Source: Bacteroidetes bacterium 24-39-8 | Lineage (GTDB): Bacteria > Bacteroidota > Bacteroidia > Chitinophagales > Chitinophagaceae | Assembly: GCA_002256765.1 (NCBI GenBank) | Contig: NCHJ01000015.1 | Location: 1-59,247 of the forward strand | Length of the DNA stretch: 59,247 nt | Reading direction: 5' to 3' | In this document: positions 1 through 59,247 of the stretch, in pieces | Position numbering within the stretch: the first letter of the stretch is position 1 | Layout of the letters: each line of letters opens with the position of its first letter | Notes under the pieces: model-generated | Seen by the model: the letters and a program-made list of their open reading frames with translations, nothing else | Database searches by the model: none | Told to the model about the DNA's origin: nothing | Translations under genes and position numbers: made by a program

Positions 1-674
1 TCAATTTGAATGACAACCAATTCAAGTTCACAGGCTATCCGCTTTTCAAAGAAATGACTTCCACCTATGCTGACCAATTGGAAAAATGGAAGGCTACCCG
101 TTTGGATACTTATAAGGGTTCTTTGATTTATTTTATCAGAAGTCTTTTTGCTAATCAGTTACAAACTGATGGTTATGAAATATATCCACTTATCAAAGTA
201 GACGATTTTGAAAAAAAGCGGGTAAAACAGTTGTACAAAAACTATCAAGAAGAACTTAAAAATAAAGGGCAAACAAATATCCTTCTAAAAGACAGTTTAG
301 ACTATTATAGCAAGGTTGCTAAACTTTCCGGTGAAGAGAATAGAGTAATTCTAGATAAACAAGTGAATAGGGATGAAATCCTGTTTAAAGTAGATACTTC
401 TATTTCTAAGGACGCTTACTTTTTTGAATTTGACAATAGTTTACACGTTAGCTATGTTTTTAAGAAAGAACCTTATGAGTACACCAAGTTTATGAACAAG
501 CGACCTTACAAAGACAATATTTCATCCGATATCTCATTGCCCTTTAATAAGGGAGTGACCATTTTTAAAAACGGCTCCTATTATTTTGGTGAGAATATTT
601 TTCTGGAAGGTTATTGGGCCTGGTCTGAGAAATTATCTACCATGCTCCCTTTCAATTATGATCCTAAAGATTAA
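1..674 (+). CDS. C-terminal part of a CarboxypepD_reg-like Bacteroidota protein (5' truncated)
   Basis: The reading frame is already open at the window edge and ends at TAA 672-674, so the N-terminus is missing. About 222 residues are visible. The motif TGYPLFKEM followed by KGSLIYFIRSLFANQL resembles the C-terminal half of Bacteroidota proteins that begin with a carboxypeptidase-regulatory-like beta-sandwich and are annotated only as 'carboxypeptidase-like regulatory domain-containing protein'. No catalytic motif is visible and no function is assigned. The TTG at position 6 is a possible but unlikely start, because the family has an upstream domain. The next gene is convergent and separated by hairpins. 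The family assignment comes from pattern memory and is moderately secure. Confidence 0.6.
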   Translation, partial: NLNDNQFKFTGYPLFKEMTSTYADQLEKWKATRLDTYKGSLIYFIRSLFANQLQTDGYEIYPLIKVDDFEKKRVKQLYKNYQEELKNKGQTNILLKDSLDYYSKVAKLSGEENRVILDKQVNRDEILFKVDTSISKDAYFFEFDNSLHVSYVFKKEPYEYTKFMNKRPYKDNISSDISLPFNKGVTIFKNGSYYFGENIFLEGYWAWSEKLSTMLPFNYDPKD

Positions 675-711
675 ATCACTTAGCAGGACCTATTACAGGT
701 TACAGTAATCA

Positions 712-785
712 TGAGCCGATTATTTCACTTAATCGGCTCAATAACGCCGAAATTTTGAGCCGATTAGTGCATTTATTCGGCTCAA
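712..785. repeat. Two tandem hairpins with the same stem
   Basis: A perfect 11-bp inverted repeat TGAGCCGATTA / TAATCGGCTCA (712-722 and 730-740, 7-nt loop) is followed 14 bases later by a second hairpin, TTGAGCCGA / TCGGCTCAA (755-763 and 777-785). The left arms share GAGCCGATTA, so the unit is duplicated. The pair lies just after the stop of the first gene and before the frr terminator. Neither hairpin has a U-tract, so they are not classical terminators. They could be REP-like palindromic units or RNA 3'-end stabilisers. Confidence 0.75.
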
Positions 786-832
786 CTACTAAAAAAGCCC
801 CCCGACTTATTGAAAGATGGGAGATTTTACAT

Positions 833-860
833 AAAAAAGGTCCGGATTTTCATCCGAACC
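833..860 (-). terminator. Rho-independent terminator of frr
   Basis: On the minus strand, arms GGTTCGGAT and ATCCGGACC (one G-U pair, 4-nt loop) are followed directly by six U residues (A-run at 833-838). It begins 26 bases after the frr stop codon, the expected place. Confidence 0.8.
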
Positions 861-886
861 TCTCAGTTTTTATAAGTGTCCATCTA

Positions 887-1450
887 TTAGATAGTCATCA
901 TTTCTTTTTCCTTTGCAGCTAGGTGTTTTTCCACCAGCGCAATAAATTTATCCGTGAGGTCTTGGATGGTTTTTTCTGCGTCCTTGGCTACGTCTTCACT
1001 CAAGCCGTCTTTTTGTAATTTCTTTACTTGCTCAATACTATCGCGGCGGATATTGCGGATGGCCACTTTAGACTGTTCTCCCTCTCCACTAGCCCTTTTT
1101 ACAAATTCCTTACGGCGCTCTTCTGTAAGTGGTGGCATGAACAAACGAATCTGAACCCCATCGCTCTGCGGTGTAATACCAATATTGGCTTGCATAATAG
1201 AGCGTTCAATAGGTGCCAACATATTTTTTTCCCAAGGCTGGATGCTGATGGTTCTAGCGTCCAAAACGGTAATATTGGCAACCTGGCTAATTAAAGTGGG
1301 AGCACCATAATAGTCTACATGTATGCCGTCTACCAACCCTGGGGTAGCTTTTCCGGCCCTGATCCTGGTTAATTCCTGTTCCAAATGCCCAATGGCTTTT
1401 GACATGGTATCTTCTGCGTCAATGGTAATCAATGCTATTGCTTCTGACAT
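887..1450 (-). CDS. frr: Ribosome recycling factor
   Basis: RRF splits the post-termination 70S ribosome together with EF-G, freeing subunits, mRNA and deacylated tRNA in the cytoplasm. The 187-residue product has the normal family length. It contains the conserved N-terminal stretch around LTRIRAGKATPGLVDGI and VDYYGAPTLISQVANI, then the helical region with LTEERRKEFVKRA and VAIRNIRRDSI. An ATG at 1450 opens the frame. The gene stands alone: pyrH or tsf, its frequent partners elsewhere, are not adjacent. A strong terminator follows. It is divergent from the transketolase gene with a 95-base gap. Identification is secure. Confidence 0.96.
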   Translation of the reverse strand: MSEAIALITIDAEDTMSKAIGHLEQELTRIRAGKATPGLVDGIHVDYYGAPTLISQVANITVLDARTISIQPWEKNMLAPIERSIMQANIGITPQSDGVQIRLFMPPLTEERRKEFVKRASGEGEQSKVAIRNIRRDSIEQVKKLQKDGLSEDVAKDAEKTIQDLTDKFIALVEKHLAAKEKEMMTI

Positions 1451-1545
1451 AATGGTCTTTTTAAGAGTGGCAAAACTAAATAAATCCTTTCAAAGACGTC
1501 TAATTAGCATTTAGCTTTTATCTTCGCAGCCTGAAAACAAGTAAT

Positions 1546-2388
1546 ATGGCAAGTATACAGGATCTGGAAAGGAACGCTTCACAAATGAGAAGAGATGTTT
1601 TACGCATGGTACACGCGGTTCAAAGCGGTCACCCAGGTGCGTCTTTGGGTTGTTCCGACTATTTTTCTGCCCTGTTCTTCCATAGCATGCACCACCACAC
1701 TGATTTTAAAATGGATGGCAAGAATGAAGACTTGTTCTTCCTATCTATTGGACATATTTCTCCGGTTTACTATTCTGCCCTTGCTCGTAGTGGCTATTTT
1801 GAAGTAAAGGAGCTGGCTAGTTTCCGTAAAATCAATTCCCGTTTGCAAGGTCACCCAACTACACACGAGCACCTGCCTGGTGTACGCGTAGCCAGTGGTT
1901 CTTTGGGTCAGGGAATGAGTGTTGCTATTGGTGCCGCTTTGACCAAAAAAATTAACGGAGACCCACATTTGGTTTTCTCTTTGCATGGCGATGGTGAATT
2001 GCAAGAAGGCCAAAACTGGGAAGCCATTATGTTTGCTGCCCACAACAAAGTAGACAACTTAATTGCTACTGTAGACTTAAACGGCCAACAAATTGACGGA
2101 CCTACTAGCAAGGTTTTGTCTTTAGAAAGCCTGCAAGCCAAGTTTGAAGCTTTTAACTGGACCGTGCTAAATGTAGATGGCAACAATATGGCAGAACTAG
2201 TAGCCTGCATTGACAAAGCCAAATCCATGACTGGTCAGGGTAAACCCATTTGCATTATCATGAAAACCAAGATGGGTAAAGGTGTTGACTTTATGGAAGG
2301 CAGCCATGAATGGCACGGGATTGCGCCCAGTGACGCTCAATTAGAAAAAGCGCTTGCACAATTACCTGAGACACTAGGCGATTATTAA
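1546..2388 (+). CDS. Transketolase, N-terminal (TPP-binding) subunit
   Basis: Transketolase moves two-carbon units between ketose and aldose phosphates in the non-oxidative pentose phosphate pathway. The 280-residue protein matches only the N-terminal half of full-length transketolase: early motif GHPGASLGC, and the thiamine-diphosphate signature HGDGELQEGQNW near residue 147 with DLNGQQIDG after it. It ends naturally at the domain boundary, so this is the split two-subunit form found in many Bacteroidota rather than a truncation. In split systems the C-terminal subunit normally lies directly downstream. Here the next gene is a convergent permease, and no pyrimidine-binding half occurs in the window. 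Its stop overlaps the permease stop by 4 bases. Confidence 0.92.
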   Translation: MASIQDLERNASQMRRDVLRMVHAVQSGHPGASLGCSDYFSALFFHSMHHHTDFKMDGKNEDLFFLSIGHISPVYYSALARSGYFEVKELASFRKINSRLQGHPTTHEHLPGVRVASGSLGQGMSVAIGAALTKKINGDPHLVFSLHGDGELQEGQNWEAIMFAAHNKVDNLIATVDLNGQQIDGPTSKVLSLESLQAKFEAFNWTVLNVDGNNMAELVACIDKAKSMTGQGKPICIIMKTKMGKGVDFMEGSHEWHGIAPSDAQLEKALAQLPETLGDY

Positions 2389-3596
2389 GACTTTAAGGAG
2401 AATGTTTGCAGACTGGCTTTTCTAGAAGGCAGGTAGGCTGCAATGAGTGCAATCAAAAATACAGTAACGCCTACAAGTGCAAAATCGGCTGCCAACATTT
2501 TTACAGGATAATAGTCAATCACAAAAGTATTGCCGCCCAATTTGATCAGTTCAAATTTAATCTGCAGCCAACAAACCAGTGCGGCTAATAGCATACCTGC
2601 TCCCCCTCCCAAACCAGCTAGTAATAATCCCTCACTGATAAAAATCCATTGAATGCGTTGCTGACTAGCACCCATGGCTTGTAACACAGAAATGTCTTTT
2701 TGTTTTTCTAGCACTAGCATGGTGAGTGCACCAATCATATTAAAAGCGGCTACTATTAAAATCAGCGATAGAATGCCATAGATGACCCATTTTTCAATCT
2801 GCATGACCGTATACAAACTCTGGTTCTGCTCATAGCGGGTTTGTACTAAAAAAGCCTTGCCCAATTTGGCTTGCAGGTCTTTTTTCACTTGATCAGCTTG
2901 GGCTCCAGCACGAATATCAATGGAAGAATATTGGTCTGCATTCAAACCCAACATAAAACGCATAAAGTCAATATTGCTAAAGGCGTATTTGTTATCAAAA
3001 TCTTGCTGCACCATAAAGGTTCCCAAGGCAGTGGCGTTATACGCATTGAGCGCATCGCCGGAGGCAAAATTGCTGCTCTGTCTATTGGGCATATACAAAG
3101 TAACAGGACCAGCTGGTCTTTCCACGTCTAGACAGGCTGCGTTTTCAATACCTACGCCTACTACCAGACTGGGTTGCTCGGCGGTACCTAGTGTAAATTT
3201 GCCCCTTCTAATATGGGTATTCAACCTACTCACAGCGGTGTAGGCACTGTCTACGCCGCGGATATAGACAATAGAAGAACAGTCTCCATTGGTAAGAACC
3301 GCTTTTTCTTCTACTACCCCACTCATGGCCTGAACCCCTTGCTGGTTCTTGATTTCCTGCCATTGGGCGTTGTTGATGCTAATAAATTTTCCCGTTGCTG
3401 GCGCTATGCGTACATCGGCATAAAAATCGGCGTATAGTCCTTTCACCAAACCTTCAAATCCGTTGAACACGCTCAAGACCAAGATCAGTGCCGCCGCTCC
3501 TACGCCAATAGCTACCACGCTAATCCATGCAATTAAATTGATGGCATTGGTGGATTTCTTTGACTTGAAATAGCGCCAGGCAAATAATAGGTTCAT
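2385..3596 (-). CDS. FtsX/LolC-LolE-type ABC transporter permease
   Basis: A 403-residue inner-membrane protein with the MacB/FtsX layout: one N-terminal membrane segment (about residues 18-43), a large extracytoplasmic domain to about residue 265, then three C-terminal membrane segments (about 268-298, 318-345 and 370-393). The N-terminal phrase LFAWRYFKSKKSTNAINLIAWISV resembles the LolC/LolE lipoprotein-releasing permeases of Bacteroidota, although such proteins are often annotated only generically. No ATPase partner is adjacent, as is common in this phylum. It follows rbfA by 6 bases on the same strand, so the two are probably co-transcribed. Lipoprotein release is inferred from the family. 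Confidence 0.85.
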   Translation of the reverse strand: MNLLFAWRYFKSKKSTNAINLIAWISVVAIGVGAAALILVLSVFNGFEGLVKGLYADFYADVRIAPATGKFISINNAQWQEIKNQQGVQAMSGVVEEKAVLTNGDCSSIVYIRGVDSAYTAVSRLNTHIRRGKFTLGTAEQPSLVVGVGIENAACLDVERPAGPVTLYMPNRQSSNFASGDALNAYNATALGTFMVQQDFDNKYAFSNIDFMRFMLGLNADQYSSIDIRAGAQADQVKKDLQAKLGKAFLVQTRYEQNQSLYTVMQIEKWVIYGILSLILIVAAFNMIGALTMLVLEKQKDISVLQAMGASQQRIQWIFISEGLLLAGLGGGAGMLLAALVCWLQIKFELIKLGGNTFVIDYYPVKMLAADFALVGVTVFLIALIAAYLPSRKASLQTFSLKS

Positions 3597-3602
3597 ACGG
3601 GC

Positions 3603-3992
3603 TTATTCAGCTTCGGGATCAGTAGTTGGAGTTGTTGGTTTGTCTTCTTTTAGTTTGCGGAATACTTCTTCCATTTTGAACACATAGTCCAAAGTATCAT
3701 CCAGATAAAAATGCAAAACAGGAATCCTTCTCAACTGGTGCTTCACCCTGTTGGCCAGTTCTTTCTTGATTTCCCAAGCCCTTGCTTCAATGGTTTTCAT
3801 GACAGCAGTAGCATCTTTTACCTGAAACAAGCTAATATAAATTCTAGCTTCTAACAGGTCTGGTGTTACTTTAATAGAAGATATAGATACCATTCCACCA
3901 TCTATCATATTCAAGTTCAGTCTCCTGAAAATATCATTCATTTCTTCTTGCAGGGCACTTGCCACCTGCCGTTGGCGCTTTCCTTCCTCCAT
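3603..3992 (-). CDS. rbfA: Ribosome-binding factor A
   Basis: RbfA is a KH-fold factor that binds the 30S subunit and helps mature the 5' end of 16S rRNA. The 129-residue protein has the family pattern: N-terminal RQRQVASALQEEMNDIF, central ISSIKVTPDLLEARIYISLF, and C-terminal KHQLRRIPVLHFYLDDTLDY. It ends with a short acidic, threonine-rich tail after residue 115. It is the first gene of a likely two-gene unit with the downstream permease, and it is divergent from the MsbA-like exporter with a 64-base gap. Confidence 0.94.
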   Translation of the reverse strand: MEEGKRQRQVASALQEEMNDIFRRLNLNMIDGGMVSISSIKVTPDLLEARIYISLFQVKDATAVMKTIEARAWEIKKELANRVKHQLRRIPVLHFYLDDTLDYVFKMEEVFRKLKEDKPTTPTTDPEAE

Positions 3993-4056
3993 TTTCTAAC
4001 ATTTGATTGGCGGTAAAATTAGTTACTTTGCCGTGTATTAACCGTTTTTCCTATTT

Positions 4057-5880
4057 ATGAAGCGATTTTCACGCATACTTTTCTACCTAAAAGATAAAAA
4101 GCAGAACATTGGTCTCTATGTAGTCTTCAACCTGCTCTCTGTGCTCTTCTCCTTGGTATCACTGGCTTTATTGGCTCCTTTTTTGCAAATGCTCTTTGAA
4201 AAAGGTCAGCAAGCCGCCATGGTAAAACCTGAATTTAAACTATCGGCCACTGCCCTGCAGGCCTATATTAAATACGGGATGAATGACCTGATTCAGCAAC
4301 ATAGCAAGGTTTATGCACTGGCAGCCATCTGTATTTTAATGGTGGTCTCTATCTTTTTTAAAAATGTATTCATCTATCTTTCTTTTCGCGTATTGGCGCC
4401 CATGCGCAATTATGTGATGACCAAACTCCGCTCAGACCTCTATGCCAAGATCTTGGAACTACCCATTGGGTTTTTCACGGAACAGCGCAAGGGCGATATT
4501 ATTAGCCGTATGAGCAATGACGCCAATGAGATTGAATGGTCTGTGATGAGTACCTTGGAAGGTTTGATCAGGGACCCTTTACAGATCCTGATTATCCTAG
4601 CCATCATGGTGGCCATGAGCCCTGCGCTCTCTCTATTCTTATTGGTCTTGCTACCCCTAACTGGTTTTATCATTGGTAGAGTAAGTAGGTCTTTAAAAAA
4701 ACAATCTACCAGTTCTCAGGAACAATTGGGCACGCTCATGTCTATCTTGGATGAGACCTTGGGTGGTCTACGCGTGATCAAAGCATTTAATGCCGAGAAG
4801 ATTTTGCGCAACAAATTCTTTGACACCAATGATACCCTGAACCATATTCGTAATAGGATGAATTTTAGAAGAGACCTGGCTTCTCCTATGTCTGAGTTCT
4901 TGGGCGTATTGGTGCTCTCTTGTATTCTTTGGTTTGGAGGCCTATTGGTACTAAATGGAGAAGCGGGTTTGAGCCCAGAAAACTTTATTACTTATATTCT
5001 CTTCTTTACCCAAATTATTAATCCGGCCAAGAGTCTGTCTACTTCTTTTTACAATGCCCAAAGAGGTAGTGCTGCCATTGAAAGAATTGAAGAAATTTTA
5101 AAAGCACCCATTACTGTTGTAGATAAACCTGATGCCAAAACCATTGCGCAGTTTAACCATAGTATTGAGTTTAGAAATGTGTCATTTAATTATGACGAGA
5201 TTAGCATTTTAAAAAATATCAACCTCACCATTGAAAAGGGTAAAACCATTGCCCTGGTTGGTTCTTCTGGCGCGGGCAAAAGTACGTTGGCAGATTTAGT
5301 ACCACGTTTTCACGATGTAAGCGAGGGAGAATTATTGATTGATGGGGTGAATATTAAAGAGTATAGTTTGCATAGTGTGCGCAACCTCATGGGGATTGTG
5401 ACACAAGAGCCCATTTTATTCAATGATACCATTGCCAACAATATTGCTTTGGGCATTGACAATAGCACCAATGAAGCCATTATGCACGCCGCCAAAGTGG
5501 CAAACGCCTATAACTTTATTGAACAAAAAGAAGCGGGTTTTGATACCAATATTGGGGACCGTGGTTCTAAATTGTCGGGTGGTGAAAGACAGCGTGTGAC
5601 CATTGCCAGAGCCGTGCTCAAGAATCCACCTATATTAATCTTGGATGAAGCTACATCGGCACTTGATACCGAGAGTGAAAGACTGGTACAAGACGCCATT
5701 AATAATATGATGCAGAACCGCACTTCTATTGTGATTGCGCACAGGCTTTCTACTATTAGACACGCGGATGAAATTATAGTGTTGCAAAAAGGGGAGATAG
5801 CGGAGCGTGGTAATCATGATGAACTGCTTGCTAAGAATGGCATTTACAGAAGGTTGGTTGACATGCAAGAAGTGAAGTAG
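4057..5880 (+). CDS. MsbA-like ABC exporter (fused permease and ATPase)
   Basis: A 607-residue half-transporter with a type-IV ABC exporter domain (membrane segments from about residue 20 to 320) followed by a nucleotide-binding domain. The ATPase motifs are complete: Walker A GSSGAGKST near residue 405, signature LSGGERQR near 507, Walker B ILILDEATSALD near 527, and the switch histidine in IVIAHRLST. This is the architecture of MsbA and related lipid or peptide exporters. The lipid A flippase role is plausible but not provable from sequence, because several paralogues exist per Bacteroidota genome. It is monocistronic, with a purine repeat and a bidirectional terminator downstream. Confidence 0.9.
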   Translation: MKRFSRILFYLKDKKQNIGLYVVFNLLSVLFSLVSLALLAPFLQMLFEKGQQAAMVKPEFKLSATALQAYIKYGMNDLIQQHSKVYALAAICILMVVSIFFKNVFIYLSFRVLAPMRNYVMTKLRSDLYAKILELPIGFFTEQRKGDIISRMSNDANEIEWSVMSTLEGLIRDPLQILIILAIMVAMSPALSLFLLVLLPLTGFIIGRVSRSLKKQSTSSQEQLGTLMSILDETLGGLRVIKAFNAEKILRNKFFDTNDTLNHIRNRMNFRRDLASPMSEFLGVLVLSCILWFGGLLVLNGEAGLSPENFITYILFFTQIINPAKSLSTSFYNAQRGSAAIERIEEILKAPITVVDKPDAKTIAQFNHSIEFRNVSFNYDEISILKNINLTIEKGKTIALVGSSGAGKSTLADLVPRFHDVSEGELLIDGVNIKEYSLHSVRNLMGIVTQEPILFNDTIANNIALGIDNSTNEAIMHAAKVANAYNFIEQKEAGFDTNIGDRGSKLSGGERQRVTIARAVLKNPPILILDEATSALDTESERLVQDAINNMMQNRTSIVIAHRLSTIRHADEIIVLQKGEIAERGNHDELLAKNGIYRRLVDMQEVK

Positions 5881-5897
5881 AAGAAGTGAAGAGTGAA

Positions 5898-6021
5898 GAG
5901 TGAAGAGTGAAGAGAGGAGGAAGAAGAAAGTGAAGAGATAAGAGTGAAGAGTGAAGAGAGGAGGAAGAAGAAAGTGTAGAGTGAAGAGATAAGAGTGAAG
6001 AGTGGAAGAAGAAGAAGAAAG
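5898..6021. repeat. Purine-only tandem repeat built from GAGTGAA heptamers
   Basis: A 35-bp unit occurs exactly twice (5898-5932 and 5942-5976, period 44), and a degraded third copy starts near 5993. Each unit begins with GAGTGAA heptamers and ends in a GGAGGAAGAAGAAAGTG-type tail. The top strand is almost purely A and G from 5878 to about 6021. It lies between the exporter stop codon and the shared terminator, so it would be transcribed as the 3' end of that mRNA. Short reading frames across it on either strand are artefacts of its composition. Confidence 0.9.
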
Positions 6022-6031
6022 TTACAAGCAT

Positions 6032-6063
6032 AAAAAAAGAGGATGTTTTGCATCCTCTTTTTT
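6032..6063. terminator. Bidirectional terminator between convergent genes
   Basis: The stem GAGGATG / CATCCTC (6039-6045 and 6051-6057, loop TTTTG) is flanked by an A-run on the left and a T-run on the right. It can therefore terminate the exporter on the plus strand and the DksA-like gene on the minus strand. Confidence 0.85.
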
Positions 6064-6087
6064 ATTTCAATCAATTAGAACTACATC

Positions 6088-7155
6088 TTATTGTTCACCG
6101 GGGTGTTTTGCCAGTCCAAGTTTGGCCTCCAAACTTAAAGTAGCATGGGGTACGGCTCTTAAACGGGCTTTGTCTATCAATTTTCCAGTTACACGGCAAA
6201 TACCGTATGTTTTATTTTCAATACGCATCAGGGCTTTTTCCAGGTGATCAATATAAGTGATCTGGCGGCTGGCCATTTGACTCAATTGTTCCCTTTCCAT
6301 GCTCATGCTACCATCTTCCATGGTCATATAACGCGCATCGTCATTGTCTCCACCCATTTCATCCTTACGGGTAATCAGACCTTGTAAATAAGCCAATTCT
6401 TTTTTAGCTGCTTCTAATTTTTTAGAAATCAACTCTTTAAAATCGTTTAGGTCTGCATCACTGTACTTAACAATGGATTGGTTGGCAGTAGAACTAAGGT
6501 CTTCCCTTTTTTCTAATGGCGTATACATGGGCCTATAAGGCACGCTTGATTTGGTGTTAGTCTTGGGCAGTTTCAAATCCTTGATGGGCTCTGGTGCTTT
6601 TCTCACGGGTTTTACCGGAGGAGCTGGAGGAGCTTTCACTGCTGGAACTTTTGCCTTCTGAACGGGTGCTGCAGGAGCTGGTGCTGGTGCAGGTATGGGT
6701 TTAGCAGCAGGTTTTGCTGCTGGTTTTACTACGGGAGTTGCTGATTTTGCCACAGGTTTTTGAACAGTTTTAGATGAGACAGCAGGAGCCTTTTGTGGCG
6801 CAGCCTTGGCTTGCGGAACAACTGCTGGTTTTGCAGCCGGTTTAGCGGCTACAATTGGTTTCTTTACAGGTGCTGCTGCTGGTTTAGCAACAGGTTTTGC
6901 GGCAGGCTTAGCAGCTGGTTTAGCTACTGGCTTTGCTACAGGTTTGGGAGCCACTTTAACTGGTGCTGCCTTCTTTGCCGGAGCAGGAGCCGCTTTTTTT
7001 GCAGGTGCTGCTTTTTTTGCTGGAGCAGGTGCAGGAGCCGCTTTTTTGGCGGGAGCTGCTTTTTTTGCTGGAGCAGGGGCTGCTTTTTTAGCAGGCGCAG
7101 GAGCCGCTTTTTTGGCGGGGGCTGCTTTTTTTGGTGCTGGCTTTTTTGAAGGCAT
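6088..7155 (-). CDS. TraR/DksA-like protein with long Ala/Lys/Pro-rich (histone H1-like) N-terminal tail
   Basis: The 355-residue product has two parts. Residues 1 to about 200 are a low-complexity run of KKAAPA and AKPA units with hardly any acidic residue, resembling bacterial histone H1-like tails. Residues about 228-355 resemble the TraR/DksA family: a coiled-coil helical hairpin (FKELISKKLEAAKKELAYL) and a C-terminal module YGICRVTGKLIDKARLRAVP. That module aligns with the DksA zinc finger, but only one of four cysteines remains (Cys320; the others align to Thr, Ser or Leu, and Ala), so zinc binding is unlikely. DksA proteins act in the RNA polymerase secondary channel. The basic tail suggests nucleic-acid contact, which is inference. 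It lies 4 bases after the ileS stop and is probably co-transcribed with it. Confidence 0.85.
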   Translation of the reverse strand: MPSKKPAPKKAAPAKKAAPAPAKKAAPAPAKKAAPAKKAAPAPAPAKKAAPAKKAAPAPAKKAAPVKVAPKPVAKPVAKPAAKPAAKPVAKPAAAPVKKPIVAAKPAAKPAVVPQAKAAPQKAPAVSSKTVQKPVAKSATPVVKPAAKPAAKPIPAPAPAPAAPVQKAKVPAVKAPPAPPVKPVRKAPEPIKDLKLPKTNTKSSVPYRPMYTPLEKREDLSSTANQSIVKYSDADLNDFKELISKKLEAAKKELAYLQGLITRKDEMGGDNDDARYMTMEDGSMSMEREQLSQMASRQITYIDHLEKALMRIENKTYGICRVTGKLIDKARLRAVPHATLSLEAKLGLAKHPGEQ

Positions 7156-7159
7156 AGCG

Positions 7160-10100
7160 TTATCCTTTTTTTGTGACTGCTAGTTTTAACATTGTCTCAT
7201 TGATCTCAATTTCAACGCCATCAGGCAATTCTGAAACCCATTCAATGTTGTCTGCCAAAATTTCGCGGCAAATATAATCGTTAAATTTAATAATAGACTG
7301 CTTAAACCCATCAGATTCAAGCAATTTTACGAATATACGGTCTGTTAAATCAAAACCGTTCTCTTTTCTAATATTTTGTATCCGATTCACCAATTCTCTG
7401 GCGTCTCCCTCCTGTTTTAGGTCTTCAGAGAGCACAATATCTAGGGCAACGGTCAAAGTTCCCTTGCTAGCCACACTCCAACCTGGAATATCTTCTGCCG
7501 CAATTTCTACTTCTGCCAGTTCAATTTGGTAAGTTTCTCCGTCAACTACTACCGCTATTTGGCCATTTTTCTCCAGTTGGGCAATCTCCTGTTGGCTAAA
7601 AGCACCAATAAGGGCAGCTGCTTGTTTCATCTTGGCGCCCATTTTGGCACCCAAGAGTTTGAAATTAGCCTTAATTTTCTTCTTGATAATACCTTCGGTC
7701 TCGGTCAAGTAGACCAATTCCTTCACATTCACCTCGGCCAAAATCAGGTCTTGCACCAATTCTAGCTGGGCCTTCATTTCTGGATTCAGCACCGGAATCA
7801 AGATTTTCTGCAATGGCTGGCGCACTTTAATATTCACTTTCTTGCGCAGAGACAAAACCAGTGAACAGGTATCTTGAGCCAACTGCATCCTTTCTTCCAA
7901 GCTAGCGTCAATGGCAGCTGGATTGGCTACTGGAAAATCAGCGTGGTGAATAGAAGCCGCATTAAAGCGATTGGTTACCTGGTTCAGATTTTGGAACAGT
8001 GCATCGCTAAAGAAAGGAGAAATAGGCGCCATTAAACGAATAATGGTTTCCAAACATTCATAGAGTGTCTGATAAGCCGAGATCTTGTCCAATTCATAGT
8101 CACCCTTCCAGAACCTTCTTCTGCACAAACGTACATACCAGTTGCTCAAATGCTCGTCCACAAAATTTTCAATGGCCCTACCAGCAATGGTGGGTTCATA
8201 ATCGTCCATGGATTCGGTTACTTTTTTAATCAGGGTATTGAGTGAACTCAAAATCCATCTGTCAATCTCGGGTCTATCGGCCAGTGGCACGGGGGCTTCT
8301 TGAAAAGCAAACTCGTCTACATTGGCGTAAAGGATAAAGAACTGATAGGTGTTATAAAGGGTACCAAAGAATTTGCGTTGCACTTCTTGAATCCCCGCCA
8401 AGTCAAATTTCAAATTATCCCAGGGCGATGCATTGGTAATCAAATACCACCTAGTAGCATCCGCACCATATTTTTCAATGGTTTCAAAAGGATTCACCAC
8501 ATTGCCCAAGCGCTTACTCATTTTGTTCCCATTCTTGTCTAGCACCAATCCATTACTCACCACGGTTTTATAAGCCACATTGTCAAAAAGCATTACACCA
8601 AGTGCGTGTAGGGTATAAAACCATCCACGGGTTTGGTCAACGCCTTCAGCAATAAAGTCTGCAGGGAATGCTTCTCCTTTGTCTACCAAGTCTTTGTTCT
8701 CAAAAGGATAATGCCACTGGGCATAAGGCATGGCCCCACTATCAAACCAAACGTCTACTAGGTCTGATACGCGTTTCATGGGCTTGCCCAATGGGCTCAC
8801 CAAAATAATATCGTCTACAAAAGGTTTGTGTAAATCTAAAATGCCCTCGTGTAAATAGTGTTTGTTTACCTCTCCACCCAAGACCTCACTGGCTTTGCGA
8901 ATACCCGCATTGAGTTCTTCAATAGAACCAATACAAATGGTTTCATCGCCTTCTTCTGTTCTCCAAACTGGTAATGGGGTTCCCCAATAGCGGCTACGGC
9001 TCAAGTTCCAGTCCACCATATTTTCTAACCAATTACCAAATCGGCCTTCGCCGGTTGATTTTGGTTTCCAGTTAATGGTTTTGTTTAGTTCCACCATGCG
9101 GTCTTTAACAGCAGTAGTTTTGATAAACCAAGCGTCCAATGGATAGTATAAAATAGGCTTATCGGTTCTCCAACAATGCGGATAACTGTGTTCGTATTTT
9201 TCAACTTTGAATGCGCGATTTTCTTTTTTGAGTTTCACGCAGATGTCTACGTTCACGTCTACATAATCCGTCTCATCCTTGTAGTTCTTCACGTATCTAT
9301 TGCTAAACTCACCCAGCCCGTCTACAAATTTTCCTTGCTTGTCTACCATGGTCAGAATACCAATATTGGCTTTCTTACCCACTTTATAGTCATCCGCACC
9401 AAAGGCTGGAGCCGTATGCACAATACCGGTTCCGTCTTCTGTGGTTACAAAATCTCCTACAATCACTTTAAAAGGTTCTGCGCCGGGGGCGATGGATTCA
9501 ATAACTGCAGGGCTATTGGCCTCATAGGGCATCAACTGCTCATAACGCGCGTTCTCTACTTGTGACCCTTTGAATTTAGCAAGGATGGTCCAAGGCAATA
9601 ATTTGGTTTCTGCTGTATGATGCTCAAAATCACCGTCCGCTCCCTCTGGCTTGAAATACTTACCCAGCAAGGCTTCTGCCAATACTAGGTTCACCGGCAA
9701 AGCGGTATAAGGGTTAAAGGTTTTCACCAATACATAGTCAATATTGGGTCCTACAGTTAAGCCTAAGTTAGAAGGCAGGGTCCATGGTGTGGTTGTCCAA
9801 GCCATGAAGAAAACTTGGTCTGTTCCTGCGGCATCAAATAAGAATTTGGTTTGCTCATCTTGAATGGCTTTGAACATGGCCACGGCCGATGTATCCTTGA
9901 CGTCTTTATACGTACCAGGTTGGTTTAATTCATGAGAGCTCAAACCCGTACCAGCGGCTGGTGAATAAGGTTGAATGCTCACGCTTTCATAAAGCAATCC
10001 CTTTTTGTACAATTCACTCAGGATCCACCAAAGGGTTTCAATATAATCGTTCTCAAAAGTGATATAGGGATCATTTAAATCTACCCAATAACCCATTTTG

Positions 10101-10507
10101 GTAGTGAGTTCGTCCCATTTGTCTTTATAGCGCAATACCGCTTCACGGCATTTTTGGTTGTATTCCTCAATGCTAATTTTCTTGCCAATATCTTCCTTGG
10201 TAATCCCCAATTCTTTTTCTACGCCTAATTCTACGGGTAGTCCATGGGTGTCCCATCCTCCTTTACGTTTTACCTGAAATCCCTGCATGGTTTTATACCT
10301 ACAAACCATGTCTTTTAGGGTTCTGGAAATCACGTGGTGTATACCCGGCATGCCATTGGCACTGGGTGGTCCTTCATAGAACACAAAGGGCTTTTTGCCT
10401 TCTCTTAAAGAAATGCTCTTTTCAAAAGCCTGTGATTCTTTCCATTTAGATAGGATCTCCTGCTCTATTTTGGGCAGGTTTAAACCAGAGAATTCGGGAT
10501 ACTTCAT
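7160..10507 (-). CDS. ileS: Isoleucyl-tRNA synthetase
   Basis: A class I aminoacyl-tRNA synthetase charging tRNA-Ile with isoleucine, with an editing (CP1) domain that removes valine. The ATP-binding HIGH motif appears as GIHH at residues 55-58, preceded by PPSANG, and the second motif KMSKR lies near residue 661. The editing-domain phrase TTPWTLPSNLGL is present. The 1115-residue length fits the long eukaryote-like IleS type common in Bacteroidota. ATG at 10507 (MKYPEFSGLNLPKIEQ) is preferred over the upstream in-frame ATG at 10564, because homologues begin with this phrase and the upstream extension runs into the adjacent terminator. Confidence 0.97.
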   Translation of the reverse strand: MKYPEFSGLNLPKIEQEILSKWKESQAFEKSISLREGKKPFVFYEGPPSANGMPGIHHVISRTLKDMVCRYKTMQGFQVKRKGGWDTHGLPVELGVEKELGITKEDIGKKISIEEYNQKCREAVLRYKDKWDELTTKMGYWVDLNDPYITFENDYIETLWWILSELYKKGLLYESVSIQPYSPAAGTGLSSHELNQPGTYKDVKDTSAVAMFKAIQDEQTKFLFDAAGTDQVFFMAWTTTPWTLPSNLGLTVGPNIDYVLVKTFNPYTALPVNLVLAEALLGKYFKPEGADGDFEHHTAETKLLPWTILAKFKGSQVENARYEQLMPYEANSPAVIESIAPGAEPFKVIVGDFVTTEDGTGIVHTAPAFGADDYKVGKKANIGILTMVDKQGKFVDGLGEFSNRYVKNYKDETDYVDVNVDICVKLKKENRAFKVEKYEHSYPHCWRTDKPILYYPLDAWFIKTTAVKDRMVELNKTINWKPKSTGEGRFGNWLENMVDWNLSRSRYWGTPLPVWRTEEGDETICIGSIEELNAGIRKASEVLGGEVNKHYLHEGILDLHKPFVDDIILVSPLGKPMKRVSDLVDVWFDSGAMPYAQWHYPFENKDLVDKGEAFPADFIAEGVDQTRGWFYTLHALGVMLFDNVAYKTVVSNGLVLDKNGNKMSKRLGNVVNPFETIEKYGADATRWYLITNASPWDNLKFDLAGIQEVQRKFFGTLYNTYQFFILYANVDEFAFQEAPVPLADRPEIDRWILSSLNTLIKKVTESMDDYEPTIAGRAIENFVDEHLSNWYVRLCRRRFWKGDYELDKISAYQTLYECLETIIRLMAPISPFFSDALFQNLNQVTNRFNAASIHHADFPVANPAAIDASLEERMQLAQDTCSLVLSLRKKVNIKVRQPLQKILIPVLNPEMKAQLELVQDLILAEVNVKELVYLTETEGIIKKKIKANFKLLGAKMGAKMKQAAALIGAFSQQEIAQLEKNGQIAVVVDGETYQIELAEVEIAAEDIPGWSVASKGTLTVALDIVLSEDLKQEGDARELVNRIQNIRKENGFDLTDRIFVKLLESDGFKQSIIKFNDYICREILADNIEWVSELPDGVEIEINETMLKLAVTKKG

Positions 10508-10567
10508 ACTGCTAAGACGCTTTACCAATCTGTTTTTAAGGCGGCAAAGGTACGAATATGACAACAG

Positions 10568-10594
10568 AAAACCCCGGTTTTTAGCCGGGGTTTT
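10568..10594. terminator. Terminator after the HmuY-like gene
   Basis: A perfect stem AAAACCCCGG / CCGGGGTTTT (10568-10577 and 10585-10594) with a T-rich loop. It lies 25 bases after the stop of the minus-strand HmuY-like gene and upstream of ileS, so it separates the two units. The symmetrical A and T runs would allow it to work in both directions. Confidence 0.85.
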
Positions 10595-10618
10595 GCAGGT
10601 ATCTTAAAATGAGGATGA

Positions 10619-11197
10619 CTAAAAGCTATTGCTACCGCTTGGTTGGTAAGCATATTGGAACTTATACAACAACTGAGAAGGTGCTGGACCAGCAAATGGT
10701 GCATAGTTCACAGAGAGTAATTGCATTTTGGCATAATGGGCACCATCAGCAGTGCGGAAAAAGAATACTTTTCCTGCTTTTGGAATAAAAGCATGGCTCA
10801 AAGCATTGTAATCATACCAGCTGCCGTCTTTAATAGCCAATTTGGTACTGGTAGTATCATAAGCATATCCAGAACTTGGAGCGGTATTCAAGCTTGCAAA
10901 AATGCCATCTTGCATAATCACACCTGCCTTACCCGGACCACTTGCATTGCTATTGACCAAGAAAGTGGTGAGTCTTAAACCAAAATCCCATTTAGCGGTA
11001 GTAGAATCTGAATTAGCAACTAAAGCGCTGTCTTTAAATCCAAAAAAGGCAAAGGGTTTGGTAGCACTAAAATTCACGGTTAGGGTTTGGGTACTGCTAT
11101 AAGCAGGTACGGCAACGGGGGCAACATCATCTTTCTGACAAGCAGTAAATACAATTGCAATAGCGGCAATGATGGCAAAATTGAATCTGTTTTTCAT
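10619..11197 (-). CDS. HmuY-family lipoprotein (candidate heme-binding)
   Basis: A 192-residue lipoprotein with signal peptide and lipobox ending at Cys20 (VFTAC), so probably outer-membrane anchored. The C-terminal half has the HmuY-like pattern: WYDYNALSHAFIPKAGKVFF, then RTADGAHYAKMQLLSV. HmuY of Porphyromonas is a hemophore that hands heme to the TonB receptor HmuR. The adjacent upstream TonB-dependent receptor, separated by 1 base, gives the same two-gene arrangement. The only histidines in the mature protein are in SHAFIP and AHYAKM, so heme ligation cannot be assumed. Heme acquisition is a family-level inference. Confidence 0.75.
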   Translation of the reverse strand: MKNRFNFAIIAAIAIVFTACQKDDVAPVAVPAYSSTQTLTVNFSATKPFAFFGFKDSALVANSDSTTAKWDFGLRLTTFLVNSNASGPGKAGVIMQDGIFASLNTAPSSGYAYDTTSTKLAIKDGSWYDYNALSHAFIPKAGKVFFFRTADGAHYAKMQLLSVNYAPFAGPAPSQLLYKFQYAYQPSGSNSF

Positions 11198-11198
11198 G

Positions 11199-13352
11199 TT
11201 ATGGGAGTTTATGTTTTGTGGGTTGAATAATATTCAAATTGAGGTTGATAAAATAAGTTCTACCAGGGATATTACTGAGTTGAACAGGATTGGTATAATC
11301 CAACAAATTCTCTGCACCAATTTGCACGCGAATCTTGCTACCAATGGTTTTGCTGGCTGCCAGATTCAGCATCCAATAACCGGGAGTCATTTCTGCATCA
11401 TTGTCAATAATATTGTTCCCGTTTTTGTCCATGAATCCAAAAGCACCACGATACACGGCCCTGAAATAAGCATCAAATCCCGTAGCGGTTTCGTATAAAA
11501 TCTTGGCATTCAAACTATGCTTAGACCTATTGGCTAATCCAACATAATCCTGACGGCTCACTAAACTAGATTGCAGGCTAATGGGGTCTCGCTTATAGAG
11601 CATGCCATTATCAATATTTTCCAAGACCTGCTTGTCTTTGGCCAACAAGAATTGATATCCCCCAGATAACTTTACATGCTTACTTAGTTGATAAGATAGA
11701 TCCATTTCTGCACCTTGGGTAAATACTTGTCCCACATTGCGATAAGAGTAAATGGGCAGTCCATTGCTTCTGGTAAATGGAAGCGCGTAAACATCAATTA
11801 AGTTGCTGATATTATTTCTAAACAAACCCCATTCTGCCACCAGTCTTCCACTGGTATATTTGGCGCCTACATGCATGCCAAAACTGGTTTCAGGCTTGAG
11901 TCCCGTAGCATTGGCATAAGCACTAATATCAGCTCCTGTTTGAAGCAAACCTTGTTGTTGTAATTTGGTAAGTTCCTGACCAAGGGTAGCGGTACCCAAT
12001 AAAGAATAACCTATTTGTGCATTGTAAAAATTCAGGTACATATGCCTAAAGTCTGGAGCTTTAAAACCCCATCCGGCAGAAGCCGTGAATTTCCAGTGCC
12101 CATTGGGCTTATAAGCCAGGGCCAATCTAGGACTCAAGTGCAGGTCAAAGTCTGTGCGCTTGTCTACACGTGCACCTGCAATCAGCGTTAATTTTTGAGA
12201 GAGCAAATACCATTCTTTTTGTGTAAACGCATACAGAGTAGCTAGGTTTTGTTTACCCGCATACCTAGAAGCATCAATCATTTCTATATTGCTACCAAAG
12301 CCTGCTACATATTGACTTTTACCAGGTCTATTTTTTTCATACTGAATCTCTGGTTTAAATACAGACTGGTCAAAACTAGTCTCGTCAAAACGCAGACCGG
12401 TCTTGTCTAAATTCACAAAAGATTGATTGGTATAACGGTCATAAAAACCGCGAAAATATAATTTGCTATTGGGGCTTAACAACCACTTGAATTGGGCAAA
12501 AGCACTGCGGTCTGTTTCCGTAGTATAACCACTGGCAATGGCTGGTAGGTTCTGATAAAAAATCTGATAATTGTTGTCTTGCTTGGCGTCATAGTTGCGC
12601 AAAGAAATCAGCAATTGTAATTTACTACTGAGCTCTTGTGTAATCTTTAATTGACCATTCCAATCTCTATAGGGGTCTACGGTCTTGCCATAGATATTGG
12701 GGTCTAGATCATAGCCGTCTGTAGAGAGTCTGTTTAAGAAAAATTGTATGCCAGTTTTATGAATACGATTGGCATAGGATAAAGTTGTACCCCAGGTATT
12801 ATTGCTAGCGCGATGTAATTGGAACCCAATATTTTCTTTAGAAGGTTGATCGGTTAAAATATTAATGACTCCGGCCATGGCTTCTGAACCATACAAACTA
12901 GAAGAAGGGCCTTTTACAATTTCTACTTGCTTAATATTACCAGTGGCTAGTCTGCCCAATTTTAAAATGCCTGCATTCCTGCCTATCAGTGGCTCCCCAT
13001 CTAAGAGGATAGCTGTGTAAGCAGGATCCAATCCCAACATTTGAACGCCTTGTCCAAAAGGATTGGGATACCCATTGAGAGAGGTTCCTAGCGCACTATT
13101 CACTATCACAATTCCAGTTTGTTCTTGCAAAATGTCTTGGATACGCAATGAGCCAGTTTGGCTAATGGTCTTCTTGCTAATTAAGATAACAGGTACCGCC
13201 ACATTACCCATTTTCCTTTCAGAACGATTGGCGGTTACCACTACGGTTTCACTGCTACCATCTAAGGTATCTTTGAACACCCTTGTTTGGGCAAAACCCT
13301 GTAACTGTAACAGGACTAAGGCAATGGTAAAAAAGTAGTGGGTCTTTTTCAT
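11199..13352 (-). CDS. TonB-dependent outer-membrane receptor (HmuR-like partner)
   Basis: About 717 residues with an N-terminal signal peptide (MKKTHYFFTIALVLLQLQGFA), a TonB-box-like ETVVVTANR, a plug domain (roughly residues 40-160, including VEIVKGPSSSLYGSEAMAGV) and a C-terminal 22-strand barrel ending in a terminal aromatic-rich strand. No N-terminal CarboxypepD domain is present, so it is not SusC-like. Because it directly precedes an HmuY-like lipoprotein, heme or iron-chelate uptake is likely, but substrate cannot be read from sequence. ATG at 13352 is chosen over an in-frame ATG at 13376 because it opens a classical signal peptide. Confidence 0.85.
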   Translation of the reverse strand: MKKTHYFFTIALVLLQLQGFAQTRVFKDTLDGSSETVVVTANRSERKMGNVAVPVILISKKTISQTGSLRIQDILQEQTGIVIVNSALGTSLNGYPNPFGQGVQMLGLDPAYTAILLDGEPLIGRNAGILKLGRLATGNIKQVEIVKGPSSSLYGSEAMAGVINILTDQPSKENIGFQLHRASNNTWGTTLSYANRIHKTGIQFFLNRLSTDGYDLDPNIYGKTVDPYRDWNGQLKITQELSSKLQLLISLRNYDAKQDNNYQIFYQNLPAIASGYTTETDRSAFAQFKWLLSPNSKLYFRGFYDRYTNQSFVNLDKTGLRFDETSFDQSVFKPEIQYEKNRPGKSQYVAGFGSNIEMIDASRYAGKQNLATLYAFTQKEWYLLSQKLTLIAGARVDKRTDFDLHLSPRLALAYKPNGHWKFTASAGWGFKAPDFRHMYLNFYNAQIGYSLLGTATLGQELTKLQQQGLLQTGADISAYANATGLKPETSFGMHVGAKYTSGRLVAEWGLFRNNISNLIDVYALPFTRSNGLPIYSYRNVGQVFTQGAEMDLSYQLSKHVKLSGGYQFLLAKDKQVLENIDNGMLYKRDPISLQSSLVSRQDYVGLANRSKHSLNAKILYETATGFDAYFRAVYRGAFGFMDKNGNNIIDNDAEMTPGYWMLNLAASKTIGSKIRVQIGAENLLDYTNPVQLSNIPGRTYFINLNLNIIQPTKHKLP

Positions 13353-13404
13353 GTGCTTTGTACTGCAAAATTTCATTAAGCAGCCAGCAGTTTTGCCATA
13401 GAAT

Positions 13405-13480
13405 TGTCAAACGAGGCGCAAAAAAACTTTATGACAAACAAATGACAGGACTAAAATGATCAAACTGATAATTGTCATTT
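13405..13480. promoter_or_regulatory. Cluster of TGTCA/TGACA boxes between divergent genes
   Basis: Four TGTCA or TGACA pentamers occur at 13405-13409, 13432-13436, 13443-13447 and 13473-13477. The inner pair extends to AAATGACA (13440-13447) and TGTCATTT (13473-13480), an 8-bp inverted repeat 25 bases apart. The cluster lies between the divergent TonB receptor and dehydrogenase genes and could bind a regulator of either. No known consensus was matched. Confidence 0.35.
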
Positions 13481-13553
13481 TTTTTAGCGCCAAAGCACTA
13501 TATCAATGTGCCAACAATAATCGATTACTGAGCCTAAACATTATATTTGCTAT

Positions 13554-14549
13554 ATGAAAATTGCCTTCTTCTCTACCCAACCTTACGATATTGTTTTTTT
13601 CAACAAACACAAAGACGAATACGGATACGATTTGGTCTATTTTGAATCTTCTTTGACAAAAGAAACGGCCAATCTAGTAGACGGTGCTGAAGCAGTTTGC
13701 GTATTTGTCAATGACAAATTAGGCGCAGATGTAATGGAAGCTTTGGCTACCAGGGGTGTGAAAATTATTGCATTGCGTTGCGCTGGTTTTAACAATGTAG
13801 ACCTTGCCGCTGCCAAAACCAATGGCATTCAGGTTTGTAGGGTTCCTGCTTATTCTCCTGAAGCTGTAGCAGAGCACGCCGTGGCAATGTTACTTACCTT
13901 AAATAGAAAAACGCATAAAGCTTATAACCGTGTTAGAGAACAGAATTTTTCTTTGAATGGCTTATTGGGTTTTGACGTTCATAACAAAACAGTTGGTGTA
14001 GTGGGTACGGGTAATATTGGAAAAGCTTTTTGTAAAATCATGTTGGGCTTTGGTTGTAAGGTCAGCGCTTTTGACGTGATTGCTAATAAAGACTTAGAAG
14101 CCATGGGTGTTGAATTCAAACCCTTGAGTGAGGTATTGGCTTGTGATATTATTTCTCTGCACTGCCCACTCAATGACCAGACCAAACATATTATCAATGA
14201 TGAAACCCTGGCCATGATGAAAAAGGGCGTTACCCTAATCAATACCAGCCGTGGCGGATTAATAGATACCAAGGCGGTGATCAAGGCTTTGAAAGCTGGA
14301 CAGATTGCCTATTTGGGAATTGACGTCTACGAACAGGAAGAAAAACTGTTTTTTAGAGACCTCTCTTCCGATATTATTCAGGATGACCTGATTCAGCGTT
14401 TGATGAGTTTTCCAAACGTATTAATCACGGCCCATCAGGCGTTTTTTACGGAAGACGCTTTAAGTCAAATCTCTCAAACAACGTTAAAGAATATCAAAGA
14501 TTTTCACGAAAACGGAAAATTGGAAAACCAAGCTGCATTTTTAGCTTAA
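13554..14549 (+). CDS. D-2-hydroxyacid dehydrogenase (D-lactate dehydrogenase type)
   Basis: A 331-residue cytoplasmic NAD-dependent enzyme that would interconvert a 2-keto acid and its D-hydroxy acid, most probably pyruvate and D-lactate. The Rossmann motif VGVVGTGNIGKAF begins near residue 145. The substrate arginine is in NTSRGGLIDT, the catalytic glutamate is in the DVYEQEEKLFF region, and the catalytic histidine is in LITAHQAFF near residue 296. The YEQEEKLFF phrase and length are typical of LdhA-like enzymes. It is divergent from the TonB receptor and precedes a lipoprotein gene by 49 bases. Substrate identity is family-based. Confidence 0.9.
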   Translation: MKIAFFSTQPYDIVFFNKHKDEYGYDLVYFESSLTKETANLVDGAEAVCVFVNDKLGADVMEALATRGVKIIALRCAGFNNVDLAAAKTNGIQVCRVPAYSPEAVAEHAVAMLLTLNRKTHKAYNRVREQNFSLNGLLGFDVHNKTVGVVGTGNIGKAFCKIMLGFGCKVSAFDVIANKDLEAMGVEFKPLSEVLACDIISLHCPLNDQTKHIINDETLAMMKKGVTLINTSRGGLIDTKAVIKALKAGQIAYLGIDVYEQEEKLFFRDLSSDIIQDDLIQRLMSFPNVLITAHQAFFTEDALSQISQTTLKNIKDFHENGKLENQAAFLA

Positions 14550-14598
14550 TTTCCCTCTAGTAAATGTGCACCCATTCACCAAATCTACTAGCATCTGC

Positions 14599-15633
14599 AT
14601 GAAACAATTGGCAAAATTAGTCACTGCTTGCGCGATATTCCTGCTGGTTATGGCCGGGTGTCAGAAAGAATTGAGTGTTGAAAATAATATGGGGGGCGCC
14701 AAAGCAGAGGGAACTTTGTTGGATTCTTCTGGTAATTGTCAGTCTGCTATTATCCGCGGTTCTTTTGTCATGGATAGCACCATGACCGATAGCAATTACG
14801 CTCTCATTAATGTGAACTTTACAGGAACGGGCAAATATGTGATTAGCACAGATACCGTAAACGGCGTTTGGTTTATTGATTCTGGCTATGTACAAGTAGC
14901 AGGTTCAAAAACCATTCAACTTAAAGCCTATGGTACTCCCATCCTACCCATTACCAGTACGTTTTTGGTACAGTTCAATGGTCAGTTTTGTAGCATCTCC
15001 ATTAATACGGTTGCGGAATTGGATTATTTGCCCACCAATGCAGGCTCTAATTGGACCTATCAATACTTACCCAGTTTAATGGGTAGTTCCGGCCCCTTGG
15101 ATAGTTTTAAATTGACTACCCTAGTCCAGTATATTCCCTATAATAACAAGAACTATTACCAATACGCTACTAGCTTGGCCGATACCTTTTATTTTGCCAA
15201 AGACGCTAATAACACTTACTATGAATTTGGCACCGTAGACTTTGACTATACCAGCATCTTTGATGATATTGGTGGGTTTATTGAATACCCCTATCTCAAA
15301 GACAAGGCACCCGTTGGTACTAGTTGGGAAAGCGATGAAATGGATGTCTTATTTGGCAGTTTTGCTGGGGTAGCTGTAAAACCTGGTAAAGCCAAATCTG
15401 TATTTACCATTGCTGGTGTTAATCAAACCATGACCATTGCTGGTAAAACTTTGACCAATGTGATTACGGTTAAAAGAGAGATCTACTTTAAAGAGACTGG
15501 GGGCATTGGATTTAGTAAGGTATTGACCGGCACCAGTTCTTATGCCAAGGGCATTGGTATGGTGGACCAGAACATTATACTCTCAGCCACCGATTCTCAA
15601 AGCGTTACGGCTACTAATTGGAAAATCAATTAA
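14599..15633 (+). CDS. Lipoprotein of unknown function
   Basis: A 344-residue predicted lipoprotein: the signal segment LVTACAIFLLVMAGC ends in a lipobox cysteine at residue 21, and the mature part is rich in Thr, Ser, Tyr and Asn, as in surface beta-sandwich proteins. No enzymatic motif is visible and the family is not recognised. ATG at 14599 is preferred over 14566 because it puts the signal peptide at the N-terminus. It ends convergently with lspA, sharing the sequence TTAA as both stop codons. Species-restricted secreted proteins like this are frequent in Chitinophagaceae. Confidence 0.75.
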   Translation: MKQLAKLVTACAIFLLVMAGCQKELSVENNMGGAKAEGTLLDSSGNCQSAIIRGSFVMDSTMTDSNYALINVNFTGTGKYVISTDTVNGVWFIDSGYVQVAGSKTIQLKAYGTPILPITSTFLVQFNGQFCSISINTVAELDYLPTNAGSNWTYQYLPSLMGSSGPLDSFKLTTLVQYIPYNNKNYYQYATSLADTFYFAKDANNTYYEFGTVDFDYTSIFDDIGGFIEYPYLKDKAPVGTSWESDEMDVLFGSFAGVAVKPGKAKSVFTIAGVNQTMTIAGKTLTNVITVKREIYFKETGGIGFSKVLTGTSSYAKGIGMVDQNIILSATDSQSVTATNWKIN

Positions 15634-16346
15634 TTAATCTGGGTATTATCATCCACTATTGAACGGGTTTCAACCGTCTCGTTTTGGTTGGTTTCTGGTT
15701 TGTTGAAAAACCTGTTTTGAAAAGCTAGGATAATCATCACGCCAACAGAAATAGCGGCGTCTGCAATATTGAATACAGGACGGAAAAATTCCAATTCGTC
15801 TCCTCCCCAAAAAGGTACCCATGCTGGAAAATGTGCATTGCGCACAATGGGAAAATAAAACATGTCTACTACTTTACCGTGCAAGAAACTAGCATAGCCA
15901 CCACCTGGAGGTAAGAACCTTGCTACGTTCTGATTTAAAGGATTGCTCTGTTCAAAGATCATTCCATAAAACAAGCTATCTATTAAATTACCCAATGCGC
16001 CTGCATAGATCATGGCAGCGCAGATAATAAATCCTTTGTGGTATTGTTTGCGGATAAAATCGCGCAGCAAAAAAGTACCATAGATCACCGCCACCAAACG
16101 GAATAGGGTTAAGGCAATTTTACCAAATCCACCCCCAAATTTCCAGCCCCATGCCATACCCTCATTTTCTACAAAATGCAGTCTAAACCACTGTCCTATG
16201 ATCAAATGTTCTTCTCCTTGAAAATAACTGAGTTTGATATAGAACTTAAGTGCCTGATCGGCAAAAATGATTCCGAGGATAATTAATATGATCTGTCTTG
16301 CTTTCAATTCGGTGATTTTTGGTGGGCAAAGATAAGGTTTGGGCAT
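15630..16346 (-). CDS. lspA: Lipoprotein signal peptidase (signal peptidase II)
   Basis: An inner-membrane aspartyl protease that cleaves the signal peptide of prolipoproteins after lipidation. The 238-residue protein has four hydrophobic segments and the motifs GALGNLIDS (residues 116-124), KVVDMF (158-163) and FNIADAAIS (192-200), which hold the catalytic aspartates. The loop between the first two motifs (about residues 125-157) is longer than in E. coli, as often in Bacteroidota. The ATG overlaps the murF-alr stop as TAATG, which indicates translational coupling. Many lipoproteins in this window (HmuY-like, SusD, the neighbouring gene) are its expected substrates. Confidence 0.94.
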   Translation of the reverse strand: MPKPYLCPPKITELKARQIILIILGIIFADQALKFYIKLSYFQGEEHLIIGQWFRLHFVENEGMAWGWKFGGGFGKIALTLFRLVAVIYGTFLLRDFIRKQYHKGFIICAAMIYAGALGNLIDSLFYGMIFEQSNPLNQNVARFLPPGGGYASFLHGKVVDMFYFPIVRNAHFPAWVPFWGGDELEFFRPVFNIADAAISVGVMIILAFQNRFFNKPETNQNETVETRSIVDDNTQIN

Positions 16347-18829
16347 TACTCTTCAAGATATACCCGCTTCACCCGTTGTGAGATGCCTGTTAAAATTTCA
16401 TAAGGAATGGTACCGGCCCATTTGGCCAATTCTTGCACTGGCAAGTGGGTACCAAAGATTTCTACCTGGTCTCCTTCCTGAACGGCTGTTATGCCAGTAA
16501 CGTCTATCATGGTCATGTCCATACATACATTGCCTACCACGGGAGCCAATTGTCCACGCACCCAAACAGCAGCCCTTCCATTACCTAGTTCTCTTCCAAA
16601 TCCATCGGCGTAGCCAATTCTTATGGTAGCAATAAGGCTGTCTTTTTCCATAAAAGCATTTCTGCCATAACCCACAGACTGCCCTTTGGCAACGGTTCTA
16701 ATTTGTGCAATAGTAGACTTGAGGGTAGAGACGGGTTGCAAAGACAAAGCCTGTTCATTCACGGGATCTACCCCATACAAACCAATGCCCAGTCTTACCA
16801 TCTGGTACTGTAATTGCGGATAACGGAAAATGGCCGCAGTATTAGAAATATGTTTTAAAATGGGATAGGCCAATATGGTTTCCACCTGTCCCGCGGCTTG
16901 TTCAAACAAACTAGCTTGTTCCAAAGTAAATGCATCTAACCCAGCTTGTTCACTACCTGCCAAATGACTAAATACCGATTTCACTTGCATGGTATTTCGC
17001 ACTTGTAATGCATGCGCAATAGCTGCTGCTTCTGTTGTTTCAAAACCCAAACGATTCATGCCTGTATTAAACTTGAGGTGCACTGGAAAGGCGCTCAATC
17101 CCTGTTTTAATAGGTATTCATGAAAAGCCTGATAAATACCAAAGGAGAATAATTCTGGTTCCAAATGGGCATTCACCAATGCGTCAAAACTGGTTTCATC
17201 AGGACTCATGACCATGATGGGTAATCTAATTCCAGCTTGTCTCAAAGCAACGCCTTCATCTGCATAAGCAACGGCCAAATAATTCACTTGGTGAAATTCT
17301 AATAATCTGGCTACTTCTACCGATCCGCTACCATAACTAAACGCTTTGACCATGGCCATTACCTTGGTACCTGCTTGCAACTTTGCCTGATAGGCTTTGA
17401 GGTTGTGTACCATGGCATTGAGGTTAATCTCCATCAAGGTTTGGTGCTGTTGTTGCTCCAACCATTTGCTAATTTGTTCAAAGGCAAATACCCTAGCACC
17501 TTTTAGCAGAATATATTCGTGTTGAAATTGGTGTGCATTGCAACGCTCTAAAAAATCGGCAGTACTACTATAAAAACTTGCATTGGGTATGCGTTGCTGA
17601 AAGCTAATTCCAGCAGCACTAATGGCCGGACCAATGCCAATAAATTGATGAATTTTTCTTTCTGCCAATTCCACTGCAACTTGTTCATAGATGCCCGCGC
17701 TATCTGCTCCGGTTTGTGGAATATCAGAAAGAATCAAAGTGGTTTTACTATCTCCTGCCTGTTGCTTTAAATAAGCAAGTGCCATAGTCAAACTAGAAAG
17801 ATCATTGCTATAACTATCATTGATTAAATAACAATGGTTAATGGCGTTCTTGAGTTGCATGCGCATTTCTACGGGCTCTAACAATGCCATGCGTGTTGCT
17901 ATTTCTTGATCAGGGTATTGCATTTGCAATAAGACCAACCAACAAGTAATGGCATTGTCTATAGAAATGGGATCAGAAAAGGGAATGCGAATGCTAACCT
18001 CCCGCTGCTCAAAGAGCGCTGTTAAGAGGGTGCTTCCTTTTTCTGAACTGCTTTTCAGTATTTGTAATTGGGCGGTCTGTTTTCTACTCCAGCAAATAGC
18101 CAACGGAAACTTTTCTTGTAAATAAGCTTGTTCTGCCACTGTTAAAGCATCTAAGGCAACTAGGATCTTTGAGAGGCCTTGAAACAAGTGTAATTTTTCT
18201 TGCAATTTTTCTAGCCTACTAGAAAAACCTTCTGCGTGAGCTTCTCCCAAATTGGTTAACACACCCATGGTGGGCTGGATAATACTAGCCAATGCTGCCA
18301 TCTCTCCTACCTTACTAATCCCTGCTTCAAAAATGCCCAGACTATCTTGGGCACTAATTTGCCAAACACTTAAGGGAACCCCAATCTGTGAATTATAACT
18401 ACGTGGGCTGCGAACAATCTGGTGGTCTTTTTGCAAGAGTAGGTTCAACCATTCTTTGACCATGGTTTTGCCATTGCTTCCTGTAATGCCAATTACGGGC
18501 AAGTCTGGGTATGCTGCGCGATGTGTTTTGGCTAGGGTTTGTAATGCGTCTAATACATTTTCTACTACCAATAGATTGGCTCCTTTTAGATCCTTTGCAA
18601 TAACCGCATCAGTGACAACAAAATTCCGAACACCCGCAGCGTATAATTCTGCCAAAAATTGGTGACCATCTTTTCTTGGAGAAGACAGCGCAAAAAACAA
18701 ACTGCTTTCTGGAAAAACCAGTTTTCTACTATCGATTAGTAAGTGATGAATTGTGGCATTTGAAAAAGCCTGCCCATTGCCTGATTGGGCATGAATGATT
18801 TGGGCAATATCTTGAATGGGGTATGCCAT
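16346..18829 (-). CDS. Bifunctional MurF ligase / alanine racemase fusion
   Basis: An 827-residue two-domain enzyme of peptidoglycan synthesis. Residues 1 to about 455 are MurF, which adds D-Ala-D-Ala to UDP-MurNAc-tripeptide, with the ATP loop GITGSNGKTMVKEW near residue 113. The rest is a PLP-dependent alanine racemase supplying D-alanine: the PLP lysine is in MVKAFSYGSG near residue 495 and the catalytic tyrosine in VGYGRNAF near 718. This fusion is an established Bacteroidota arrangement. ATG at 18829 is preferred over the TTG at 18832. It overlaps the upstream terC stop as TGATG and the downstream lspA start as TAATG. Confidence 0.95.
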   Translation of the reverse strand: MAYPIQDIAQIIHAQSGNGQAFSNATIHHLLIDSRKLVFPESSLFFALSSPRKDGHQFLAELYAAGVRNFVVTDAVIAKDLKGANLLVVENVLDALQTLAKTHRAAYPDLPVIGITGSNGKTMVKEWLNLLLQKDHQIVRSPRSYNSQIGVPLSVWQISAQDSLGIFEAGISKVGEMAALASIIQPTMGVLTNLGEAHAEGFSSRLEKLQEKLHLFQGLSKILVALDALTVAEQAYLQEKFPLAICWSRKQTAQLQILKSSSEKGSTLLTALFEQREVSIRIPFSDPISIDNAITCWLVLLQMQYPDQEIATRMALLEPVEMRMQLKNAINHCYLINDSYSNDLSSLTMALAYLKQQAGDSKTTLILSDIPQTGADSAGIYEQVAVELAERKIHQFIGIGPAISAAGISFQQRIPNASFYSSTADFLERCNAHQFQHEYILLKGARVFAFEQISKWLEQQQHQTLMEINLNAMVHNLKAYQAKLQAGTKVMAMVKAFSYGSGSVEVARLLEFHQVNYLAVAYADEGVALRQAGIRLPIMVMSPDETSFDALVNAHLEPELFSFGIYQAFHEYLLKQGLSAFPVHLKFNTGMNRLGFETTEAAAIAHALQVRNTMQVKSVFSHLAGSEQAGLDAFTLEQASLFEQAAGQVETILAYPILKHISNTAAIFRYPQLQYQMVRLGIGLYGVDPVNEQALSLQPVSTLKSTIAQIRTVAKGQSVGYGRNAFMEKDSLIATIRIGYADGFGRELGNGRAAVWVRGQLAPVVGNVCMDMTMIDVTGITAVQEGDQVEIFGTHLPVQELAKWAGTIPYEILTGISQRVKRVYLEE

Positions 18830-19779
18830 CAAAGGTTTTTAGGCATGCCTTTTTTCTGATGATAAATAGAATAAAATATAGAACCAGAAATACAAACCAA
18901 GATGACAGAAAGAGAAATAATAGTTTGTGCTGTTTTATCCAACCATTGATTGATCCAGTGTTCACCCAACATTTTAACGCCAATAAAAACCAGTACTATG
19001 GCAATACCCTGTTGCAAATAATCAAATTTATTCACCGCACCTCTTAGCAAGAAAAACAGAGAACGCAAACCAAGTACCGCAAAAATATTGGAAGAGTAAA
19101 TCACTAATTTATCCTTTGAGATGCCAAGTACTGCAGGAATACTATCAAGTGCAAATACCAAATCTATAGATGCTAATAAAATGACTACCACAAACAAACT
19201 AGTGTATACGGGTTTCCCATTTTCCTTGATCACAAATTTTCCATCTCCATCACTAGCGGTGAGTGGCAAATATTTTTTTAAGAAATGATAGATCTTTGAA
19301 TCATGCGGATCAAAAGCCTCGTCTTCATTGGTGCTAAACATTTTATAACCCGTATACAAAAGAAATAAACCAAAGCCATATAATAACCAATGAAACTGTT
19401 CTACCAGTGCTACCCCAATGGTAATAAAGATGACACGGAAAACTATGGCCATCATAATCCCAATGAGTAATACCCTTGAATAGTTTTTCTCTTTTACTTT
19501 AAAAGAATTAAAGATGAGGATAAAGACAAAAATATTATCAATACTCAAGCTCCATTCCATCAGGTAAGCACTAATATATTCTAGCGCTGGTTTGCTCCCC
19601 TCTTCATACCAAAGAAATCCAAAAAAGGCAAAAGCCAATAATACCCAGAAAAAAGTTTGATATAATGCATCCTTGATGCTGATAGTTTTGTTCTTCTTAC
19701 TCAATATTCCCAGATCCAAAATCAGTGCCAGGACCAATACCAATCCAAATACACTATACACTATTTGCTGTTTGTCCAT
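18829..19779 (-). CDS. TerC-family integral membrane protein
   Basis: A 316-residue polytopic membrane protein with about eight or nine hydrophobic segments. It has TerC-family phrases: EWSLSIDNIFVFILIF, ASIDLVFALDSIPAVLGIS and NIFAVLGLRSLFFLL. Conserved acidic residues inside membrane segments (SIDN, FALDS) are characteristic. TerC proteins have been linked to tellurite resistance and, more recently, to metal (manganese) export that supports secreted metalloproteins. The actual cargo here is unknown. It is the first gene of an overlapping cluster terC, murF-alr, lspA, joined by TGATG and TAATG overlaps. Confidence 0.9.
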   Translation of the reverse strand: MDKQQIVYSVFGLVLVLALILDLGILSKKNKTISIKDALYQTFFWVLLAFAFFGFLWYEEGSKPALEYISAYLMEWSLSIDNIFVFILIFNSFKVKEKNYSRVLLIGIMMAIVFRVIFITIGVALVEQFHWLLYGFGLFLLYTGYKMFSTNEDEAFDPHDSKIYHFLKKYLPLTASDGDGKFVIKENGKPVYTSLFVVVILLASIDLVFALDSIPAVLGISKDKLVIYSSNIFAVLGLRSLFFLLRGAVNKFDYLQQGIAIVLVFIGVKMLGEHWINQWLDKTAQTIISLSVILVCISGSIFYSIYHQKKGMPKNL

Positions 19780-19819
19780 GAAGCGCTTTTGGGATAAAGA
19801 TAAAGATAGGATTCACAAA

Positions 19820-21574
19820 TTAGGCCGCATACTTGGTTTTTCTGCGCCATTGGATCAATAACCCCAAGATCAAGACCAATACCAAGGGCAATCCAATATT
19901 GATTACCTGCCAAAATGTTTTTTCTTCTGAGAGTTTTTTCTTGTCTAGCAATCGGAGCACAAAATCCTTGTTCCGGGTTTCAAACAATTGGTTACCACTC
20001 ACTAAATAATCAACGCTATTGGCCAAGAACTCTCTATTGGCAAATCGATAGTTTTCCATTTGTAATTCTCCCATGGGCAAGGGACCCGCGGTCTGGCTCA
20101 CTTCATTGGTCACAATATCGGCGTCAGCCACAACAATTTGCTTGCCGGGTTGGGCCGCTTGATTTAAATAAGGTTTACCTGTGGCTTTTTGAATAGAATC
20201 TGAGAGAACAGTTGATACCCGATTCTTGAACAAAGACTGAAACCTGCCTTCTAATAAAACGGCTACAGGTATATAACTCTTGTTAAAAGTTCTTAAGTCA
20301 TTTTCATCTTTGACACTATTCACTGAAACCATGGCGGGTGAACTCAAACGCCTACTATTGGAATCTGTTGCCAACAATATGGTCTTATTAATTCCAGGCG
20401 CTTTTACCGTATCAATACTAGATGGGAACAGTGGCAAAACTCGGTCTAGGTTTTGAGAAATGGGATTATTGGTTCTTGCAGTTAAAAAGGGATAATAGGG
20501 CCAAGGAACGCGCTGCATTCTAGGACTACCATCGGCATTCTGCCCAATCACAATGGGCATTTTAGAACAGTTCAAATCTTGCAATAAATCTCCGTTGATT
20601 CTCACACCCCATTTAAAGAGCAGGTCATCCAAATCCAAGCCTCTGTCATAAGCCGTATACTCCGCTTGGTTACGTTTTAAGCTATCTAGTTCAGCGTATA
20701 ATTTATCTATAAACCAGAGTATCTTTCCACCATTCATCACGTACTGATCCAGTTTTAATTTGTCTTCCTCGCTAAATTGTTGTGTGGGTTTTACCACCAA
20801 CATGGCATCAATCAAATTTGGATCAGGGTATCCCTGTTTTAGGTCAAATACCGCCAAGCGATATTCATTTCTAAGACTCTCACCCAGGTCATTGATTTTT
20901 AAGTCTACAGGCTCACCATTACCCACCAAATAAGCAATGGTTGGCACTTGTTTTCTGGTGAGTTTATGAATGGCATTGGCAAATTTGTATTCTAATAATG
21001 CTTCTGCTGCATTACGCGTGGCTTCCTTGTCTTCTTCTGGTTCCGCCACGGTAAGCATATCATATTGCTTAAATACTTTCTTACTGCTTCTAAGATCAAT
21101 GGCAACTGGCTTTTGATTTTTGTATTGTAGCAGGGCCGATGGAATAATCAATTGTTGGGTAGTCTTGTCAGAGTTGGAAGAAACTGAAGCCGATTGTTCA
21201 AAAACAACACCTAGTCTTGAAAGGCTATCATAGAGTATGGCTTTGGCCGTATCAGATGTTAGGTTCTCTCCTGCTTTTTCAAATCTGACTTGCAATATAT
21301 TACCTCCTGCAATGGATTTGAATTCACTTAATAAGTCTTGTGTTGCTTGGTTGAGTTTTCTATAATCTGATGGCAAATCTCCTGTAAGAAAAACAGTAAC
21401 GCTTACGGTGCTATCTAAGCCATCCAATATTTGATGGGTAGAAGTACTAAGGCTAAATCTTTTTTCAGCGGTTAAGTCTGCTCTAACGGATACAAGATTA
21501 GAAAGATAAACCAGGCTAATAAATAGGGCGGTAAAAATGACCCAAGCGTATTTATGTTGAAGTAGTTGTTTCAT
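19820..21574 (-). CDS. gldG: Gliding motility-associated ABC transporter substrate-binding protein GldG
   Basis: A 584-residue protein anchored by an N-terminal (about residues 12-31) and a C-terminal (about 557-577) membrane segment, with a large extracytoplasmic domain between. The region TAEKRFSLSTSTHQILDGLDS and LVGNGEPVDLKINDLGESL follow the GldG / ABC_transp_aux pattern. GldA, GldF and GldG form an ABC transporter that, in Flavobacterium, accompanies gliding motility, although it is not always essential. The gene lies 4 bases after gldF, so the two form an operon. The ATPase gldA is not in this window. Confidence 0.93.
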   Translation of the reverse strand: MKQLLQHKYAWVIFTALFISLVYLSNLVSVRADLTAEKRFSLSTSTHQILDGLDSTVSVTVFLTGDLPSDYRKLNQATQDLLSEFKSIAGGNILQVRFEKAGENLTSDTAKAILYDSLSRLGVVFEQSASVSSNSDKTTQQLIIPSALLQYKNQKPVAIDLRSSKKVFKQYDMLTVAEPEEDKEATRNAAEALLEYKFANAIHKLTRKQVPTIAYLVGNGEPVDLKINDLGESLRNEYRLAVFDLKQGYPDPNLIDAMLVVKPTQQFSEEDKLKLDQYVMNGGKILWFIDKLYAELDSLKRNQAEYTAYDRGLDLDDLLFKWGVRINGDLLQDLNCSKMPIVIGQNADGSPRMQRVPWPYYPFLTARTNNPISQNLDRVLPLFPSSIDTVKAPGINKTILLATDSNSRRLSSPAMVSVNSVKDENDLRTFNKSYIPVAVLLEGRFQSLFKNRVSTVLSDSIQKATGKPYLNQAAQPGKQIVVADADIVTNEVSQTAGPLPMGELQMENYRFANREFLANSVDYLVSGNQLFETRNKDFVLRLLDKKKLSEEKTFWQVINIGLPLVLVLILGLLIQWRRKTKYAA

Positions 21575-21578
21575 AGTA

Positions 21579-22301
21579 CTAGCGCTGTGCCATGTTTTTA
21601 CGGGTGATGAATAAAAACAAGGCGGTAAGTCCTATAAAATAAATAGCATCTCGCAGATCAATGACGCCTCTACTGATGCTACGATAATGAAATTTAATCC
21701 CCAGCATTTCTATATGATAATCCAAACCATTTGAAAAAACGGAGAGCTTACTAATGGCTTCAAATCCATTGTACAATAAAAAAGCCACAAAAGCACCTGC
21801 AATAAAAGCTACAACGGTATTATTGGTAAAACTGCTAGCGGCAATACCAATGGCGGTAAAACTGGCTGCCAATAGGACAAGCCCTAAATAACTACCCATG
21901 GTAGCACCAAGATCAATGCCTCCTGTTACGCTTAAAGCTTGAAGTGAAAAAGCATAAATGATGGTGGGTAGTATGGCGGTGAGAACAATTAGAAAAGCAC
22001 CCAACCATTTACCCATGACCAAGGCCCCAGGGCTAAGGGGTAGGGTTTTTAAAATTTCAAAACTGCCCAATTTAAACTCGTCTGCAAAACTGCGCATGGT
22101 AATGGTAGGAATCAAGAACAGCAATAACCAAGGAGCCAAGCTAAAATAACCGGCAAGGCTGGCATAACCAAAGTCTAATAAATTGGTATCCGGAAACAAA
22201 AACAGAAATAAGCCATTGAGCAAGAGATAGACCAACAATGCCAAGTATCCAGTAAGGCTGCTGAAAAACTGTTGCCATTCTTTTTTACAGATCATCCACA
22301 T
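21579..22301 (-). CDS. gldF: Gliding motility-associated ABC transporter permease GldF
   Basis: A 240-residue ABC-2-type permease with six predicted membrane segments. The N-terminal MWMICKKEWQQFFSSLTGYL and the segment PTITMRSFADEFKLGSFEIL are typical of GldF. It would form the membrane channel of the GldAFG transporter together with GldG, encoded directly downstream. It is the first gene of the pair. A 104-base gap separates it from the divergent proline-rich gene. Confidence 0.94.
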   Translation of the reverse strand: MWMICKKEWQQFFSSLTGYLALLVYLLLNGLFLFLFPDTNLLDFGYASLAGYFSLAPWLLLFLIPTITMRSFADEFKLGSFEILKTLPLSPGALVMGKWLGAFLIVLTAILPTIIYAFSLQALSVTGGIDLGATMGSYLGLVLLAASFTAIGIAASSFTNNTVVAFIAGAFVAFLLYNGFEAISKLSVFSNGLDYHIEMLGIKFHYRSISRGVIDLRDAIYFIGLTALFLFITRKNMAQR

Positions 22302-22405
22302 GTTCCAAAACTAAATCTTAAAAGCCAATTGAACCAATCTTGGCAAGTTTTGAAACGGGTTTTATGGAATTTATCACATTTGGTGTCTCAATATAAAAAA
22401 ACGCC

Positions 22406-22774
22406 ATGAACCTACGCCTAGCGCTTACCGCTGTCTGTCTGTTTGGAATTGGACTTTTTTCCAAGGCACAACAGGATAATTCAAAAGTCAAAAGTCAAAA
22501 GTCAAAACCAGTGGTTGAGAATGGACCAGACGCCATTCCCGTTACGGTCAAAAGCAGCCCAAAGAAGAAATTACCACCTCCACCGCCACCGCCACCACCA
22601 AAACAAGCTGTGAAGAAAGACTTACCCGCTCCTCCTCCACCGCCTAAGCAAGTTGTGAAAAAAGACTTACCGGCTCCACCTCCTCCACCCAAGGAAGCTA
22701 GACCAACAACAGCAGCTAAAAAAGAATTGCCTCCACCACCTCCACCACCAAAAGCGCCCAAGCAGAAGGACTAA
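22406..22774 (+). CDS. Small secreted proline-rich protein
   Basis: A 122-residue protein: a signal peptide (residues 1-21, ending in FSKAQ), a short polar linker, then four proline blocks separated by basic spacers of the KKELP, KQVVKKDLPA type. No known domain is present. The linker (about residues 26-34) is encoded by three copies of a TCAAAAG heptamer, so a DNA repeat has been translated. Strict frame-wide third-position usage, a signal peptide and its own terminator favour a real gene. It may be a periplasmic or surface linker, but no function can be assigned. Confidence 0.6.
   Translation: MNLRLALTAVCLFGIGLFSKAQQDNSKVKSQKSKPVVENGPDAIPVTVKSSPKKKLPPPPPPPPPKQAVKKDLPAPPPPPKQVVKKDLPAPPPPPKEARPTTAAKKELPPPPPPPKAPKQKD
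22481..22507. repeat. TCAAAAG heptamer repeat inside a coding region
   Basis: Three perfect copies of TCAAAAG plus TCAAAA. Three heptamers equal seven codons, so whole triplets of units keep the frame. The same heptamer, on the other strand, recurs at 36770-36804. Confidence 0.9.
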
Positions 22775-22794
22775 AATTTTGGTTTAGATATAGT

Positions 22795-22836
22795 GCAAAA
22801 AAATGCCGCTAGGTTGAATCCTAGCGGCTATTTTTA
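22795..22836. terminator. Bidirectional terminator
   Basis: A perfect 9-bp stem GCCGCTAGG / CCTAGCGGC (22805-22813 and 22820-22828) with A-rich left and T-rich right flanks. It lies between the proline-rich gene and the convergent iscA-like gene and can serve both. Confidence 0.85.
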
Positions 22837-22876
22837 TTTGCAAATGTAGCTTGCGCTAACAATTCTTGAATCTAAC

Positions 22877-23233
22877 TTATACGGCAAAACTTTCTCCGCA
22901 ACCACAGCTTCTAGAAGCATTGGGGTTATTGAAATAAAAGCCCTTACCATTGAGTCCATCAGAAAAATCCAATTCCGTATTTACCAGGTACAAAAAGCTT
23001 TTTAAGTCAGTTACTACTTTTACACCATTGTCTTCAAAGACTTGATCCATGGGTTTGACTTCATTGTCAAAATCCAATTTATAACTCAAGCCTGAACATC
23101 CTCCACCAACTACACCAACGCGCAGAAAATAAGACGCATCACCAGACACGCCTGCTTCTTCTTGCAGTTGTAAAACTTTCTTCTTTGCTTTCTCGCTTAC
23201 GTAAATACTATTTTCTAATGCAACTTCTGCCAT
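22877..23233 (-). CDS. Iron-sulfur cluster assembly protein, IscA/HesB type
   Basis: A 118-residue A-type carrier of the HesB family that receives Fe-S clusters from the scaffold and passes them to apoproteins. The three family cysteines are visible: one in GGGCSGLSYKL and two in the C-terminal SRSCGCGESF. It is the last gene of an iscS-iscU-iscA operon on the minus strand, 35 bases after iscU. IscA, ErpA and SufA cannot be told apart from sequence alone. The operon order favours the IscA role. Confidence 0.93.
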   Translation of the reverse strand: MAEVALENSIYVSEKAKKKVLQLQEEAGVSGDASYFLRVGVVGGGCSGLSYKLDFDNEVKPMDQVFEDNGVKVVTDLKSFLYLVNTELDFSDGLNGKGFYFNNPNASRSCGCGESFAV

Positions 23234-23268
23234 AACTTATCTTTTGACGGTGCTGTTACCGTCAGTCA

Positions 23269-23685
23269 TTAATGTATCCTTTCTTCAAAAACCAATTGCT
23301 CCAAACCATTCTTGGTACGGTAGTCATTGATGGCTGCTTTAATAGCGTCTTCCGCCAAAACAGAGCAGTGAATTTTTACTGGAGGAAGGTTTAATTCTTC
23401 TACTAAATCCATATTGTCAATGGCTACAGCTTGGTCTACAGTCTTGCCCTTTAACCACTCTGTTGCCAGAGAAGAAGATGCAATAGCAGAGCCACATCCA
23501 AAGGTTTTGAATTTAGCATCAGTGATCACACCCGTAGTGTCATCTACTTCAATTTGCAAACGCATTACGTCTCCACATTCTGGAGCACCTACTAGTCCGG
23601 TACCTACATTCTTTTTAGCCTTGTCCAAAGTACCAACGTTCTTTGGGTTGCTATAATGGTCAATAACTTTTTCTGAATATGCCAT
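23269..23685 (-). CDS. iscU: Fe-S cluster assembly scaffold IscU
   Basis: The 138-residue scaffold on which IscS-derived sulfur and iron are built into a cluster. All three ligand cysteines are present: GAPECGDVM, KTFGCGSAIASSSLATEW and KIHCSVLAEDAI. The lysine-rich chaperone-recognition stretch follows the usual LPPVK position (NLPPVKIHC), which in IscU-type scaffolds is bound by HscA. It sits between iscS (34 bases upstream) and the HesB protein. Confidence 0.96.
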   Translation of the reverse strand: MAYSEKVIDHYSNPKNVGTLDKAKKNVGTGLVGAPECGDVMRLQIEVDDTTGVITDAKFKTFGCGSAIASSSLATEWLKGKTVDQAVAIDNMDLVEELNLPPVKIHCSVLAEDAIKAAINDYRTKNGLEQLVFEERIH

Positions 23686-23719
23686 GGTATTTTAATTTAA
23701 GTGGAAGTGATTTAAAATA

Positions 23720-24937
23720 TTAATGATGTGCCCATTCAATTTTATCCATATCAACGCCTTCTTTGAACATCTCCCAAAGCGGGCTCATATCGCGCAGCTT
23801 TAAAACAGTTTCACTGATGGCTTTAATAGTATAATCAATTTGCTCTTCTGTGGTAAATCTACCTAGTCCAAAACGCAAAGAACTATGTGCTAAGTCATCG
23901 CCCAAGCCCAAAGCCTTTAATACATAACTAGGTTCCAAAGAAGCAGAAGTACAAGCAGATCCAGATGAAAGGGCAATATTTTTATTAAAGCCCATTAACA
24001 AACCTTCTCCTTCTACATATTTGAAAGAAATATTGCTTACATGTGGCAAACGGTGTTCGCGGCTACCATTCACATAAGCTTCTTCTAATTGCATCAAAGC
24101 ATTTTCCAACTTGTCACGCAATTTGCTCAAGCGCTCTGCATCAGCTCCCATTTCAAGTCTAGCTAATTCACAGGCTTTACCAAATCCTACTATCCCTGGC
24201 ACGTTCAAAGTACCACTTCGCATACCGCGCTCGTGTCCGCCACCGTCCATTTGGGCAGTAACTTTTACGCGTGGATTTTTTCTGCGTACATACAAAGCAC
24301 CAATTCCTTTGGGACCGTACATTTTATGACCAGTGAAAGCCATAACATCAATCCCGTCTTTGTTTACATCAACAGGCACTTTACCTACTGCTTGTACCGC
24401 ATCAGAGAAAAACAAAACACCGTGCTTTTTAGCAATAGCGCTGATTTCTTTTACGGGTTGAATAACACCAATCTCGTTATTGGCATACATGATGGCAATA
24501 AGAATGGTAGTTGGTTTAATAGCTGCTTCTAATTCAGCCAAATTAACCAAACCGTCTGCACCTACTTCTAGGTAAGTTACTTCTCCACCACTGCGCTCAA
24601 TATGTTTGCAGGTATCTAACACAGCTTTGTGCTCGGTAGTGCAAGTGATAATATGATTTCCTTTGCTGGCGTACATTTCATAGACCCCCTTAATACCAAG
24701 GTTATCTCCTTCAGTTGCACCAGAAGTGAAAATGATTTCTTTTGGATCAGCGCCAATTAATTTGGCTACTTGCTCACGTGCATAATCTACTGCTTCTTCT
24801 GCCTCCCAACCAAAGGGGTGGTTACGGCTAGCGGCATTACCAAAATGCTCGGTAAAATAAGGTAGCATGGTTTCCAATACCCTTGGATCCATGGGTGTTG
24901 TGGCGTTATTGTCCAGATATATGGGTAATTTCAGCAT
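23720..24937 (-). CDS. iscS: Cysteine desulfurase IscS
   Basis: A PLP enzyme that releases sulfur from cysteine as an enzyme persulfide for Fe-S cluster and thio-modification pathways. The 405-residue protein has the N-terminal [14 protein letters not shown], the PLP lysine in [12 protein letters not shown], and the mobile-loop active cysteine in [16 protein letters not shown], which marks the group I (IscS/NifS) class. ATG at 24937 is chosen over the TTG at 24943. A perfect TAnnTTTG-type -7 element lies 31 bases upstream. It is the first gene of the isc operon. Confidence 0.96.
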
Positions 24938-24967
24938 AGTCAAAATGGTTTATTCTAGGTAATAACG

Positions 24968-24975
24968 CAAAAGTA
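24968..24975 (-). promoter_or_regulatory. Probable -7 element of the iscS promoter
   Basis: On the minus strand the sequence TACTTTTG matches the Bacteroidota -7 consensus TAnnTTTG. The -33 element is weak (TTTA about 16-19 bases further upstream). The predicted leader would be about 25 bases. Confidence 0.45.
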
Positions 24976-25063
24976 TGCCAATAGGTTCTATAAATTTGAG
25001 GAGGAAAACCTTGGCACACACGTTTTTCCTCAATTCGTAAAGCAACCATATTATAAGAGTATC

Positions 25064-25468
25064 ATGATTAAACTGGAACATATTGGCATTGCCGTTAAGG
25101 ACTTGGAACAATCCATCCCCTTATTTGAAACCCTATTAAACACCCCCTGCTATAAAACAGAAATAGTTGAATCTGAACAGGTTGCAACGGCATTTTTTCA
25201 AAAAGGAGAGAGTAAAATTGAGCTATTGGGCAATACAGCACCAGGTGGCGTGATTGAAAAATACCTAGAAAAAAAGGGCGAGGGCATTCATCACTTAGCT
25301 TTTGCTGTTAGCGATATTAGGGCTGAAATGGCCCGTTTGGCGGCTGAAGGTTTTCAATTATTGCAAACAGAACCCAAACGCGGGGCCGATAATAAATGGG
25401 TTTGTTTCCTTCACCCAAAAACAACCAATGGGGTTTTAATAGAATTGTGTCAGGAAATAGAACCTTAG
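25064..25468 (+). CDS. mce: Methylmalonyl-CoA epimerase
   Basis: A 134-residue protein of the vicinal oxygen chelate fold that interconverts (R)- and (S)-methylmalonyl-CoA in propionyl-CoA metabolism. The diagnostic phrases are LEHIGIAVKDLEQSIPLFE, then GEGIHHLAFAVSDI, and the C-terminal NGVLIELCQ, giving His, His and Glu metal ligands. No mutase or carboxylase gene is nearby. It is convergent with rnc, overlapping by 4 bases at the stop codons (TTAG). Confidence 0.93.
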   Translation: MIKLEHIGIAVKDLEQSIPLFETLLNTPCYKTEIVESEQVATAFFQKGESKIELLGNTAPGGVIEKYLEKKGEGIHHLAFAVSDIRAEMARLAAEGFQLLQTEPKRGADNKWVCFLHPKTTNGVLIELCQEIEP

Positions 25469-26172
25469 AGTCCTAGTTTCTCTACCGCAACTTGGGCGGC
25501 TATCTGGCTGGCGTCTTTTTTGTTATAGCCCTTGCCTTGAGAAAGGATTTCTCCGTCTAAAACGGCGTTGATGGTAAAGAGTCTGCGGCTGCCTTCCATT
25601 TTTTCATGGGCTAACTCAAAATTTAAGACCTTGCCATTTTTATTGGCCCAACCAATCAACTTGTTTTTGAGGTTGATGTCTATGAGTTCTAAATCATCCA
25701 CAAACATGTGTGGAATTACAATTTGCTTGAGCACCCAGTTACTGGTTTTTGCATAACCCTTGTCTAAATATACTGCTCCTACCAAGGCTTCCAGGGTATT
25801 ACCAAAGATCTGACTACCCTTGAGGGAATTGTCAAACTTATTGTAGAAAGTCAATTTTTTAAGCCCCATTTTTAGGGCAATATCATTAAGCTGTTGGCGG
25901 TTCACCATCTTGGAACGCATCTCGGTTAAAAAACCTTCTCCCTTATAAGGGTAGCGTTTAAAAAGATAATCAGCTACAATGGCGCTTAACACGGCGTCGC
26001 CCAAATATTCAAGGCGTTCATTGTTTTCGTCAGCGGTTTCTTTAACGGATCTATGAGAGAGCGCAGTTCTGTACAGTAAAGCATTACCGGGCTTAATACC
26101 CAGCACATTTTTCAACTGATTTTCAAAAGAAGCTTCTGGTGACTTTTTGAGTAGACGTTTGAAGAATTGCAC
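25465..26172 (-). CDS. rnc: Ribonuclease III
   Basis: Double-strand-specific endoribonuclease that processes rRNA precursors and some mRNAs. The 235-residue protein has the catalytic signature NNERLEYLGDAVL near residue 50 and the second acidic site GNTLEALVGAVYLDKGY. A C-terminal double-stranded RNA-binding domain follows (from about residue 165, ending QGKGYNKKDASQIAAQVAVEKL). It follows fabF by 4 bases. The order acpP-fabF-rnc is a widespread bacterial arrangement and supports co-transcription. Confidence 0.96.
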   Translation of the reverse strand: MQFFKRLLKKSPEASFENQLKNVLGIKPGNALLYRTALSHRSVKETADENNERLEYLGDAVLSAIVADYLFKRYPYKGEGFLTEMRSKMVNRQQLNDIALKMGLKKLTFYNKFDNSLKGSQIFGNTLEALVGAVYLDKGYAKTSNWVLKQIVIPHMFVDDLELIDINLKNKLIGWANKNGKVLNFELAHEKMEGSRRLFTINAVLDGEILSQGKGYNKKDASQIAAQVAVEKLGL

Positions 26173-26176
26173 AAAC

Positions 26177-27430
26177 TTAAGCTACGTATTTTTTAACAAT
26201 CACACAGGCATTATGGCCACCAAATCCAAAAGTATTGCTCAATGCCGCATTCACTATGCGTTTCTGTGGCTGATTGAACGTAAAATTCAGTCTTGGATCC
26301 AAGTTTGGATCATCTGTAAAGTGATTGATAGTAGGCGGAACAATATCGTAAATCACACTCTGGATACAAGCAATGGATTCAATAACACCAGCTGCTCCCA
26401 AACAGTGACCTGTCATGGATTTGGTGGCACTGATATTCAAGCTATATGCATGCTCCCCAAATACTTCTGTAATGGCTTTTGCTTCTGCTCCATCACCCAG
26501 CGGTGTAGAAGTTCCATGTGTGTTAATGTAGTCAATTTCTTCTGGCTGCATACCCGCGTCTTTGAGGGCAGCAATCATTACATTGCGCGCACCCAATCCT
26601 TCTGGATGTGGGGCGGTTAAGTGATAAGCATCGGCAGTAGCACCGCCTCCTGCAATTTCACAATAGATTTTAGCACCACGTTTAATGGCGTGCTCGTATT
26701 CTTCTAATACCAATACACCGGCTGCTTCTCCCATTACAAAACCATCACGGTCTTTGTCATAAGGGCGACTAGCTGTTTTGGGATCATCATTGCGTTCGCT
26801 CATGGCTTTCATGGCGTTGAATCCACCCACACCAGCTTCGCTGATCACGGCTTCTGATCCACCACTGATAATAATATCGGCCTTGCCCAAACGAATATTA
26901 TCGCAGGCTGCAATAATACCATTGGTTGAGGAAGCACAAGCACTTACTACGGCAAAATTGGGTCCACGGAATCCGTGACGCATGGAGATTTGTCCGGCAG
27001 CAATGTCCAAAATCATTTTTGGAATAAAGAAGGGATTGAACCTAGGAGTACCATCGCCCTGGGCAAAATTGGTTACTTCTTCCTGAAAAGTGCGTAACCC
27101 ACCAATACCACTGGCAAAAATAACACCTACCCTATCCACGTCTACATTTTCCTTGCTGATTCCTGCATCCACTACGGCCATATCGCTTGCAACTAAAGCT
27201 AGTTGCGCAAAACGGTCTAATTTTCTAGCTTCTTTCCTATCCATAAAATTGGTAGGATCAAAACCTTTTACTTCACAGGCAAATCTGGTTTTGAATTTGC
27301 TGGCATCAAACAAAGTGATAGCATCGGCTCCTGAAACGCCGTTCAGAAGATTTGTCCAATATTCGTCCAGATTGTTTCCAATGGGAGTTAATGCGCCAAT
27401 ACCGGTTACTACTACTCTTTTCAATTCCAT
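26177..27430 (-). CDS. fabF: 3-oxoacyl-ACP synthase II
   Basis: Condensing enzyme that elongates acyl-ACP with malonyl-ACP in type II fatty acid synthesis. The 417-residue protein has the Cys-His-His triad: Cys in VVSACASSTNG near residue 163, His in NTHGTSTPLGD near 303, and His in KSMTGHCLGAAG near 340. The N-terminus RVVVTGIGALTPIGN is typical. ATG at 27430 is preferred over the TTG at 27436. It lies between acpP, 87 bases upstream, and rnc. Confidence 0.97.
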   Translation of the reverse strand: MELKRVVVTGIGALTPIGNNLDEYWTNLLNGVSGADAITLFDASKFKTRFACEVKGFDPTNFMDRKEARKLDRFAQLALVASDMAVVDAGISKENVDVDRVGVIFASGIGGLRTFQEEVTNFAQGDGTPRFNPFFIPKMILDIAAGQISMRHGFRGPNFAVVSACASSTNGIIAACDNIRLGKADIIISGGSEAVISEAGVGGFNAMKAMSERNDDPKTASRPYDKDRDGFVMGEAAGVLVLEEYEHAIKRGAKIYCEIAGGGATADAYHLTAPHPEGLGARNVMIAALKDAGMQPEEIDYINTHGTSTPLGDGAEAKAITEVFGEHAYSLNISATKSMTGHCLGAAGVIESIACIQSVIYDIVPPTINHFTDDPNLDPRLNFTFNQPQKRIVNAALSNTFGFGGHNACVIVKKYVA

Positions 27431-27517
27431 ATCCAAAGCCTATTTGAAGTGATAATCCGCCTTTCATGACCAAAGCCATAGAAAAGCGGATTAAATTATT
27501 CCTAGTGAAGGGATTTC

Positions 27518-27754
27518 TTACTTGGCGTGCTCTTCCAGGTAAGCTACAGCTTGTCCAACAGTTGTGATGGTTTCAGCCTGCTCATCAGGGATAGAGATGT
27601 TAAATTCCTTTTCGAACTCCATAATCAACTCTACGGTATCCAAAGAATCGGCACCCAGGTCATTGGTAAAAGAAGCTTCGTTTGTTACCTCTGCTTCGTC
27701 TACGCCTAACTTGTCAACTATGATTTTCTTTACTCTTGTTGCGATGTCTGACAT
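27518..27754 (-). CDS. acpP: Acyl carrier protein
   Basis: A 78-residue acidic carrier of fatty acyl chains. The phosphopantetheine attachment serine is Ser37 in [11 protein letters not shown]. It is the first gene of acpP-fabF-rnc. A -7-like element and an 18-bp palindrome lie upstream. Confidence 0.97.
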
Positions 27755-27777
27755 TGTAAAAGTTTTTGTTACAGGCG

Positions 27778-27785
27778 CAAAAATA
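27778..27785 (-). promoter_or_regulatory. Candidate -7 element of acpP
   Basis: TATTTTTG on the minus strand fits TAnnTTTG and would give a short leader of about 20 bases. A TTTG exists upstream, but its spacing of 10 bases is too short for a canonical -33. Confidence 0.3.
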
Positions 27786-27838
27786 TACTTTTTAGCAAAA
27801 CCGCCATCTTTTAATGCATTTTTGTTTCCACAACTAGT

Positions 27839-27856
27839 TACTAATAATTGTTAGTA
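27839..27856. promoter_or_regulatory. 18-bp near-perfect palindrome upstream of acpP
   Basis: TACTAATAA / TTGTTAGTA is an inverted repeat with a single mismatch, 85 bases before acpP and 65 before the divergent acetyltransferase gene. Size and symmetry suit a dimeric repressor site. No regulator is encoded nearby. Confidence 0.35.
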
Positions 27857-27920
27857 CCCTTTGATTTTCACGTTTTTCCATCTAAAAAAGGTTTGCTATC
27901 TTGTAGGCTTAGTTTAGCCT

Positions 27921-28349
27921 ATGCCTTTACAAATCATTGACCACGGCTCCGTTCAACACCAGCAAATGGTGGAATTGCGTTTTCAAATGCTAAGAAAACC
28001 CCTTGGATTAAGTTTTACCAAGGAAGATTTGGAAGCAGAAAAAAATGATATGCTGATTGGTTTTTTTGACGATGGAAAGCTAGAAGGTTGCTGTATTTTA
28101 ACCCAACAAGACGCTAAAACGGTCAAATTAAGGCAGATGGCCGTACTTTCTGGACTACAAGGAAAGGGTATTGGAAGGGTTTTGATGACTTTTGCAGAGA
28201 ATATTGCCCGTGACCGGGGATACAGGAAACTGACCATGCACGCCCGCAAAACTGCCCTTGGCTTCTACGAAAAATTGGGCTACCATGTTTCAGGGGCAGA
28301 ATTTGAAGAAGTAACCATTCCCCATTTTGAGATGGAGAAAGAGTTGTAA
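27921..28349 (+). CDS. GNAT-family N-acetyltransferase
   Basis: A 142-residue single-domain acetyltransferase. The acetyl-CoA pyrophosphate-binding motif LQGKGIGRVLMTFAE begins near residue 78, and the C-terminal ALGFYEKLGYHVSG is the usual GNAT ending. The substrate is not predictable: small-molecule amine or protein N-terminus are both possible. It is divergent from acpP and convergent with the DUF1080 gene. It marks the left border of the pectin locus and shows no link to it. Confidence 0.88.
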   Translation: MPLQIIDHGSVQHQQMVELRFQMLRKPLGLSFTKEDLEAEKNDMLIGFFDDGKLEGCCILTQQDAKTVKLRQMAVLSGLQGKGIGRVLMTFAENIARDRGYRKLTMHARKTALGFYEKLGYHVSGAEFEEVTIPHFEMEKEL

Positions 28350-28361
28350 GTTGAATTGCCT

Positions 28362-29216
28362 TTATTTTTTTGGGTTTTCTTTTTTAATGCCTTCTAGGTT
28401 TAGAAGCATAATATTCCTAAAATCAATTGGCTGACCTTCACTTTGCAACGCAATAAAACCACGGTCTAGCATTTTGCCATCTGTTTTTTGTGCCGGGTCA
28501 AAACGATTCACTACTTCACCTCCTATTTGTGGTTTGGAATATTGCAATACCGTATCTCCATTAATGATATGCGTAATTAATGAATCTCCCAGCACAATCA
28601 ACTCAGCTTGGATCCATCCATCAGAAGGTAGATAGGTTTTTGAACTTGAATTGATACAATGCCTAGTATCTAATTTGTCCTTGTAAACAATATGCGTTCC
28701 TGGTGAGCACATATTGCCAGTTGGTCTTGGCTTGTTATCTGGCAAACCTGCCAGTAACTGCATTTCAATGGAAATTGGCCAGTCCTGCTCTTTAGGCATG
28801 GTGCGTGGATCCTGAGAATGATACATGATACCACTATTCAGTTGGGTATAACTAGGTGCATCTTTTCTCCATTCACCGGAAAAACGATATTCAAATTTTA
28901 AATGATAATAGGAAAATGGTTGTTTAAAATATAGGTGTCCAAATTGTTCATTGAATGTTTCATACTGGTCGTATCGCACTTGAATGATCCCATCTTCCAC
29001 CCTAAAAGTATTGCCAAAATTCTCACCTGTTTCATGATGCTGTATCTTAACAAACCAGTCTTTAAGATCTTTTCCATTGAATAAAGAAATCCATTCCTGC
29101 TTGTTAGAATTTTTTTGCGCTTGAATATTTGTATTGCTAAGTAAACACAACAACAATAATAGAATTACTATGCTATCATTGTTTCTAAAATGAAATATAT
29201 CTAAGTGTTTGTTCAT
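28362..29216 (-). CDS. Secreted DUF1080 (3-keto-disaccharide hydrolase-like) protein
   Basis: A protein of about 284 residues with an N-terminal hydrophobic export segment (SIVILLLLLCLL, then NIQAQ) and one DUF1080 domain: WISLFNGKDLKDWFVK, FGHLYFKQPFSYYHLKFEYRF, NSGIMYHSQDP and the C-terminal FIALQSEGQPIDFRNI. The family has a concanavalin-like fold, and some members hydrolyse 3-keto-glycosides. No catalytic residue is assignable here. ATG at 29216 is preferred over the TTG at 29234. It is the last of five minus-strand genes starting at eda, so a role in uronate or glycoside processing is inferred from position only. Confidence 0.85.
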   Translation of the reverse strand: MNKHLDIFHFRNNDSIVILLLLLCLLSNTNIQAQKNSNKQEWISLFNGKDLKDWFVKIQHHETGENFGNTFRVEDGIIQVRYDQYETFNEQFGHLYFKQPFSYYHLKFEYRFSGEWRKDAPSYTQLNSGIMYHSQDPRTMPKEQDWPISIEMQLLAGLPDNKPRPTGNMCSPGTHIVYKDKLDTRHCINSSSKTYLPSDGWIQAELIVLGDSLITHIINGDTVLQYSKPQIGGEVVNRFDPAQKTDGKMLDRGFIALQSEGQPIDFRNIMLLNLEGIKKENPKK

Positions 29217-29220
29217 ACTG

Positions 29221-29697
29221 CTATTTCTTTCCAATCTTAGTATTCAACAACCCTCTTAGGTCATGCCTAAACTCGTCTCCCATACCATCTTTGGGTACTA
29301 GAAAAAAAGATTTGCTATCAAAGTATAGATGAAAAAAATTAGGGCTTTCAAAAAAGTTGGAGAACTTATTCCACTCCCAAAGCATTTGTCCCCTTTCGGT
29401 TTCTAGAAGCACATTGTTGTCATTAAAATCAATAACAAATTTGTCTTTAAATGTGTCTGATTGGTTATAGATTCTATTGGGTAAGAAATACCAAAAAGCA
29501 GACATTAAAAACATCCAAACAATGGATCCTAGTAAGAAAGGTTCTGGTCTAATTTTCTTGGTATAAAATAAAATGGCGGCTACAATAGCAAATACATTCA
29601 CCAAGATCAGCATGGTGCGCACTTCTGGTCTTTGCACAAAATGGTAGCGCAAAGCCTGTATTACTTTTGATTTTTGATAACTAAAACTCAGCTGCAT
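29221..29697 (-). CDS. YcxB-like membrane protein
   Basis: About 158 residues. Two membrane segments (roughly residues 31-49 and 56-74) are followed by a soluble C-terminal domain with NNVLLETERGQMLWEWNKF and FYLYFDSKSFFLVPK-like wording, which resembles YcxB-like proteins of unknown function. ATG at 29697 is chosen over the GTG at 29718 because it gives a compact soluble N-terminus. It lies between the PmoA-like and DUF1080 genes in the eda operon, with a link to pectin only through position. Confidence 0.6.
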   Translation of the reverse strand: MQLSFSYQKSKVIQALRYHFVQRPEVRTMLILVNVFAIVAAILFYTKKIRPEPFLLGSIVWMFLMSAFWYFLPNRIYNQSDTFKDKFVIDFNDNNVLLETERGQMLWEWNKFSNFFESPNFFHLYFDSKSFFLVPKDGMGDEFRHDLRGLLNTKIGKK

Positions 29698-29732
29698 GCG
29701 GTAAAAGTAGTATCCCACAAGGGAATGACAAA

Positions 29733-30773
29733 TTATTTTACCTGTTGAAATTGCTTTTCTATTGCTTGAATTTGGTCATTACTCAATCGGGTTTTGCCTG
29801 TGGCGATGACAATTCTGTATTTAAATGTGACTGACTGTCCCTTTTCCAATTGTAGGTTCAGCGCTTCTTTTCCATTAGAAAAGATTTTCTGACCCAAAGG
29901 ATTTGCCGCAAATAACCCATAATTCCTAGCATGCCAATAGGTAGGAAAGCCAAGATTACTTGGATGGTCAATGATCACAATACTGGTACTATCTGTCCCT
30001 TGTTTGCCATAAAGCATGCACCAATTGGCCCTTGTGGCCCAAACCGCATTGCCTTGCTTGCCATTACTGGCTAAATAATTTCCAGTAACGCTACTGTCTT
30101 TGGTAGCTTTTACCGTAGTTACAATGCCACTGGCATCTGTATATTTTTTGGTTTCCAAAACAGGCATTTCCAATTCATGTGCTACTCTTAGTCCTAAAAA
30201 TCCGTCTTTAATATCTGCAAACAAAACGGTTTCATGAGCGGTTAGTGTAGTGGTTCTATCAATAATGCGTTGGTTCTCTGTGGCGCTAAATTCAAAACTA
30301 GTTTGCTCTTTTAACAAAACAGTCTTGGCTTGGTTATGCCAATCGGCTTCATAACTTAACTGACCCTTGGTGCCAGATTTAATGCTGCCTATTTTGCGGG
30401 TACGAATCCATCCATAATGTGATTTTTTATCAGCGGCAATGGCATAAGAATTATTCCAGAAATCCAATCCATTCACGCTTTCATAATTCATCCAAAGCCC
30501 AATATGGTGTGGATGATCTGTTGGATCACCAGGTTGTGGATTCAACGGGAAGCCCCTAGTAATGGTCTTCCCGTTGGATGCAAGAATGGGATATAAAAAA
30601 GGTTTTTCCAAACTGTCTGGGTAGTTGAATTCTGTAAACAGTTTTCCATTAACCTTAATAGTAGCTTTTTGGCTAGCAGCATCAAGACTAATTTGAATGG
30701 GTTGCGCTTTTTGTGCAAGGGCATTCAAGCTAATCATTGAACCCAACAGTATTGGAAAGTATTTCAATCTCAT
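29733..30773 (-). CDS. PmoA-like (DUF6807) secreted protein
   Basis: A 346-residue protein with a signal peptide (ISLNALAQ at the end, about residue 21) and the family-defining phrase DHPHHIGLWMNYESVNGLDFW. Also present are HWHARNYGLFAANPLGQ-like wording near residue 285 and the C-terminal FKYRIVIATG. The family is often called 'methane oxygenase PmoA' for historical reasons, but it has no relation to membrane methane monooxygenase. Members occur beside Gfo/Idh oxidoreductases and DUF1080 proteins in carbohydrate loci. Enzymatic activity is not established. The start overlaps the exuT stop by one base. Confidence 0.8.
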   Translation of the reverse strand: MRLKYFPILLGSMISLNALAQKAQPIQISLDAASQKATIKVNGKLFTEFNYPDSLEKPFLYPILASNGKTITRGFPLNPQPGDPTDHPHHIGLWMNYESVNGLDFWNNSYAIAADKKSHYGWIRTRKIGSIKSGTKGQLSYEADWHNQAKTVLLKEQTSFEFSATENQRIIDRTTTLTAHETVLFADIKDGFLGLRVAHELEMPVLETKKYTDASGIVTTVKATKDSSVTGNYLASNGKQGNAVWATRANWCMLYGKQGTDSTSIVIIDHPSNLGFPTYWHARNYGLFAANPLGQKIFSNGKEALNLQLEKGQSVTFKYRIVIATGKTRLSNDQIQAIEKQFQQVK

Positions 30774-32356
30774 TATAGTCTTACTTGTTTTTCTTTAGGA
30801 ACCAATAGTTTCATAATGCTCCAGGCAATCAAATAAGCCACTGCACAAAAAGAGAACATGATGGTATAAGAAGTAGACATGGACGCCATGATTACTTGTT
30901 TTTGCATGGTTAAAAATTCAGCAAACTGTGCTGGGTTTACCGCTTCTAACTGGGCTTGCAAATCTTTAGACAAATCTGTTACGGCTTTCTTGGTAATATC
31001 AATGGTATCGCCATATTTATCTACCAATTTCACCATTTTAATTTGGTCTAAAAATCCACCCATTCCTTTTGCTGTTGCTTGTTCCATGGATTGTGTAATC
31101 CCTGCTATTTTGTAGCTATCAAATAACCAACCACCAATCTTTGAAATGATCACACCACCAAATCCTCCCGCCATTCCACCAATACCAATGACTGATGCAA
31201 TGGATTTTTTGGGGAACATATCAGAAACGGTAGTAAAGATATTAGCAGACCAAGCTTGGTGTGCGGCAGTGCCAATACCAATTAATAAAACTGGAACCCA
31301 GTAACTAATACTTCCAAGAGGTTGGGTTGCTAATACAATCAAGGGTATCAAAGCTATCACCAACATGGCTTTCATTCTAGCGTCATAGGGCTTGTATCCT
31401 TTATTGATAAAATAAGTTGGAAACCATCCACCACCAATACTACCAATCATGGTAATACTATACAATACAGCAAGTGGAATATTTACCGCAATCCCTGTCA
31501 TGCCGTATTGGTCTTTTAAGTAACCTGGCAACCAGAACAGATAAAACCACCATACACCATCGGTCATGAATTTACCTACTACAAATGCCCATGTTTGATT
31601 AAATCCTAATAATACCAACCAAGGAGTTTTTTCTGTAGATTTTTCATTGGCCGTTTCTTCTTCTACTTTGTCGCTATTGATATAATCCAATTCCGCTTTA
31701 GAGAGGCGTTTATGTTTGGTTGGTATTTCATAATAAATAAACCAAAATGCCAACCACACAAATCCAACGGCACCAATAATTAAAAAAGCTGCTTCCCAAC
31801 CCCAGTTCTCTGCAATCCAAGGAACAGACAATGGAGCAAGAACAGCTCCAACATTAGCGCCAGAATTAAAGATGCCAGTGGCAAATGATCGTTCTTTTTT
31901 GGGAAAATATTCTGCAGTTGCTTTAATAGCTGCTGGAAAGTTTCCTGCTTCTCCAAATCCTAAAACGGCTCTTGAGATCATGAAGCCTAAAATAGAAACA
32001 GGTATAGCTGTAATACCTACAATGCCTAATACTGCTGATGCAGTGGTTCCCACCGGTACTGCATAAGCATGAATGATGGCACCTAATGACCAAATAATAA
32101 TGGCCCAAGCATAACCCCATTTAGTACCTAATTTATCCACTATCCTGCCGGCAAATAACATGGATACAGCATACACAAATTGAAACACAGAAGTTATATT
32201 GGCATAATCAGAATTGGTCCAATTAAACTCATGTTCCAAAGTTGTTTTCAGCAAACTCAATACTTGTCTGTCTAAATAATTCACTGTTGTTGCAAAGAAC
32301 AAAAGTGCGCAGACTGTCCATCTGTATTTGCCAATTTTCTCAGAGATAGTTTCCAT
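30773..32356 (-). CDS. exuT: Hexuronate transporter of the MFS (ExuT-like)
   Basis: A 527-residue, 12-segment major facilitator of the anion:cation symporter family, probably importing galacturonate or glucuronate across the inner membrane. It has RWTVCALLFFATTVNYLDRQ at the N-terminus, FAGRIVDKLGTKWGY in the first cytoplasmic loop and LGFGEAGNFPAAIKATAEYFP, all typical of ExuT-like proteins. It is longer than E. coli ExuT by about 60-90 residues because of an insertion at about residues 415-480 (IDITKKAVTDLSKDLQAQLE region), before the last membrane segment. It lies 5 bases after eda in the same operon. Confidence 0.9.
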   Translation of the reverse strand: METISEKIGKYRWTVCALLFFATTVNYLDRQVLSLLKTTLEHEFNWTNSDYANITSVFQFVYAVSMLFAGRIVDKLGTKWGYAWAIIIWSLGAIIHAYAVPVGTTASAVLGIVGITAIPVSILGFMISRAVLGFGEAGNFPAAIKATAEYFPKKERSFATGIFNSGANVGAVLAPLSVPWIAENWGWEAAFLIIGAVGFVWLAFWFIYYEIPTKHKRLSKAELDYINSDKVEEETANEKSTEKTPWLVLLGFNQTWAFVVGKFMTDGVWWFYLFWLPGYLKDQYGMTGIAVNIPLAVLYSITMIGSIGGGWFPTYFINKGYKPYDARMKAMLVIALIPLIVLATQPLGSISYWVPVLLIGIGTAAHQAWSANIFTTVSDMFPKKSIASVIGIGGMAGGFGGVIISKIGGWLFDSYKIAGITQSMEQATAKGMGGFLDQIKMVKLVDKYGDTIDITKKAVTDLSKDLQAQLEAVNPAQFAEFLTMQKQVIMASMSTSYTIMFSFCAVAYLIAWSIMKLLVPKEKQVRL

Positions 32357-32361
32357 AAGGC

Positions 32362-33030
32362 TTATTTGGGGGATTTGATAGATTTAATAATCTCAAGCGC
32401 TTTAACGGTATCAGTTGCTATTTGTTGATAGTTCTGTTCTTCTAACAATTGTTTGGTAATCAATTTGCTTCCCATACCCACTGCACAAACACCAGCTTTA
32501 AACCATGCACCAATATTGTCTTTGTCTAATTCTACACCACCAGTAGGCATGAATAGTAAGCCAGGGAAAATCTCTTTAATGGCAGAAAGAAATCCAGGAC
32601 CTAAAATATTTCCTGGAAACAATTTAATCATTCTTGCTCCCATGGTTTCTGCTTGAATAATTTCTGTTGGTGTCATACATCCTGGCACCCATAACATATT
32701 GTATAGATCCGCAGTTTTTGCTACAGATTCTACCAAACCGGGAGAAATAATATAGTCAGCACCTGCATCAATAAAGGTCTTTGCCATATCTGCGTTCTTA
32801 ATGGTACCAATACCTAAGTACATACCTTTTAACTCTGTATCACAAACCTTGCGCATTTCTTTAAAATTGGTGAGTGCTGCGGCACCACGATTGGTATATT
32901 CTACGGCACGAATACCTGCTTCATACAAAGCTTTCAATACGCCAATGCTCACGTTGGTATCCTTATAAAAATAAAGGGGTAAAATACCTTGTTCGGGAAT
33001 TAAATCAAGGATGGCTGCTTTTTTTTCCAT
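32362..33030 (-). CDS. eda: 2-dehydro-3-deoxy-phosphogluconate (KDPG) aldolase
   Basis: Class I aldolase that splits KDPG into pyruvate and glyceraldehyde-3-phosphate, the last step of uronate degradation. In the 222-residue protein the catalytic glutamate is in RAVEYTNRG near residue 42 and the Schiff-base lysine in RMIKLFPG near residue 134. The TPTEI and PTGGVELDNI-like phosphate-binding segments follow. It is the first gene of eda-exuT-pmoA-like-ycxB-like-DUF1080, divergent from kdgK, with a LacI-type operator between the two operons. Confidence 0.95.
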   Translation of the reverse strand: MEKKAAILDLIPEQGILPLYFYKDTNVSIGVLKALYEAGIRAVEYTNRGAAALTNFKEMRKVCDTELKGMYLGIGTIKNADMAKTFIDAGADYIISPGLVESVAKTADLYNMLWVPGCMTPTEIIQAETMGARMIKLFPGNILGPGFLSAIKEIFPGLLFMPTGGVELDKDNIGAWFKAGVCAVGMGSKLITKQLLEEQNYQQIATDTVKALEIIKSIKSPK

Positions 33031-33087
33031 ATGGCTAATTTTTGATAAGCAATGTAAGTTTGAATTACTAAAAATAAACCATTTTAG

Positions 33088-33105
33088 TACGCAATCGTTT
33101 GCGTA
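33088..33105. promoter_or_regulatory. LacI-type operator between eda and kdgK
   Basis: TACGCAATCGTTTGCGTA is an 18-bp inverted repeat with a central CG and one mismatch, which is the LacI-family hallmark. It is the most symmetrical of four related sites in the locus. It lies 58 bases upstream of eda and 119 upstream of kdgK, so it could control both. Confidence 0.7.
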
Positions 33106-33223
33106 TTTTTTGTTCTATTTAAAGCACGTTTTTTTCTCTTGGCAAGGATAATTGACCAACTTTACAAAGAGTCTCTGAAGATAAGATGATTCAACTTAAA
33201 CCCTACTATTAAAAACGATTGAC

Positions 33224-34249
33224 ATGTCTAAAAAAGTTGTAACCCTCGGAGAAATCATGATGCGTCTTTCTACTCCAGGTTTTGAACGCTTTGTACAAAG
33301 CGATAGTTTTGACGTCACTTATGGTGGCGGTGAAGCAAACGTGGCAGTAGCCTTAAGCAATTATGGCTTGGATGCTGTATTTGTAACAAAAGTTCCTGAC
33401 AATGCACTTGGCCAGGCTGCTATCAACCATATCCGTAGATATGGCGTTGACACCCAATTCATTGCCCGTGGTGGTAAACGCTTGGGTATTTATTTCTTAG
33501 AAACTGGCGCGTCTATGCGTGCTTCTCAAGTAATTTATGATAGGGCTGGCGCTTCTATTGCAGATGTAGACATTAGCGAATTTGATTTTGATAAAATCTT
33601 GGAAGGTGCAAGTTGGTTTCATACCACTGGTATTACTCCAGCCTTAAGCGATAAAGCTGCTGAATTAACCCTTGCTGCTTTAAAAGCTGCAAAAGCAAAA
33701 GGTATTACAACTAGTATTGACCTAAACTATCGCAAGAAATTGTGGAGCAAGGAAAAAGCTAGAGAAGTAATGACCAAGCTTTGCCAATACGTAGACGTTT
33801 GTATTGGTAATGAAGAAGACGCTGATACCACATTAGGCTTTAAAGCAGAAGGTACCGATGTTACCAAGGGCGAATTAAACCTAGATGGTTATAAAAGCGT
33901 ATTCAAACAAATGAAGGAAAAATTTGGTTTCAAATACATTGCTTCTACTTTACGTGAAAGCCATAGTGCATCTGATAATGGCTGGAGCGCCTTGGTTTAT
34001 GATGGAACAGAATTCTACCATAGCAGACAATATGAAGTTAGAATTGTTGACCGTGTAGGTAGTGGTGATTCATTTGCCAGTGGTTTCATCTATGGTTTGG
34101 TGAGCGGCATGCCAATGCCAGAAGCGGCAGAATTTGGTGTAGCTGCTTCTGCCATTAAACACACTATTCCAGGTGACTTGAACCACGCAACTTTGACTGA
34201 GGTTAAAGAATTGATGAAGGGTGATGGTAGTGGAAGGGTACAACGTTAA
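33224..34249 (+). CDS. kdgK: 2-keto-3-deoxygluconate kinase (PfkB family)
   Basis: Ribokinase-family enzyme that would phosphorylate KDG to KDPG, linking the uxa/kdu branch to Eda. The 341-residue protein has the N-terminal GEIMMRLSTPGFERFVQSDSF-type substrate strand, GGGEANVAVALS, and the PfkB signature DRVGSGDSFASGF with the catalytic aspartate near residue 281. It is divergent from eda with a shared operator and precedes a YhcH gene by 17 bases. A second KdgK-like gene (34816-35823) lies in the same locus. Which of them is the main kinase is not clear. Confidence 0.92.
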   Translation: MSKKVVTLGEIMMRLSTPGFERFVQSDSFDVTYGGGEANVAVALSNYGLDAVFVTKVPDNALGQAAINHIRRYGVDTQFIARGGKRLGIYFLETGASMRASQVIYDRAGASIADVDISEFDFDKILEGASWFHTTGITPALSDKAAELTLAALKAAKAKGITTSIDLNYRKKLWSKEKAREVMTKLCQYVDVCIGNEEDADTTLGFKAEGTDVTKGELNLDGYKSVFKQMKEKFGFKYIASTLRESHSASDNGWSALVYDGTEFYHSRQYEVRIVDRVGSGDSFASGFIYGLVSGMPMPEAAEFGVAASAIKHTIPGDLNHATLTEVKELMKGDGSGRVQR

Positions 34250-34266
34250 TCTTTCAAAACAACAAT

Positions 34267-34719
34267 ATGATTGTAGATAGCATCAATAACGGATCAAAAT
34301 ACACTTCCCTGCATCCTCATTTTGCAAAAGCATTTGAATTCATTTATAACACAGATTTAGCTGCGCTTGAAGTTGGCAAATTTGATATTGATGGAGCAAA
34401 TATAAGAGGCATTGTTTCTGACAAAGAAGGCACAACAGCTGAAGCTAGTATTGCCAAATTTGAATGCCATAATGCCCATATTGATATTCAAGTATGCATT
34501 AGAGGCAAGGAAACTATTGGTTGGAAACCAAGAAGCAGTTGTCAGTCTCAACGTGGTGAGTACAATCCAGAAAAGGATGTATTGTTCTATGAAGACGCAC
34601 CTGATATGTATTTTGGTTTAACCAATGGACAGTTTGCCATCTTCTATCCAGAAGACGTGCACGCTCCCATGATTGGGACTGAAGTGATTAAGAAACTAGT
34701 GATCAAAGTTCGTTTGTAG
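34267..34719 (+). CDS. YhcH/YjgK/YiaL family protein
   Basis: A 150-residue cupin-fold protein of the DUF386 family. Typical phrases are NAHIDIQVCIRGKETIGW and FAIFYPEDVHAPMIG with the C-terminal KKLVIKVRL, giving the conserved His, Glu and His. Family members accompany sialic acid, sugar-acid and pectin operons and are thought to act on sugar anomers or bind sugars, but the reaction here is not established. It follows kdgK by 17 bases and ends in a strong terminator, so it is the second gene of a two-gene operon. Confidence 0.88.
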   Translation: MIVDSINNGSKYTSLHPHFAKAFEFIYNTDLAALEVGKFDIDGANIRGIVSDKEGTTAEASIAKFECHNAHIDIQVCIRGKETIGWKPRSSCQSQRGEYNPEKDVLFYEDAPDMYFGLTNGQFAIFYPEDVHAPMIGTEVIKKLVIKVRL

Positions 34720-34740
34720 TTTAAATAGCAGTGAGTGCTT

Positions 34741-34780
34741 CGCACCTTGTACATAGCGGTACAGGGTGCGATTTTTTTTT
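34741..34780 (+). terminator. Terminator of the kdgK-yhcH operon
   Basis: A 12-bp stem CGCACCTTGTAC / GTACAGGGTGCG (34741-34752 and 34759-34770, one mismatch, loop ATAGCG) followed by A and nine T residues. It starts 21 bases after the yhcH stop. Confidence 0.88.
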
Positions 34781-34815
34781 GGGATAATCGTATCATATTT
34801 AGTGAAAAAACAAAT

Positions 34816-35823
34816 TTAAAAACCTGCTTCTACTTGCAGCACTTCTTGTTCTGTGGCGTCACCCTGTTCTTGCAATTTGCCAAAAGCTGCGGCCGCAGCA
34901 TAGTTCAACAGTTCTTGTGGATCATCCTGATGAACATGAAACCCGTAAATCAGACCTGCCATAAAACAGTCTCCACTACCGGAACGGTCTACCACACCTT
35001 TGCAAGTGAATTCTTTGGAATGATAGGATTGATTGCCCAATTGTAAAGTAGTATAGTATTTGATTTGTTCTTCATTACTATCAAACCTATAAGTATTAGC
35101 TACTGCTTTGCAATGGGGAAATCTTTCCATAATGGCTAGCGCGGTTTGGGCAGCATGGTCTAAATAAGCTTGTTTAGATTGGTGCGCGTGAATATTATCA
35201 TCAACAGGAATACCCAATAAACTATTAGCACTCCAAATATTACCCATGATAACCGTGCAATACTGAACTAATTGAGGCATAATCTCTTTAGGTTCCTTTC
35301 CGTATTTCCAAAGCTTTGATCTATAGTTCAAGTCTACAGAAATTTGTAATCCTTTTCTAGAAGCTACTTGCAATGCTTCTAAACAAACATCGGCAATAGA
35401 TTGATTTAATGCTGGACTGATAGCCGTAAAATGAAACCAACTAACTCCTTCAAAAATTGTTTCCCAATCAACCATGCCGGGTTTTAATTCTGAGAAGGAA
35501 GAACGTTCTCTATCATAAACAACCCCTCCTTTAATATCGGCCCCCGTTTCTAAATAATATATCCCAACACGGCTTCCTGCTAGCATAATGGCACTGGTGT
35601 CAATATGTCTAGCAGCAAGGTATTGAATCACGTATTGACTCATGAAATTATCAGGCAAGACCGTACAATAGCGCACAGGAATATTCCATCCCGCCAAAGC
35701 CGTGGCCACATTGGCTTCCGCCCCTCCCACAAATAACTTCATGGGTTGTTTTTGCCTGGCGTCTTTTGTTGATGAGGGTGAAATACGCAATAGTAATTCA
35801 CCCATGCACAAAACCTTATTCAT
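34816..35823 (-). CDS. kdgK: Second PfkB-family sugar kinase (KdgK-like)
   Basis: A 335-residue ribokinase-family protein, clearly related to the kinase at 33224: GELLLRISPS, FVGGAEANVATALAGW, and the catalytic motif DRSGSGDCFMAGLIYG near residue 280. The phrases YYLETGADIKGGVVYDRERSSFSEL and SVDLNYRSKLWKYG match KDG kinases. It closes the kduD-kduI-kinase operon, 16 bases after kduI. It is probably also a KDG kinase serving the unsaturated-uronate branch, but specificity for a related keto acid cannot be excluded. Confidence 0.85.
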   Translation of the reverse strand: MNKVLCMGELLLRISPSSTKDARQKQPMKLFVGGAEANVATALAGWNIPVRYCTVLPDNFMSQYVIQYLAARHIDTSAIMLAGSRVGIYYLETGADIKGGVVYDRERSSFSELKPGMVDWETIFEGVSWFHFTAISPALNQSIADVCLEALQVASRKGLQISVDLNYRSKLWKYGKEPKEIMPQLVQYCTVIMGNIWSANSLLGIPVDDNIHAHQSKQAYLDHAAQTALAIMERFPHCKAVANTYRFDSNEEQIKYYTTLQLGNQSYHSKEFTCKGVVDRSGSGDCFMAGLIYGFHVHQDDPQELLNYAAAAAFGKLQEQGDATEQEVLQVEAGF

Positions 35824-35839
35824 CAGTCTAGATTATACA

Positions 35840-36670
35840 CTATTTCATCTCTGCAATTGCAACAGGATCCATATCGGAGAAGACTTGGTTCTCACCAGCC
35901 ATGGCCCAGATAAATCCGTAGTTGGTAGTACCAGGTCCACAATGCACGGACCATGGTGCAGAAATGACTGCCTCATGATTAGCCATGACCAAGTGCCTTG
36001 TTTCTTGAGGCTCTCCCATTAAATGGAATACTCGGTGTTGTGCTGGCAAATCAAAATAGAAATAGACTTCCATTCTACGGGTATGGGTATGTGGTGGAAC
36101 AGAATTCCAAACACTTCCTTCTGCTAAAACGGTTAAACCCATCACCAATTGACAACTCTTGATGCCATCTAAATGAATGTATTTATAAATGGTTCTTTTG
36201 TTAGCAGTAGCTGTTTCTCCCATAGCAACTGGTGCAGCAGCTTCCTTGGTCATTAATGTATTAGGATAAGCAGCATGCGCGGGAGTAGACATTAAAAAGA
36301 AGTCTGCTGGGCTTGCTGCATTCTTGCTAGAGAAGCTAACGTCTTGGGTTCCTTTTCCCAAGTACAAACAATCTAATTTAGATAGTTCATAACTAACGCC
36401 ATCTGCAACTACTGTTCCATCTCCACCCACGTTGATGATACCCAATTCCCTTCTTTCTAAGAAATAATTGGCTTTTAATTCTTCTTCCACTTTCAATGGA
36501 ACACTGGCATTCACGGGTTTCACACCACCTACTATCACGCGGTCATAGTGAGAATAGACTAATTCTAAATGTTCTGCCTGCATTAATGACTGCACTAAAA
36601 AATTCTCGCGTAGTTCTGCTGTAGTCATGCCCTTTACTTCTTTAGGGCTATTCTGAAATCTTATTTGCAT
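35840..36670 (-). CDS. kduI: 5-dehydro-4-deoxy-D-glucuronate isomerase
   Basis: Cupin-fold zinc isomerase converting 5-keto-4-deoxyuronate (from unsaturated galacturonate) to 2,5-diketo-3-deoxygluconate, the substrate of KduD. In the 276-residue protein the metal-binding motif is NSVPPHTHTRRMEVYFYFD near residue 190, with a further ligand in HCGPGTTNYGFIWAMAGEN. Length and the GGVKP / ERRELGIINVGG phrases agree with KduI. It lies downstream of the broken kduD, with a T-rich spacer of about 135 bases, and directly upstream of the second kinase. Confidence 0.95.
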   Translation of the reverse strand: MQIRFQNSPKEVKGMTTAELRENFLVQSLMQAEHLELVYSHYDRVIVGGVKPVNASVPLKVEEELKANYFLERRELGIINVGGDGTVVADGVSYELSKLDCLYLGKGTQDVSFSSKNAASPADFFLMSTPAHAAYPNTLMTKEAAAPVAMGETATANKRTIYKYIHLDGIKSCQLVMGLTVLAEGSVWNSVPPHTHTRRMEVYFYFDLPAQHRVFHLMGEPQETRHLVMANHEAVISAPWSVHCGPGTTNYGFIWAMAGENQVFSDMDPVAIAEMK

Positions 36671-36687
36671 ATGGTCAAGTTTTAAAA

Positions 36688-36770
36688 TCTTTGGTTTTTT
36701 TATTTATCTATTTTTTGTTTTCTTTTTATTTTTCTTTTTATTTCTTTTTTTATTTTCTACTTCTACTTAT
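36688..36770. repeat. T-rich low-complexity tract
   Basis: About 80 bases of nearly uninterrupted T with scattered A, C and G between kduI and the end of the kduD remnant. It runs directly into the TTTTGAC heptamer array. No gene or hairpin is visible in it. Confidence 0.85.
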
Positions 36771-36804
36771 TTTGACTTTTGACTTTTGACTTTTGACTTT
36801 TAAC
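36770..36804. repeat. TTTTGAC heptamer array
   Basis: Four perfect copies of TTTTGAC (36770-36797) and a fifth with one change (TTTTAAC). The reverse complement, GTCAAAA, is a circular permutation of the TCAAAAG unit found at 22481-22507. It stops at the last codon of the displaced kduD frame. Confidence 0.9.
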
Positions 36805-36805
36805 T

Positions 36806-37530
36806 TTACCTCCCCATCCATCCGCCATCAACGGTTAATATGGTTCCGCTTACATAATCAGAAGCAGCCGATGCTAAGAAAACAGTAGGACCCTTAAAGT
36901 CATCAATCTGTCCCCAACGTCCTGCAGGAATCCTGTCTAGTCGGTGGCAATATAGCCTGGGGCGATGCCATTTACCTGCACCCCTTTAGAAGCCCACTCA
37001 TTACTCAATGCTTTTACCAAACTGCTCAATGCACCTTTACTAGCAGCATATCCTGGCACATTAATGCCACCTTGAAAACTTAACAAGGAGCAAGTGAAGA
37101 TGATTTTACCTGACCCGCGTTCAATCATTTTTTTTCCAAATTCTCTGGCTAAAATAAAAGGCGCGTCAAGGTTTAATGCTAAAACCTGATCCCAATATTC
37201 ATCGGGGTGTTCTGCTGCAGGTTTACGCATAATGGTTCCAGCATTGTTAATCAAAATATCAATGATGGGATGAGCAGTTTGCACTTTTTCTACAAATGCT
37301 AAAAGGGCTGTTCTTTCACTCAGATTTGCTTGATAGGCATAGAATTTTCTTCCCAAAGCCGTTACGGCTAATTCAATTTCACTACCATTAGCAGCAAGTG
37401 ATCCCGAAACGCCAATAATATCGGCCCCGGCCTCAGCCAAAGAAATAGCCATGGCTTTTCCAATTCCTTTATTACAACCTGTTACAAGGGCAATCTTTCC
37501 CTTTAATTCAAATAATGCGGGTGTTAACAT
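36806..37530 (-). pseudogene. kduD: kduD, 2-dehydro-3-deoxy-D-gluconate 5-dehydrogenase, frameshifted
   Basis: A short-chain dehydrogenase that should reduce 2,5-diketo-3-deoxygluconate to KDG. Residues 1-197 read normally: GCNKGIGKAM (NAD site), NNAGTIMRKPAAEH, and the catalytic Tyr and Lys in PGYAASKGALSSL. The frame then stops right after APGYIATD (TAG 36937-36939). The expected C-terminus continues in another frame: [14 protein letters not shown] through TVDGGWMGR, ending at TAA 36806-36808. Compared with the family, about 15 residues between TD and DRIPAGR are absent as well as the frame, so a deletion of roughly 40-50 bp fits. The first frame alone (36937-37530) lacks the C-terminal strand. 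It is either a real mutation or an assembly error. Confidence 0.88.
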
Positions 37531-37563
37531 AGCTTAAATTTAAACCATTAATATTGGTGCAGA

Positions 37564-37571
37564 CAAAGTTA
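37564..37571 (-). promoter_or_regulatory. Probable -7 element of the kduD-kduI operon
   Basis: TAACTTTG on the minus strand fits TAnnTTTG perfectly and would give a leader of about 27 bases before the kduD ATG. A well-spaced -33 TTTG is not visible, and the nearest one is only 14 bases upstream. Confidence 0.4.
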
Positions 37572-37622
37572 ACTCCTTGAAAGCTCAAAAGCCCCCAGAT
37601 GAGAGCTTTTGAATAGAATATT

Positions 37623-37640
37623 TACGTTATCGTTTGCGTG
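37623..37640. promoter_or_regulatory. LacI-type operator upstream of kduD
   Basis: TACGTTATCGTTTGCGTG keeps the central CG, and eight of nine bases of its right half match the eda/kdgK site. The left half is degenerate. It lies 93-110 bases upstream of the kduD ATG and just after the uxaC stop, so it belongs to the kduD operon. Confidence 0.55.
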
Positions 37641-37641
37641 T

Positions 37642-39063
37642 CTATACGGTTGGGGTAATCCCTTTCCAACCAAAATAGTTCTGTGCATTTCTGTAGCAGA
37701 TGTCTTGTATAACAGTTCCTACCCACTCAATATCATTGGGTAGTTCTCCATTTTCAATTTCTGATCCAAACAAATTGCACAACAACCTTCTAAAATATTC
37801 GTGTCTTGGGAAAGACAAGAAACTTCTTGAGTCTGTGAGCATACCCACAAATCGGCTCAATAAGCCCATATTTGAAAGCGCATTCATTTGCTTAACCATT
37901 CCATCTTTTTGATCCAAAAACCACCAAGCAGAACCGTATTGAATTTTGCCAGCACTTGACCCATCATTGAAATTCCCAATCATAGTAGCCATTAATTCAT
38001 TATCTGCAGGATTTAGGTTATACAAAATGGTTTTAGCTAATGTATTACCAGTATCTAGTTTATTGAGAAATTTGGCTAATGCCCTTCCTTGTTGAAAATC
38101 ACCAATGGAATCCCAGCCAGTATCTGGACCCAACTGTTGCATCATTCTAGCATTATTATTGCGCAATGCACCCAAATGGAATTGTTGCACCCAACCTTTT
38201 TCATGATCCCATTCCGCAAAATGCAATAGCATGGCCGATTTGAATTTCAACTGCTCGGTTTCATTTAAGGATTTACCAGAATGAATTTTATTAAAGATGC
38301 TATCTATTTCAGAACCCGTAAAATCTTCCGCGTAAATTTCTTCCAAACCATGATCAGAAACACCACATCCTGCTTCAGCAAAAAAGTCATGTCTGTTTTG
38401 CAAGGCATAGAGATAGTCATCAAATGAAGAAATTGAAATATTGGTACTTGCTTGAAGTTTCTGTAAGTAATGATTAAACTGCTCTGGGTTTACCACATTC
38501 ATGGCATTGTCCGGTCTAAATGCTGGCAGAATAGAAATTTCAAAGCCCTGTTCTTTTAATTGCTTGTGGTAGCGCAAATCGTCTACAGGATCATCTGTGG
38601 TACAAACCAATGCCACATTCATTTTACGCAATAAATTCTGCACAGAATATTCGGGAGTTCTAATCAGATTAGAGGCAGTTTCATACACCAATTTTGCTGA
38701 ATCAGCATTTAGAATTTCTGTGATGCCAAAATAACGCTGTAATTCCAAATGTGTCCAGTGGTACAAAGGATTGCGCAAAGTATAAGGAACTGTGGCAGCC
38801 CATTTTTCAAACTTATCTTGGTCTGATTGGTCACCAGTACAATAAGATTCATGCACCCCATTTGTTCGCATGGCGCGCCATTTGTAGTGGTCACCATAGA
38901 GCCAGGCCTGTGTAATATTTTGAAAAGAATGATTTTCTGCAATTTGTTGTGGTGGCAGGTGACAGTGATAATCAATCACGGGCATCTGCTTTGCGTATTC
39001 ATGGTAGAGTTTCTCTGCTGTTTTATTTTGTAACAGGAAATTCTCGTCTAAAAAGGGCTTCAT
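37642..39063 (-). CDS. uxaC: Uronate isomerase (glucuronate/galacturonate isomerase)
   Basis: Amidohydrolase-superfamily enzyme that isomerises D-galacturonate to D-tagaturonate (and D-glucuronate to D-fructuronate), first step of the uxa pathway. The 473-residue protein has the metal-binding motif DYHCHLPPQQIAENH near residue 28, and C-terminal SFLSFPRHEYFRRLLCNLFG followed by ICYRNAQNYF, typical of UxaC. ATG at 39063 (MKPFLDENFLL) is preferred over an upstream ORF start that would run into uxaA. It is the last gene of the six-gene operon starting at the CE12-GH28 gene. Confidence 0.95.
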   Translation of the reverse strand: MKPFLDENFLLQNKTAEKLYHEYAKQMPVIDYHCHLPPQQIAENHSFQNITQAWLYGDHYKWRAMRTNGVHESYCTGDQSDQDKFEKWAATVPYTLRNPLYHWTHLELQRYFGITEILNADSAKLVYETASNLIRTPEYSVQNLLRKMNVALVCTTDDPVDDLRYHKQLKEQGFEISILPAFRPDNAMNVVNPEQFNHYLQKLQASTNISISSFDDYLYALQNRHDFFAEAGCGVSDHGLEEIYAEDFTGSEIDSIFNKIHSGKSLNETEQLKFKSAMLLHFAEWDHEKGWVQQFHLGALRNNNARMMQQLGPDTGWDSIGDFQQGRALAKFLNKLDTGNTLAKTILYNLNPADNELMATMIGNFNDGSSAGKIQYGSAWWFLDQKDGMVKQMNALSNMGLLSRFVGMLTDSRSFLSFPRHEYFRRLLCNLFGSEIENGELPNDIEWVGTVIQDICYRNAQNYFGWKGITPTV

Positions 39064-39110
39064 ACAATCAATTTTTCTTATCCAATGGCTTGGTTGGCTG
39101 AACCAACCGT

Positions 39111-40769
39111 TTATAAACTCACACCCCTTTTCCAAGGAATGAAATCATCTTGTCCGTGTTTTACTGCAGCAACTTTTATATTCCCACTAGCTACTTCAAC
39201 AACATAATCCAAAATACGTTCACCGGCCTCTTCAATAGTTTCCTCACCTTCTATGATGGTTCCAGTATTGATATCCATAATGTCTTGCATTCTTTGGTAT
39301 AGCGCAGAATTGGTAGCAATTTTAACCACAGGTGTAATTGGGTTACCGGTAGGAGTACCCAAGCCAGTGGTAAACAACACCACAGTGGCGCCAGAAGCAA
39401 CTTCTGCAGTGGTGGATTCCACATCATTTCCTGGCGTACAAAGCAAGTTTAATCCTGGTTGGGTAACAGGCTCTGTATAATCCAACACATCTACTACAGG
39501 TGAGGTTCCTCCTTTTTTGGCCGCACCCGCACTTTTAATGGCATCGGTAATCAAACCATCTTTAATATTTCCAGGAGATGGGTTCATATAAAAACCACTT
39601 CCTGCTTCTTCTGCCAAGCGATTATAGGTTTGCATTAAATGCATAAACCTATTTGCCTTTTGCTCGTCAACACAACGGTCACTCAATTCTTGTTCAACAC
39701 CACATAGTTCAGGAAATTCCGATAGAATAACTGTACCACCCAAAGCTACTAAGAGATCAGAAGTAAAGCCAATGGCTGGATTGGCAGAGATCCCAGAGAA
39801 TCCATCAGACCCACCACATTCCAATCCAATTACAATTTTAGAAACGGATGCTGGTTCCCTATTTTGTTCATTGGCTTTTACCAAACCTTTAAAAGTTTGT
39901 TGAATGGCCGAGGCTAGTAAATTGGTTTCTAACCCTGTTTTCTGTTGTTCTAAAATATACAATGGTCTATCGTACTCGGGTATTCTTTTGGCAATTTCTT
40001 CTTGCAGCATAGATACTTGTGCATTCTGACAACCCAAACTTAATACGGTTGCACCTGCGCAGTTAGGATGCGTAATATATCCTGCTAAGAGTGCACACAA
40101 AGCCTGTGCATCAGACCTTACGCCGCCACATCCACCTTCATGATTTAAAAACTTGATGCCACTGATATTTGGGAATAAAGGTTCGGCTCCTTGACCCACT
40201 AATTTCTCCTCAAACAATTCAGCTTCTATAGTTTCTATGCTTGCGCCACTCTTATACAAACTTGCTAATTTGTTGGTGTATTGATGGTATTTCCTAGGAC
40301 GCGCATAACCCAATTCTTCCATTAGGGCTTCTTTTAATACCTCTACATTTCTATTCTCACAAAATACCATGGGCACTACCAACCAATAATTACCCGTTCC
40401 TACAGAACCATTCTTACGGTGATAACCCATAAAAGTTCGGTTCTTCCATTTTTCAACAGATGGCATTTGCCAAGCAGTTCTGCGTTCACCCAATTGATAA
40501 CCATCTGATGCATGCCTGATATTTTCAGTAGCAATTCTAATACCTATTGCTAATGTTGATTTGGCTTTTCCAACCAATACCCCATACATGATAATATCTT
40601 CTCCCTCTTTAATGACTTTAGTAGTAAACTTGTGTTTGGCTGGAACGTCTTCTAATAAGGTATAAGAATGCCCATTAAATTCCAGTGTTTCACCTTTTGT
40701 CAAGTCTTGTAAAGCCACCAAAACATTGTCATTGGGGTGCACTTGTAATATTCTTCTTTTGATAGACAT
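39111..40769 (-). CDS. uxaA: Altronate dehydratase
   Basis: Removes water from D-altronate to form KDG. The 552-residue protein has an N-terminal SAF-like small domain (VHPNDNVLVALQDLTKGETL) and a large domain with GYHRKNGSVGTGNYWLVVP, FLNHEGGCGGVRSDAQAL and GLECGGSDGFSGISANPA, whose cysteines serve the metal site. The two parts correspond to the uxaA halves fused in one chain, as in E. coli. It sits 10 bases after uxaB and 47 before uxaC in the same operon. Confidence 0.95.
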   Translation of the reverse strand: MSIKRRILQVHPNDNVLVALQDLTKGETLEFNGHSYTLLEDVPAKHKFTTKVIKEGEDIIMYGVLVGKAKSTLAIGIRIATENIRHASDGYQLGERRTAWQMPSVEKWKNRTFMGYHRKNGSVGTGNYWLVVPMVFCENRNVEVLKEALMEELGYARPRKYHQYTNKLASLYKSGASIETIEAELFEEKLVGQGAEPLFPNISGIKFLNHEGGCGGVRSDAQALCALLAGYITHPNCAGATVLSLGCQNAQVSMLQEEIAKRIPEYDRPLYILEQQKTGLETNLLASAIQQTFKGLVKANEQNREPASVSKIVIGLECGGSDGFSGISANPAIGFTSDLLVALGGTVILSEFPELCGVEQELSDRCVDEQKANRFMHLMQTYNRLAEEAGSGFYMNPSPGNIKDGLITDAIKSAGAAKKGGTSPVVDVLDYTEPVTQPGLNLLCTPGNDVESTTAEVASGATVVLFTTGLGTPTGNPITPVVKIATNSALYQRMQDIMDINTGTIIEGEETIEEAGERILDYVVEVASGNIKVAAVKHGQDDFIPWKRGVSL

Positions 40770-40779
40770 GATTTGCTAA

Positions 40780-42291
40780 TTAATCCTTTAAAGTTCGCAA
40801 AATTTCTATAACCCCCTGTTGTTGACAAGCTGCTAATACTTGAACTAGGTCTTGAACAAATCCGGGAATTGTACTTAAGTTGGCATTCCAGATACTGATG
40901 TCTTGTAGAACGGCAATCACCGTTTTTTCTAGATTGGGTTCTTGCCAGCAAATATGCATACTGGCCAGTTTCTCATCTGTCAATGCAATCCTTTGGCCGC
41001 TAACTTCGGCATAATATTTTCCATCGCCATCCTGTACCGTACGCATTAGTAAAAGATAGGCGGCAAACCCTAATAGCATTCTTTTTCTAGGGCTATTTGC
41101 TTGTTCATAAGACTTTAGAATTAATGGCATACACCTAGAGGCCATTTTCAGGCTGTATTGCATGCTAATATTTACCCAACGATGTTCAAGAGAATTATTC
41201 CTAAATCTATCTACCACCTGCTGGGCAAAGTCTGCCGCTTCAGTTTCCGTAATTGGCCCGCCCACAACTAAGGGTTTGATTTCTTCCATCATGAGTGTTA
41301 GCACAAATGCACGGAATTGGTCTGATGCCATGGCTTCCTTAACCGTTTCAAATCCACTTAATATGGCTAAGGCACATGAAAAACTATGGGTAGCATTGAG
41401 TAACCTTAATTTAAGTTCCTTGTATTTAGAAATATCATGGGTTAATTTTACTCCAGGATTTACGCTAGCAAAAGACAAAATTTCTTTGGTACGGGCACGC
41501 TCTGTTTCTATAGCCCATAAACTATAGGGCTCAGCCATAATCATCAAACTGTCTTCATAACCCAATGCCTTGCTAATTGTTTCTGCTTCTGCTGCTGGAA
41601 GTTTACCTGGCACAATTCTATCTACCAATGAATTACAAAAATCATTGGCATTCTCCAACCATGCTACAAATGCGGGTTCTAGCTGATTGTAGGTAGCCAG
41701 CTCTAACAAAATTGATTGAAGTTTATGGCCATTATCAGAAATGAGTTCTGTTGGAATAACCACCATACCAGCATCTTTGCTGCCATTGAAATGCTGGTAT
41801 CTTTTATATAAAAAAGACAACAACTTAGCTGGGAATGACGCCGGAGGATTGGCATGTATAGATTCTTCCACTAGTACAATTCCCACTTCTGTGGTATTGG
41901 AAATGACTATTTGCATGTCTGGATTTGCAGCTGAAGCCAAAATGGTTTCCCATTGACTATTGGCGGCTAATACCCTACTAACACTGGTATTCAAATCCCA
42001 TTTGTCTACTGCTTGACCATTTTCAAAACCTCTAACTACTACGGTATAGAGACCATCTTGTTGTTGAAAATCATCAGAACCTGGTGTGTCTGTAGATTTG
42101 ACTACTAAAACCCTTCCATTAAACAACCCTTTCTTATTGGCTAAGTCTAAATATACATCTGGCAAACCACGCAATAAAACCCCAGTACCAAATTGTAACA
42201 CCTTTTCTGGTAATGCCATCAATGTTTGATAATCTTGTTCGCCTACGTTGACAGAAATGGAACCAATAGCTTTCTTATTTAATTTATTCAT
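40780..42291 (-). CDS. uxaB: Tagaturonate reductase (altronate oxidoreductase)
   Basis: NAD-dependent member of the mannitol dehydrogenase family that reduces D-tagaturonate to D-altronate. The 503-residue protein has FGTGVLLRGLPDVYLD in the nucleotide-binding region, VVIPTELISDNGHKL, and the conserved LLNATHSFSCALAILSGF around the catalytic site. A fructuronate reductase (UxuB) reading is less likely, because altronate dehydratase, not mannonate dehydratase, is adjacent. It follows the CE8-PL10 gene by 19 bases and precedes uxaA by 10. Confidence 0.93.
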   Translation of the reverse strand: MNKLNKKAIGSISVNVGEQDYQTLMALPEKVLQFGTGVLLRGLPDVYLDLANKKGLFNGRVLVVKSTDTPGSDDFQQQDGLYTVVVRGFENGQAVDKWDLNTSVSRVLAANSQWETILASAANPDMQIVISNTTEVGIVLVEESIHANPPASFPAKLLSFLYKRYQHFNGSKDAGMVVIPTELISDNGHKLQSILLELATYNQLEPAFVAWLENANDFCNSLVDRIVPGKLPAAEAETISKALGYEDSLMIMAEPYSLWAIETERARTKEILSFASVNPGVKLTHDISKYKELKLRLLNATHSFSCALAILSGFETVKEAMASDQFRAFVLTLMMEEIKPLVVGGPITETEAADFAQQVVDRFRNNSLEHRWVNISMQYSLKMASRCMPLILKSYEQANSPRKRMLLGFAAYLLLMRTVQDGDGKYYAEVSGQRIALTDEKLASMHICWQEPNLEKTVIAVLQDISIWNANLSTIPGFVQDLVQVLAACQQQGVIEILRTLKD

Positions 42292-42310
42292 TACTATACT
42301 AATTGCTTGC

Positions 42311-44407
42311 TTACAAATTCTCGTTTAATTTTTTCCATTTGGGATAGTCTTTGCTAATCAGGTTTTCTGGCCAAACACCATACCAAGCATAACCCGTTCT
42401 TCTTTCCCACTCAATTTCTTTGACGTCGTATTTTTTCTGACTGTCTCTACCGCTGAATAAAGGTCTATTGGTTTCAATTTCATAAAACCTAGACCATACA
42501 CTAGCATTGGCATCTGCTACTAATACCCGATCCTTTCCTTTTGGCTGATCAGGGCTTATAATATCTTGATAACTATATCCCTTAATTCTCGCTTTTTGAA
42601 ACCATTCTATAGCCGTATGAATAGCATTTTTAATGGCATCAGAGGGTTGTTTTTGACGCATTAAGAATCTAACAATTCCTACAGATTCATTAGCGCTAAT
42701 GGAAGCTAATTCAAACTTGCGTGCCATTTCTGGAACAAGGGTAATTGGATTGTATTGTGTGCACCAAGCGGTTAATGTACCATTCACTTTTATTTGTGTG
42801 TTGATGATGCAATCAATGGCTTTTTTAATGGCCATTTCTGACGCTGGTACAAATACAGGGTTAATTTTTTCAAATCCATTTTTACCTTCCAAAATATCTG
42901 CCAAGATATTTAAGACATTAACCATGGCATTGTCATTGTAAGTGATTTGTGCCCTGTAAATACTCTTATCAGGAAAATATTGAGGCCATCCACCCTTGGC
43001 ATTTTGTGCGCGTAAACAATAGGCTATCCCTTTTTCTACCGCAGCCAAATATCTACCGTTCCCCGTTTTAACATAGGCTGTCATGAGGTATTTGATTTCT
43101 CTACTAGTTGCCTCATTGTCAAATGTGGCGTCTAAATGCATAGAGTCTGCCAGAACCGCTTTGGCTTGCGCAATGGTAATAGGTTTTTGGTAGTCCAATT
43201 TTAATTCATTCACCGCTTTAGGCCATCCGCCTACGGCGCGCTGATAGAGTAACATTTTTTCTGCAATGCTATCTATAGATGGTTGTTGAGGGCTTGGCGC
43301 TGTTTTGTAAACTGCCGGCACAACACTAAATGCTGGTTTTGATTTGACAAAACTAATAGACTCGGGTTTCCATGAACCATGAAAAACCCAATCAGCATTA
43401 AGGTCTTTGGCTACTAAATCGGTACCCGCTTCAGTCAGATTATTAGCAAGCCACCCATAGTCTCCCCCATCTTTATGACAATTATAAAAATAGATTCTTC
43501 TACCCCACTGTATCTGATTTTGCGGTTGCGATGCATTCAAATAAATAGGGGCATCTGCCATATTCTTGGCAAACTGGCAATTCAATAAATAAAATTGCGC
43601 ATCCCTATGATACCTACCTAGCTTAAACCCATCTTCTCCCATAAATACACAGTTTTTCAAAACTGTTTTACTGTCTTTATTGGCAGATCCATCATGCCAT
43701 ATAGCAGCCGTATTGCCATGTGCTTTGAACAAACAATTCTCCGCATAAGCCCAACCTCTTGGGCAATAAAAATCAACCCCTCCTTCCATTTCACAATCCT
43801 TAAAATAAAACTGACCTTCTGTGGTATTCCAAGGGCTTACAGTATCTCCACCAAATGCTTTAAAAACACAATTACGCGCAATAAGTCTGGTGGTGCCAAA
43901 ACTTCTAAGCGCCATTTGGTGACCCGATTTTTTGACAACCTTAGATGGATTGGCAGAATCACTCTTACAATCAATATGCATGTCTTCTTGTAGGTTGAAC
44001 CCAAAATCATTTGAAATGGTTAGGTTTTCCAGTACAATATCTGACCCTTTTAAATTAAGGGTAGCCACACCCCAATCATCTGGGTGCTCACAACGCCAAA
44101 TATCCCTTGCCTGAGAAATTGCAATGATTGTCTTTGATTTATCTTCTCCAATTGAGGCAACAAAATTTTTCTCTATAAATACTTTTTCTTGATAAACACC
44201 CTTTTTAATAAGAATAACCCTGTGTTCTGTTGCTTGATCCGACAAACTATTGATTGCAGCTTGAATACTTGTAAAATCACCCTTTCCATTTTGATCAACC
44301 ACAATGGGTTTTGAAGTAGCACTAACTTGCAAGGTCAGCAATACCAACATAAAACAGAAAATCTGTCTTATTACAAATATGTTATTGAATATTCTTTGCT
44401 TTTTCAA
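42311..44407 (-). CDS. Fused pectin methylesterase-like (CE8) and pectate lyase (PL10) protein
   Basis: A 698-residue exported protein with a signal peptide (ending near VSATSK). Residues about 35-340 form a CE8-type beta-helix: QNGKGDFTSIQAAINSL, with the two expected aspartates in GGDTVSPWN and GGVDFYCPRG, although the normal LGRPW is LGRYH. Residues about 385-690 match the PL10 pectate lyase family: LDATFDNEATSREIKYL near 422 and QITYNDNAMVNVLNIL near 487. It would demethylate and cleave homogalacturonan in one chain, giving unsaturated products for GH105. The CE8 half is divergent, so its activity is less certain than that of the lyase half. Confidence 0.85.
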   Translation of the reverse strand: MKKQRIFNNIFVIRQIFCFMLVLLTLQVSATSKPIVVDQNGKGDFTSIQAAINSLSDQATEHRVILIKKGVYQEKVFIEKNFVASIGEDKSKTIIAISQARDIWRCEHPDDWGVATLNLKGSDIVLENLTISNDFGFNLQEDMHIDCKSDSANPSKVVKKSGHQMALRSFGTTRLIARNCVFKAFGGDTVSPWNTTEGQFYFKDCEMEGGVDFYCPRGWAYAENCLFKAHGNTAAIWHDGSANKDSKTVLKNCVFMGEDGFKLGRYHRDAQFYLLNCQFAKNMADAPIYLNASQPQNQIQWGRRIYFYNCHKDGGDYGWLANNLTEAGTDLVAKDLNADWVFHGSWKPESISFVKSKPAFSVVPAVYKTAPSPQQPSIDSIAEKMLLYQRAVGGWPKAVNELKLDYQKPITIAQAKAVLADSMHLDATFDNEATSREIKYLMTAYVKTGNGRYLAAVEKGIAYCLRAQNAKGGWPQYFPDKSIYRAQITYNDNAMVNVLNILADILEGKNGFEKINPVFVPASEMAIKKAIDCIINTQIKVNGTLTAWCTQYNPITLVPEMARKFELASISANESVGIVRFLMRQKQPSDAIKNAIHTAIEWFQKARIKGYSYQDIISPDQPKGKDRVLVADANASVWSRFYEIETNRPLFSGRDSQKKYDVKEIEWERRTGYAWYGVWPENLISKDYPKWKKLNENL

Positions 44408-44461
44408 TGATTGTATTTGTTTCTTTTAGCGGGATAGTTAAATACCCAACTATCAGATGGT

Positions 44462-46381
44462 TTATTTAGTGTTTTGTTTAACTGGAATTTGTTTAATTAA
44501 CCATTTTACCAAATCATTGGCAGCTTGCAGATTTTGATATTCCATGGGCAGTTTTCTACCGTCGGTATATTCATTGTATAACCAAGGATCTGCCGTTGCA
44601 AACACAGTTCCTTTTCCTAGCTTGGTCACCGCAAAAATGATTAAATCATCCTTTTTCAACATTGGTTTTGCAGGTGCAGTAAGGGTAATAGAACTTACTT
44701 CTTTTTGATAAATCTTTTGAACATTAGGTAGAATAGGATTACCAGCAGGAACTATAATAGCTCCTGTCTCATATTTATTTCCTTGTACCCGATTATAACT
44801 ATCCTCGTTAAAATGAATACCAAAACTATTGGCTAATTTATTAAAGTGTTCAAACTCTGCATTACCCTTGTCATTGTGTAATAAAACCAATACCCCTCCA
44901 GCTTTTACCCAATCTGTAACGGCTATTACATCTTTTGCTGTAACATAATTGGGTGTGGGATTATCCGCAATATTATCTGCATCAACAATTAAATAAATAT
45001 CACTATTCTTAAGTTTTTCTTTGGTTGGAGCAGCACTCAATGTTTTTGTTTGAATACCATGCGCGTTAAAGACTTGGCCTAACAAATAAAAACCGTTATT
45101 GTACATCTCATCCCATTTGTAGTGATAAGGTTTTAATACTCCGTTAATGTCTTTTTTCTTTTCTGAATTAAACCAATCATCTAATAACACTGATTTACCA
45201 GCACCCAGTTTCAGGTTCTTGTGCAATGCCATTTCATTGGCCATTTGTAAAAATGCACCTACACCCTTTTTGTCATTAACTATTACTTTTTCACTCATGT
45301 AATAAGCATAGCTTCCATCTCTATATGGATTACCACCCAAACCACTTACTGTAACAGTTCCGTGTAAATTGGTTTGTCCATTAGTGTCAACTTTTAAAAA
45401 TTCTTTTAATACGCCAGCATAACCTTTCTCTGCAACAGCCATCCATGAAGCAGGTAAATAACCCAATCTAACCGCTTTGGCAATGGTACAAACAAACATA
45501 CTTGAAGCCGAAGCCTCTAGATAATTGCCTTTTTCTTTTGGAAGGTTCAATATATCATACCAAACACCTGAAGCTGGGTCTTGGACTTTTTTGATAGCTG
45601 TTACAAATCTTACTAAAATCTGTTTCAAGGAATCTTTATAGGGTTCATTATTGGGCATTCTTTCCATTACGTCTACCAATGCCATACCATACCAACCCAT
45701 GGCCCTAGCCCAAAAATGTGGTGAAAGACCCGTCTTAGGGTCAGCCCATTTTTGATCTTTAGACTCATCCCAACCATGATACAAAAGTCCGCTCTTTGGC
45801 TCTCTAGCTTTGGCTTCCATAACCATAAACTGATGTGCAATCTCTTTGAATGCACCAGCTTCATTAAAGTCTGCGGCATATTCAGCATGAAAAGGTTCTG
45901 CCATATATAAACCGTCTAACCACATTTGGTGTGGGTAGATTTTCTTGTGCCAATACCCACCAGCATTTGTTCTAGGTTGTTTCTGTAATTGCTGTCTCAA
46001 TAATTGAGCAGCCTTAAAATATTTTTCCTTACTGGTTACTTTATACAAGGTCAGGAGCATTCGCCCATCTAGTATATTATCAAGGTTATAATCTTCAATT
46101 TTATAAGTGCGAATATTTCCGTTTTCCTCTACAAAATAATCCATGCTTTTTTGCAAGTAATTGAAGTATTTGGGGTCTGCGGTTTGATACCAAAGCCCTT
46201 CAATACCTTTTAATACAACACCTAGATCATAGGACCATTTGGTAGGCTTAACACCTTCTACCCAAACAGTATCTGTCCATGTTTTCATAATGGTTGCTGC
46301 CATGCGCTCTGCCGGAGTCTGTGACGTTGCAATAAATTGCAAAAACAATGAAAACAATAAAATGGGAATGACTTTTTTCAT
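44462..46381 (-). CDS. Unsaturated rhamnogalacturonyl hydrolase (GH105) with C-terminal extension
   Basis: A 639-residue periplasmic enzyme with a signal peptide (about residues 1-20). Residues about 25-400 form the GH105/GH88 alpha-barrel: HQMWLDGLYMAEPFHAEY near residue 150 and HFWARAMGWYGMALVDVMER near 221, with catalytic aspartates in each. It would release the unsaturated uronate from lyase products, the entry to the kdu branch. Residues about 440-630 form a second domain with SDIYLIVDADN and TDWVKAGGVLVLLHNDKGN, which resembles a DUF4350/GATase-like module of unknown role. It is the second gene of the operon, 1 base after the CE12-GH28 gene. Confidence 0.88.
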   Translation of the reverse strand: MKKVIPILLFSLFLQFIATSQTPAERMAATIMKTWTDTVWVEGVKPTKWSYDLGVVLKGIEGLWYQTADPKYFNYLQKSMDYFVEENGNIRTYKIEDYNLDNILDGRMLLTLYKVTSKEKYFKAAQLLRQQLQKQPRTNAGGYWHKKIYPHQMWLDGLYMAEPFHAEYAADFNEAGAFKEIAHQFMVMEAKAREPKSGLLYHGWDESKDQKWADPKTGLSPHFWARAMGWYGMALVDVMERMPNNEPYKDSLKQILVRFVTAIKKVQDPASGVWYDILNLPKEKGNYLEASASSMFVCTIAKAVRLGYLPASWMAVAEKGYAGVLKEFLKVDTNGQTNLHGTVTVSGLGGNPYRDGSYAYYMSEKVIVNDKKGVGAFLQMANEMALHKNLKLGAGKSVLLDDWFNSEKKKDINGVLKPYHYKWDEMYNNGFYLLGQVFNAHGIQTKTLSAAPTKEKLKNSDIYLIVDADNIADNPTPNYVTAKDVIAVTDWVKAGGVLVLLHNDKGNAEFEHFNKLANSFGIHFNEDSYNRVQGNKYETGAIIVPAGNPILPNVQKIYQKEVSSITLTAPAKPMLKKDDLIIFAVTKLGKGTVFATADPWLYNEYTDGRKLPMEYQNLQAANDLVKWLIKQIPVKQNTK

Positions 46382-46382
46382 A

Positions 46383-48719
46383 CTATTTGATTTCTATGGT
46401 TTTGGCATCGGCTCCAAAGCCAATATCATTTTTTGTTTTTTGATTAGACTTTAGTGTAACAGTAACATTTTTAGTACGTGTACCATGTGCTTGTAAAAAA
46501 GTCTCCGACTTATTACTAAACTCCATTCCTTTGATCATGATATCACTACTATTAAGCGTATACACCAATGGATTTTTATTAACAGCGTGTATATTGATAT
46601 TATTGAGCTGAACACCCGTTGCTTCTTGTATATCTATGCCTTCTCTTGCTTGAATAAAAACATTTGACATTTGTATGTCTTTCACGTGCATTTCAGGAAT
46701 ACCTCTGATAAAAATGGCTTTTGAAGCACCATTGCAGCTGATATTGTTAAAAAAGAAATGTTGAAACTGTGGCGTAGCTTCTGTTACAGGTAAAGTTTCA
46801 ACCACCGGTGGTTCTCTTTTCTCTCCTGCTAATACCACTGGATCTTTGGCCATATAATACATGTCAAACAAAATGGCTTCTGCTACAATATCTTTCATCA
46901 CAATATTGCTGGCATAAATATTTTCAACAATGCCACCTCTACCCCTAGTGGTCTTAAATCTAAGTCCTATGTCTGTTCCAATAAAAGTACAATTACCTAC
47001 ATACAAGTTTCTTGCACCACCACTCATTTCACTACCAATCACAAATCCGCCATGTGCATGATAAACCGTACAATTATTTACAATCATATTTTCAGTAGGT
47101 ATGCCTCTTTTTCTTCCGTCTTCATCTCTTCCTGATTTAATGGTTATTCCATCATCGCCCGTGTCAAATACACAGTCCTCCATTAATATATTCTTGCAAC
47201 TTTCCAGGTCTAGTGCATCTGTATTTGTTCCGTACCATGGATTTTTTACCACTAATCCTTTAATGGTAATTTGTTCACTTGTAACTATATGGGTTGTCCA
47301 CGCGGGGCTATTGTTAAAAGTTACACCTTCAATTAAAATGTTTTTGGAGTTGGCAATCCTTACCATGTTCGGGCGTAGAAAATCTTTGATGCCTTCAAAG
47401 TCACTGAGTTTTTTGCCATCGGTTAATTTACCAATATTTTTATCAAGAGAGGCTTTAACAGCAGCTTCTGAAGGATACCAGGTTTTTTTGTCTTCTGTTA
47501 AGGCGCCTCCATAAGTCCGCAAATGATTCTTCCAACCAGACTCATTCATCTTATCTTTTTTCAAAGGCCTCCAGAAAAATCCATTACCATCAAAAACGCC
47601 TTTTCCCGTAATAGCAATATTGCTTAGATTTTCCGCCGTAATGGGAGACTGACACCTTGCTGCGTCTACTCCTTCAAAAGAAGAAACTACCAAGGGATAC
47701 TGTGACAAATCGCTGGTAAAAACAACCAAGGCATTTTCGGCTACATATAGGTTGATATTACTCTTCATCACAATGGGACCAGTTAACCATAAACCAGCAG
47801 GAATTTTAACCACCCCGCCACCTTTGGCAGCTAATTGCTCAATGGTTTTGTTAATGGCTAATGAATTCAAGGTTTTCCCATCTGCTACCGCCCCATTTGC
47901 AAGAATACTCAAAGTGTCTTTCTTAAAATGTGGGGTATATATTTTTGGTAATTCAAATTGAAACTTGGCCTGAAACAGAGAAGGCTTTAAAAAAACTGTT
48001 AGTGGTAATTGTTGCTCAAGAATTGATTGGCAAACTAAAGAGGCTATAGAAGCAGCTCCGTATTCACTAAAATGTGTATTGTCCTCTTCCTTGCCTTTGT
48101 AATTTTTAAAATGTTGCTGGGGTATGTTTAAGAATAATCGTTTGCTTCCTTCTACACCTTCTTTTACAATTAAAGCCTCACTTGATTTGTGCAAATCAAT
48201 CATGGGTACTTTTAGCAGGGCAGCTACTTCTTTCACAACACCGGGATAGTCACCATGTTGGTCAACAAATTTGCCTTTCCCATCAAACTTCCTGCGCATC
48301 ACAGGTGTAATCAAAATAGGGTATCCCCCTTTGCTCCTAGTATCTTTAACATATCTAATTAGGTTCTCTTTGTATAAGCCATGGGCTGGCGCTGAGCGAT
48401 TGGTATCTTCTACCTTTTGATCATTATGCCCAAACTGAATCAAAACATAATCTCCTTTACGCATTCTAGACATAACGGTATCCCATTTACCTTCTTTGAT
48501 AAAGCTCTTGGTGCTTCTACCGTTTACTGCATGGTTCTGTACTTGTATCCCCGGCATTAAAAATTGTGGCAACAATTGCCCCCAGCCTCTTTCTGGATTT
48601 TCTTCCAATGGTTTATCTGCCATGGTGGAATCCCCAATTAAAAAAATCCTTGGGTTGGACTCGGGTAATCCAAAACCCAATAAACATAAAATGAACAGAA
48701 AACCTGCAGTTTTTTTCAT
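46383..48719 (-). CDS. Fused rhamnogalacturonan acetylesterase-like (CE12) and polygalacturonase (GH28) protein
   Basis: A 778-residue exported protein. After the signal peptide an SGNH esterase follows: nucleophile Ser31 in IFLIGDSTMAD, GHNDQK, and the Asp/His pair in DNTHFSEYGA near residue 217, as in CE12 rhamnogalacturonan acetylesterases. From about residue 260 a right-handed beta-helix of GH28 begins: NTDALDLES near 495, GDDGITIKSG near 518, HAHGGFVIGSE near 551 and RFKTTRGRGG near 583, the four active-site motifs. The order esterase then hydrolase suggests coupled deacetylation and backbone cleavage. ATG at 48719 is preferred over the TTG at 48731. It heads the six-gene operon. Confidence 0.9.
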   Translation of the reverse strand: MKKTAGFLFILCLLGFGLPESNPRIFLIGDSTMADKPLEENPERGWGQLLPQFLMPGIQVQNHAVNGRSTKSFIKEGKWDTVMSRMRKGDYVLIQFGHNDQKVEDTNRSAPAHGLYKENLIRYVKDTRSKGGYPILITPVMRRKFDGKGKFVDQHGDYPGVVKEVAALLKVPMIDLHKSSEALIVKEGVEGSKRLFLNIPQQHFKNYKGKEEDNTHFSEYGAASIASLVCQSILEQQLPLTVFLKPSLFQAKFQFELPKIYTPHFKKDTLSILANGAVADGKTLNSLAINKTIEQLAAKGGGVVKIPAGLWLTGPIVMKSNINLYVAENALVVFTSDLSQYPLVVSSFEGVDAARCQSPITAENLSNIAITGKGVFDGNGFFWRPLKKDKMNESGWKNHLRTYGGALTEDKKTWYPSEAAVKASLDKNIGKLTDGKKLSDFEGIKDFLRPNMVRIANSKNILIEGVTFNNSPAWTTHIVTSEQITIKGLVVKNPWYGTNTDALDLESCKNILMEDCVFDTGDDGITIKSGRDEDGRKRGIPTENMIVNNCTVYHAHGGFVIGSEMSGGARNLYVGNCTFIGTDIGLRFKTTRGRGGIVENIYASNIVMKDIVAEAILFDMYYMAKDPVVLAGEKREPPVVETLPVTEATPQFQHFFFNNISCNGASKAIFIRGIPEMHVKDIQMSNVFIQAREGIDIQEATGVQLNNINIHAVNKNPLVYTLNSSDIMIKGMEFSNKSETFLQAHGTRTKNVTVTLKSNQKTKNDIGFGADAKTIEIK

Positions 48720-48745
48720 GGAAGCAATCAATTTAAAAGAGGCGA

Positions 48746-48775
48746 AAAAAGTAAAATAAAATTCGAATCAACAAA
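48746..48775 (-). promoter_or_regulatory. Candidate promoter of the CE12-GH28 operon
   Basis: On the minus strand TTTG (48772-48775), an 18-base spacer and TACTTTTT (48746-48753) approximate the Bacteroidota TTTG/TAnnTTTG promoter with one mismatch. The leader would be about 20 bases. The LacI-type operator lies 66 bases further upstream. Confidence 0.45.
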
Positions 48776-48840
48776 TTACGACGTTCCTTGTGAAAGCCGC
48801 CTTTTCAGCGCCATAGATAAGTCCTATTAAGCCATCTTTT

Positions 48841-48858
48841 TACGCAAACGTTCCCGTT
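48841..48858. promoter_or_regulatory. LacI-type operator between the CE12-GH28 operon and lacI
   Basis: TACGCAAACGTTCCCGTT: the left half TACGCAAAC equals the reverse complement of the right half of the eda/kdgK site, with central CG. The right half is degenerate. The first 16 bases are identical to the site upstream of susC. It lies 87 bases before the LacI gene, so autoregulation is also possible. Confidence 0.6.
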
Positions 48859-48944
48859 AAAGGCTGTTAAAATGGCTTTTGTGATCAGTCTAGACCAATC
48901 ATCGTAAAAAAACCTAATTTAGTAGCCAAACCTATTTCTCTAAT

Positions 48945-49979
48945 ATGAAATTTGAAGCTGTTACTATCAAAGACATTGCTAAAGCCTTGGGGTTATCTAC
49001 TTCAACGGTTTCTAGGGCTTTGAGGGACAGTTATGAGATTAGTCCAGCTACCAAAAAACAGGTACTTGAATACGCGGAACAAATCAATTACAGACCTAAT
49101 CCTATTGCACTAAGTTTAAAAGAGAAAAGGAGTAGGTCAATTGGAGTAATAGTTTGTGAAATTGCCAATAGTTTCTTCTCTCAGGCCATTAATGGTATAG
49201 AATCAATTGCCTATGACAAAGGTTATAATGTCATTATTTCTCAAAGCCATGAGTCCTATGAAAGGGAAGTAATTGACCTACAATATTTGGCTTCAAGGTC
49301 AATTGATGGCTTATTGATTTCCGTTTCAGCCGAAACAGAGGATTTTTCGCACTTGAAAAATCTGCATGACCGTGGATTTCCTATTGTTTTTTTTGATAGG
49401 GTAGCAGAAAGTATTCACACCCACAAAGTCATTGTAGACAACTTTAAAGGGGCATATGACGCTACCAAACATTTATTGGATAATGGCCACCAACATATTG
49501 CTAACCTTGCGGGTTCTCCACATTTATCTATTACCAAAGAGCGTTTGGGTGGATATAGAAAAGCCTTAGAAGACCATGGCTTAATTTATCAGGAATCCTA
49601 TACTGAATTCTGTTTACATGGTGGCATGTTGTATGAAGAAGTAGAAGCTGCTCTTGACCGCTTCACTTCACTAAAACAAATCCCTGATGCAATTGTGGCA
49701 TCTGCTGATAAACTTACTACAAACTGTTTGCGATATTTCAAATCAAAGGGCATTAAAGTTCCTGAAGAAGTAGCCCTTATGGGTTTTTCAAATCTTGACT
49801 TAACGGATTTGTTATCTCCTTCCCTTTCAGTTGTAAAACAACCTGCTTTTGAGATGGGCCAATTGGCTACAGAACTCCTGCTACAATTGATTGAGAGCAA
49901 GAGACCCATTACTGAGTTTGAATACAAAGTATTACCCCTAGAATTAATGATTCGGGAATCTTCCTTAAAATCAAAATAA
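48945..49979 (+). CDS. LacI-family transcriptional regulator of the pectin locus
   Basis: A 344-residue regulator. The N-terminal helix-turn-helix and hinge are clear: TIKDIAKALGLSTSTVSRAL (about residues 7-26), then YRPNPIALSLKEKRSRSIGV. The C-terminal periplasmic-binding-protein fold (about residues 60-340) would bind an inducer, by context KDG, galacturonate or an oligogalacturonide. LacI proteins of this type recognise palindromes with a central CG, and four such sites occur in this locus. The gene is divergent from the CE12-GH28 operon and ends 2 bases from the convergent GH43 gene. Confidence 0.92.
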   Translation: MKFEAVTIKDIAKALGLSTSTVSRALRDSYEISPATKKQVLEYAEQINYRPNPIALSLKEKRSRSIGVIVCEIANSFFSQAINGIESIAYDKGYNVIISQSHESYEREVIDLQYLASRSIDGLLISVSAETEDFSHLKNLHDRGFPIVFFDRVAESIHTHKVIVDNFKGAYDATKHLLDNGHQHIANLAGSPHLSITKERLGGYRKALEDHGLIYQESYTEFCLHGGMLYEEVEAALDRFTSLKQIPDAIVASADKLTTNCLRYFKSKGIKVPEEVALMGFSNLDLTDLLSPSLSVVKQPAFEMGQLATELLLQLIESKRPITEFEYKVLPLELMIRESSLKSK

Positions 49980-49981
49980 AT

Positions 49982-51604
49982 TTAGGGCAGTAAGGGTTCT
50001 ACTCTAAACCAATCCACATCGGCGTAGCCAGCATCATTGGTATTTTCAGTTCTAGTGCAATACAATCCTATTTTTGCACCAATCCACCTACTTACCTCTG
50101 CCTGAAATGGCGTGGCTAAAGTTGTATATTCTTTATCATTCCTACTATAACTAAATTGACAAATACCAGCAGCACCTACTTTAACCCTTAACCAAATTTG
50201 GTTACCTATATTTTCTGCCAGGGTCTGTTCAATTTCCTTAGTTCCTTTTTGAGCGTCTTTACAGGTGGTGTAGACCAAACTAATTCCAGACTTGGTAGTT
50301 TTAAATCCTAGTGAGGCAAAGCTATAACCCATTACAACCAAACCCACTTTTTCATTGATGATTTTAGTATTGGGGTAAAATAGTATTTTGGTGGTGACCA
50401 TGAATTGCTCTGCTGGAAATTTTTGTTGCAACACATTGGGCAGTTCCCAGAGATTTTTAGCCGAATCTGGAACCTTGTCCGCATATAGTCTCAATGTTCC
50501 TTTTTCTTGGTTCATAAAATGCCAGGTTCCTTTTGCATTGGCTTGCCATTGCCACTGTTTACCCAATTGCAGTCCATTAAACTCATCAGATTCTGCCGGA
50601 GTTTGAATGGGCCAATGCTTTCCCACATTGGGTTTTTGATAAGTGAGTACAGGCTCACCTTTTCCAGAATTGTTTTTATCAACTCCAATTACTGGCCAAT
50701 CTGCTACCCATTTCATGGGCTGTAAATGCATCACCCTTCCATAAACACCTTTGTCCTGAAAATGTAAGAACCAATCTTCTCCCGTTTGGGTATTCACCCA
50801 TGCGCCTTGGTGCGGACCGTTTGTTGTTGAACTTCCTTGGTCCATCACCACCTTTCTTTCATAGGGGCCATAAATATTTTTTGAACGCAGGACCAATTGC
50901 CATCCTGTACTCACACCTCCCGCGGGTGCAAATATGTAATAGTAACCGTTTCTCTGATAGATTTTTGGCCCTTCAATGGTAGGATCTTTTTCGTGTCCAT
51001 CATAAACAATCACACCTTGATCCATTACTTTGTCCGCACTGCCATTTAATTTCTTTATGGTAAGAATACTTTTGATACCAGCCCTAGATCCAGCCCAACC
51101 ATGCACCAAATAATTTTGTCCATCTTTATCCCACAAAACTGCAGGGTCAATTAATCCCTTACCTGCTTCAATCAATACTGGCTGAGACCATGGACCCGCA
51201 GGGTTCTTAGCTTTTACCAAGAAAATGCCAAAATCTGGATCAGGATAATAGATATAAAATTCCCCATGATGGAATTGAATACTAGGCGCCCAAACACCAC
51301 CACCATGTTGGGGTTTTGCATAAAATTCCTTTGGTACTAATGAGGTAATAGCATGACCAATAATATGCCAATTGACTAAGTCTTTTGAATGCAAAATGGG
51401 AAGACCAGGAATGGCTTCAAAAGATGAAGCAACTAAATAATAGTCCTGACCCACTCGAATAGCATCTGGGTCAGAATAATCAGCGTGTAAAACAGGATTT
51501 TGGTACTTCCCATTTCCCAAATCTGATACCCAAACCTTAGAAGGCTCTTGACTTTGAGCTGACAAGACAAAACCCATTGACAAAAAAAATAGAATCTGCT
51601 TCAT
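49982..51604 (-). CDS. Glycoside hydrolase family 43 protein
   Basis: A 540-residue exported enzyme (signal peptide about residues 1-18). Residues about 30-320 form the five-bladed GH43 propeller: the general base in YSDPDAIRVGQDYYLV, the pKa modulator in GLIDPAVLWDKDG, and the general acid in DPTIEGPKIY. Residues about 340-538 form a concanavalin-like C-terminal domain. GH43 enzymes remove arabinose, xylose or galactose side chains. In this pectin setting alpha-L-arabinofuranosidase or xylogalacturonan-type activity is plausible, but the substrate cannot be fixed from sequence. It lies 15 bases after the CE8 gene, so the two are probably one unit. Confidence 0.88.
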   Translation of the reverse strand: MKQILFFLSMGFVLSAQSQEPSKVWVSDLGNGKYQNPVLHADYSDPDAIRVGQDYYLVASSFEAIPGLPILHSKDLVNWHIIGHAITSLVPKEFYAKPQHGGGVWAPSIQFHHGEFYIYYPDPDFGIFLVKAKNPAGPWSQPVLIEAGKGLIDPAVLWDKDGQNYLVHGWAGSRAGIKSILTIKKLNGSADKVMDQGVIVYDGHEKDPTIEGPKIYQRNGYYYIFAPAGGVSTGWQLVLRSKNIYGPYERKVVMDQGSSTTNGPHQGAWVNTQTGEDWFLHFQDKGVYGRVMHLQPMKWVADWPVIGVDKNNSGKGEPVLTYQKPNVGKHWPIQTPAESDEFNGLQLGKQWQWQANAKGTWHFMNQEKGTLRLYADKVPDSAKNLWELPNVLQQKFPAEQFMVTTKILFYPNTKIINEKVGLVVMGYSFASLGFKTTKSGISLVYTTCKDAQKGTKEIEQTLAENIGNQIWLRVKVGAAGICQFSYSRNDKEYTTLATPFQAEVSRWIGAKIGLYCTRTENTNDAGYADVDWFRVEPLLP

Positions 51605-51619
51605 GATAAAATGATAATA

Positions 51620-52642
51620 TTATTTCAAAGGCCACCAACCATCATTTCCTTTAATAACCTGTTTAGGTTGATATTGCTTAGCTTCTTTTTTGGACAATTG
51701 CTTGGACCAAACTACTCTTCCTTGAAAATTAGCACCCTTATCCCTGTTTTCAAATTCCGCGTAATAGGCCGTTTTTTCTTTATTAGGAAACATGGTGTCA
51801 CCTTTCCATTCATTCCAACCTTCCGCCACAATATGTGCTCCTAATTCACAATACAAAAATACTGTTTTGGCAAAGGGGCGCCAAGGTCTACCTAGAAAGA
51901 CTTTAGTAGCTAAAGGTCCAGCTTCTAGCTTACAGTTCAAAAATACAAAGCCATATAATTGTCCTTGTTTGGTTGAAGCAGCAGTAATATAAGAATTGAC
52001 CAGACTTTTTATAATACAGTTTTCAAACAAGGCAATTGCTTCTCCAAAAATAAAATCGGTGGTTCCTTCTATAAAACAATTTAGAAAATATTGCCTGGCA
52101 TTTTCAGTGGCCAAATAAAGGGTATCTTGATTACCCAATAACCTGCAATCTTTAATAAATACCCTATCTGCTTCTATATGCAATGCTACAGCTTGACCTA
52201 CCCTACCCGCAGTATTTTCTATTGTTAGGTTTTCTGCCATAAATCCGTTTCCCTGAACCAACACTGTGTATGAAGTAAATGTGCCAAATTTGTCTCTACC
52301 AAATTGATCTTTTCCATTGGGTACTTTTTTCCCTGAATAGTCATCATAACTTATAATAGTAGCTTCTTTTGATTCTCCAATCAATGAAATATTTGTTTTC
52401 CAAGATGGAATATGTAGCTTCTCATGATAGGTTCCCTTTTTGATAAAAATCTCCACTCTAAATGTTGAAATATCTCTGGTTGAATTAATGGCATCTTGAA
52501 TAGAACTATAGTTTCCGGTGCCGTCTAATGCAACAATAATGCTACTTGGGTATTCCGGTTGTGAATTTGATTTCTGGGCATTAGCAATAGATAATCCTGC
52601 AAAAGAAATAGAGATTACCATTAACAAAAAAACAGTTTTCAT
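51620..52642 (-). CDS. Pectinesterase (CE8)
   Basis: A 340-residue exported pectin methylesterase with a signal peptide (MKTVFLLMVISISFAGLS). The complete CE8 catalytic set is visible: GQAVALHIEADR, the acid/base and nucleophile aspartates in LLGNQDTLY and GTTDFIFGEA, and the substrate arginine in FLGRPWRPFA. It removes methyl esters from homogalacturonan so that lyases and GH28 enzymes can act. ATG at 52642 is chosen over the TTG at 52657. It is separated from susD by a terminator-like hairpin, so it may have its own promoter or depend on read-through. Confidence 0.94.
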   Translation of the reverse strand: MKTVFLLMVISISFAGLSIANAQKSNSQPEYPSSIIVALDGTGNYSSIQDAINSTRDISTFRVEIFIKKGTYHEKLHIPSWKTNISLIGESKEATIISYDDYSGKKVPNGKDQFGRDKFGTFTSYTVLVQGNGFMAENLTIENTAGRVGQAVALHIEADRVFIKDCRLLGNQDTLYLATENARQYFLNCFIEGTTDFIFGEAIALFENCIIKSLVNSYITAASTKQGQLYGFVFLNCKLEAGPLATKVFLGRPWRPFAKTVFLYCELGAHIVAEGWNEWKGDTMFPNKEKTAYYAEFENRDKGANFQGRVVWSKQLSKKEAKQYQPKQVIKGNDGWWPLK

Positions 52643-52667
52643 ACCAAAATATTTCAAGGGAATTAAT

Positions 52668-52701
52668 TAAAAAATAAGGCTACCATTTACATGGCAGCCT
52701 T
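52668..52701 (-). terminator. Terminator or attenuator after susD
   Basis: On the minus strand, AAGGCTGCCAT / ATGGTAGCCTT (52691-52701 and 52676-52686, loop GTAA, one G-U pair) is followed by A and a U-run (52669-52674). It lies between the susD stop and the CE8 gene and should limit read-through from susCD. Confidence 0.8.
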
Positions 52702-52734
52702 ATAAATTGTATCATACAAAATACCATTTATGAG

Positions 52735-54555
52735 TTAATATCCAGGATTTTGAGTTAAGTTAATATTGGCATCTCTAGAGGGTTGTGGCAGAGGCAATAA
52801 TTCAGACTTCCCTGTTGTAAACCCGGTTGCAAATCTAGACAATGCAGTTGTATTAATTGCAGCTGTTAACCAAGCTACTTTTGTAGTTCCAGATGGAGTA
52901 GCAGTAGGAGCCGTTTTATAAAATGAATTGACCCATAGACCACCGGTGAATGTATTGTTATCTGAGGTACTACCTGTTTTATAATACATAGCAATGGGCA
53001 ATGTATTGTAGGGAGCAGAAAGTGTAGACATAGCCAACAATGCAGCTTTTGTATCGGCAATTTTTTTAGCCAATAAATTCCATCTAATGAGGTCATATTT
53101 GCGAACGCCCTCTCCACCCAATTCCAATGAACGTTCTTTAACAATGGCATCAAAGAAAGTTGATTTACTCAAACCAGTAGGAAGGTCAACAGTAGCATCG
53201 GCACTGCCAATTGCTTTACCATACCCTCTTCTTCTAACCTGATTGATGGCAGTATAAGCAGTTGCGGTTGGACCATTTAATTCGTTTTCGGCTTCTGCGT
53301 ACATTAATAACACATCGGAGTAGCGTAAGATTTGCCATTTCAATCCAAAATATTGGATGGCATTAGTAGGTGCATAAGAAGGATTAGTAATCCAATCTCT
53401 ACGGTATTTACCATCGCAAATAGCGGTAATAGCTTGCCCAATTTTAGTTGCTCCATCTGCGGCAACATTGTAAACAGCACAAGTAACATCTCTACGCAAA
53501 TCGGTACTATCAAAAGCATAGAAGTAAGTTGGTAATACATTGATACTTTTATTACCCCGATTGTTTACTGTAGGGCCATTATAATAAGCCAGTTTAGTAT
53601 CGGCTGCAGAAACTCCACCTGTAGCACTAGCTTGAAACATTAATTCTCCATGTGGATCAGCAATAGCGTGTGCGTTTACCTGATCTTTCCAAAGCGATTT
53701 AAAACTTGGATTCAATGCGTGTTGATTAGAGTTCATAATTTCATTACATTCATCTTTTGCTATTTGATAGTATGTTAGATAATCTGCATTTCTTTTCATA
53801 GTACCATCACTTCTTAATGCATAACCACCGCGGAATAAAGCAATTTTTGCACGCATACCTTTTACCGTTCCTTTGGTAATACGTTCATCTAATGGGTCAC
53901 CAATTGAGGCCAACTCATTACGCCAAGGAACTAATTCAGATGCCAATTTTAAATCTGCCAACAAACGATTATAAATAGTATCCCTATTTGTCCTTACTGG
54001 AAAAGGGTCAGAAGAAGCTAATTCAGACGCAGGTCTAAAATGTGCTGGCAAATCACCCCAATTCACAATTGCTTGAAAATAATATTGCGCTCTAAGTGTA
54101 AGTGCTTCACCATGCATTCTACGTAATTGCTTCTTTTCTTGTTCCGTACCATTGTTATACATATCCATTTTAGGAATGTTAGCAATACAGATATTAGAGA
54201 ATTCAATCCCAGTAAATAGCTGATTAAATGGATTGGTAATTTGAGCATTACCAGAAGTAGCAGAATACCTAGCTATACTTCTACGGTCATTATCTACAGC
54301 GCCAGTTGGGCCCTGCATTTCATCCGTGTCAACAGTATAATACAAACTCAAACGAATACCAAAACCGGCATCTCCTACCATTCGGCTATAAGCACCAGCC
54401 AAGGCTTTATAAGCACTTGGAACATCACTGAATGCTACCTCAGCACTCACATCTGTGATGGGTTGTTGATCCAGAAATTTTTTGCATCCGGTAATTACCA
54501 TTAGCAAAACCATTGTAGCTAGGATAGTCAGTTTATTAAAATTTTTCTTATTCAT
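52735..54555 (-). CDS. SusD/RagB-family nutrient-binding outer-membrane lipoprotein
   Basis: A 606-residue surface lipoprotein: the lipobox cysteine is Cys24 (MVITGC), followed by KKFLDQQPITDVS, the typical SusD start. TPR-like helices and the C-terminal PLPQPSRDANINLTQNPGY, a near-universal SusD ending, are clear. SusD caps the SusC barrel and binds the glycan. Here the expected ligand is a pectic oligosaccharide, by context. It lies 23 bases after the susC gene. Confidence 0.95.
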   Translation of the reverse strand: MNKKNFNKLTILATMVLLMVITGCKKFLDQQPITDVSAEVAFSDVPSAYKALAGAYSRMVGDAGFGIRLSLYYTVDTDEMQGPTGAVDNDRRSIARYSATSGNAQITNPFNQLFTGIEFSNICIANIPKMDMYNNGTEQEKKQLRRMHGEALTLRAQYYFQAIVNWGDLPAHFRPASELASSDPFPVRTNRDTIYNRLLADLKLASELVPWRNELASIGDPLDERITKGTVKGMRAKIALFRGGYALRSDGTMKRNADYLTYYQIAKDECNEIMNSNQHALNPSFKSLWKDQVNAHAIADPHGELMFQASATGGVSAADTKLAYYNGPTVNNRGNKSINVLPTYFYAFDSTDLRRDVTCAVYNVAADGATKIGQAITAICDGKYRRDWITNPSYAPTNAIQYFGLKWQILRYSDVLLMYAEAENELNGPTATAYTAINQVRRRGYGKAIGSADATVDLPTGLSKSTFFDAIVKERSLELGGEGVRKYDLIRWNLLAKKIADTKAALLAMSTLSAPYNTLPIAMYYKTGSTSDNNTFTGGLWVNSFYKTAPTATPSGTTKVAWLTAAINTTALSRFATGFTTGKSELLPLPQPSRDANINLTQNPGY

Positions 54556-54578
54556 GTTGCAAAAATTTGTGGTTTGAA

Positions 54579-57500
54579 TTAAAAGCTAGCATTTACACCA
54601 AAGATGAAACTGCGGCTTTTTGGATAAGCAGAGTAATCAAGACCTGGAGTTAATGGACTGTTACGTACACTTACTTCTGGATCGTATCCTGTGTATTTGG
54701 TAAATACAGCCAGATTATTAGCGGTAAAGTAAAATCTCAATTTGCTAATTTTCAACTTACTCAACTTTTCAACTGGTACACTATAGCCCAATGTAAAGTT
54801 ATTAATTCTTAAAAAAGAACCGTCTTCAATTGCCCAAGAGCTTGGATAGAAAGCACCAGAACCTTTAATGGGTTGCCAAATACTTGCATTTGCATTTAAT
54901 GCAGTTAATTGATCAGGAGCAATTCCCACTACTTTACCACCAGAATTTACCCATTGGGCAGTTTGGCCTGTAGCTGTTACCACTTTCCAACGACCAGCCA
55001 TTAGGTCAATCATATTAGAGTTAGGAGTGTACCCATTTGTAAATTCAACTTTATTGGCATTGTAAATATCATTTCCATAAGAAAAGTTTATAAACAAACT
55101 CATGTCCCAATTCTTGTAAGTAAATTGGTTATTCCATCCACCAGTGAATTTTGGCGTTGGGTTACCAATAATGGTTCTGTCTTTATCCAGATTTATTACA
55201 CCATCTCCATCTAAGTCTTTGAATTTTACTGAACCCGGCTGAATGGTACCAATAATACCAGCATTACTAACCGTACCCGCTTTCAAGGTATATACACTTG
55301 TTGCTGCATCATAATCAAAGTCAGACACTTTGTAGAAACCATCGTTCACCAATCCCCACATTGAACCTACTGGATCTCCAATTCGGATTATATAGTCAGT
55401 AGGCTGACCTGAAACACCCCAGCTTGCTGCTGGATAGAAAAGTTTTTGATTTAAACCAAGGGCTTCCACTTTGTTCTTATTAAATGCCATGTTGAAATTG
55501 GAGTTCCAAGTAAATTCTCCTTTTTTAATAACCAAAGCATTTAATTGAAATTCTACCCCTTTATTAGATGTCTTACCAATATTTTGTAATTGTGTGCCAT
55601 ATCCATAAGTAGAAGCAATTGGTACATTCAACAATAAGTTTTTGGCATTGTTATTATATACATCTACGCTTAATGAAATCCTGTCTTTGAATAGGCTTAA
55701 ATCCATACCATAGTTTTGGCTTTCATTAGATTCCCATTGCAATGCCTCATTCACTAATCCTGCAGAATAATAGGCAGTAACCGGTTGATTATTGATACCG
55801 TAATAATAGGTTCCGTCATTTCTAAAGGTGGTTAAGAATAAGTAATCATTAATTCTATTATTACCAACGTTACCATAGCTAGCCCTAAATTTAAGGTCAC
55901 TGATGAAACGTACATTCTCCATAAATTTCTCATTCTTTACCCTCCATGCAAATGATCCAGCAGGAAAATATCCCCACTGCTTACCAGGTGCAAATTTAGA
56001 TGCTCCATCTGCACGTACATTGAAGGAGAAATAGTACTTATTATCATAACTATAATTAATCCTACTAAAAAAAGAAAGATTGGTATACCTTGTTTTACCC
56101 AATTTAGGATAACCTGTAAAGGATATTCCCAAACCTAATTTATCAAAGGCATCATTAGGAGAAGTGAATGTTGGATAATTTCTAACCAACTGAGTATTTG
56201 ACTCTGTTTTAAAATCATAGGTTTCTTCTCCAATTAAGAAGTCAAAATCATGCTTGTCCTTAAATTTGCTAATAGAATAAGTTAATACATTACTATTGGT
56301 GATGGTTTTTCTTGTAACAGTATCTAACCGTACAATTGGCTTTCTAGAACCCTGAATTACAGAATATGGTGTAATTGAGTCACTAAATTGACGATCTATT
56401 AATTTGCTATCATCATAACCAAAAGTAGATTTGAAACTCAGGTTTTTTGCAATATTATATTGCAAGGAAACTGTTACGTTAAACACATCGGTAGTTTTTT
56501 TCCTATACTCTGCATTTGCTAAAGAAATAGGATTTACCAAGTTCAACCCATTCCCTACATTTGGATCAGCTAGTGGATCAGCGTCCTCAATATCCTGATT
56601 ATTTGACAAGAACGGTCTGTATTTAACAGCATTACGTAGTCTGCTATAAGAAGAACCTTGCTCCGAAGAAACTCCAGCACCAAGAACATTTGAATTAGTA
56701 TACCTAGTTGATAAAGTAGCACGCAGATTATTAGTAATTCTATAATCTGCTTTTAAGTTTAATAAATGCCTTTTATAATCTGAATTCAATAAAATGGCTT
56801 TATCACCATTGAAAGTATAACCAAAATTGTAAGTGATTTTTTTATTGCCTCCTGATGCATTTAAACTATGTGTTTGCAATACGCCAGTTCTTCCTGCAAT
56901 TTCATCCTGCCAATCAATAGGGCTTACATTTTTGTAATTAGCAAGTGTGTCCCATGTAGTACCAAAGTTTCTGGTAAATGTGGTACTATCCGTAATACTA
57001 CCACGTGAACGCTCAGACTGATAGATCACATAATCATAAGGACTTAGTACTCCCAATTTTTTGGCCAAGCTTTTCACACCTACAAATCCATTGTAACTAA
57101 GGGTCAATTTGCCTTGTCTTCCACTTTTGGTGGTAATCACAATGACACCATTAGCACCCCTAGCACCATAAATGGCAGTAGCAGCCGCATCTTTTAATAC
57201 GTCAATGGTTTGAATATTTTGAGGTGCAAGCGCTGATAAACCATTTTCAACTTGCACACCATCTACAATATATAAGGGTGAGTTATCTCCAGTTATTGAC
57301 ATACCTCCTCTAATCCTAACACGTACATCAGCATCAGGCGAGCCCTCTGCAGTAGAAGCCGTAACACCGGCCAAACGTCCATTCAATGCTTCCGCAGCAG
57401 AATTCACTGGAATATCTTTAAGATCTTTGGCACTTACACTGGAAACAGAAGCTAGCAAATTTTTCCTTTTGATAGTCTGGTAGCCAATTACTACCACTTC

Positions 57501-57926
57501 TTCTGCTACAGCATTTTCCTGAACCAAACTCAGGTTGATTTCCGTACGATTATTTACATTTTCTTGTTTAGCAACATAACCAACATAACTAAATACAAGG
57601 GTTGCATTTGCAGGTACAGAAATACTGTATTTACCATCTTTGTCAGTCAAAGACATTTTGGTACCCCCTTTTTGTGAAATAGTAACCCCCTCCAATGGTT
57701 GATTATTAACGCCTAGTACTTTACCCGTAATAGGCTTGGGGGCATTTTGAGCCAAAACGTTTGTTTGAAACAACGAAATACCCATTAACAATAAAATGGC
57801 CACCATCAATTGAGTACGGATAGCTTTAATTGTTGGAAATTTAAAAATGGAAACGTTGGTTTTAAGACTTGGAAGCATCCTAAAAGAAAGGCTTCCACAA
57901 CCGAGGTTCGGATGGAATAGAAACAT
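54579..57926 (-). CDS. SusC/RagA-family TonB-linked outer-membrane protein
   Basis: A 1115-residue importer. After a signal segment (AILLLMGISLFQTNVLAQ) it has a CarboxypepD_reg-like domain (PITGKVLGVNNQPLEGVTIS, about residues 65-145), the linker VVVIGYQTIKRKNLLASVSS, a TonB plug (about 155-260, with VLKDAAATAIYGARGANGVI) and a 22-strand barrel. No STN domain is present, so regulation through an anti-sigma factor is not indicated. It forms a glycan-uptake pair with SusD. The start is uncertain: ATG at 57926 and ATG at 57878 are both possible, and the second gives a more usual leader length. The LacI-type operator is upstream. Confidence 0.95.
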   Translation of the reverse strand: MFLFHPNLGCGSLSFRMLPSLKTNVSIFKFPTIKAIRTQLMVAILLLMGISLFQTNVLAQNAPKPITGKVLGVNNQPLEGVTISQKGGTKMSLTDKDGKYSISVPANATLVFSYVGYVAKQENVNNRTEINLSLVQENAVAEEVVVIGYQTIKRKNLLASVSSVSAKDLKDIPVNSAAEALNGRLAGVTASTAEGSPDADVRVRIRGGMSITGDNSPLYIVDGVQVENGLSALAPQNIQTIDVLKDAAATAIYGARGANGVIVITTKSGRQGKLTLSYNGFVGVKSLAKKLGVLSPYDYVIYQSERSRGSITDSTTFTRNFGTTWDTLANYKNVSPIDWQDEIAGRTGVLQTHSLNASGGNKKITYNFGYTFNGDKAILLNSDYKRHLLNLKADYRITNNLRATLSTRYTNSNVLGAGVSSEQGSSYSRLRNAVKYRPFLSNNQDIEDADPLADPNVGNGLNLVNPISLANAEYRKKTTDVFNVTVSLQYNIAKNLSFKSTFGYDDSKLIDRQFSDSITPYSVIQGSRKPIVRLDTVTRKTITNSNVLTYSISKFKDKHDFDFLIGEETYDFKTESNTQLVRNYPTFTSPNDAFDKLGLGISFTGYPKLGKTRYTNLSFFSRINYSYDNKYYFSFNVRADGASKFAPGKQWGYFPAGSFAWRVKNEKFMENVRFISDLKFRASYGNVGNNRINDYLFLTTFRNDGTYYYGINNQPVTAYYSAGLVNEALQWESNESQNYGMDLSLFKDRISLSVDVYNNNAKNLLLNVPIASTYGYGTQLQNIGKTSNKGVEFQLNALVIKKGEFTWNSNFNMAFNKNKVEALGLNQKLFYPAASWGVSGQPTDYIIRIGDPVGSMWGLVNDGFYKVSDFDYDAATSVYTLKAGTVSNAGIIGTIQPGSVKFKDLDGDGVINLDKDRTIIGNPTPKFTGGWNNQFTYKNWDMSLFINFSYGNDIYNANKVEFTNGYTPNSNMIDLMAGRWKVVTATGQTAQWVNSGGKVVGIAPDQLTALNANASIWQPIKGSGAFYPSSWAIEDGSFLRINNFTLGYSVPVEKLSKLKISKLRFYFTANNLAVFTKYTGYDPEVSVRNSPLTPGLDYSAYPKSRSFIFGVNASF

Positions 57927-58012
57927 GGCAAGCAGTTTAATAAAAAAAATCGTTTTGTAATTGGCCTAACTAGATTAAAAAATCTATACAGAAAAATGAA
58001 CCAATTATTACC

Positions 58013-58041
58013 CAATGCTACACTTATAAAGACAACACAAA
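58013..58041 (-). promoter_or_regulatory. Candidate promoter of susC
   Basis: On the minus strand TTTG (58038-58041), a 17-base spacer and TAGCATTG (58013-58020) approximate TTTG/TAnnTTTG with one mismatch. The operator at 58063-58080 lies 21 bases upstream of the TTTG. Confidence 0.4.
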
Positions 58042-58062
58042 ATGATATTTCGTTTTTTTTTC

Positions 58063-58080
58063 TACGCAAACGTTCCCGGC
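58063..58080. promoter_or_regulatory. LacI-type operator between susC and the sugar carrier
   Basis: TACGCAAACGTTCCCGGC: the first 16 bases equal the site near lacI. The left half is the consensus TACGCAAAC and CG is central. It lies 137 bases upstream of susC (ATG 57926) and 97 upstream of the divergent carrier gene. Confidence 0.6.
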
Positions 58081-58176
58081 AACGATGGAGCTCAAGGTTT
58101 TTCTCCGCCCCCTTTGTCAAACTGACTTTTTTCTTAGTGATTTGACTATTTTTAAAGACTAACCAATGCGATTGCC

Positions 58177-59247
58177 ATGTCAATGACCAAACCTCGTTTG
58201 AGTTTCTCCCAGATTATCAATATGAATGTGGGATTCTTTGGTATTCAATACAGTTTTGGACTACAACAAAGTGCTGTAAACCCTATTTATGATTTTTTGG
58301 GTGCTAGCCCAGATGAAATTCCCTTATTGAACTTGGCAGGTCCTATGACGGGGCTCTTAATTCAACCCATTATTGGCGCCATGAGTGACAAAACCTGGCA
58401 TCCCAAATACGGCAGAAGAAAGCCTTATTTTTTTATTGGCGCCCTGTTTTGCAGTCTTTGCTTGTTTATATATCCTTTTAGTAGTACCCTTTGGATGGCG
58501 GGAGGATTGCTATGGGTATTGGATGCCGCCAATAATACAGCCATGGAACCCTATAGGGCATTTATTGCAGATAAATTACCAGCAGACCAACAACCTACCG
58601 GATTTTTAACACAAAGCTTCTTTACCGGTCTGGGTATTACTTTAGCCAATCTTTCTTTATTTGCCTTTCAAAAAATTGATTTTCTAAAACAGTCACACGG
58701 TCAAATCCCTTATTGGGTATTTGGCTCTTTTTTCCTAGGCTCAATTTGCTCTATTACCTCCGTACTTTGGTCTATTACTAAAACGCCTGAAATTCCTCCA
58801 ACGGAAGAAGAATTACAAACGCTACATGCAGAAAAAAGATCAGTATTCACTCCATTTATTGAAATCTTTAGTGCTATCAAAGACATGCCCAAAGTCATGT
58901 GGCAATTGGCCTTGGTTTACCTCTTTCAATGGTACGCGTTATTTTGCTACTGGCAGAATGCCTCCAAGAGTATTGCGCAATCTGTTTGGAAAACTTCTCC
59001 TACCAAAGATGCCAAATTGTATGAAGAGGCTGTGGGATGGGCTGGGCTGGTCAACGGATGGTATAATGTGGTAACCTTTCTTTCAGCATTTGCCTTGGTA
59101 GGATTGGCCAAAAAGTACAGCCCCAAAAACGTACATATTGCTTGTTTATTAATGGCAGGTTTGGGATTGCTTGCATTCCCGCATATTGAAAATCAATACC
59201 TCTTATTTGTACCTATGACGGGATTTGGAATTGCTTGGGCCAGTATG
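58177..59247 (+). CDS. MFS sugar transporter, SLC45/GPH-like (3' truncated by window end)
   Basis: The frame is open from ATG at 58177 (MSMTKPRLSFSQIINMNVGF) to the last base, 357 codons with no stop, so the C-terminus is outside the window. Visible features are the N-terminal QYSFGLQQSAVNPIYDFLGA, the loop MSDKTWHPKYGRRKPYFFIG (the SLC45/glycoside-pentoside-hexuronide type of RRxPY motif), and DAANNTAMEPYRAFIADKLP. About nine membrane segments are covered. Relatives transport disaccharides such as sucrose and maltose. Next to susCD an oligosaccharide or uronide role is likely. It is divergent from susC across a 250-base region holding the operator. Confidence 0.88.
   Translation, partial: MSMTKPRLSFSQIINMNVGFFGIQYSFGLQQSAVNPIYDFLGASPDEIPLLNLAGPMTGLLIQPIIGAMSDKTWHPKYGRRKPYFFIGALFCSLCLFIYPFSSTLWMAGGLLWVLDAANNTAMEPYRAFIADKLPADQQPTGFLTQSFFTGLGITLANLSLFAFQKIDFLKQSHGQIPYWVFGSFFLGSICSITSVLWSITKTPEIPPTEEELQTLHAEKRSVFTPFIEIFSAIKDMPKVMWQLALVYLFQWYALFCYWQNASKSIAQSVWKTSPTKDAKLYEEAVGWAGLVNGWYNVVTFLSAFALVGLAKKYSPKNVHIACLLMAGLGLLAFPHIENQYLLFVPMTGFGIAWASM

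Follow-up and report, generated by a model that had tools for sequence, protein, structure and literature searches.

LacI-family regulators of uronate metabolism are well documented in Bacteroides, where KdgR (BT0487), UxaR (BT0824), UxuR (BT1434) and UxmR (BT3613) have been described (PMC3878776, PMC4052901). Like the regulator considered here, they belong to the LacI family, and their regulons serve glucuronate, galacturonate, KDG or mannuronate; the KdgR and UxmR regulons also include a few extracellular or periplasmic genes. The rhamnogalacturonan SusCD loci of B. thetaiotaomicron discussed there are assigned to hybrid two-component systems, whereas in the present locus predicted LacI sites are found at the pectin susC gene itself. 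Control of both SusCD/extracellular enzymes and cytoplasmic catabolism by one cytoplasmic monosaccharide regulator, as proposed here, is known for ManR and AraR of B. thetaiotaomicron (PMC3878776), but these belong to the GntR and NrtR families and respond to mannose and arabinose, and the section describing them gives no operator-promoter geometry.

Outside Bacteroides, the pectin PUL of Gramella flava JLT2011 likewise gathers susCD, pectinesterase, polygalacturonase, pectate lyases, kduI, kduD, uxaABC, kdgK and eda in one locus, but with a regulator labelled exuR and a RhiABC TRAP transporter (PMC5306329). This PUL is described as partly induced by pectin, its susCD genes being reported as not induced (PMC5306329), so that neighbourhood does not equal co-regulation. 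UxuR2 of Algoriphagus marincola, another member of the Bacteroidota, likewise belongs to the LacI family and regulates galacturonate/glucuronate loci; these loci differ by a TRAP transporter and GH109, and the available text mentions no SusCD depolymerisation block (PMC5507952). Finally, CcpA of Bacillus subtilis, of the same family, activates in a helix-face dependent manner where cre boxes lie upstream of -35 (PMC3463425). It differs in being a global regulator working with HPr-Ser-P, mostly a repressor, in another phylum and with another sigma factor.

The original prediction opposed the present locus to known Bacteroides regulation. This contrast was overstated: LacI uronate regulators, regulators co-controlling SusCD and a one-locus pectin pathway have already been published for other Bacteroidota (PMC3878776, PMC5306329) and are not new. 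What is new here is the fixed orientation of an operator and its fixed distance to a -7-like box.

Gene content of the homogalacturonan locus

The window, i.e. the whole stretch of 59,247 nt analysed, is one entire contig of a Sediminibacterium-like organism, and the right border of the locus is therefore the contig end. The genes originally listed for positions 28362-59247 were recovered with Pfam, with the qualification that kduD is interrupted. The labels CE12 and GH105 come from the original prediction, Pfam itself yielding only GDSL and a joint GH88 model.

Read from left to right, the block starts on the minus strand with a 3-keto-disaccharide hydrolase family protein (28362-29234; PF06439, E 5e-39), which ends the leftmost gene run, a small YcxB-like protein (29221-29718; PF14317; syntenic in relatives G010 and G064) and a DUF6807 protein (29733-30773; PF14100; syntenic in G035, G010 and G064); these three genes are not among the known pectin genes. 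On the same strand lie an ExuT-like MFS transporter of hexuronate/galactonate type (30773-32356; MFS_1, the best NCBIfam model being the galactonate-transporter subfamily TIGR00893, below cut-off) and the KDPG aldolase Eda (32362-33030; PF01081). The plus strand then carries a KDG kinase-like PfkB kinase, KdgK (33224-34249; PF00294, NCBIfam KDG kinase models below cut-off), and a YhcH/YjgK/YiaL family protein (34267-34719; PF04074).

Next, on the minus strand, come a second PfkB kinase with a weaker KDG-kinase match (34816-35823; Pfam/NCBIfam, GSGD motif present), the 5-dehydro-4-deoxyglucuronate isomerase KduI (35840-36670; PRK00924, 420 bits for a cut-off of 250), KduD (36937-37530; TIGR01832, 215.6 bits, model positions 1-189 of 248), the uronate isomerase UxaC (37642-39135; PF02614, E 3e-208), the altronate dehydratase UxaA (39111-40769; PF20629/PF04295/PF08666), the tagaturonate reductase UxaB of mannitol-dehydrogenase type (40780-42291; PRK03643, 514 bits for a cut-off of 359), a pectinesterase-pectate lyase (PL10) fusion (42311-44407; PF01095 and PF09492), a GH88/GH105 unsaturated uronyl hydrolase (44462-46381; PF07470) and a GDSL esterase-GH28 polygalacturonase fusion (46383-48731; PF13472 and PF00295), the first gene of this large leftward run. 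The LacI-family regulator follows on the plus strand (48945-49979). Beyond it are found, on the minus strand, a GH43 with a C-terminal domain (49982-51604; PF04616 and PF17851), a CE8 pectinesterase (51620-52657; PF01095), a SusD-like glycan-binding lipoprotein (52735-54555; PF07980) and a SusC-like TonB-dependent transporter (54579-57926; PF07715 and PF13715) and, on the plus strand, an SLC45/sucrose-symporter-like MFS protein cut by the contig end (58177-59247; MFS_1, TIGR01301 below cut-off).

According to Pfam, a tandem susC-susD pair is linked to CAZymes and a regulator, as in a PUL, and the four homogalacturonan families PF01095, PF09492, PF00295 and PF07470 are all present. From its gene content, the locus is a homogalacturonan utilisation locus of this bacterium. 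The genes uxaC, uxaB, uxaA, kdgK, eda, kduI and kduD are all present, but the set is not fully intact in this assembly: the kduD frame is open for only 197 of about 257 residues, the homologous C-terminal residues going on in another frame. In six of the six relatives checked kduD is open (257-271 codons). The interruption may be either a gene loss or an assembly error.

Operators and the LacI protein that would read them

Four related LacI-type sites were found in the window. Operator 1 (33088-33105, TACGCAATCGTTTGCGTA) is near-symmetric and lies between eda and kdgK, where the symmetric form TACGCAAWCGWTTGCGTA is kept in 16 relatives. Operator 2 (37623-37640, TACGTTATCGTTTGCGTG), between the uxaC 3' end and kduD, is kept in the close relative G064, and no such match was obtained in G035. 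Operators 3 (48841-48858, plus strand, TACGCAAACGTTCCCGTT) and 4 (58063-58080, plus strand, TACGCAAACGTTCCCGGC) are located between the esterase-GH28 gene and lacI and between susC and the SLC45-like gene, respectively. The originally proposed consensus, with up to three mismatches, finds the sites at 33088 and 48841 (0.01 expected in the window). The pattern TACGNNAWCGTTNNCG, which is post hoc because it was defined from the four sites themselves, matches these four only across 59 kb (0.01 expected; four matches in 0 of 100 shuffles).

The operator displays a central CG and the paired half-sites TACGCAAWCG/CGTTCCCGGT, with a symmetric form at eda, as operators of the LacI/GalR family do. In the sites preceding lacI and susC, it is the TTGCGTA half that points towards the leftward genes, with an A-tract next to it. 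The description of four palindromes placed exclusively in control regions of the block held in part: all four are intergenic and, within the window, confined to the block, but they are not four good palindromes, the symmetric positions numbering 16, 12 and 10 of 18 at 33088, 48841 and 58063. There is not one symmetric site type either, since an asymmetric operator TACGCAAWCGTTCCCGGT occurs at lacI and susC and the symmetric one only at eda-kdgK. Genome-wide, the confinement to this block fails, as position 25125 of contig C113 (TACGCAAACGTTTGTGTA), at a non-pectin SusCD/ASPIC/PAP2 locus of the same genome, equals the best site of the window in its match to the consensus.

The regulator contains PF00356 (7-52) and PF13377 (175-340), and the solved sequences that score best against it are those of CcpA. 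In order to relate it to the operator, the refined asymmetric pattern TACGCAAWCGTTCCCG was searched in 195 family genomes, LacI being counted as present at E<=1e-90. LacI was found in 88 genomes, a perfect operator in 60, both in 56 and the operator only in 4; the operator was thus present in 56/88 genomes with LacI vs 4/107 without it (Fisher 4.5e-21, uncorrected for kinship), and 32 of the 88 LacI-positive genomes were without a perfect operator. Two or three of the four operator-only genomes have LacI fragments at contig ends: in G134 and G208, pieces 91% and 79% identical lie beside the operator, and G116 has a 43-residue piece (65%) at a contig start. Only G276 shows no LacI match above 38%. 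Three of these four exceptions belong to genera g47, g48 and g53. Inspected by eye, eight genera with both LacI-positive and LacI-negative members (g25, g29, g44, g58, g76, g84, g104 and g109) carry the operator only in the positive ones.

The operator lies upstream of lacI in 46/81 loci (window included), in a single orientation throughout. None of the 19 Pedobacter loci fits this pattern, 17 of them bearing the variant TGTGCAAWCGTTCCC. The symmetric site was observed upstream of eda in 16 of the 18 relatives whose eda is not within a gene run. Furthermore, in some relatives unlinked uxaC and susC genes carry the operator, as does, in its perfect form, a uxaA gene of G010 away from the block. 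The predicted regulon, first supposed to lie within the block, is therefore not confined to it. The proposal of a single LacI over outer-membrane and intracellular parts is supported: sites at the susC, esterase-GH28/uxa and eda-kdgK promoters, together with the family-wide co-occurrence, indicate that one LacI-family protein very probably reads them, and its identification with the neighbouring LacI is well supported by these comparisons.

There is next to no chance that the sites are random palindromes or a general feature of SusC promoters devoid of regulatory meaning. In the organism's own genome the consensus with up to three mismatches occurs in 3 places and the reversed control in as many, and the loose core ACGNNANCGTTNNCG gives 8 matches vs 17 for the control; however, the window count far exceeds its expectation, and the refined pattern gives 21 places vs 2 control matches in nine genomes and no control match in the 195. 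These two controls, together with the fixed spacing that recurs among held-out sites (see below), led us to consider the chance reading as refuted. It is improbable, to a lesser degree, that another regulator reads the sites, e.g. one of eight further LacI proteins encoded in the genome, such as the paralogue on contig C31 (49% identical), or several of them sharing a PurR-like half-site. The nine LacI genes, the consensus-like C113 site, the similar sites that homologous loci carry in genomes devoid of a close LacI match (e.g. the 75%-complete G032) and the case of G276 speak for it. Against it stand the co-occurrence described above, the presence of the operator at the lacI promoter itself and the recognition-helix sequence STSTVSRAL, which is unique to the window LacI among the nine and kept in 75/79 relatives with a visible N-terminus. 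The C113-type sites of relatives also differ from the operator in sequence and spacing; at their ASPIC/SusCD loci a different LacI-type site has its box at 16 nt (L169, L170, L172 and L173, which are mutually similar).

Operator-promoter geometry and mode of action

Among 65 operator sites, a TAGnnTTG box was present at 42 nt in 45 and at 43 nt in 3 (48/65 together), a count that is post hoc because the 42-nt rule came from inspecting these sites. On the other side, 1 match was obtained; mononucleotide shuffles give an expectation of 2.6, all offsets taken together. The relaxed TAnnnTTG is found at 41-43 nt in 52 sites and is absent there in 13. The spacers average 30% identity and form 26 clusters, 23 at 42 nt and 3 at 43 nt. 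In 40 held-out operators, TAnnnTTG was observed at 42 nt in 8 and at 43 nt in 1, with at most one at any other offset. These nine boxes precede susC (5), uxaC (2) and GH28/esterase homologues (2), one of the latter sharing just 32% identity and lying 825 nt away. Since the other 31 held-out operators have no box at 42/43 nt, many operators have another arrangement. At eda, the box lies at 29-31 nt in 16/16 promoters bearing the symmetric site.

In the window, the 42-nt box is seen at susC only (58013-58020, minus strand, TAGCATTG, at precisely 42 nt from operator 4) and the 30-nt box at eda (33050-33057, minus strand, TTACATTG, from operator 1). A candidate -7 box of kduD (37564-37571, minus strand, TAACTTTG) lies 51 nt from operator 2 and is a single case; on the esterase-GH28 side of operator 3, the expected box is absent, as it is in L116. 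The box, a putative promoter element, is mostly of the variant TAG[AC][AC]TTG and not TAnnTTTG. No conserved -33 box was seen at operator-linked promoters, which is weak evidence because that motif is likewise reported as not found in Flavobacterium johnsoniae (PMC7366714).

If the box corresponds to -12 to -5, its position in Flavobacterium psychrophilum, the LacI dimer would be centred near -63.5 (-51.5 at eda). In class I-type activation, CRP is centred at -61.5. The fixed distance upstream of the core promoter expected of such an activator is found at 42/43 nt and, for eda, at 29-31 nt, and not at the 31 held-out operators. Fixed orientation and distance are more in keeping with an activator that touches RNA polymerase than with a simple repressor. 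We infer activation from a single kind of evidence, the promoter geometry, and on that basis this LacI most likely switches genes by activation rather than by blocking. The regulator at 48945-49979 thus probably controls the homogalacturonan locus through these operators: bound as a dimer, it would contact RNA polymerase and activate the susC, esterase-GH28 and eda promoters, in analogy to CcpA at upstream cre sites, and its activity would be set by a cytoplasmic product of pectin breakdown, i.e. galacturonate, KDG or a further intermediate of the uronate pathway. The protein may also control its own gene, but there is no indication of this, as the fixed spacing is not seen on the lacI side.

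It is conceivable, though rather unlikely, that the same LacI acts on the same operators as a classical repressor that a uronate intermediate (KDG, galacturonate or another) releases, in which case the spacing would reflect that an UP-like A-tract or another activator is blocked. LacI-family members are mostly repressors. Furthermore, a paper on LacI regulons treats mainly repressors (PMC4052901), the variable operator-to-lacI distance agrees with simple autorepression, and some unlinked genes are faced by the other operator half. However, a repressor does not need a spacing of 42/43 nt (29-31 nt at eda) across unconserved spacers, and overlap of the operator with the core promoter or start is not observed at the window susC and eda, the near operator end at susC lying around -55, farther upstream than a -33 position. 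As for a blocked second activator, the interval from the A-tract to the AT-rich stretch that precedes the box contains no strongly conserved sequence to which it could bind.

On a wider scale, we are inclined, if only slightly, to believe that a dedicated class I-type LacI activator runs a polysaccharide-to-central-metabolism regulon in Chitinophagaceae and in Pedobacter (variant operator, box at 40 nt), instead of activators of the hybrid two-component, SusR or ECF type, which are those commonly reported for SusCD loci. In the part of the open PMC literature covered, no account of LacI-type activation of SusCD loci in Bacteroidota was found. If this reading is true, a LacI-family protein, as a one-component sensor in the cytoplasm, could act as the activator of SusCD loci, and uptake at the cell surface would track the intracellular uronate level. 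The arrangement of a TTGCGTA half, an A-tract, 42 or about 30 nt and TAnnnTTG would then provide a rule for predicting pectin/galacturonate genes in Chitinophagaceae.

Gene content of the locus and its probable regulator

The gene list originally predicted for the pectin locus (28362-59247) was borne out by Pfam and NCBIfam. Read from right to left, the right end of the locus carries susC, susD, a pectinesterase and GH43, after which lacI (48945-49979) lies on the opposite strand. To the left of lacI, the genes for a GDSL esterase-GH28, GH88/105 and pectinesterase-PL10 are followed by uxaB, uxaA and uxaC, and then by kduD, kduI and a PfkB kinase. Between the latter and eda, kdgK and yhcH occupy the opposite strand, and the left end consists of eda, an MFS transporter, DUF6807, a YcxB-like protein and a 3-keto-disaccharide hydrolase. 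The sequences of both kinases contain a GSGD motif. In our assembly (3.4 Mb, 86%-complete), where the window is contig C99 of 59,247 bases, the kduD frame (36760-37530, minus strand) is broken after residue 197, while it is open in all six relatives examined; the break results from recent gene loss or from misassembly.

Among the best 80 of 127 matches are proteins that share 97-98% identity with the LacI of the window over almost all of its length; they come from bins under the names Bacteroidetes or Chitinophagaceae. The proteins of four named Sediminibacterium strains match it at 72-78% identity. On the basis of these identities, the source organism is Sediminibacterium-like. Full-length orthologues (64-83% identity) adjoin homologues of pectin genes, uronate genes or both in 7/7 genomes examined from the genus. 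Cultured relatives with the locus include Sediminibacterium goheungense DSM 28323 and S. ginsengisoli DSM 22335. Nine LacI genes are present in the genome, and the recognition helix STSTVSRAL is found in the window protein only. The same helix is retained in 75 of the 79 relatives whose N-terminus was seen, the relatives being drawn from the best 80 of 127 matches and from further genomes. A paralogue at C31:2063-3070 shares 49% identity with the window LacI and has the recognition helix SHSTISRAL.

Operators in the window and in related genomes

The symmetric consensus of the original prediction, when allowed up to three mismatches, gave two sites in the window where 0.01 were expected. Genome-wide, it recovered these two sites and also C113:25125, at a non-pectin SusCD locus. 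Since its reversed control matched equally often in our assembly at this threshold, the symmetric consensus was a poor detector and was rejected for genome-wide use; a refined asymmetric pattern took its place. A loose core pattern, which gave fewer matches than its control, was rejected as well. In the window, TACGNNAWCGTTNNCG, a pattern derived from the four proposed operators themselves, matched these and nothing else: in the eda/kdgK intergenic region (33088), upstream of kduD (37623), between the esterase-GH28 gene and lacI (48841) and between susC and the SLC45-like gene (58063).

Upstream of lacI, 46 of 81 loci (the window among them) have an operator with consensus TACGCAAWCGTTCCCGGT, in one orientation throughout. 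None of the 19 Pedobacter loci had an operator of this type, and 17 of them had the variant TGTGCAAWCGTTCCC. A loosely defined second half-site, offset by 12 bp, was seen at 40/65 sites. At L109:10258-10287 and L105:20145-20174, two operators overlap at this offset and form a 30 bp near-palindrome; weaker second copies are frequent at other sites.

In nine whole genomes, TACGCAAWCGTTCCCG with at most one mismatch was found 21 times, 17 of them inside the pectin block, against two matches for the reversed control. The four remaining matches lie at uxaA of G010 and at susC loci of G064, G065 and G071. In G010, the operator is about 115-130 nt upstream of uxaA, and an AraC-type gene faces its other side; no homologues of uxaA, kduI, kduD, susC or susD were found in the stretches around lacI (L055/L056). 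In the sequence read, the G010 pectin block is broken up, with the operator retained at an unlinked uxaA. The extra operators of the three other genomes accompany SusCD with a T9SS PKD protein (G064), susC, the gene annotated there (G065), and SusC with an apiosidase, GH43 and GH2 (G071); no clear pectin backbone genes were seen at these loci.

Among 195 genomes of the family, a perfect operator and the LacI occurred together in 56, the LacI only in 32, the operator only in 4 and neither in 103, kinship among the genomes inflating the p-value of this co-occurrence. When the four operator-only exceptions were searched again at a looser threshold, LacI pieces were found at contig ends in G134 (91% identity) and G208 (79%), and a short piece (65%) at a contig start in G116; no close match was seen in G276. 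Two or three of the four exceptions would therefore represent a LacI cut by the contig end. In eight genera of mixed LacI status, the operator was found in LacI-positive members only. One exception each falls in the mixed genera g47, g48 and g53; a contig end accounts for at least that of G208 (g48).

The site at C113:25125 precedes genes for SusCD, FG-GAP/ASPIC, PAP2 and GMC oxidoreductase proteins, and no pectin genes were found in the 15 kb read there. It was rejected as a member of the pectin regulon; in G036, the counterpart of this locus with 82% identity lacks a site at the threshold used, and no close full-length LacI was seen in that genome. In four homologous loci of the genus, the site is related but not the same, and a TATAATTG box lies 16 nt away from it. 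Two good LacI-type sites, L004:11126-11143 and 11237-11254, lie upstream of the C113 SusCD genes, and because both are good the window LacI may cross-bind them.

Distance between operator and promoter box

The 81 loci gave 76 operator matches, and 65 were used to count spacings (45 at lacI, 20 on the susC/esterase-GH28 side); those left out were near a locus end, had no such gene nearby, or were palindrome or reverse-strand matches. With the operator as the reference point of the alignment, the leftward promoters have in common an A-tract at its side and, immediately before the -7-like box, a stretch rich in A and T. The box TAnnTTTG, tested first, was not found at a fixed distance among the aligned sites and was rejected. 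A strong further shared element, mostly TAG[AC][AC]TTG, was located 42 nt from the operator in 45/65 sites and 43 nt in 3/65, this count being post hoc as both the distance and the variant box came from inspection of the aligned sequences. In the group upstream of lacI, TAGnnTTG stood at 42 or 43 nt in 33 of 45 sites. Sequences are not conserved in the core of the spacer, which has a mean identity of 30% and falls into 26 clusters.

Independent tests of the 42-nt rule are limited to two counts. In 40 held-out operators, selected from matches away from lacI (one, at L259, lies next to a contig-end fragment of lacI), the relaxed box TAnnnTTG occurred at 42 nt in eight and at 43 nt in one, with at most one at any other offset; 31/40 had no box at either distance. 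At eda, 16 of 23 loci have a symmetric site, and all 16 show a TAACATTG-type box (searched as T[AT]N[CA][AC]TTG) at 29-31 nt. In five others (L235-L239), eda lies inside a gene run and has no site, and in two (L232, L240) another site is differently placed. In Pedobacter, a TAAAATTG-type box stands at 40 nt in all 17 variant-operator loci, which resemble one another. In the window, susC shows the 42-nt spacing and eda the 30-nt variant; no box was found from the operator at 48841 toward the esterase-GH28 gene. In several operator-bearing susC promoters with no box at 42 nt (L256, L260, L264, L266, L278), the stretch from operator to gene contains CAGGAT-like repeats spaced by about 11 nt.

Known counterparts and probable mode of action

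In Xanthomonas and Caulobacter, LacI proteins jointly control sugar genes and TonB-dependent transporters. In Bacteroides, the LacI-family proteins KdgR, UxaR, UxuR and UxmR serve as uronate regulators, and ManR and AraR each control SusCD along with cytoplasmic genes (PMC3878776; PMC4052901); a LacI uronate regulator is described in Algoriphagus (PMC5507952) and a pectin pathway in one locus in Gramella flava (PMC5306329). Therefore, both the pectin locus itself and the idea of a single regulator for its surface and intracellular parts are variations on known systems. No description of LacI-type activation of a SusCD locus was found in searches of open PMC papers.

The sigma-A box TAnnTTTG of Flavobacterium psychrophilum spans -12 to -5 (PMC9723704). 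If this position applies here, the operator centres would fall at about -63.5 and -51.5, and the kduD site of the window at about -72.5. An activator that contacts RNA polymerase would need sites placed in this way, with a fixed orientation and an adjoining A-tract. CcpA, the best-scoring family member of solved structure for the window LacI, is an activator where its cre boxes lie upstream of -35, with an effect that depends on the helix face (PMC3463425). Action as a classical repressor is rather unlikely for the window LacI; a site-to-box distance such as the 16 nt at the four homologues of the C113 locus would suit repression. Owing to the operator positions, their fixed orientation, the A-tract and the CcpA precedent, activation is ranked above repression, and the LacI probably acts as an activator of the pectin regulon.
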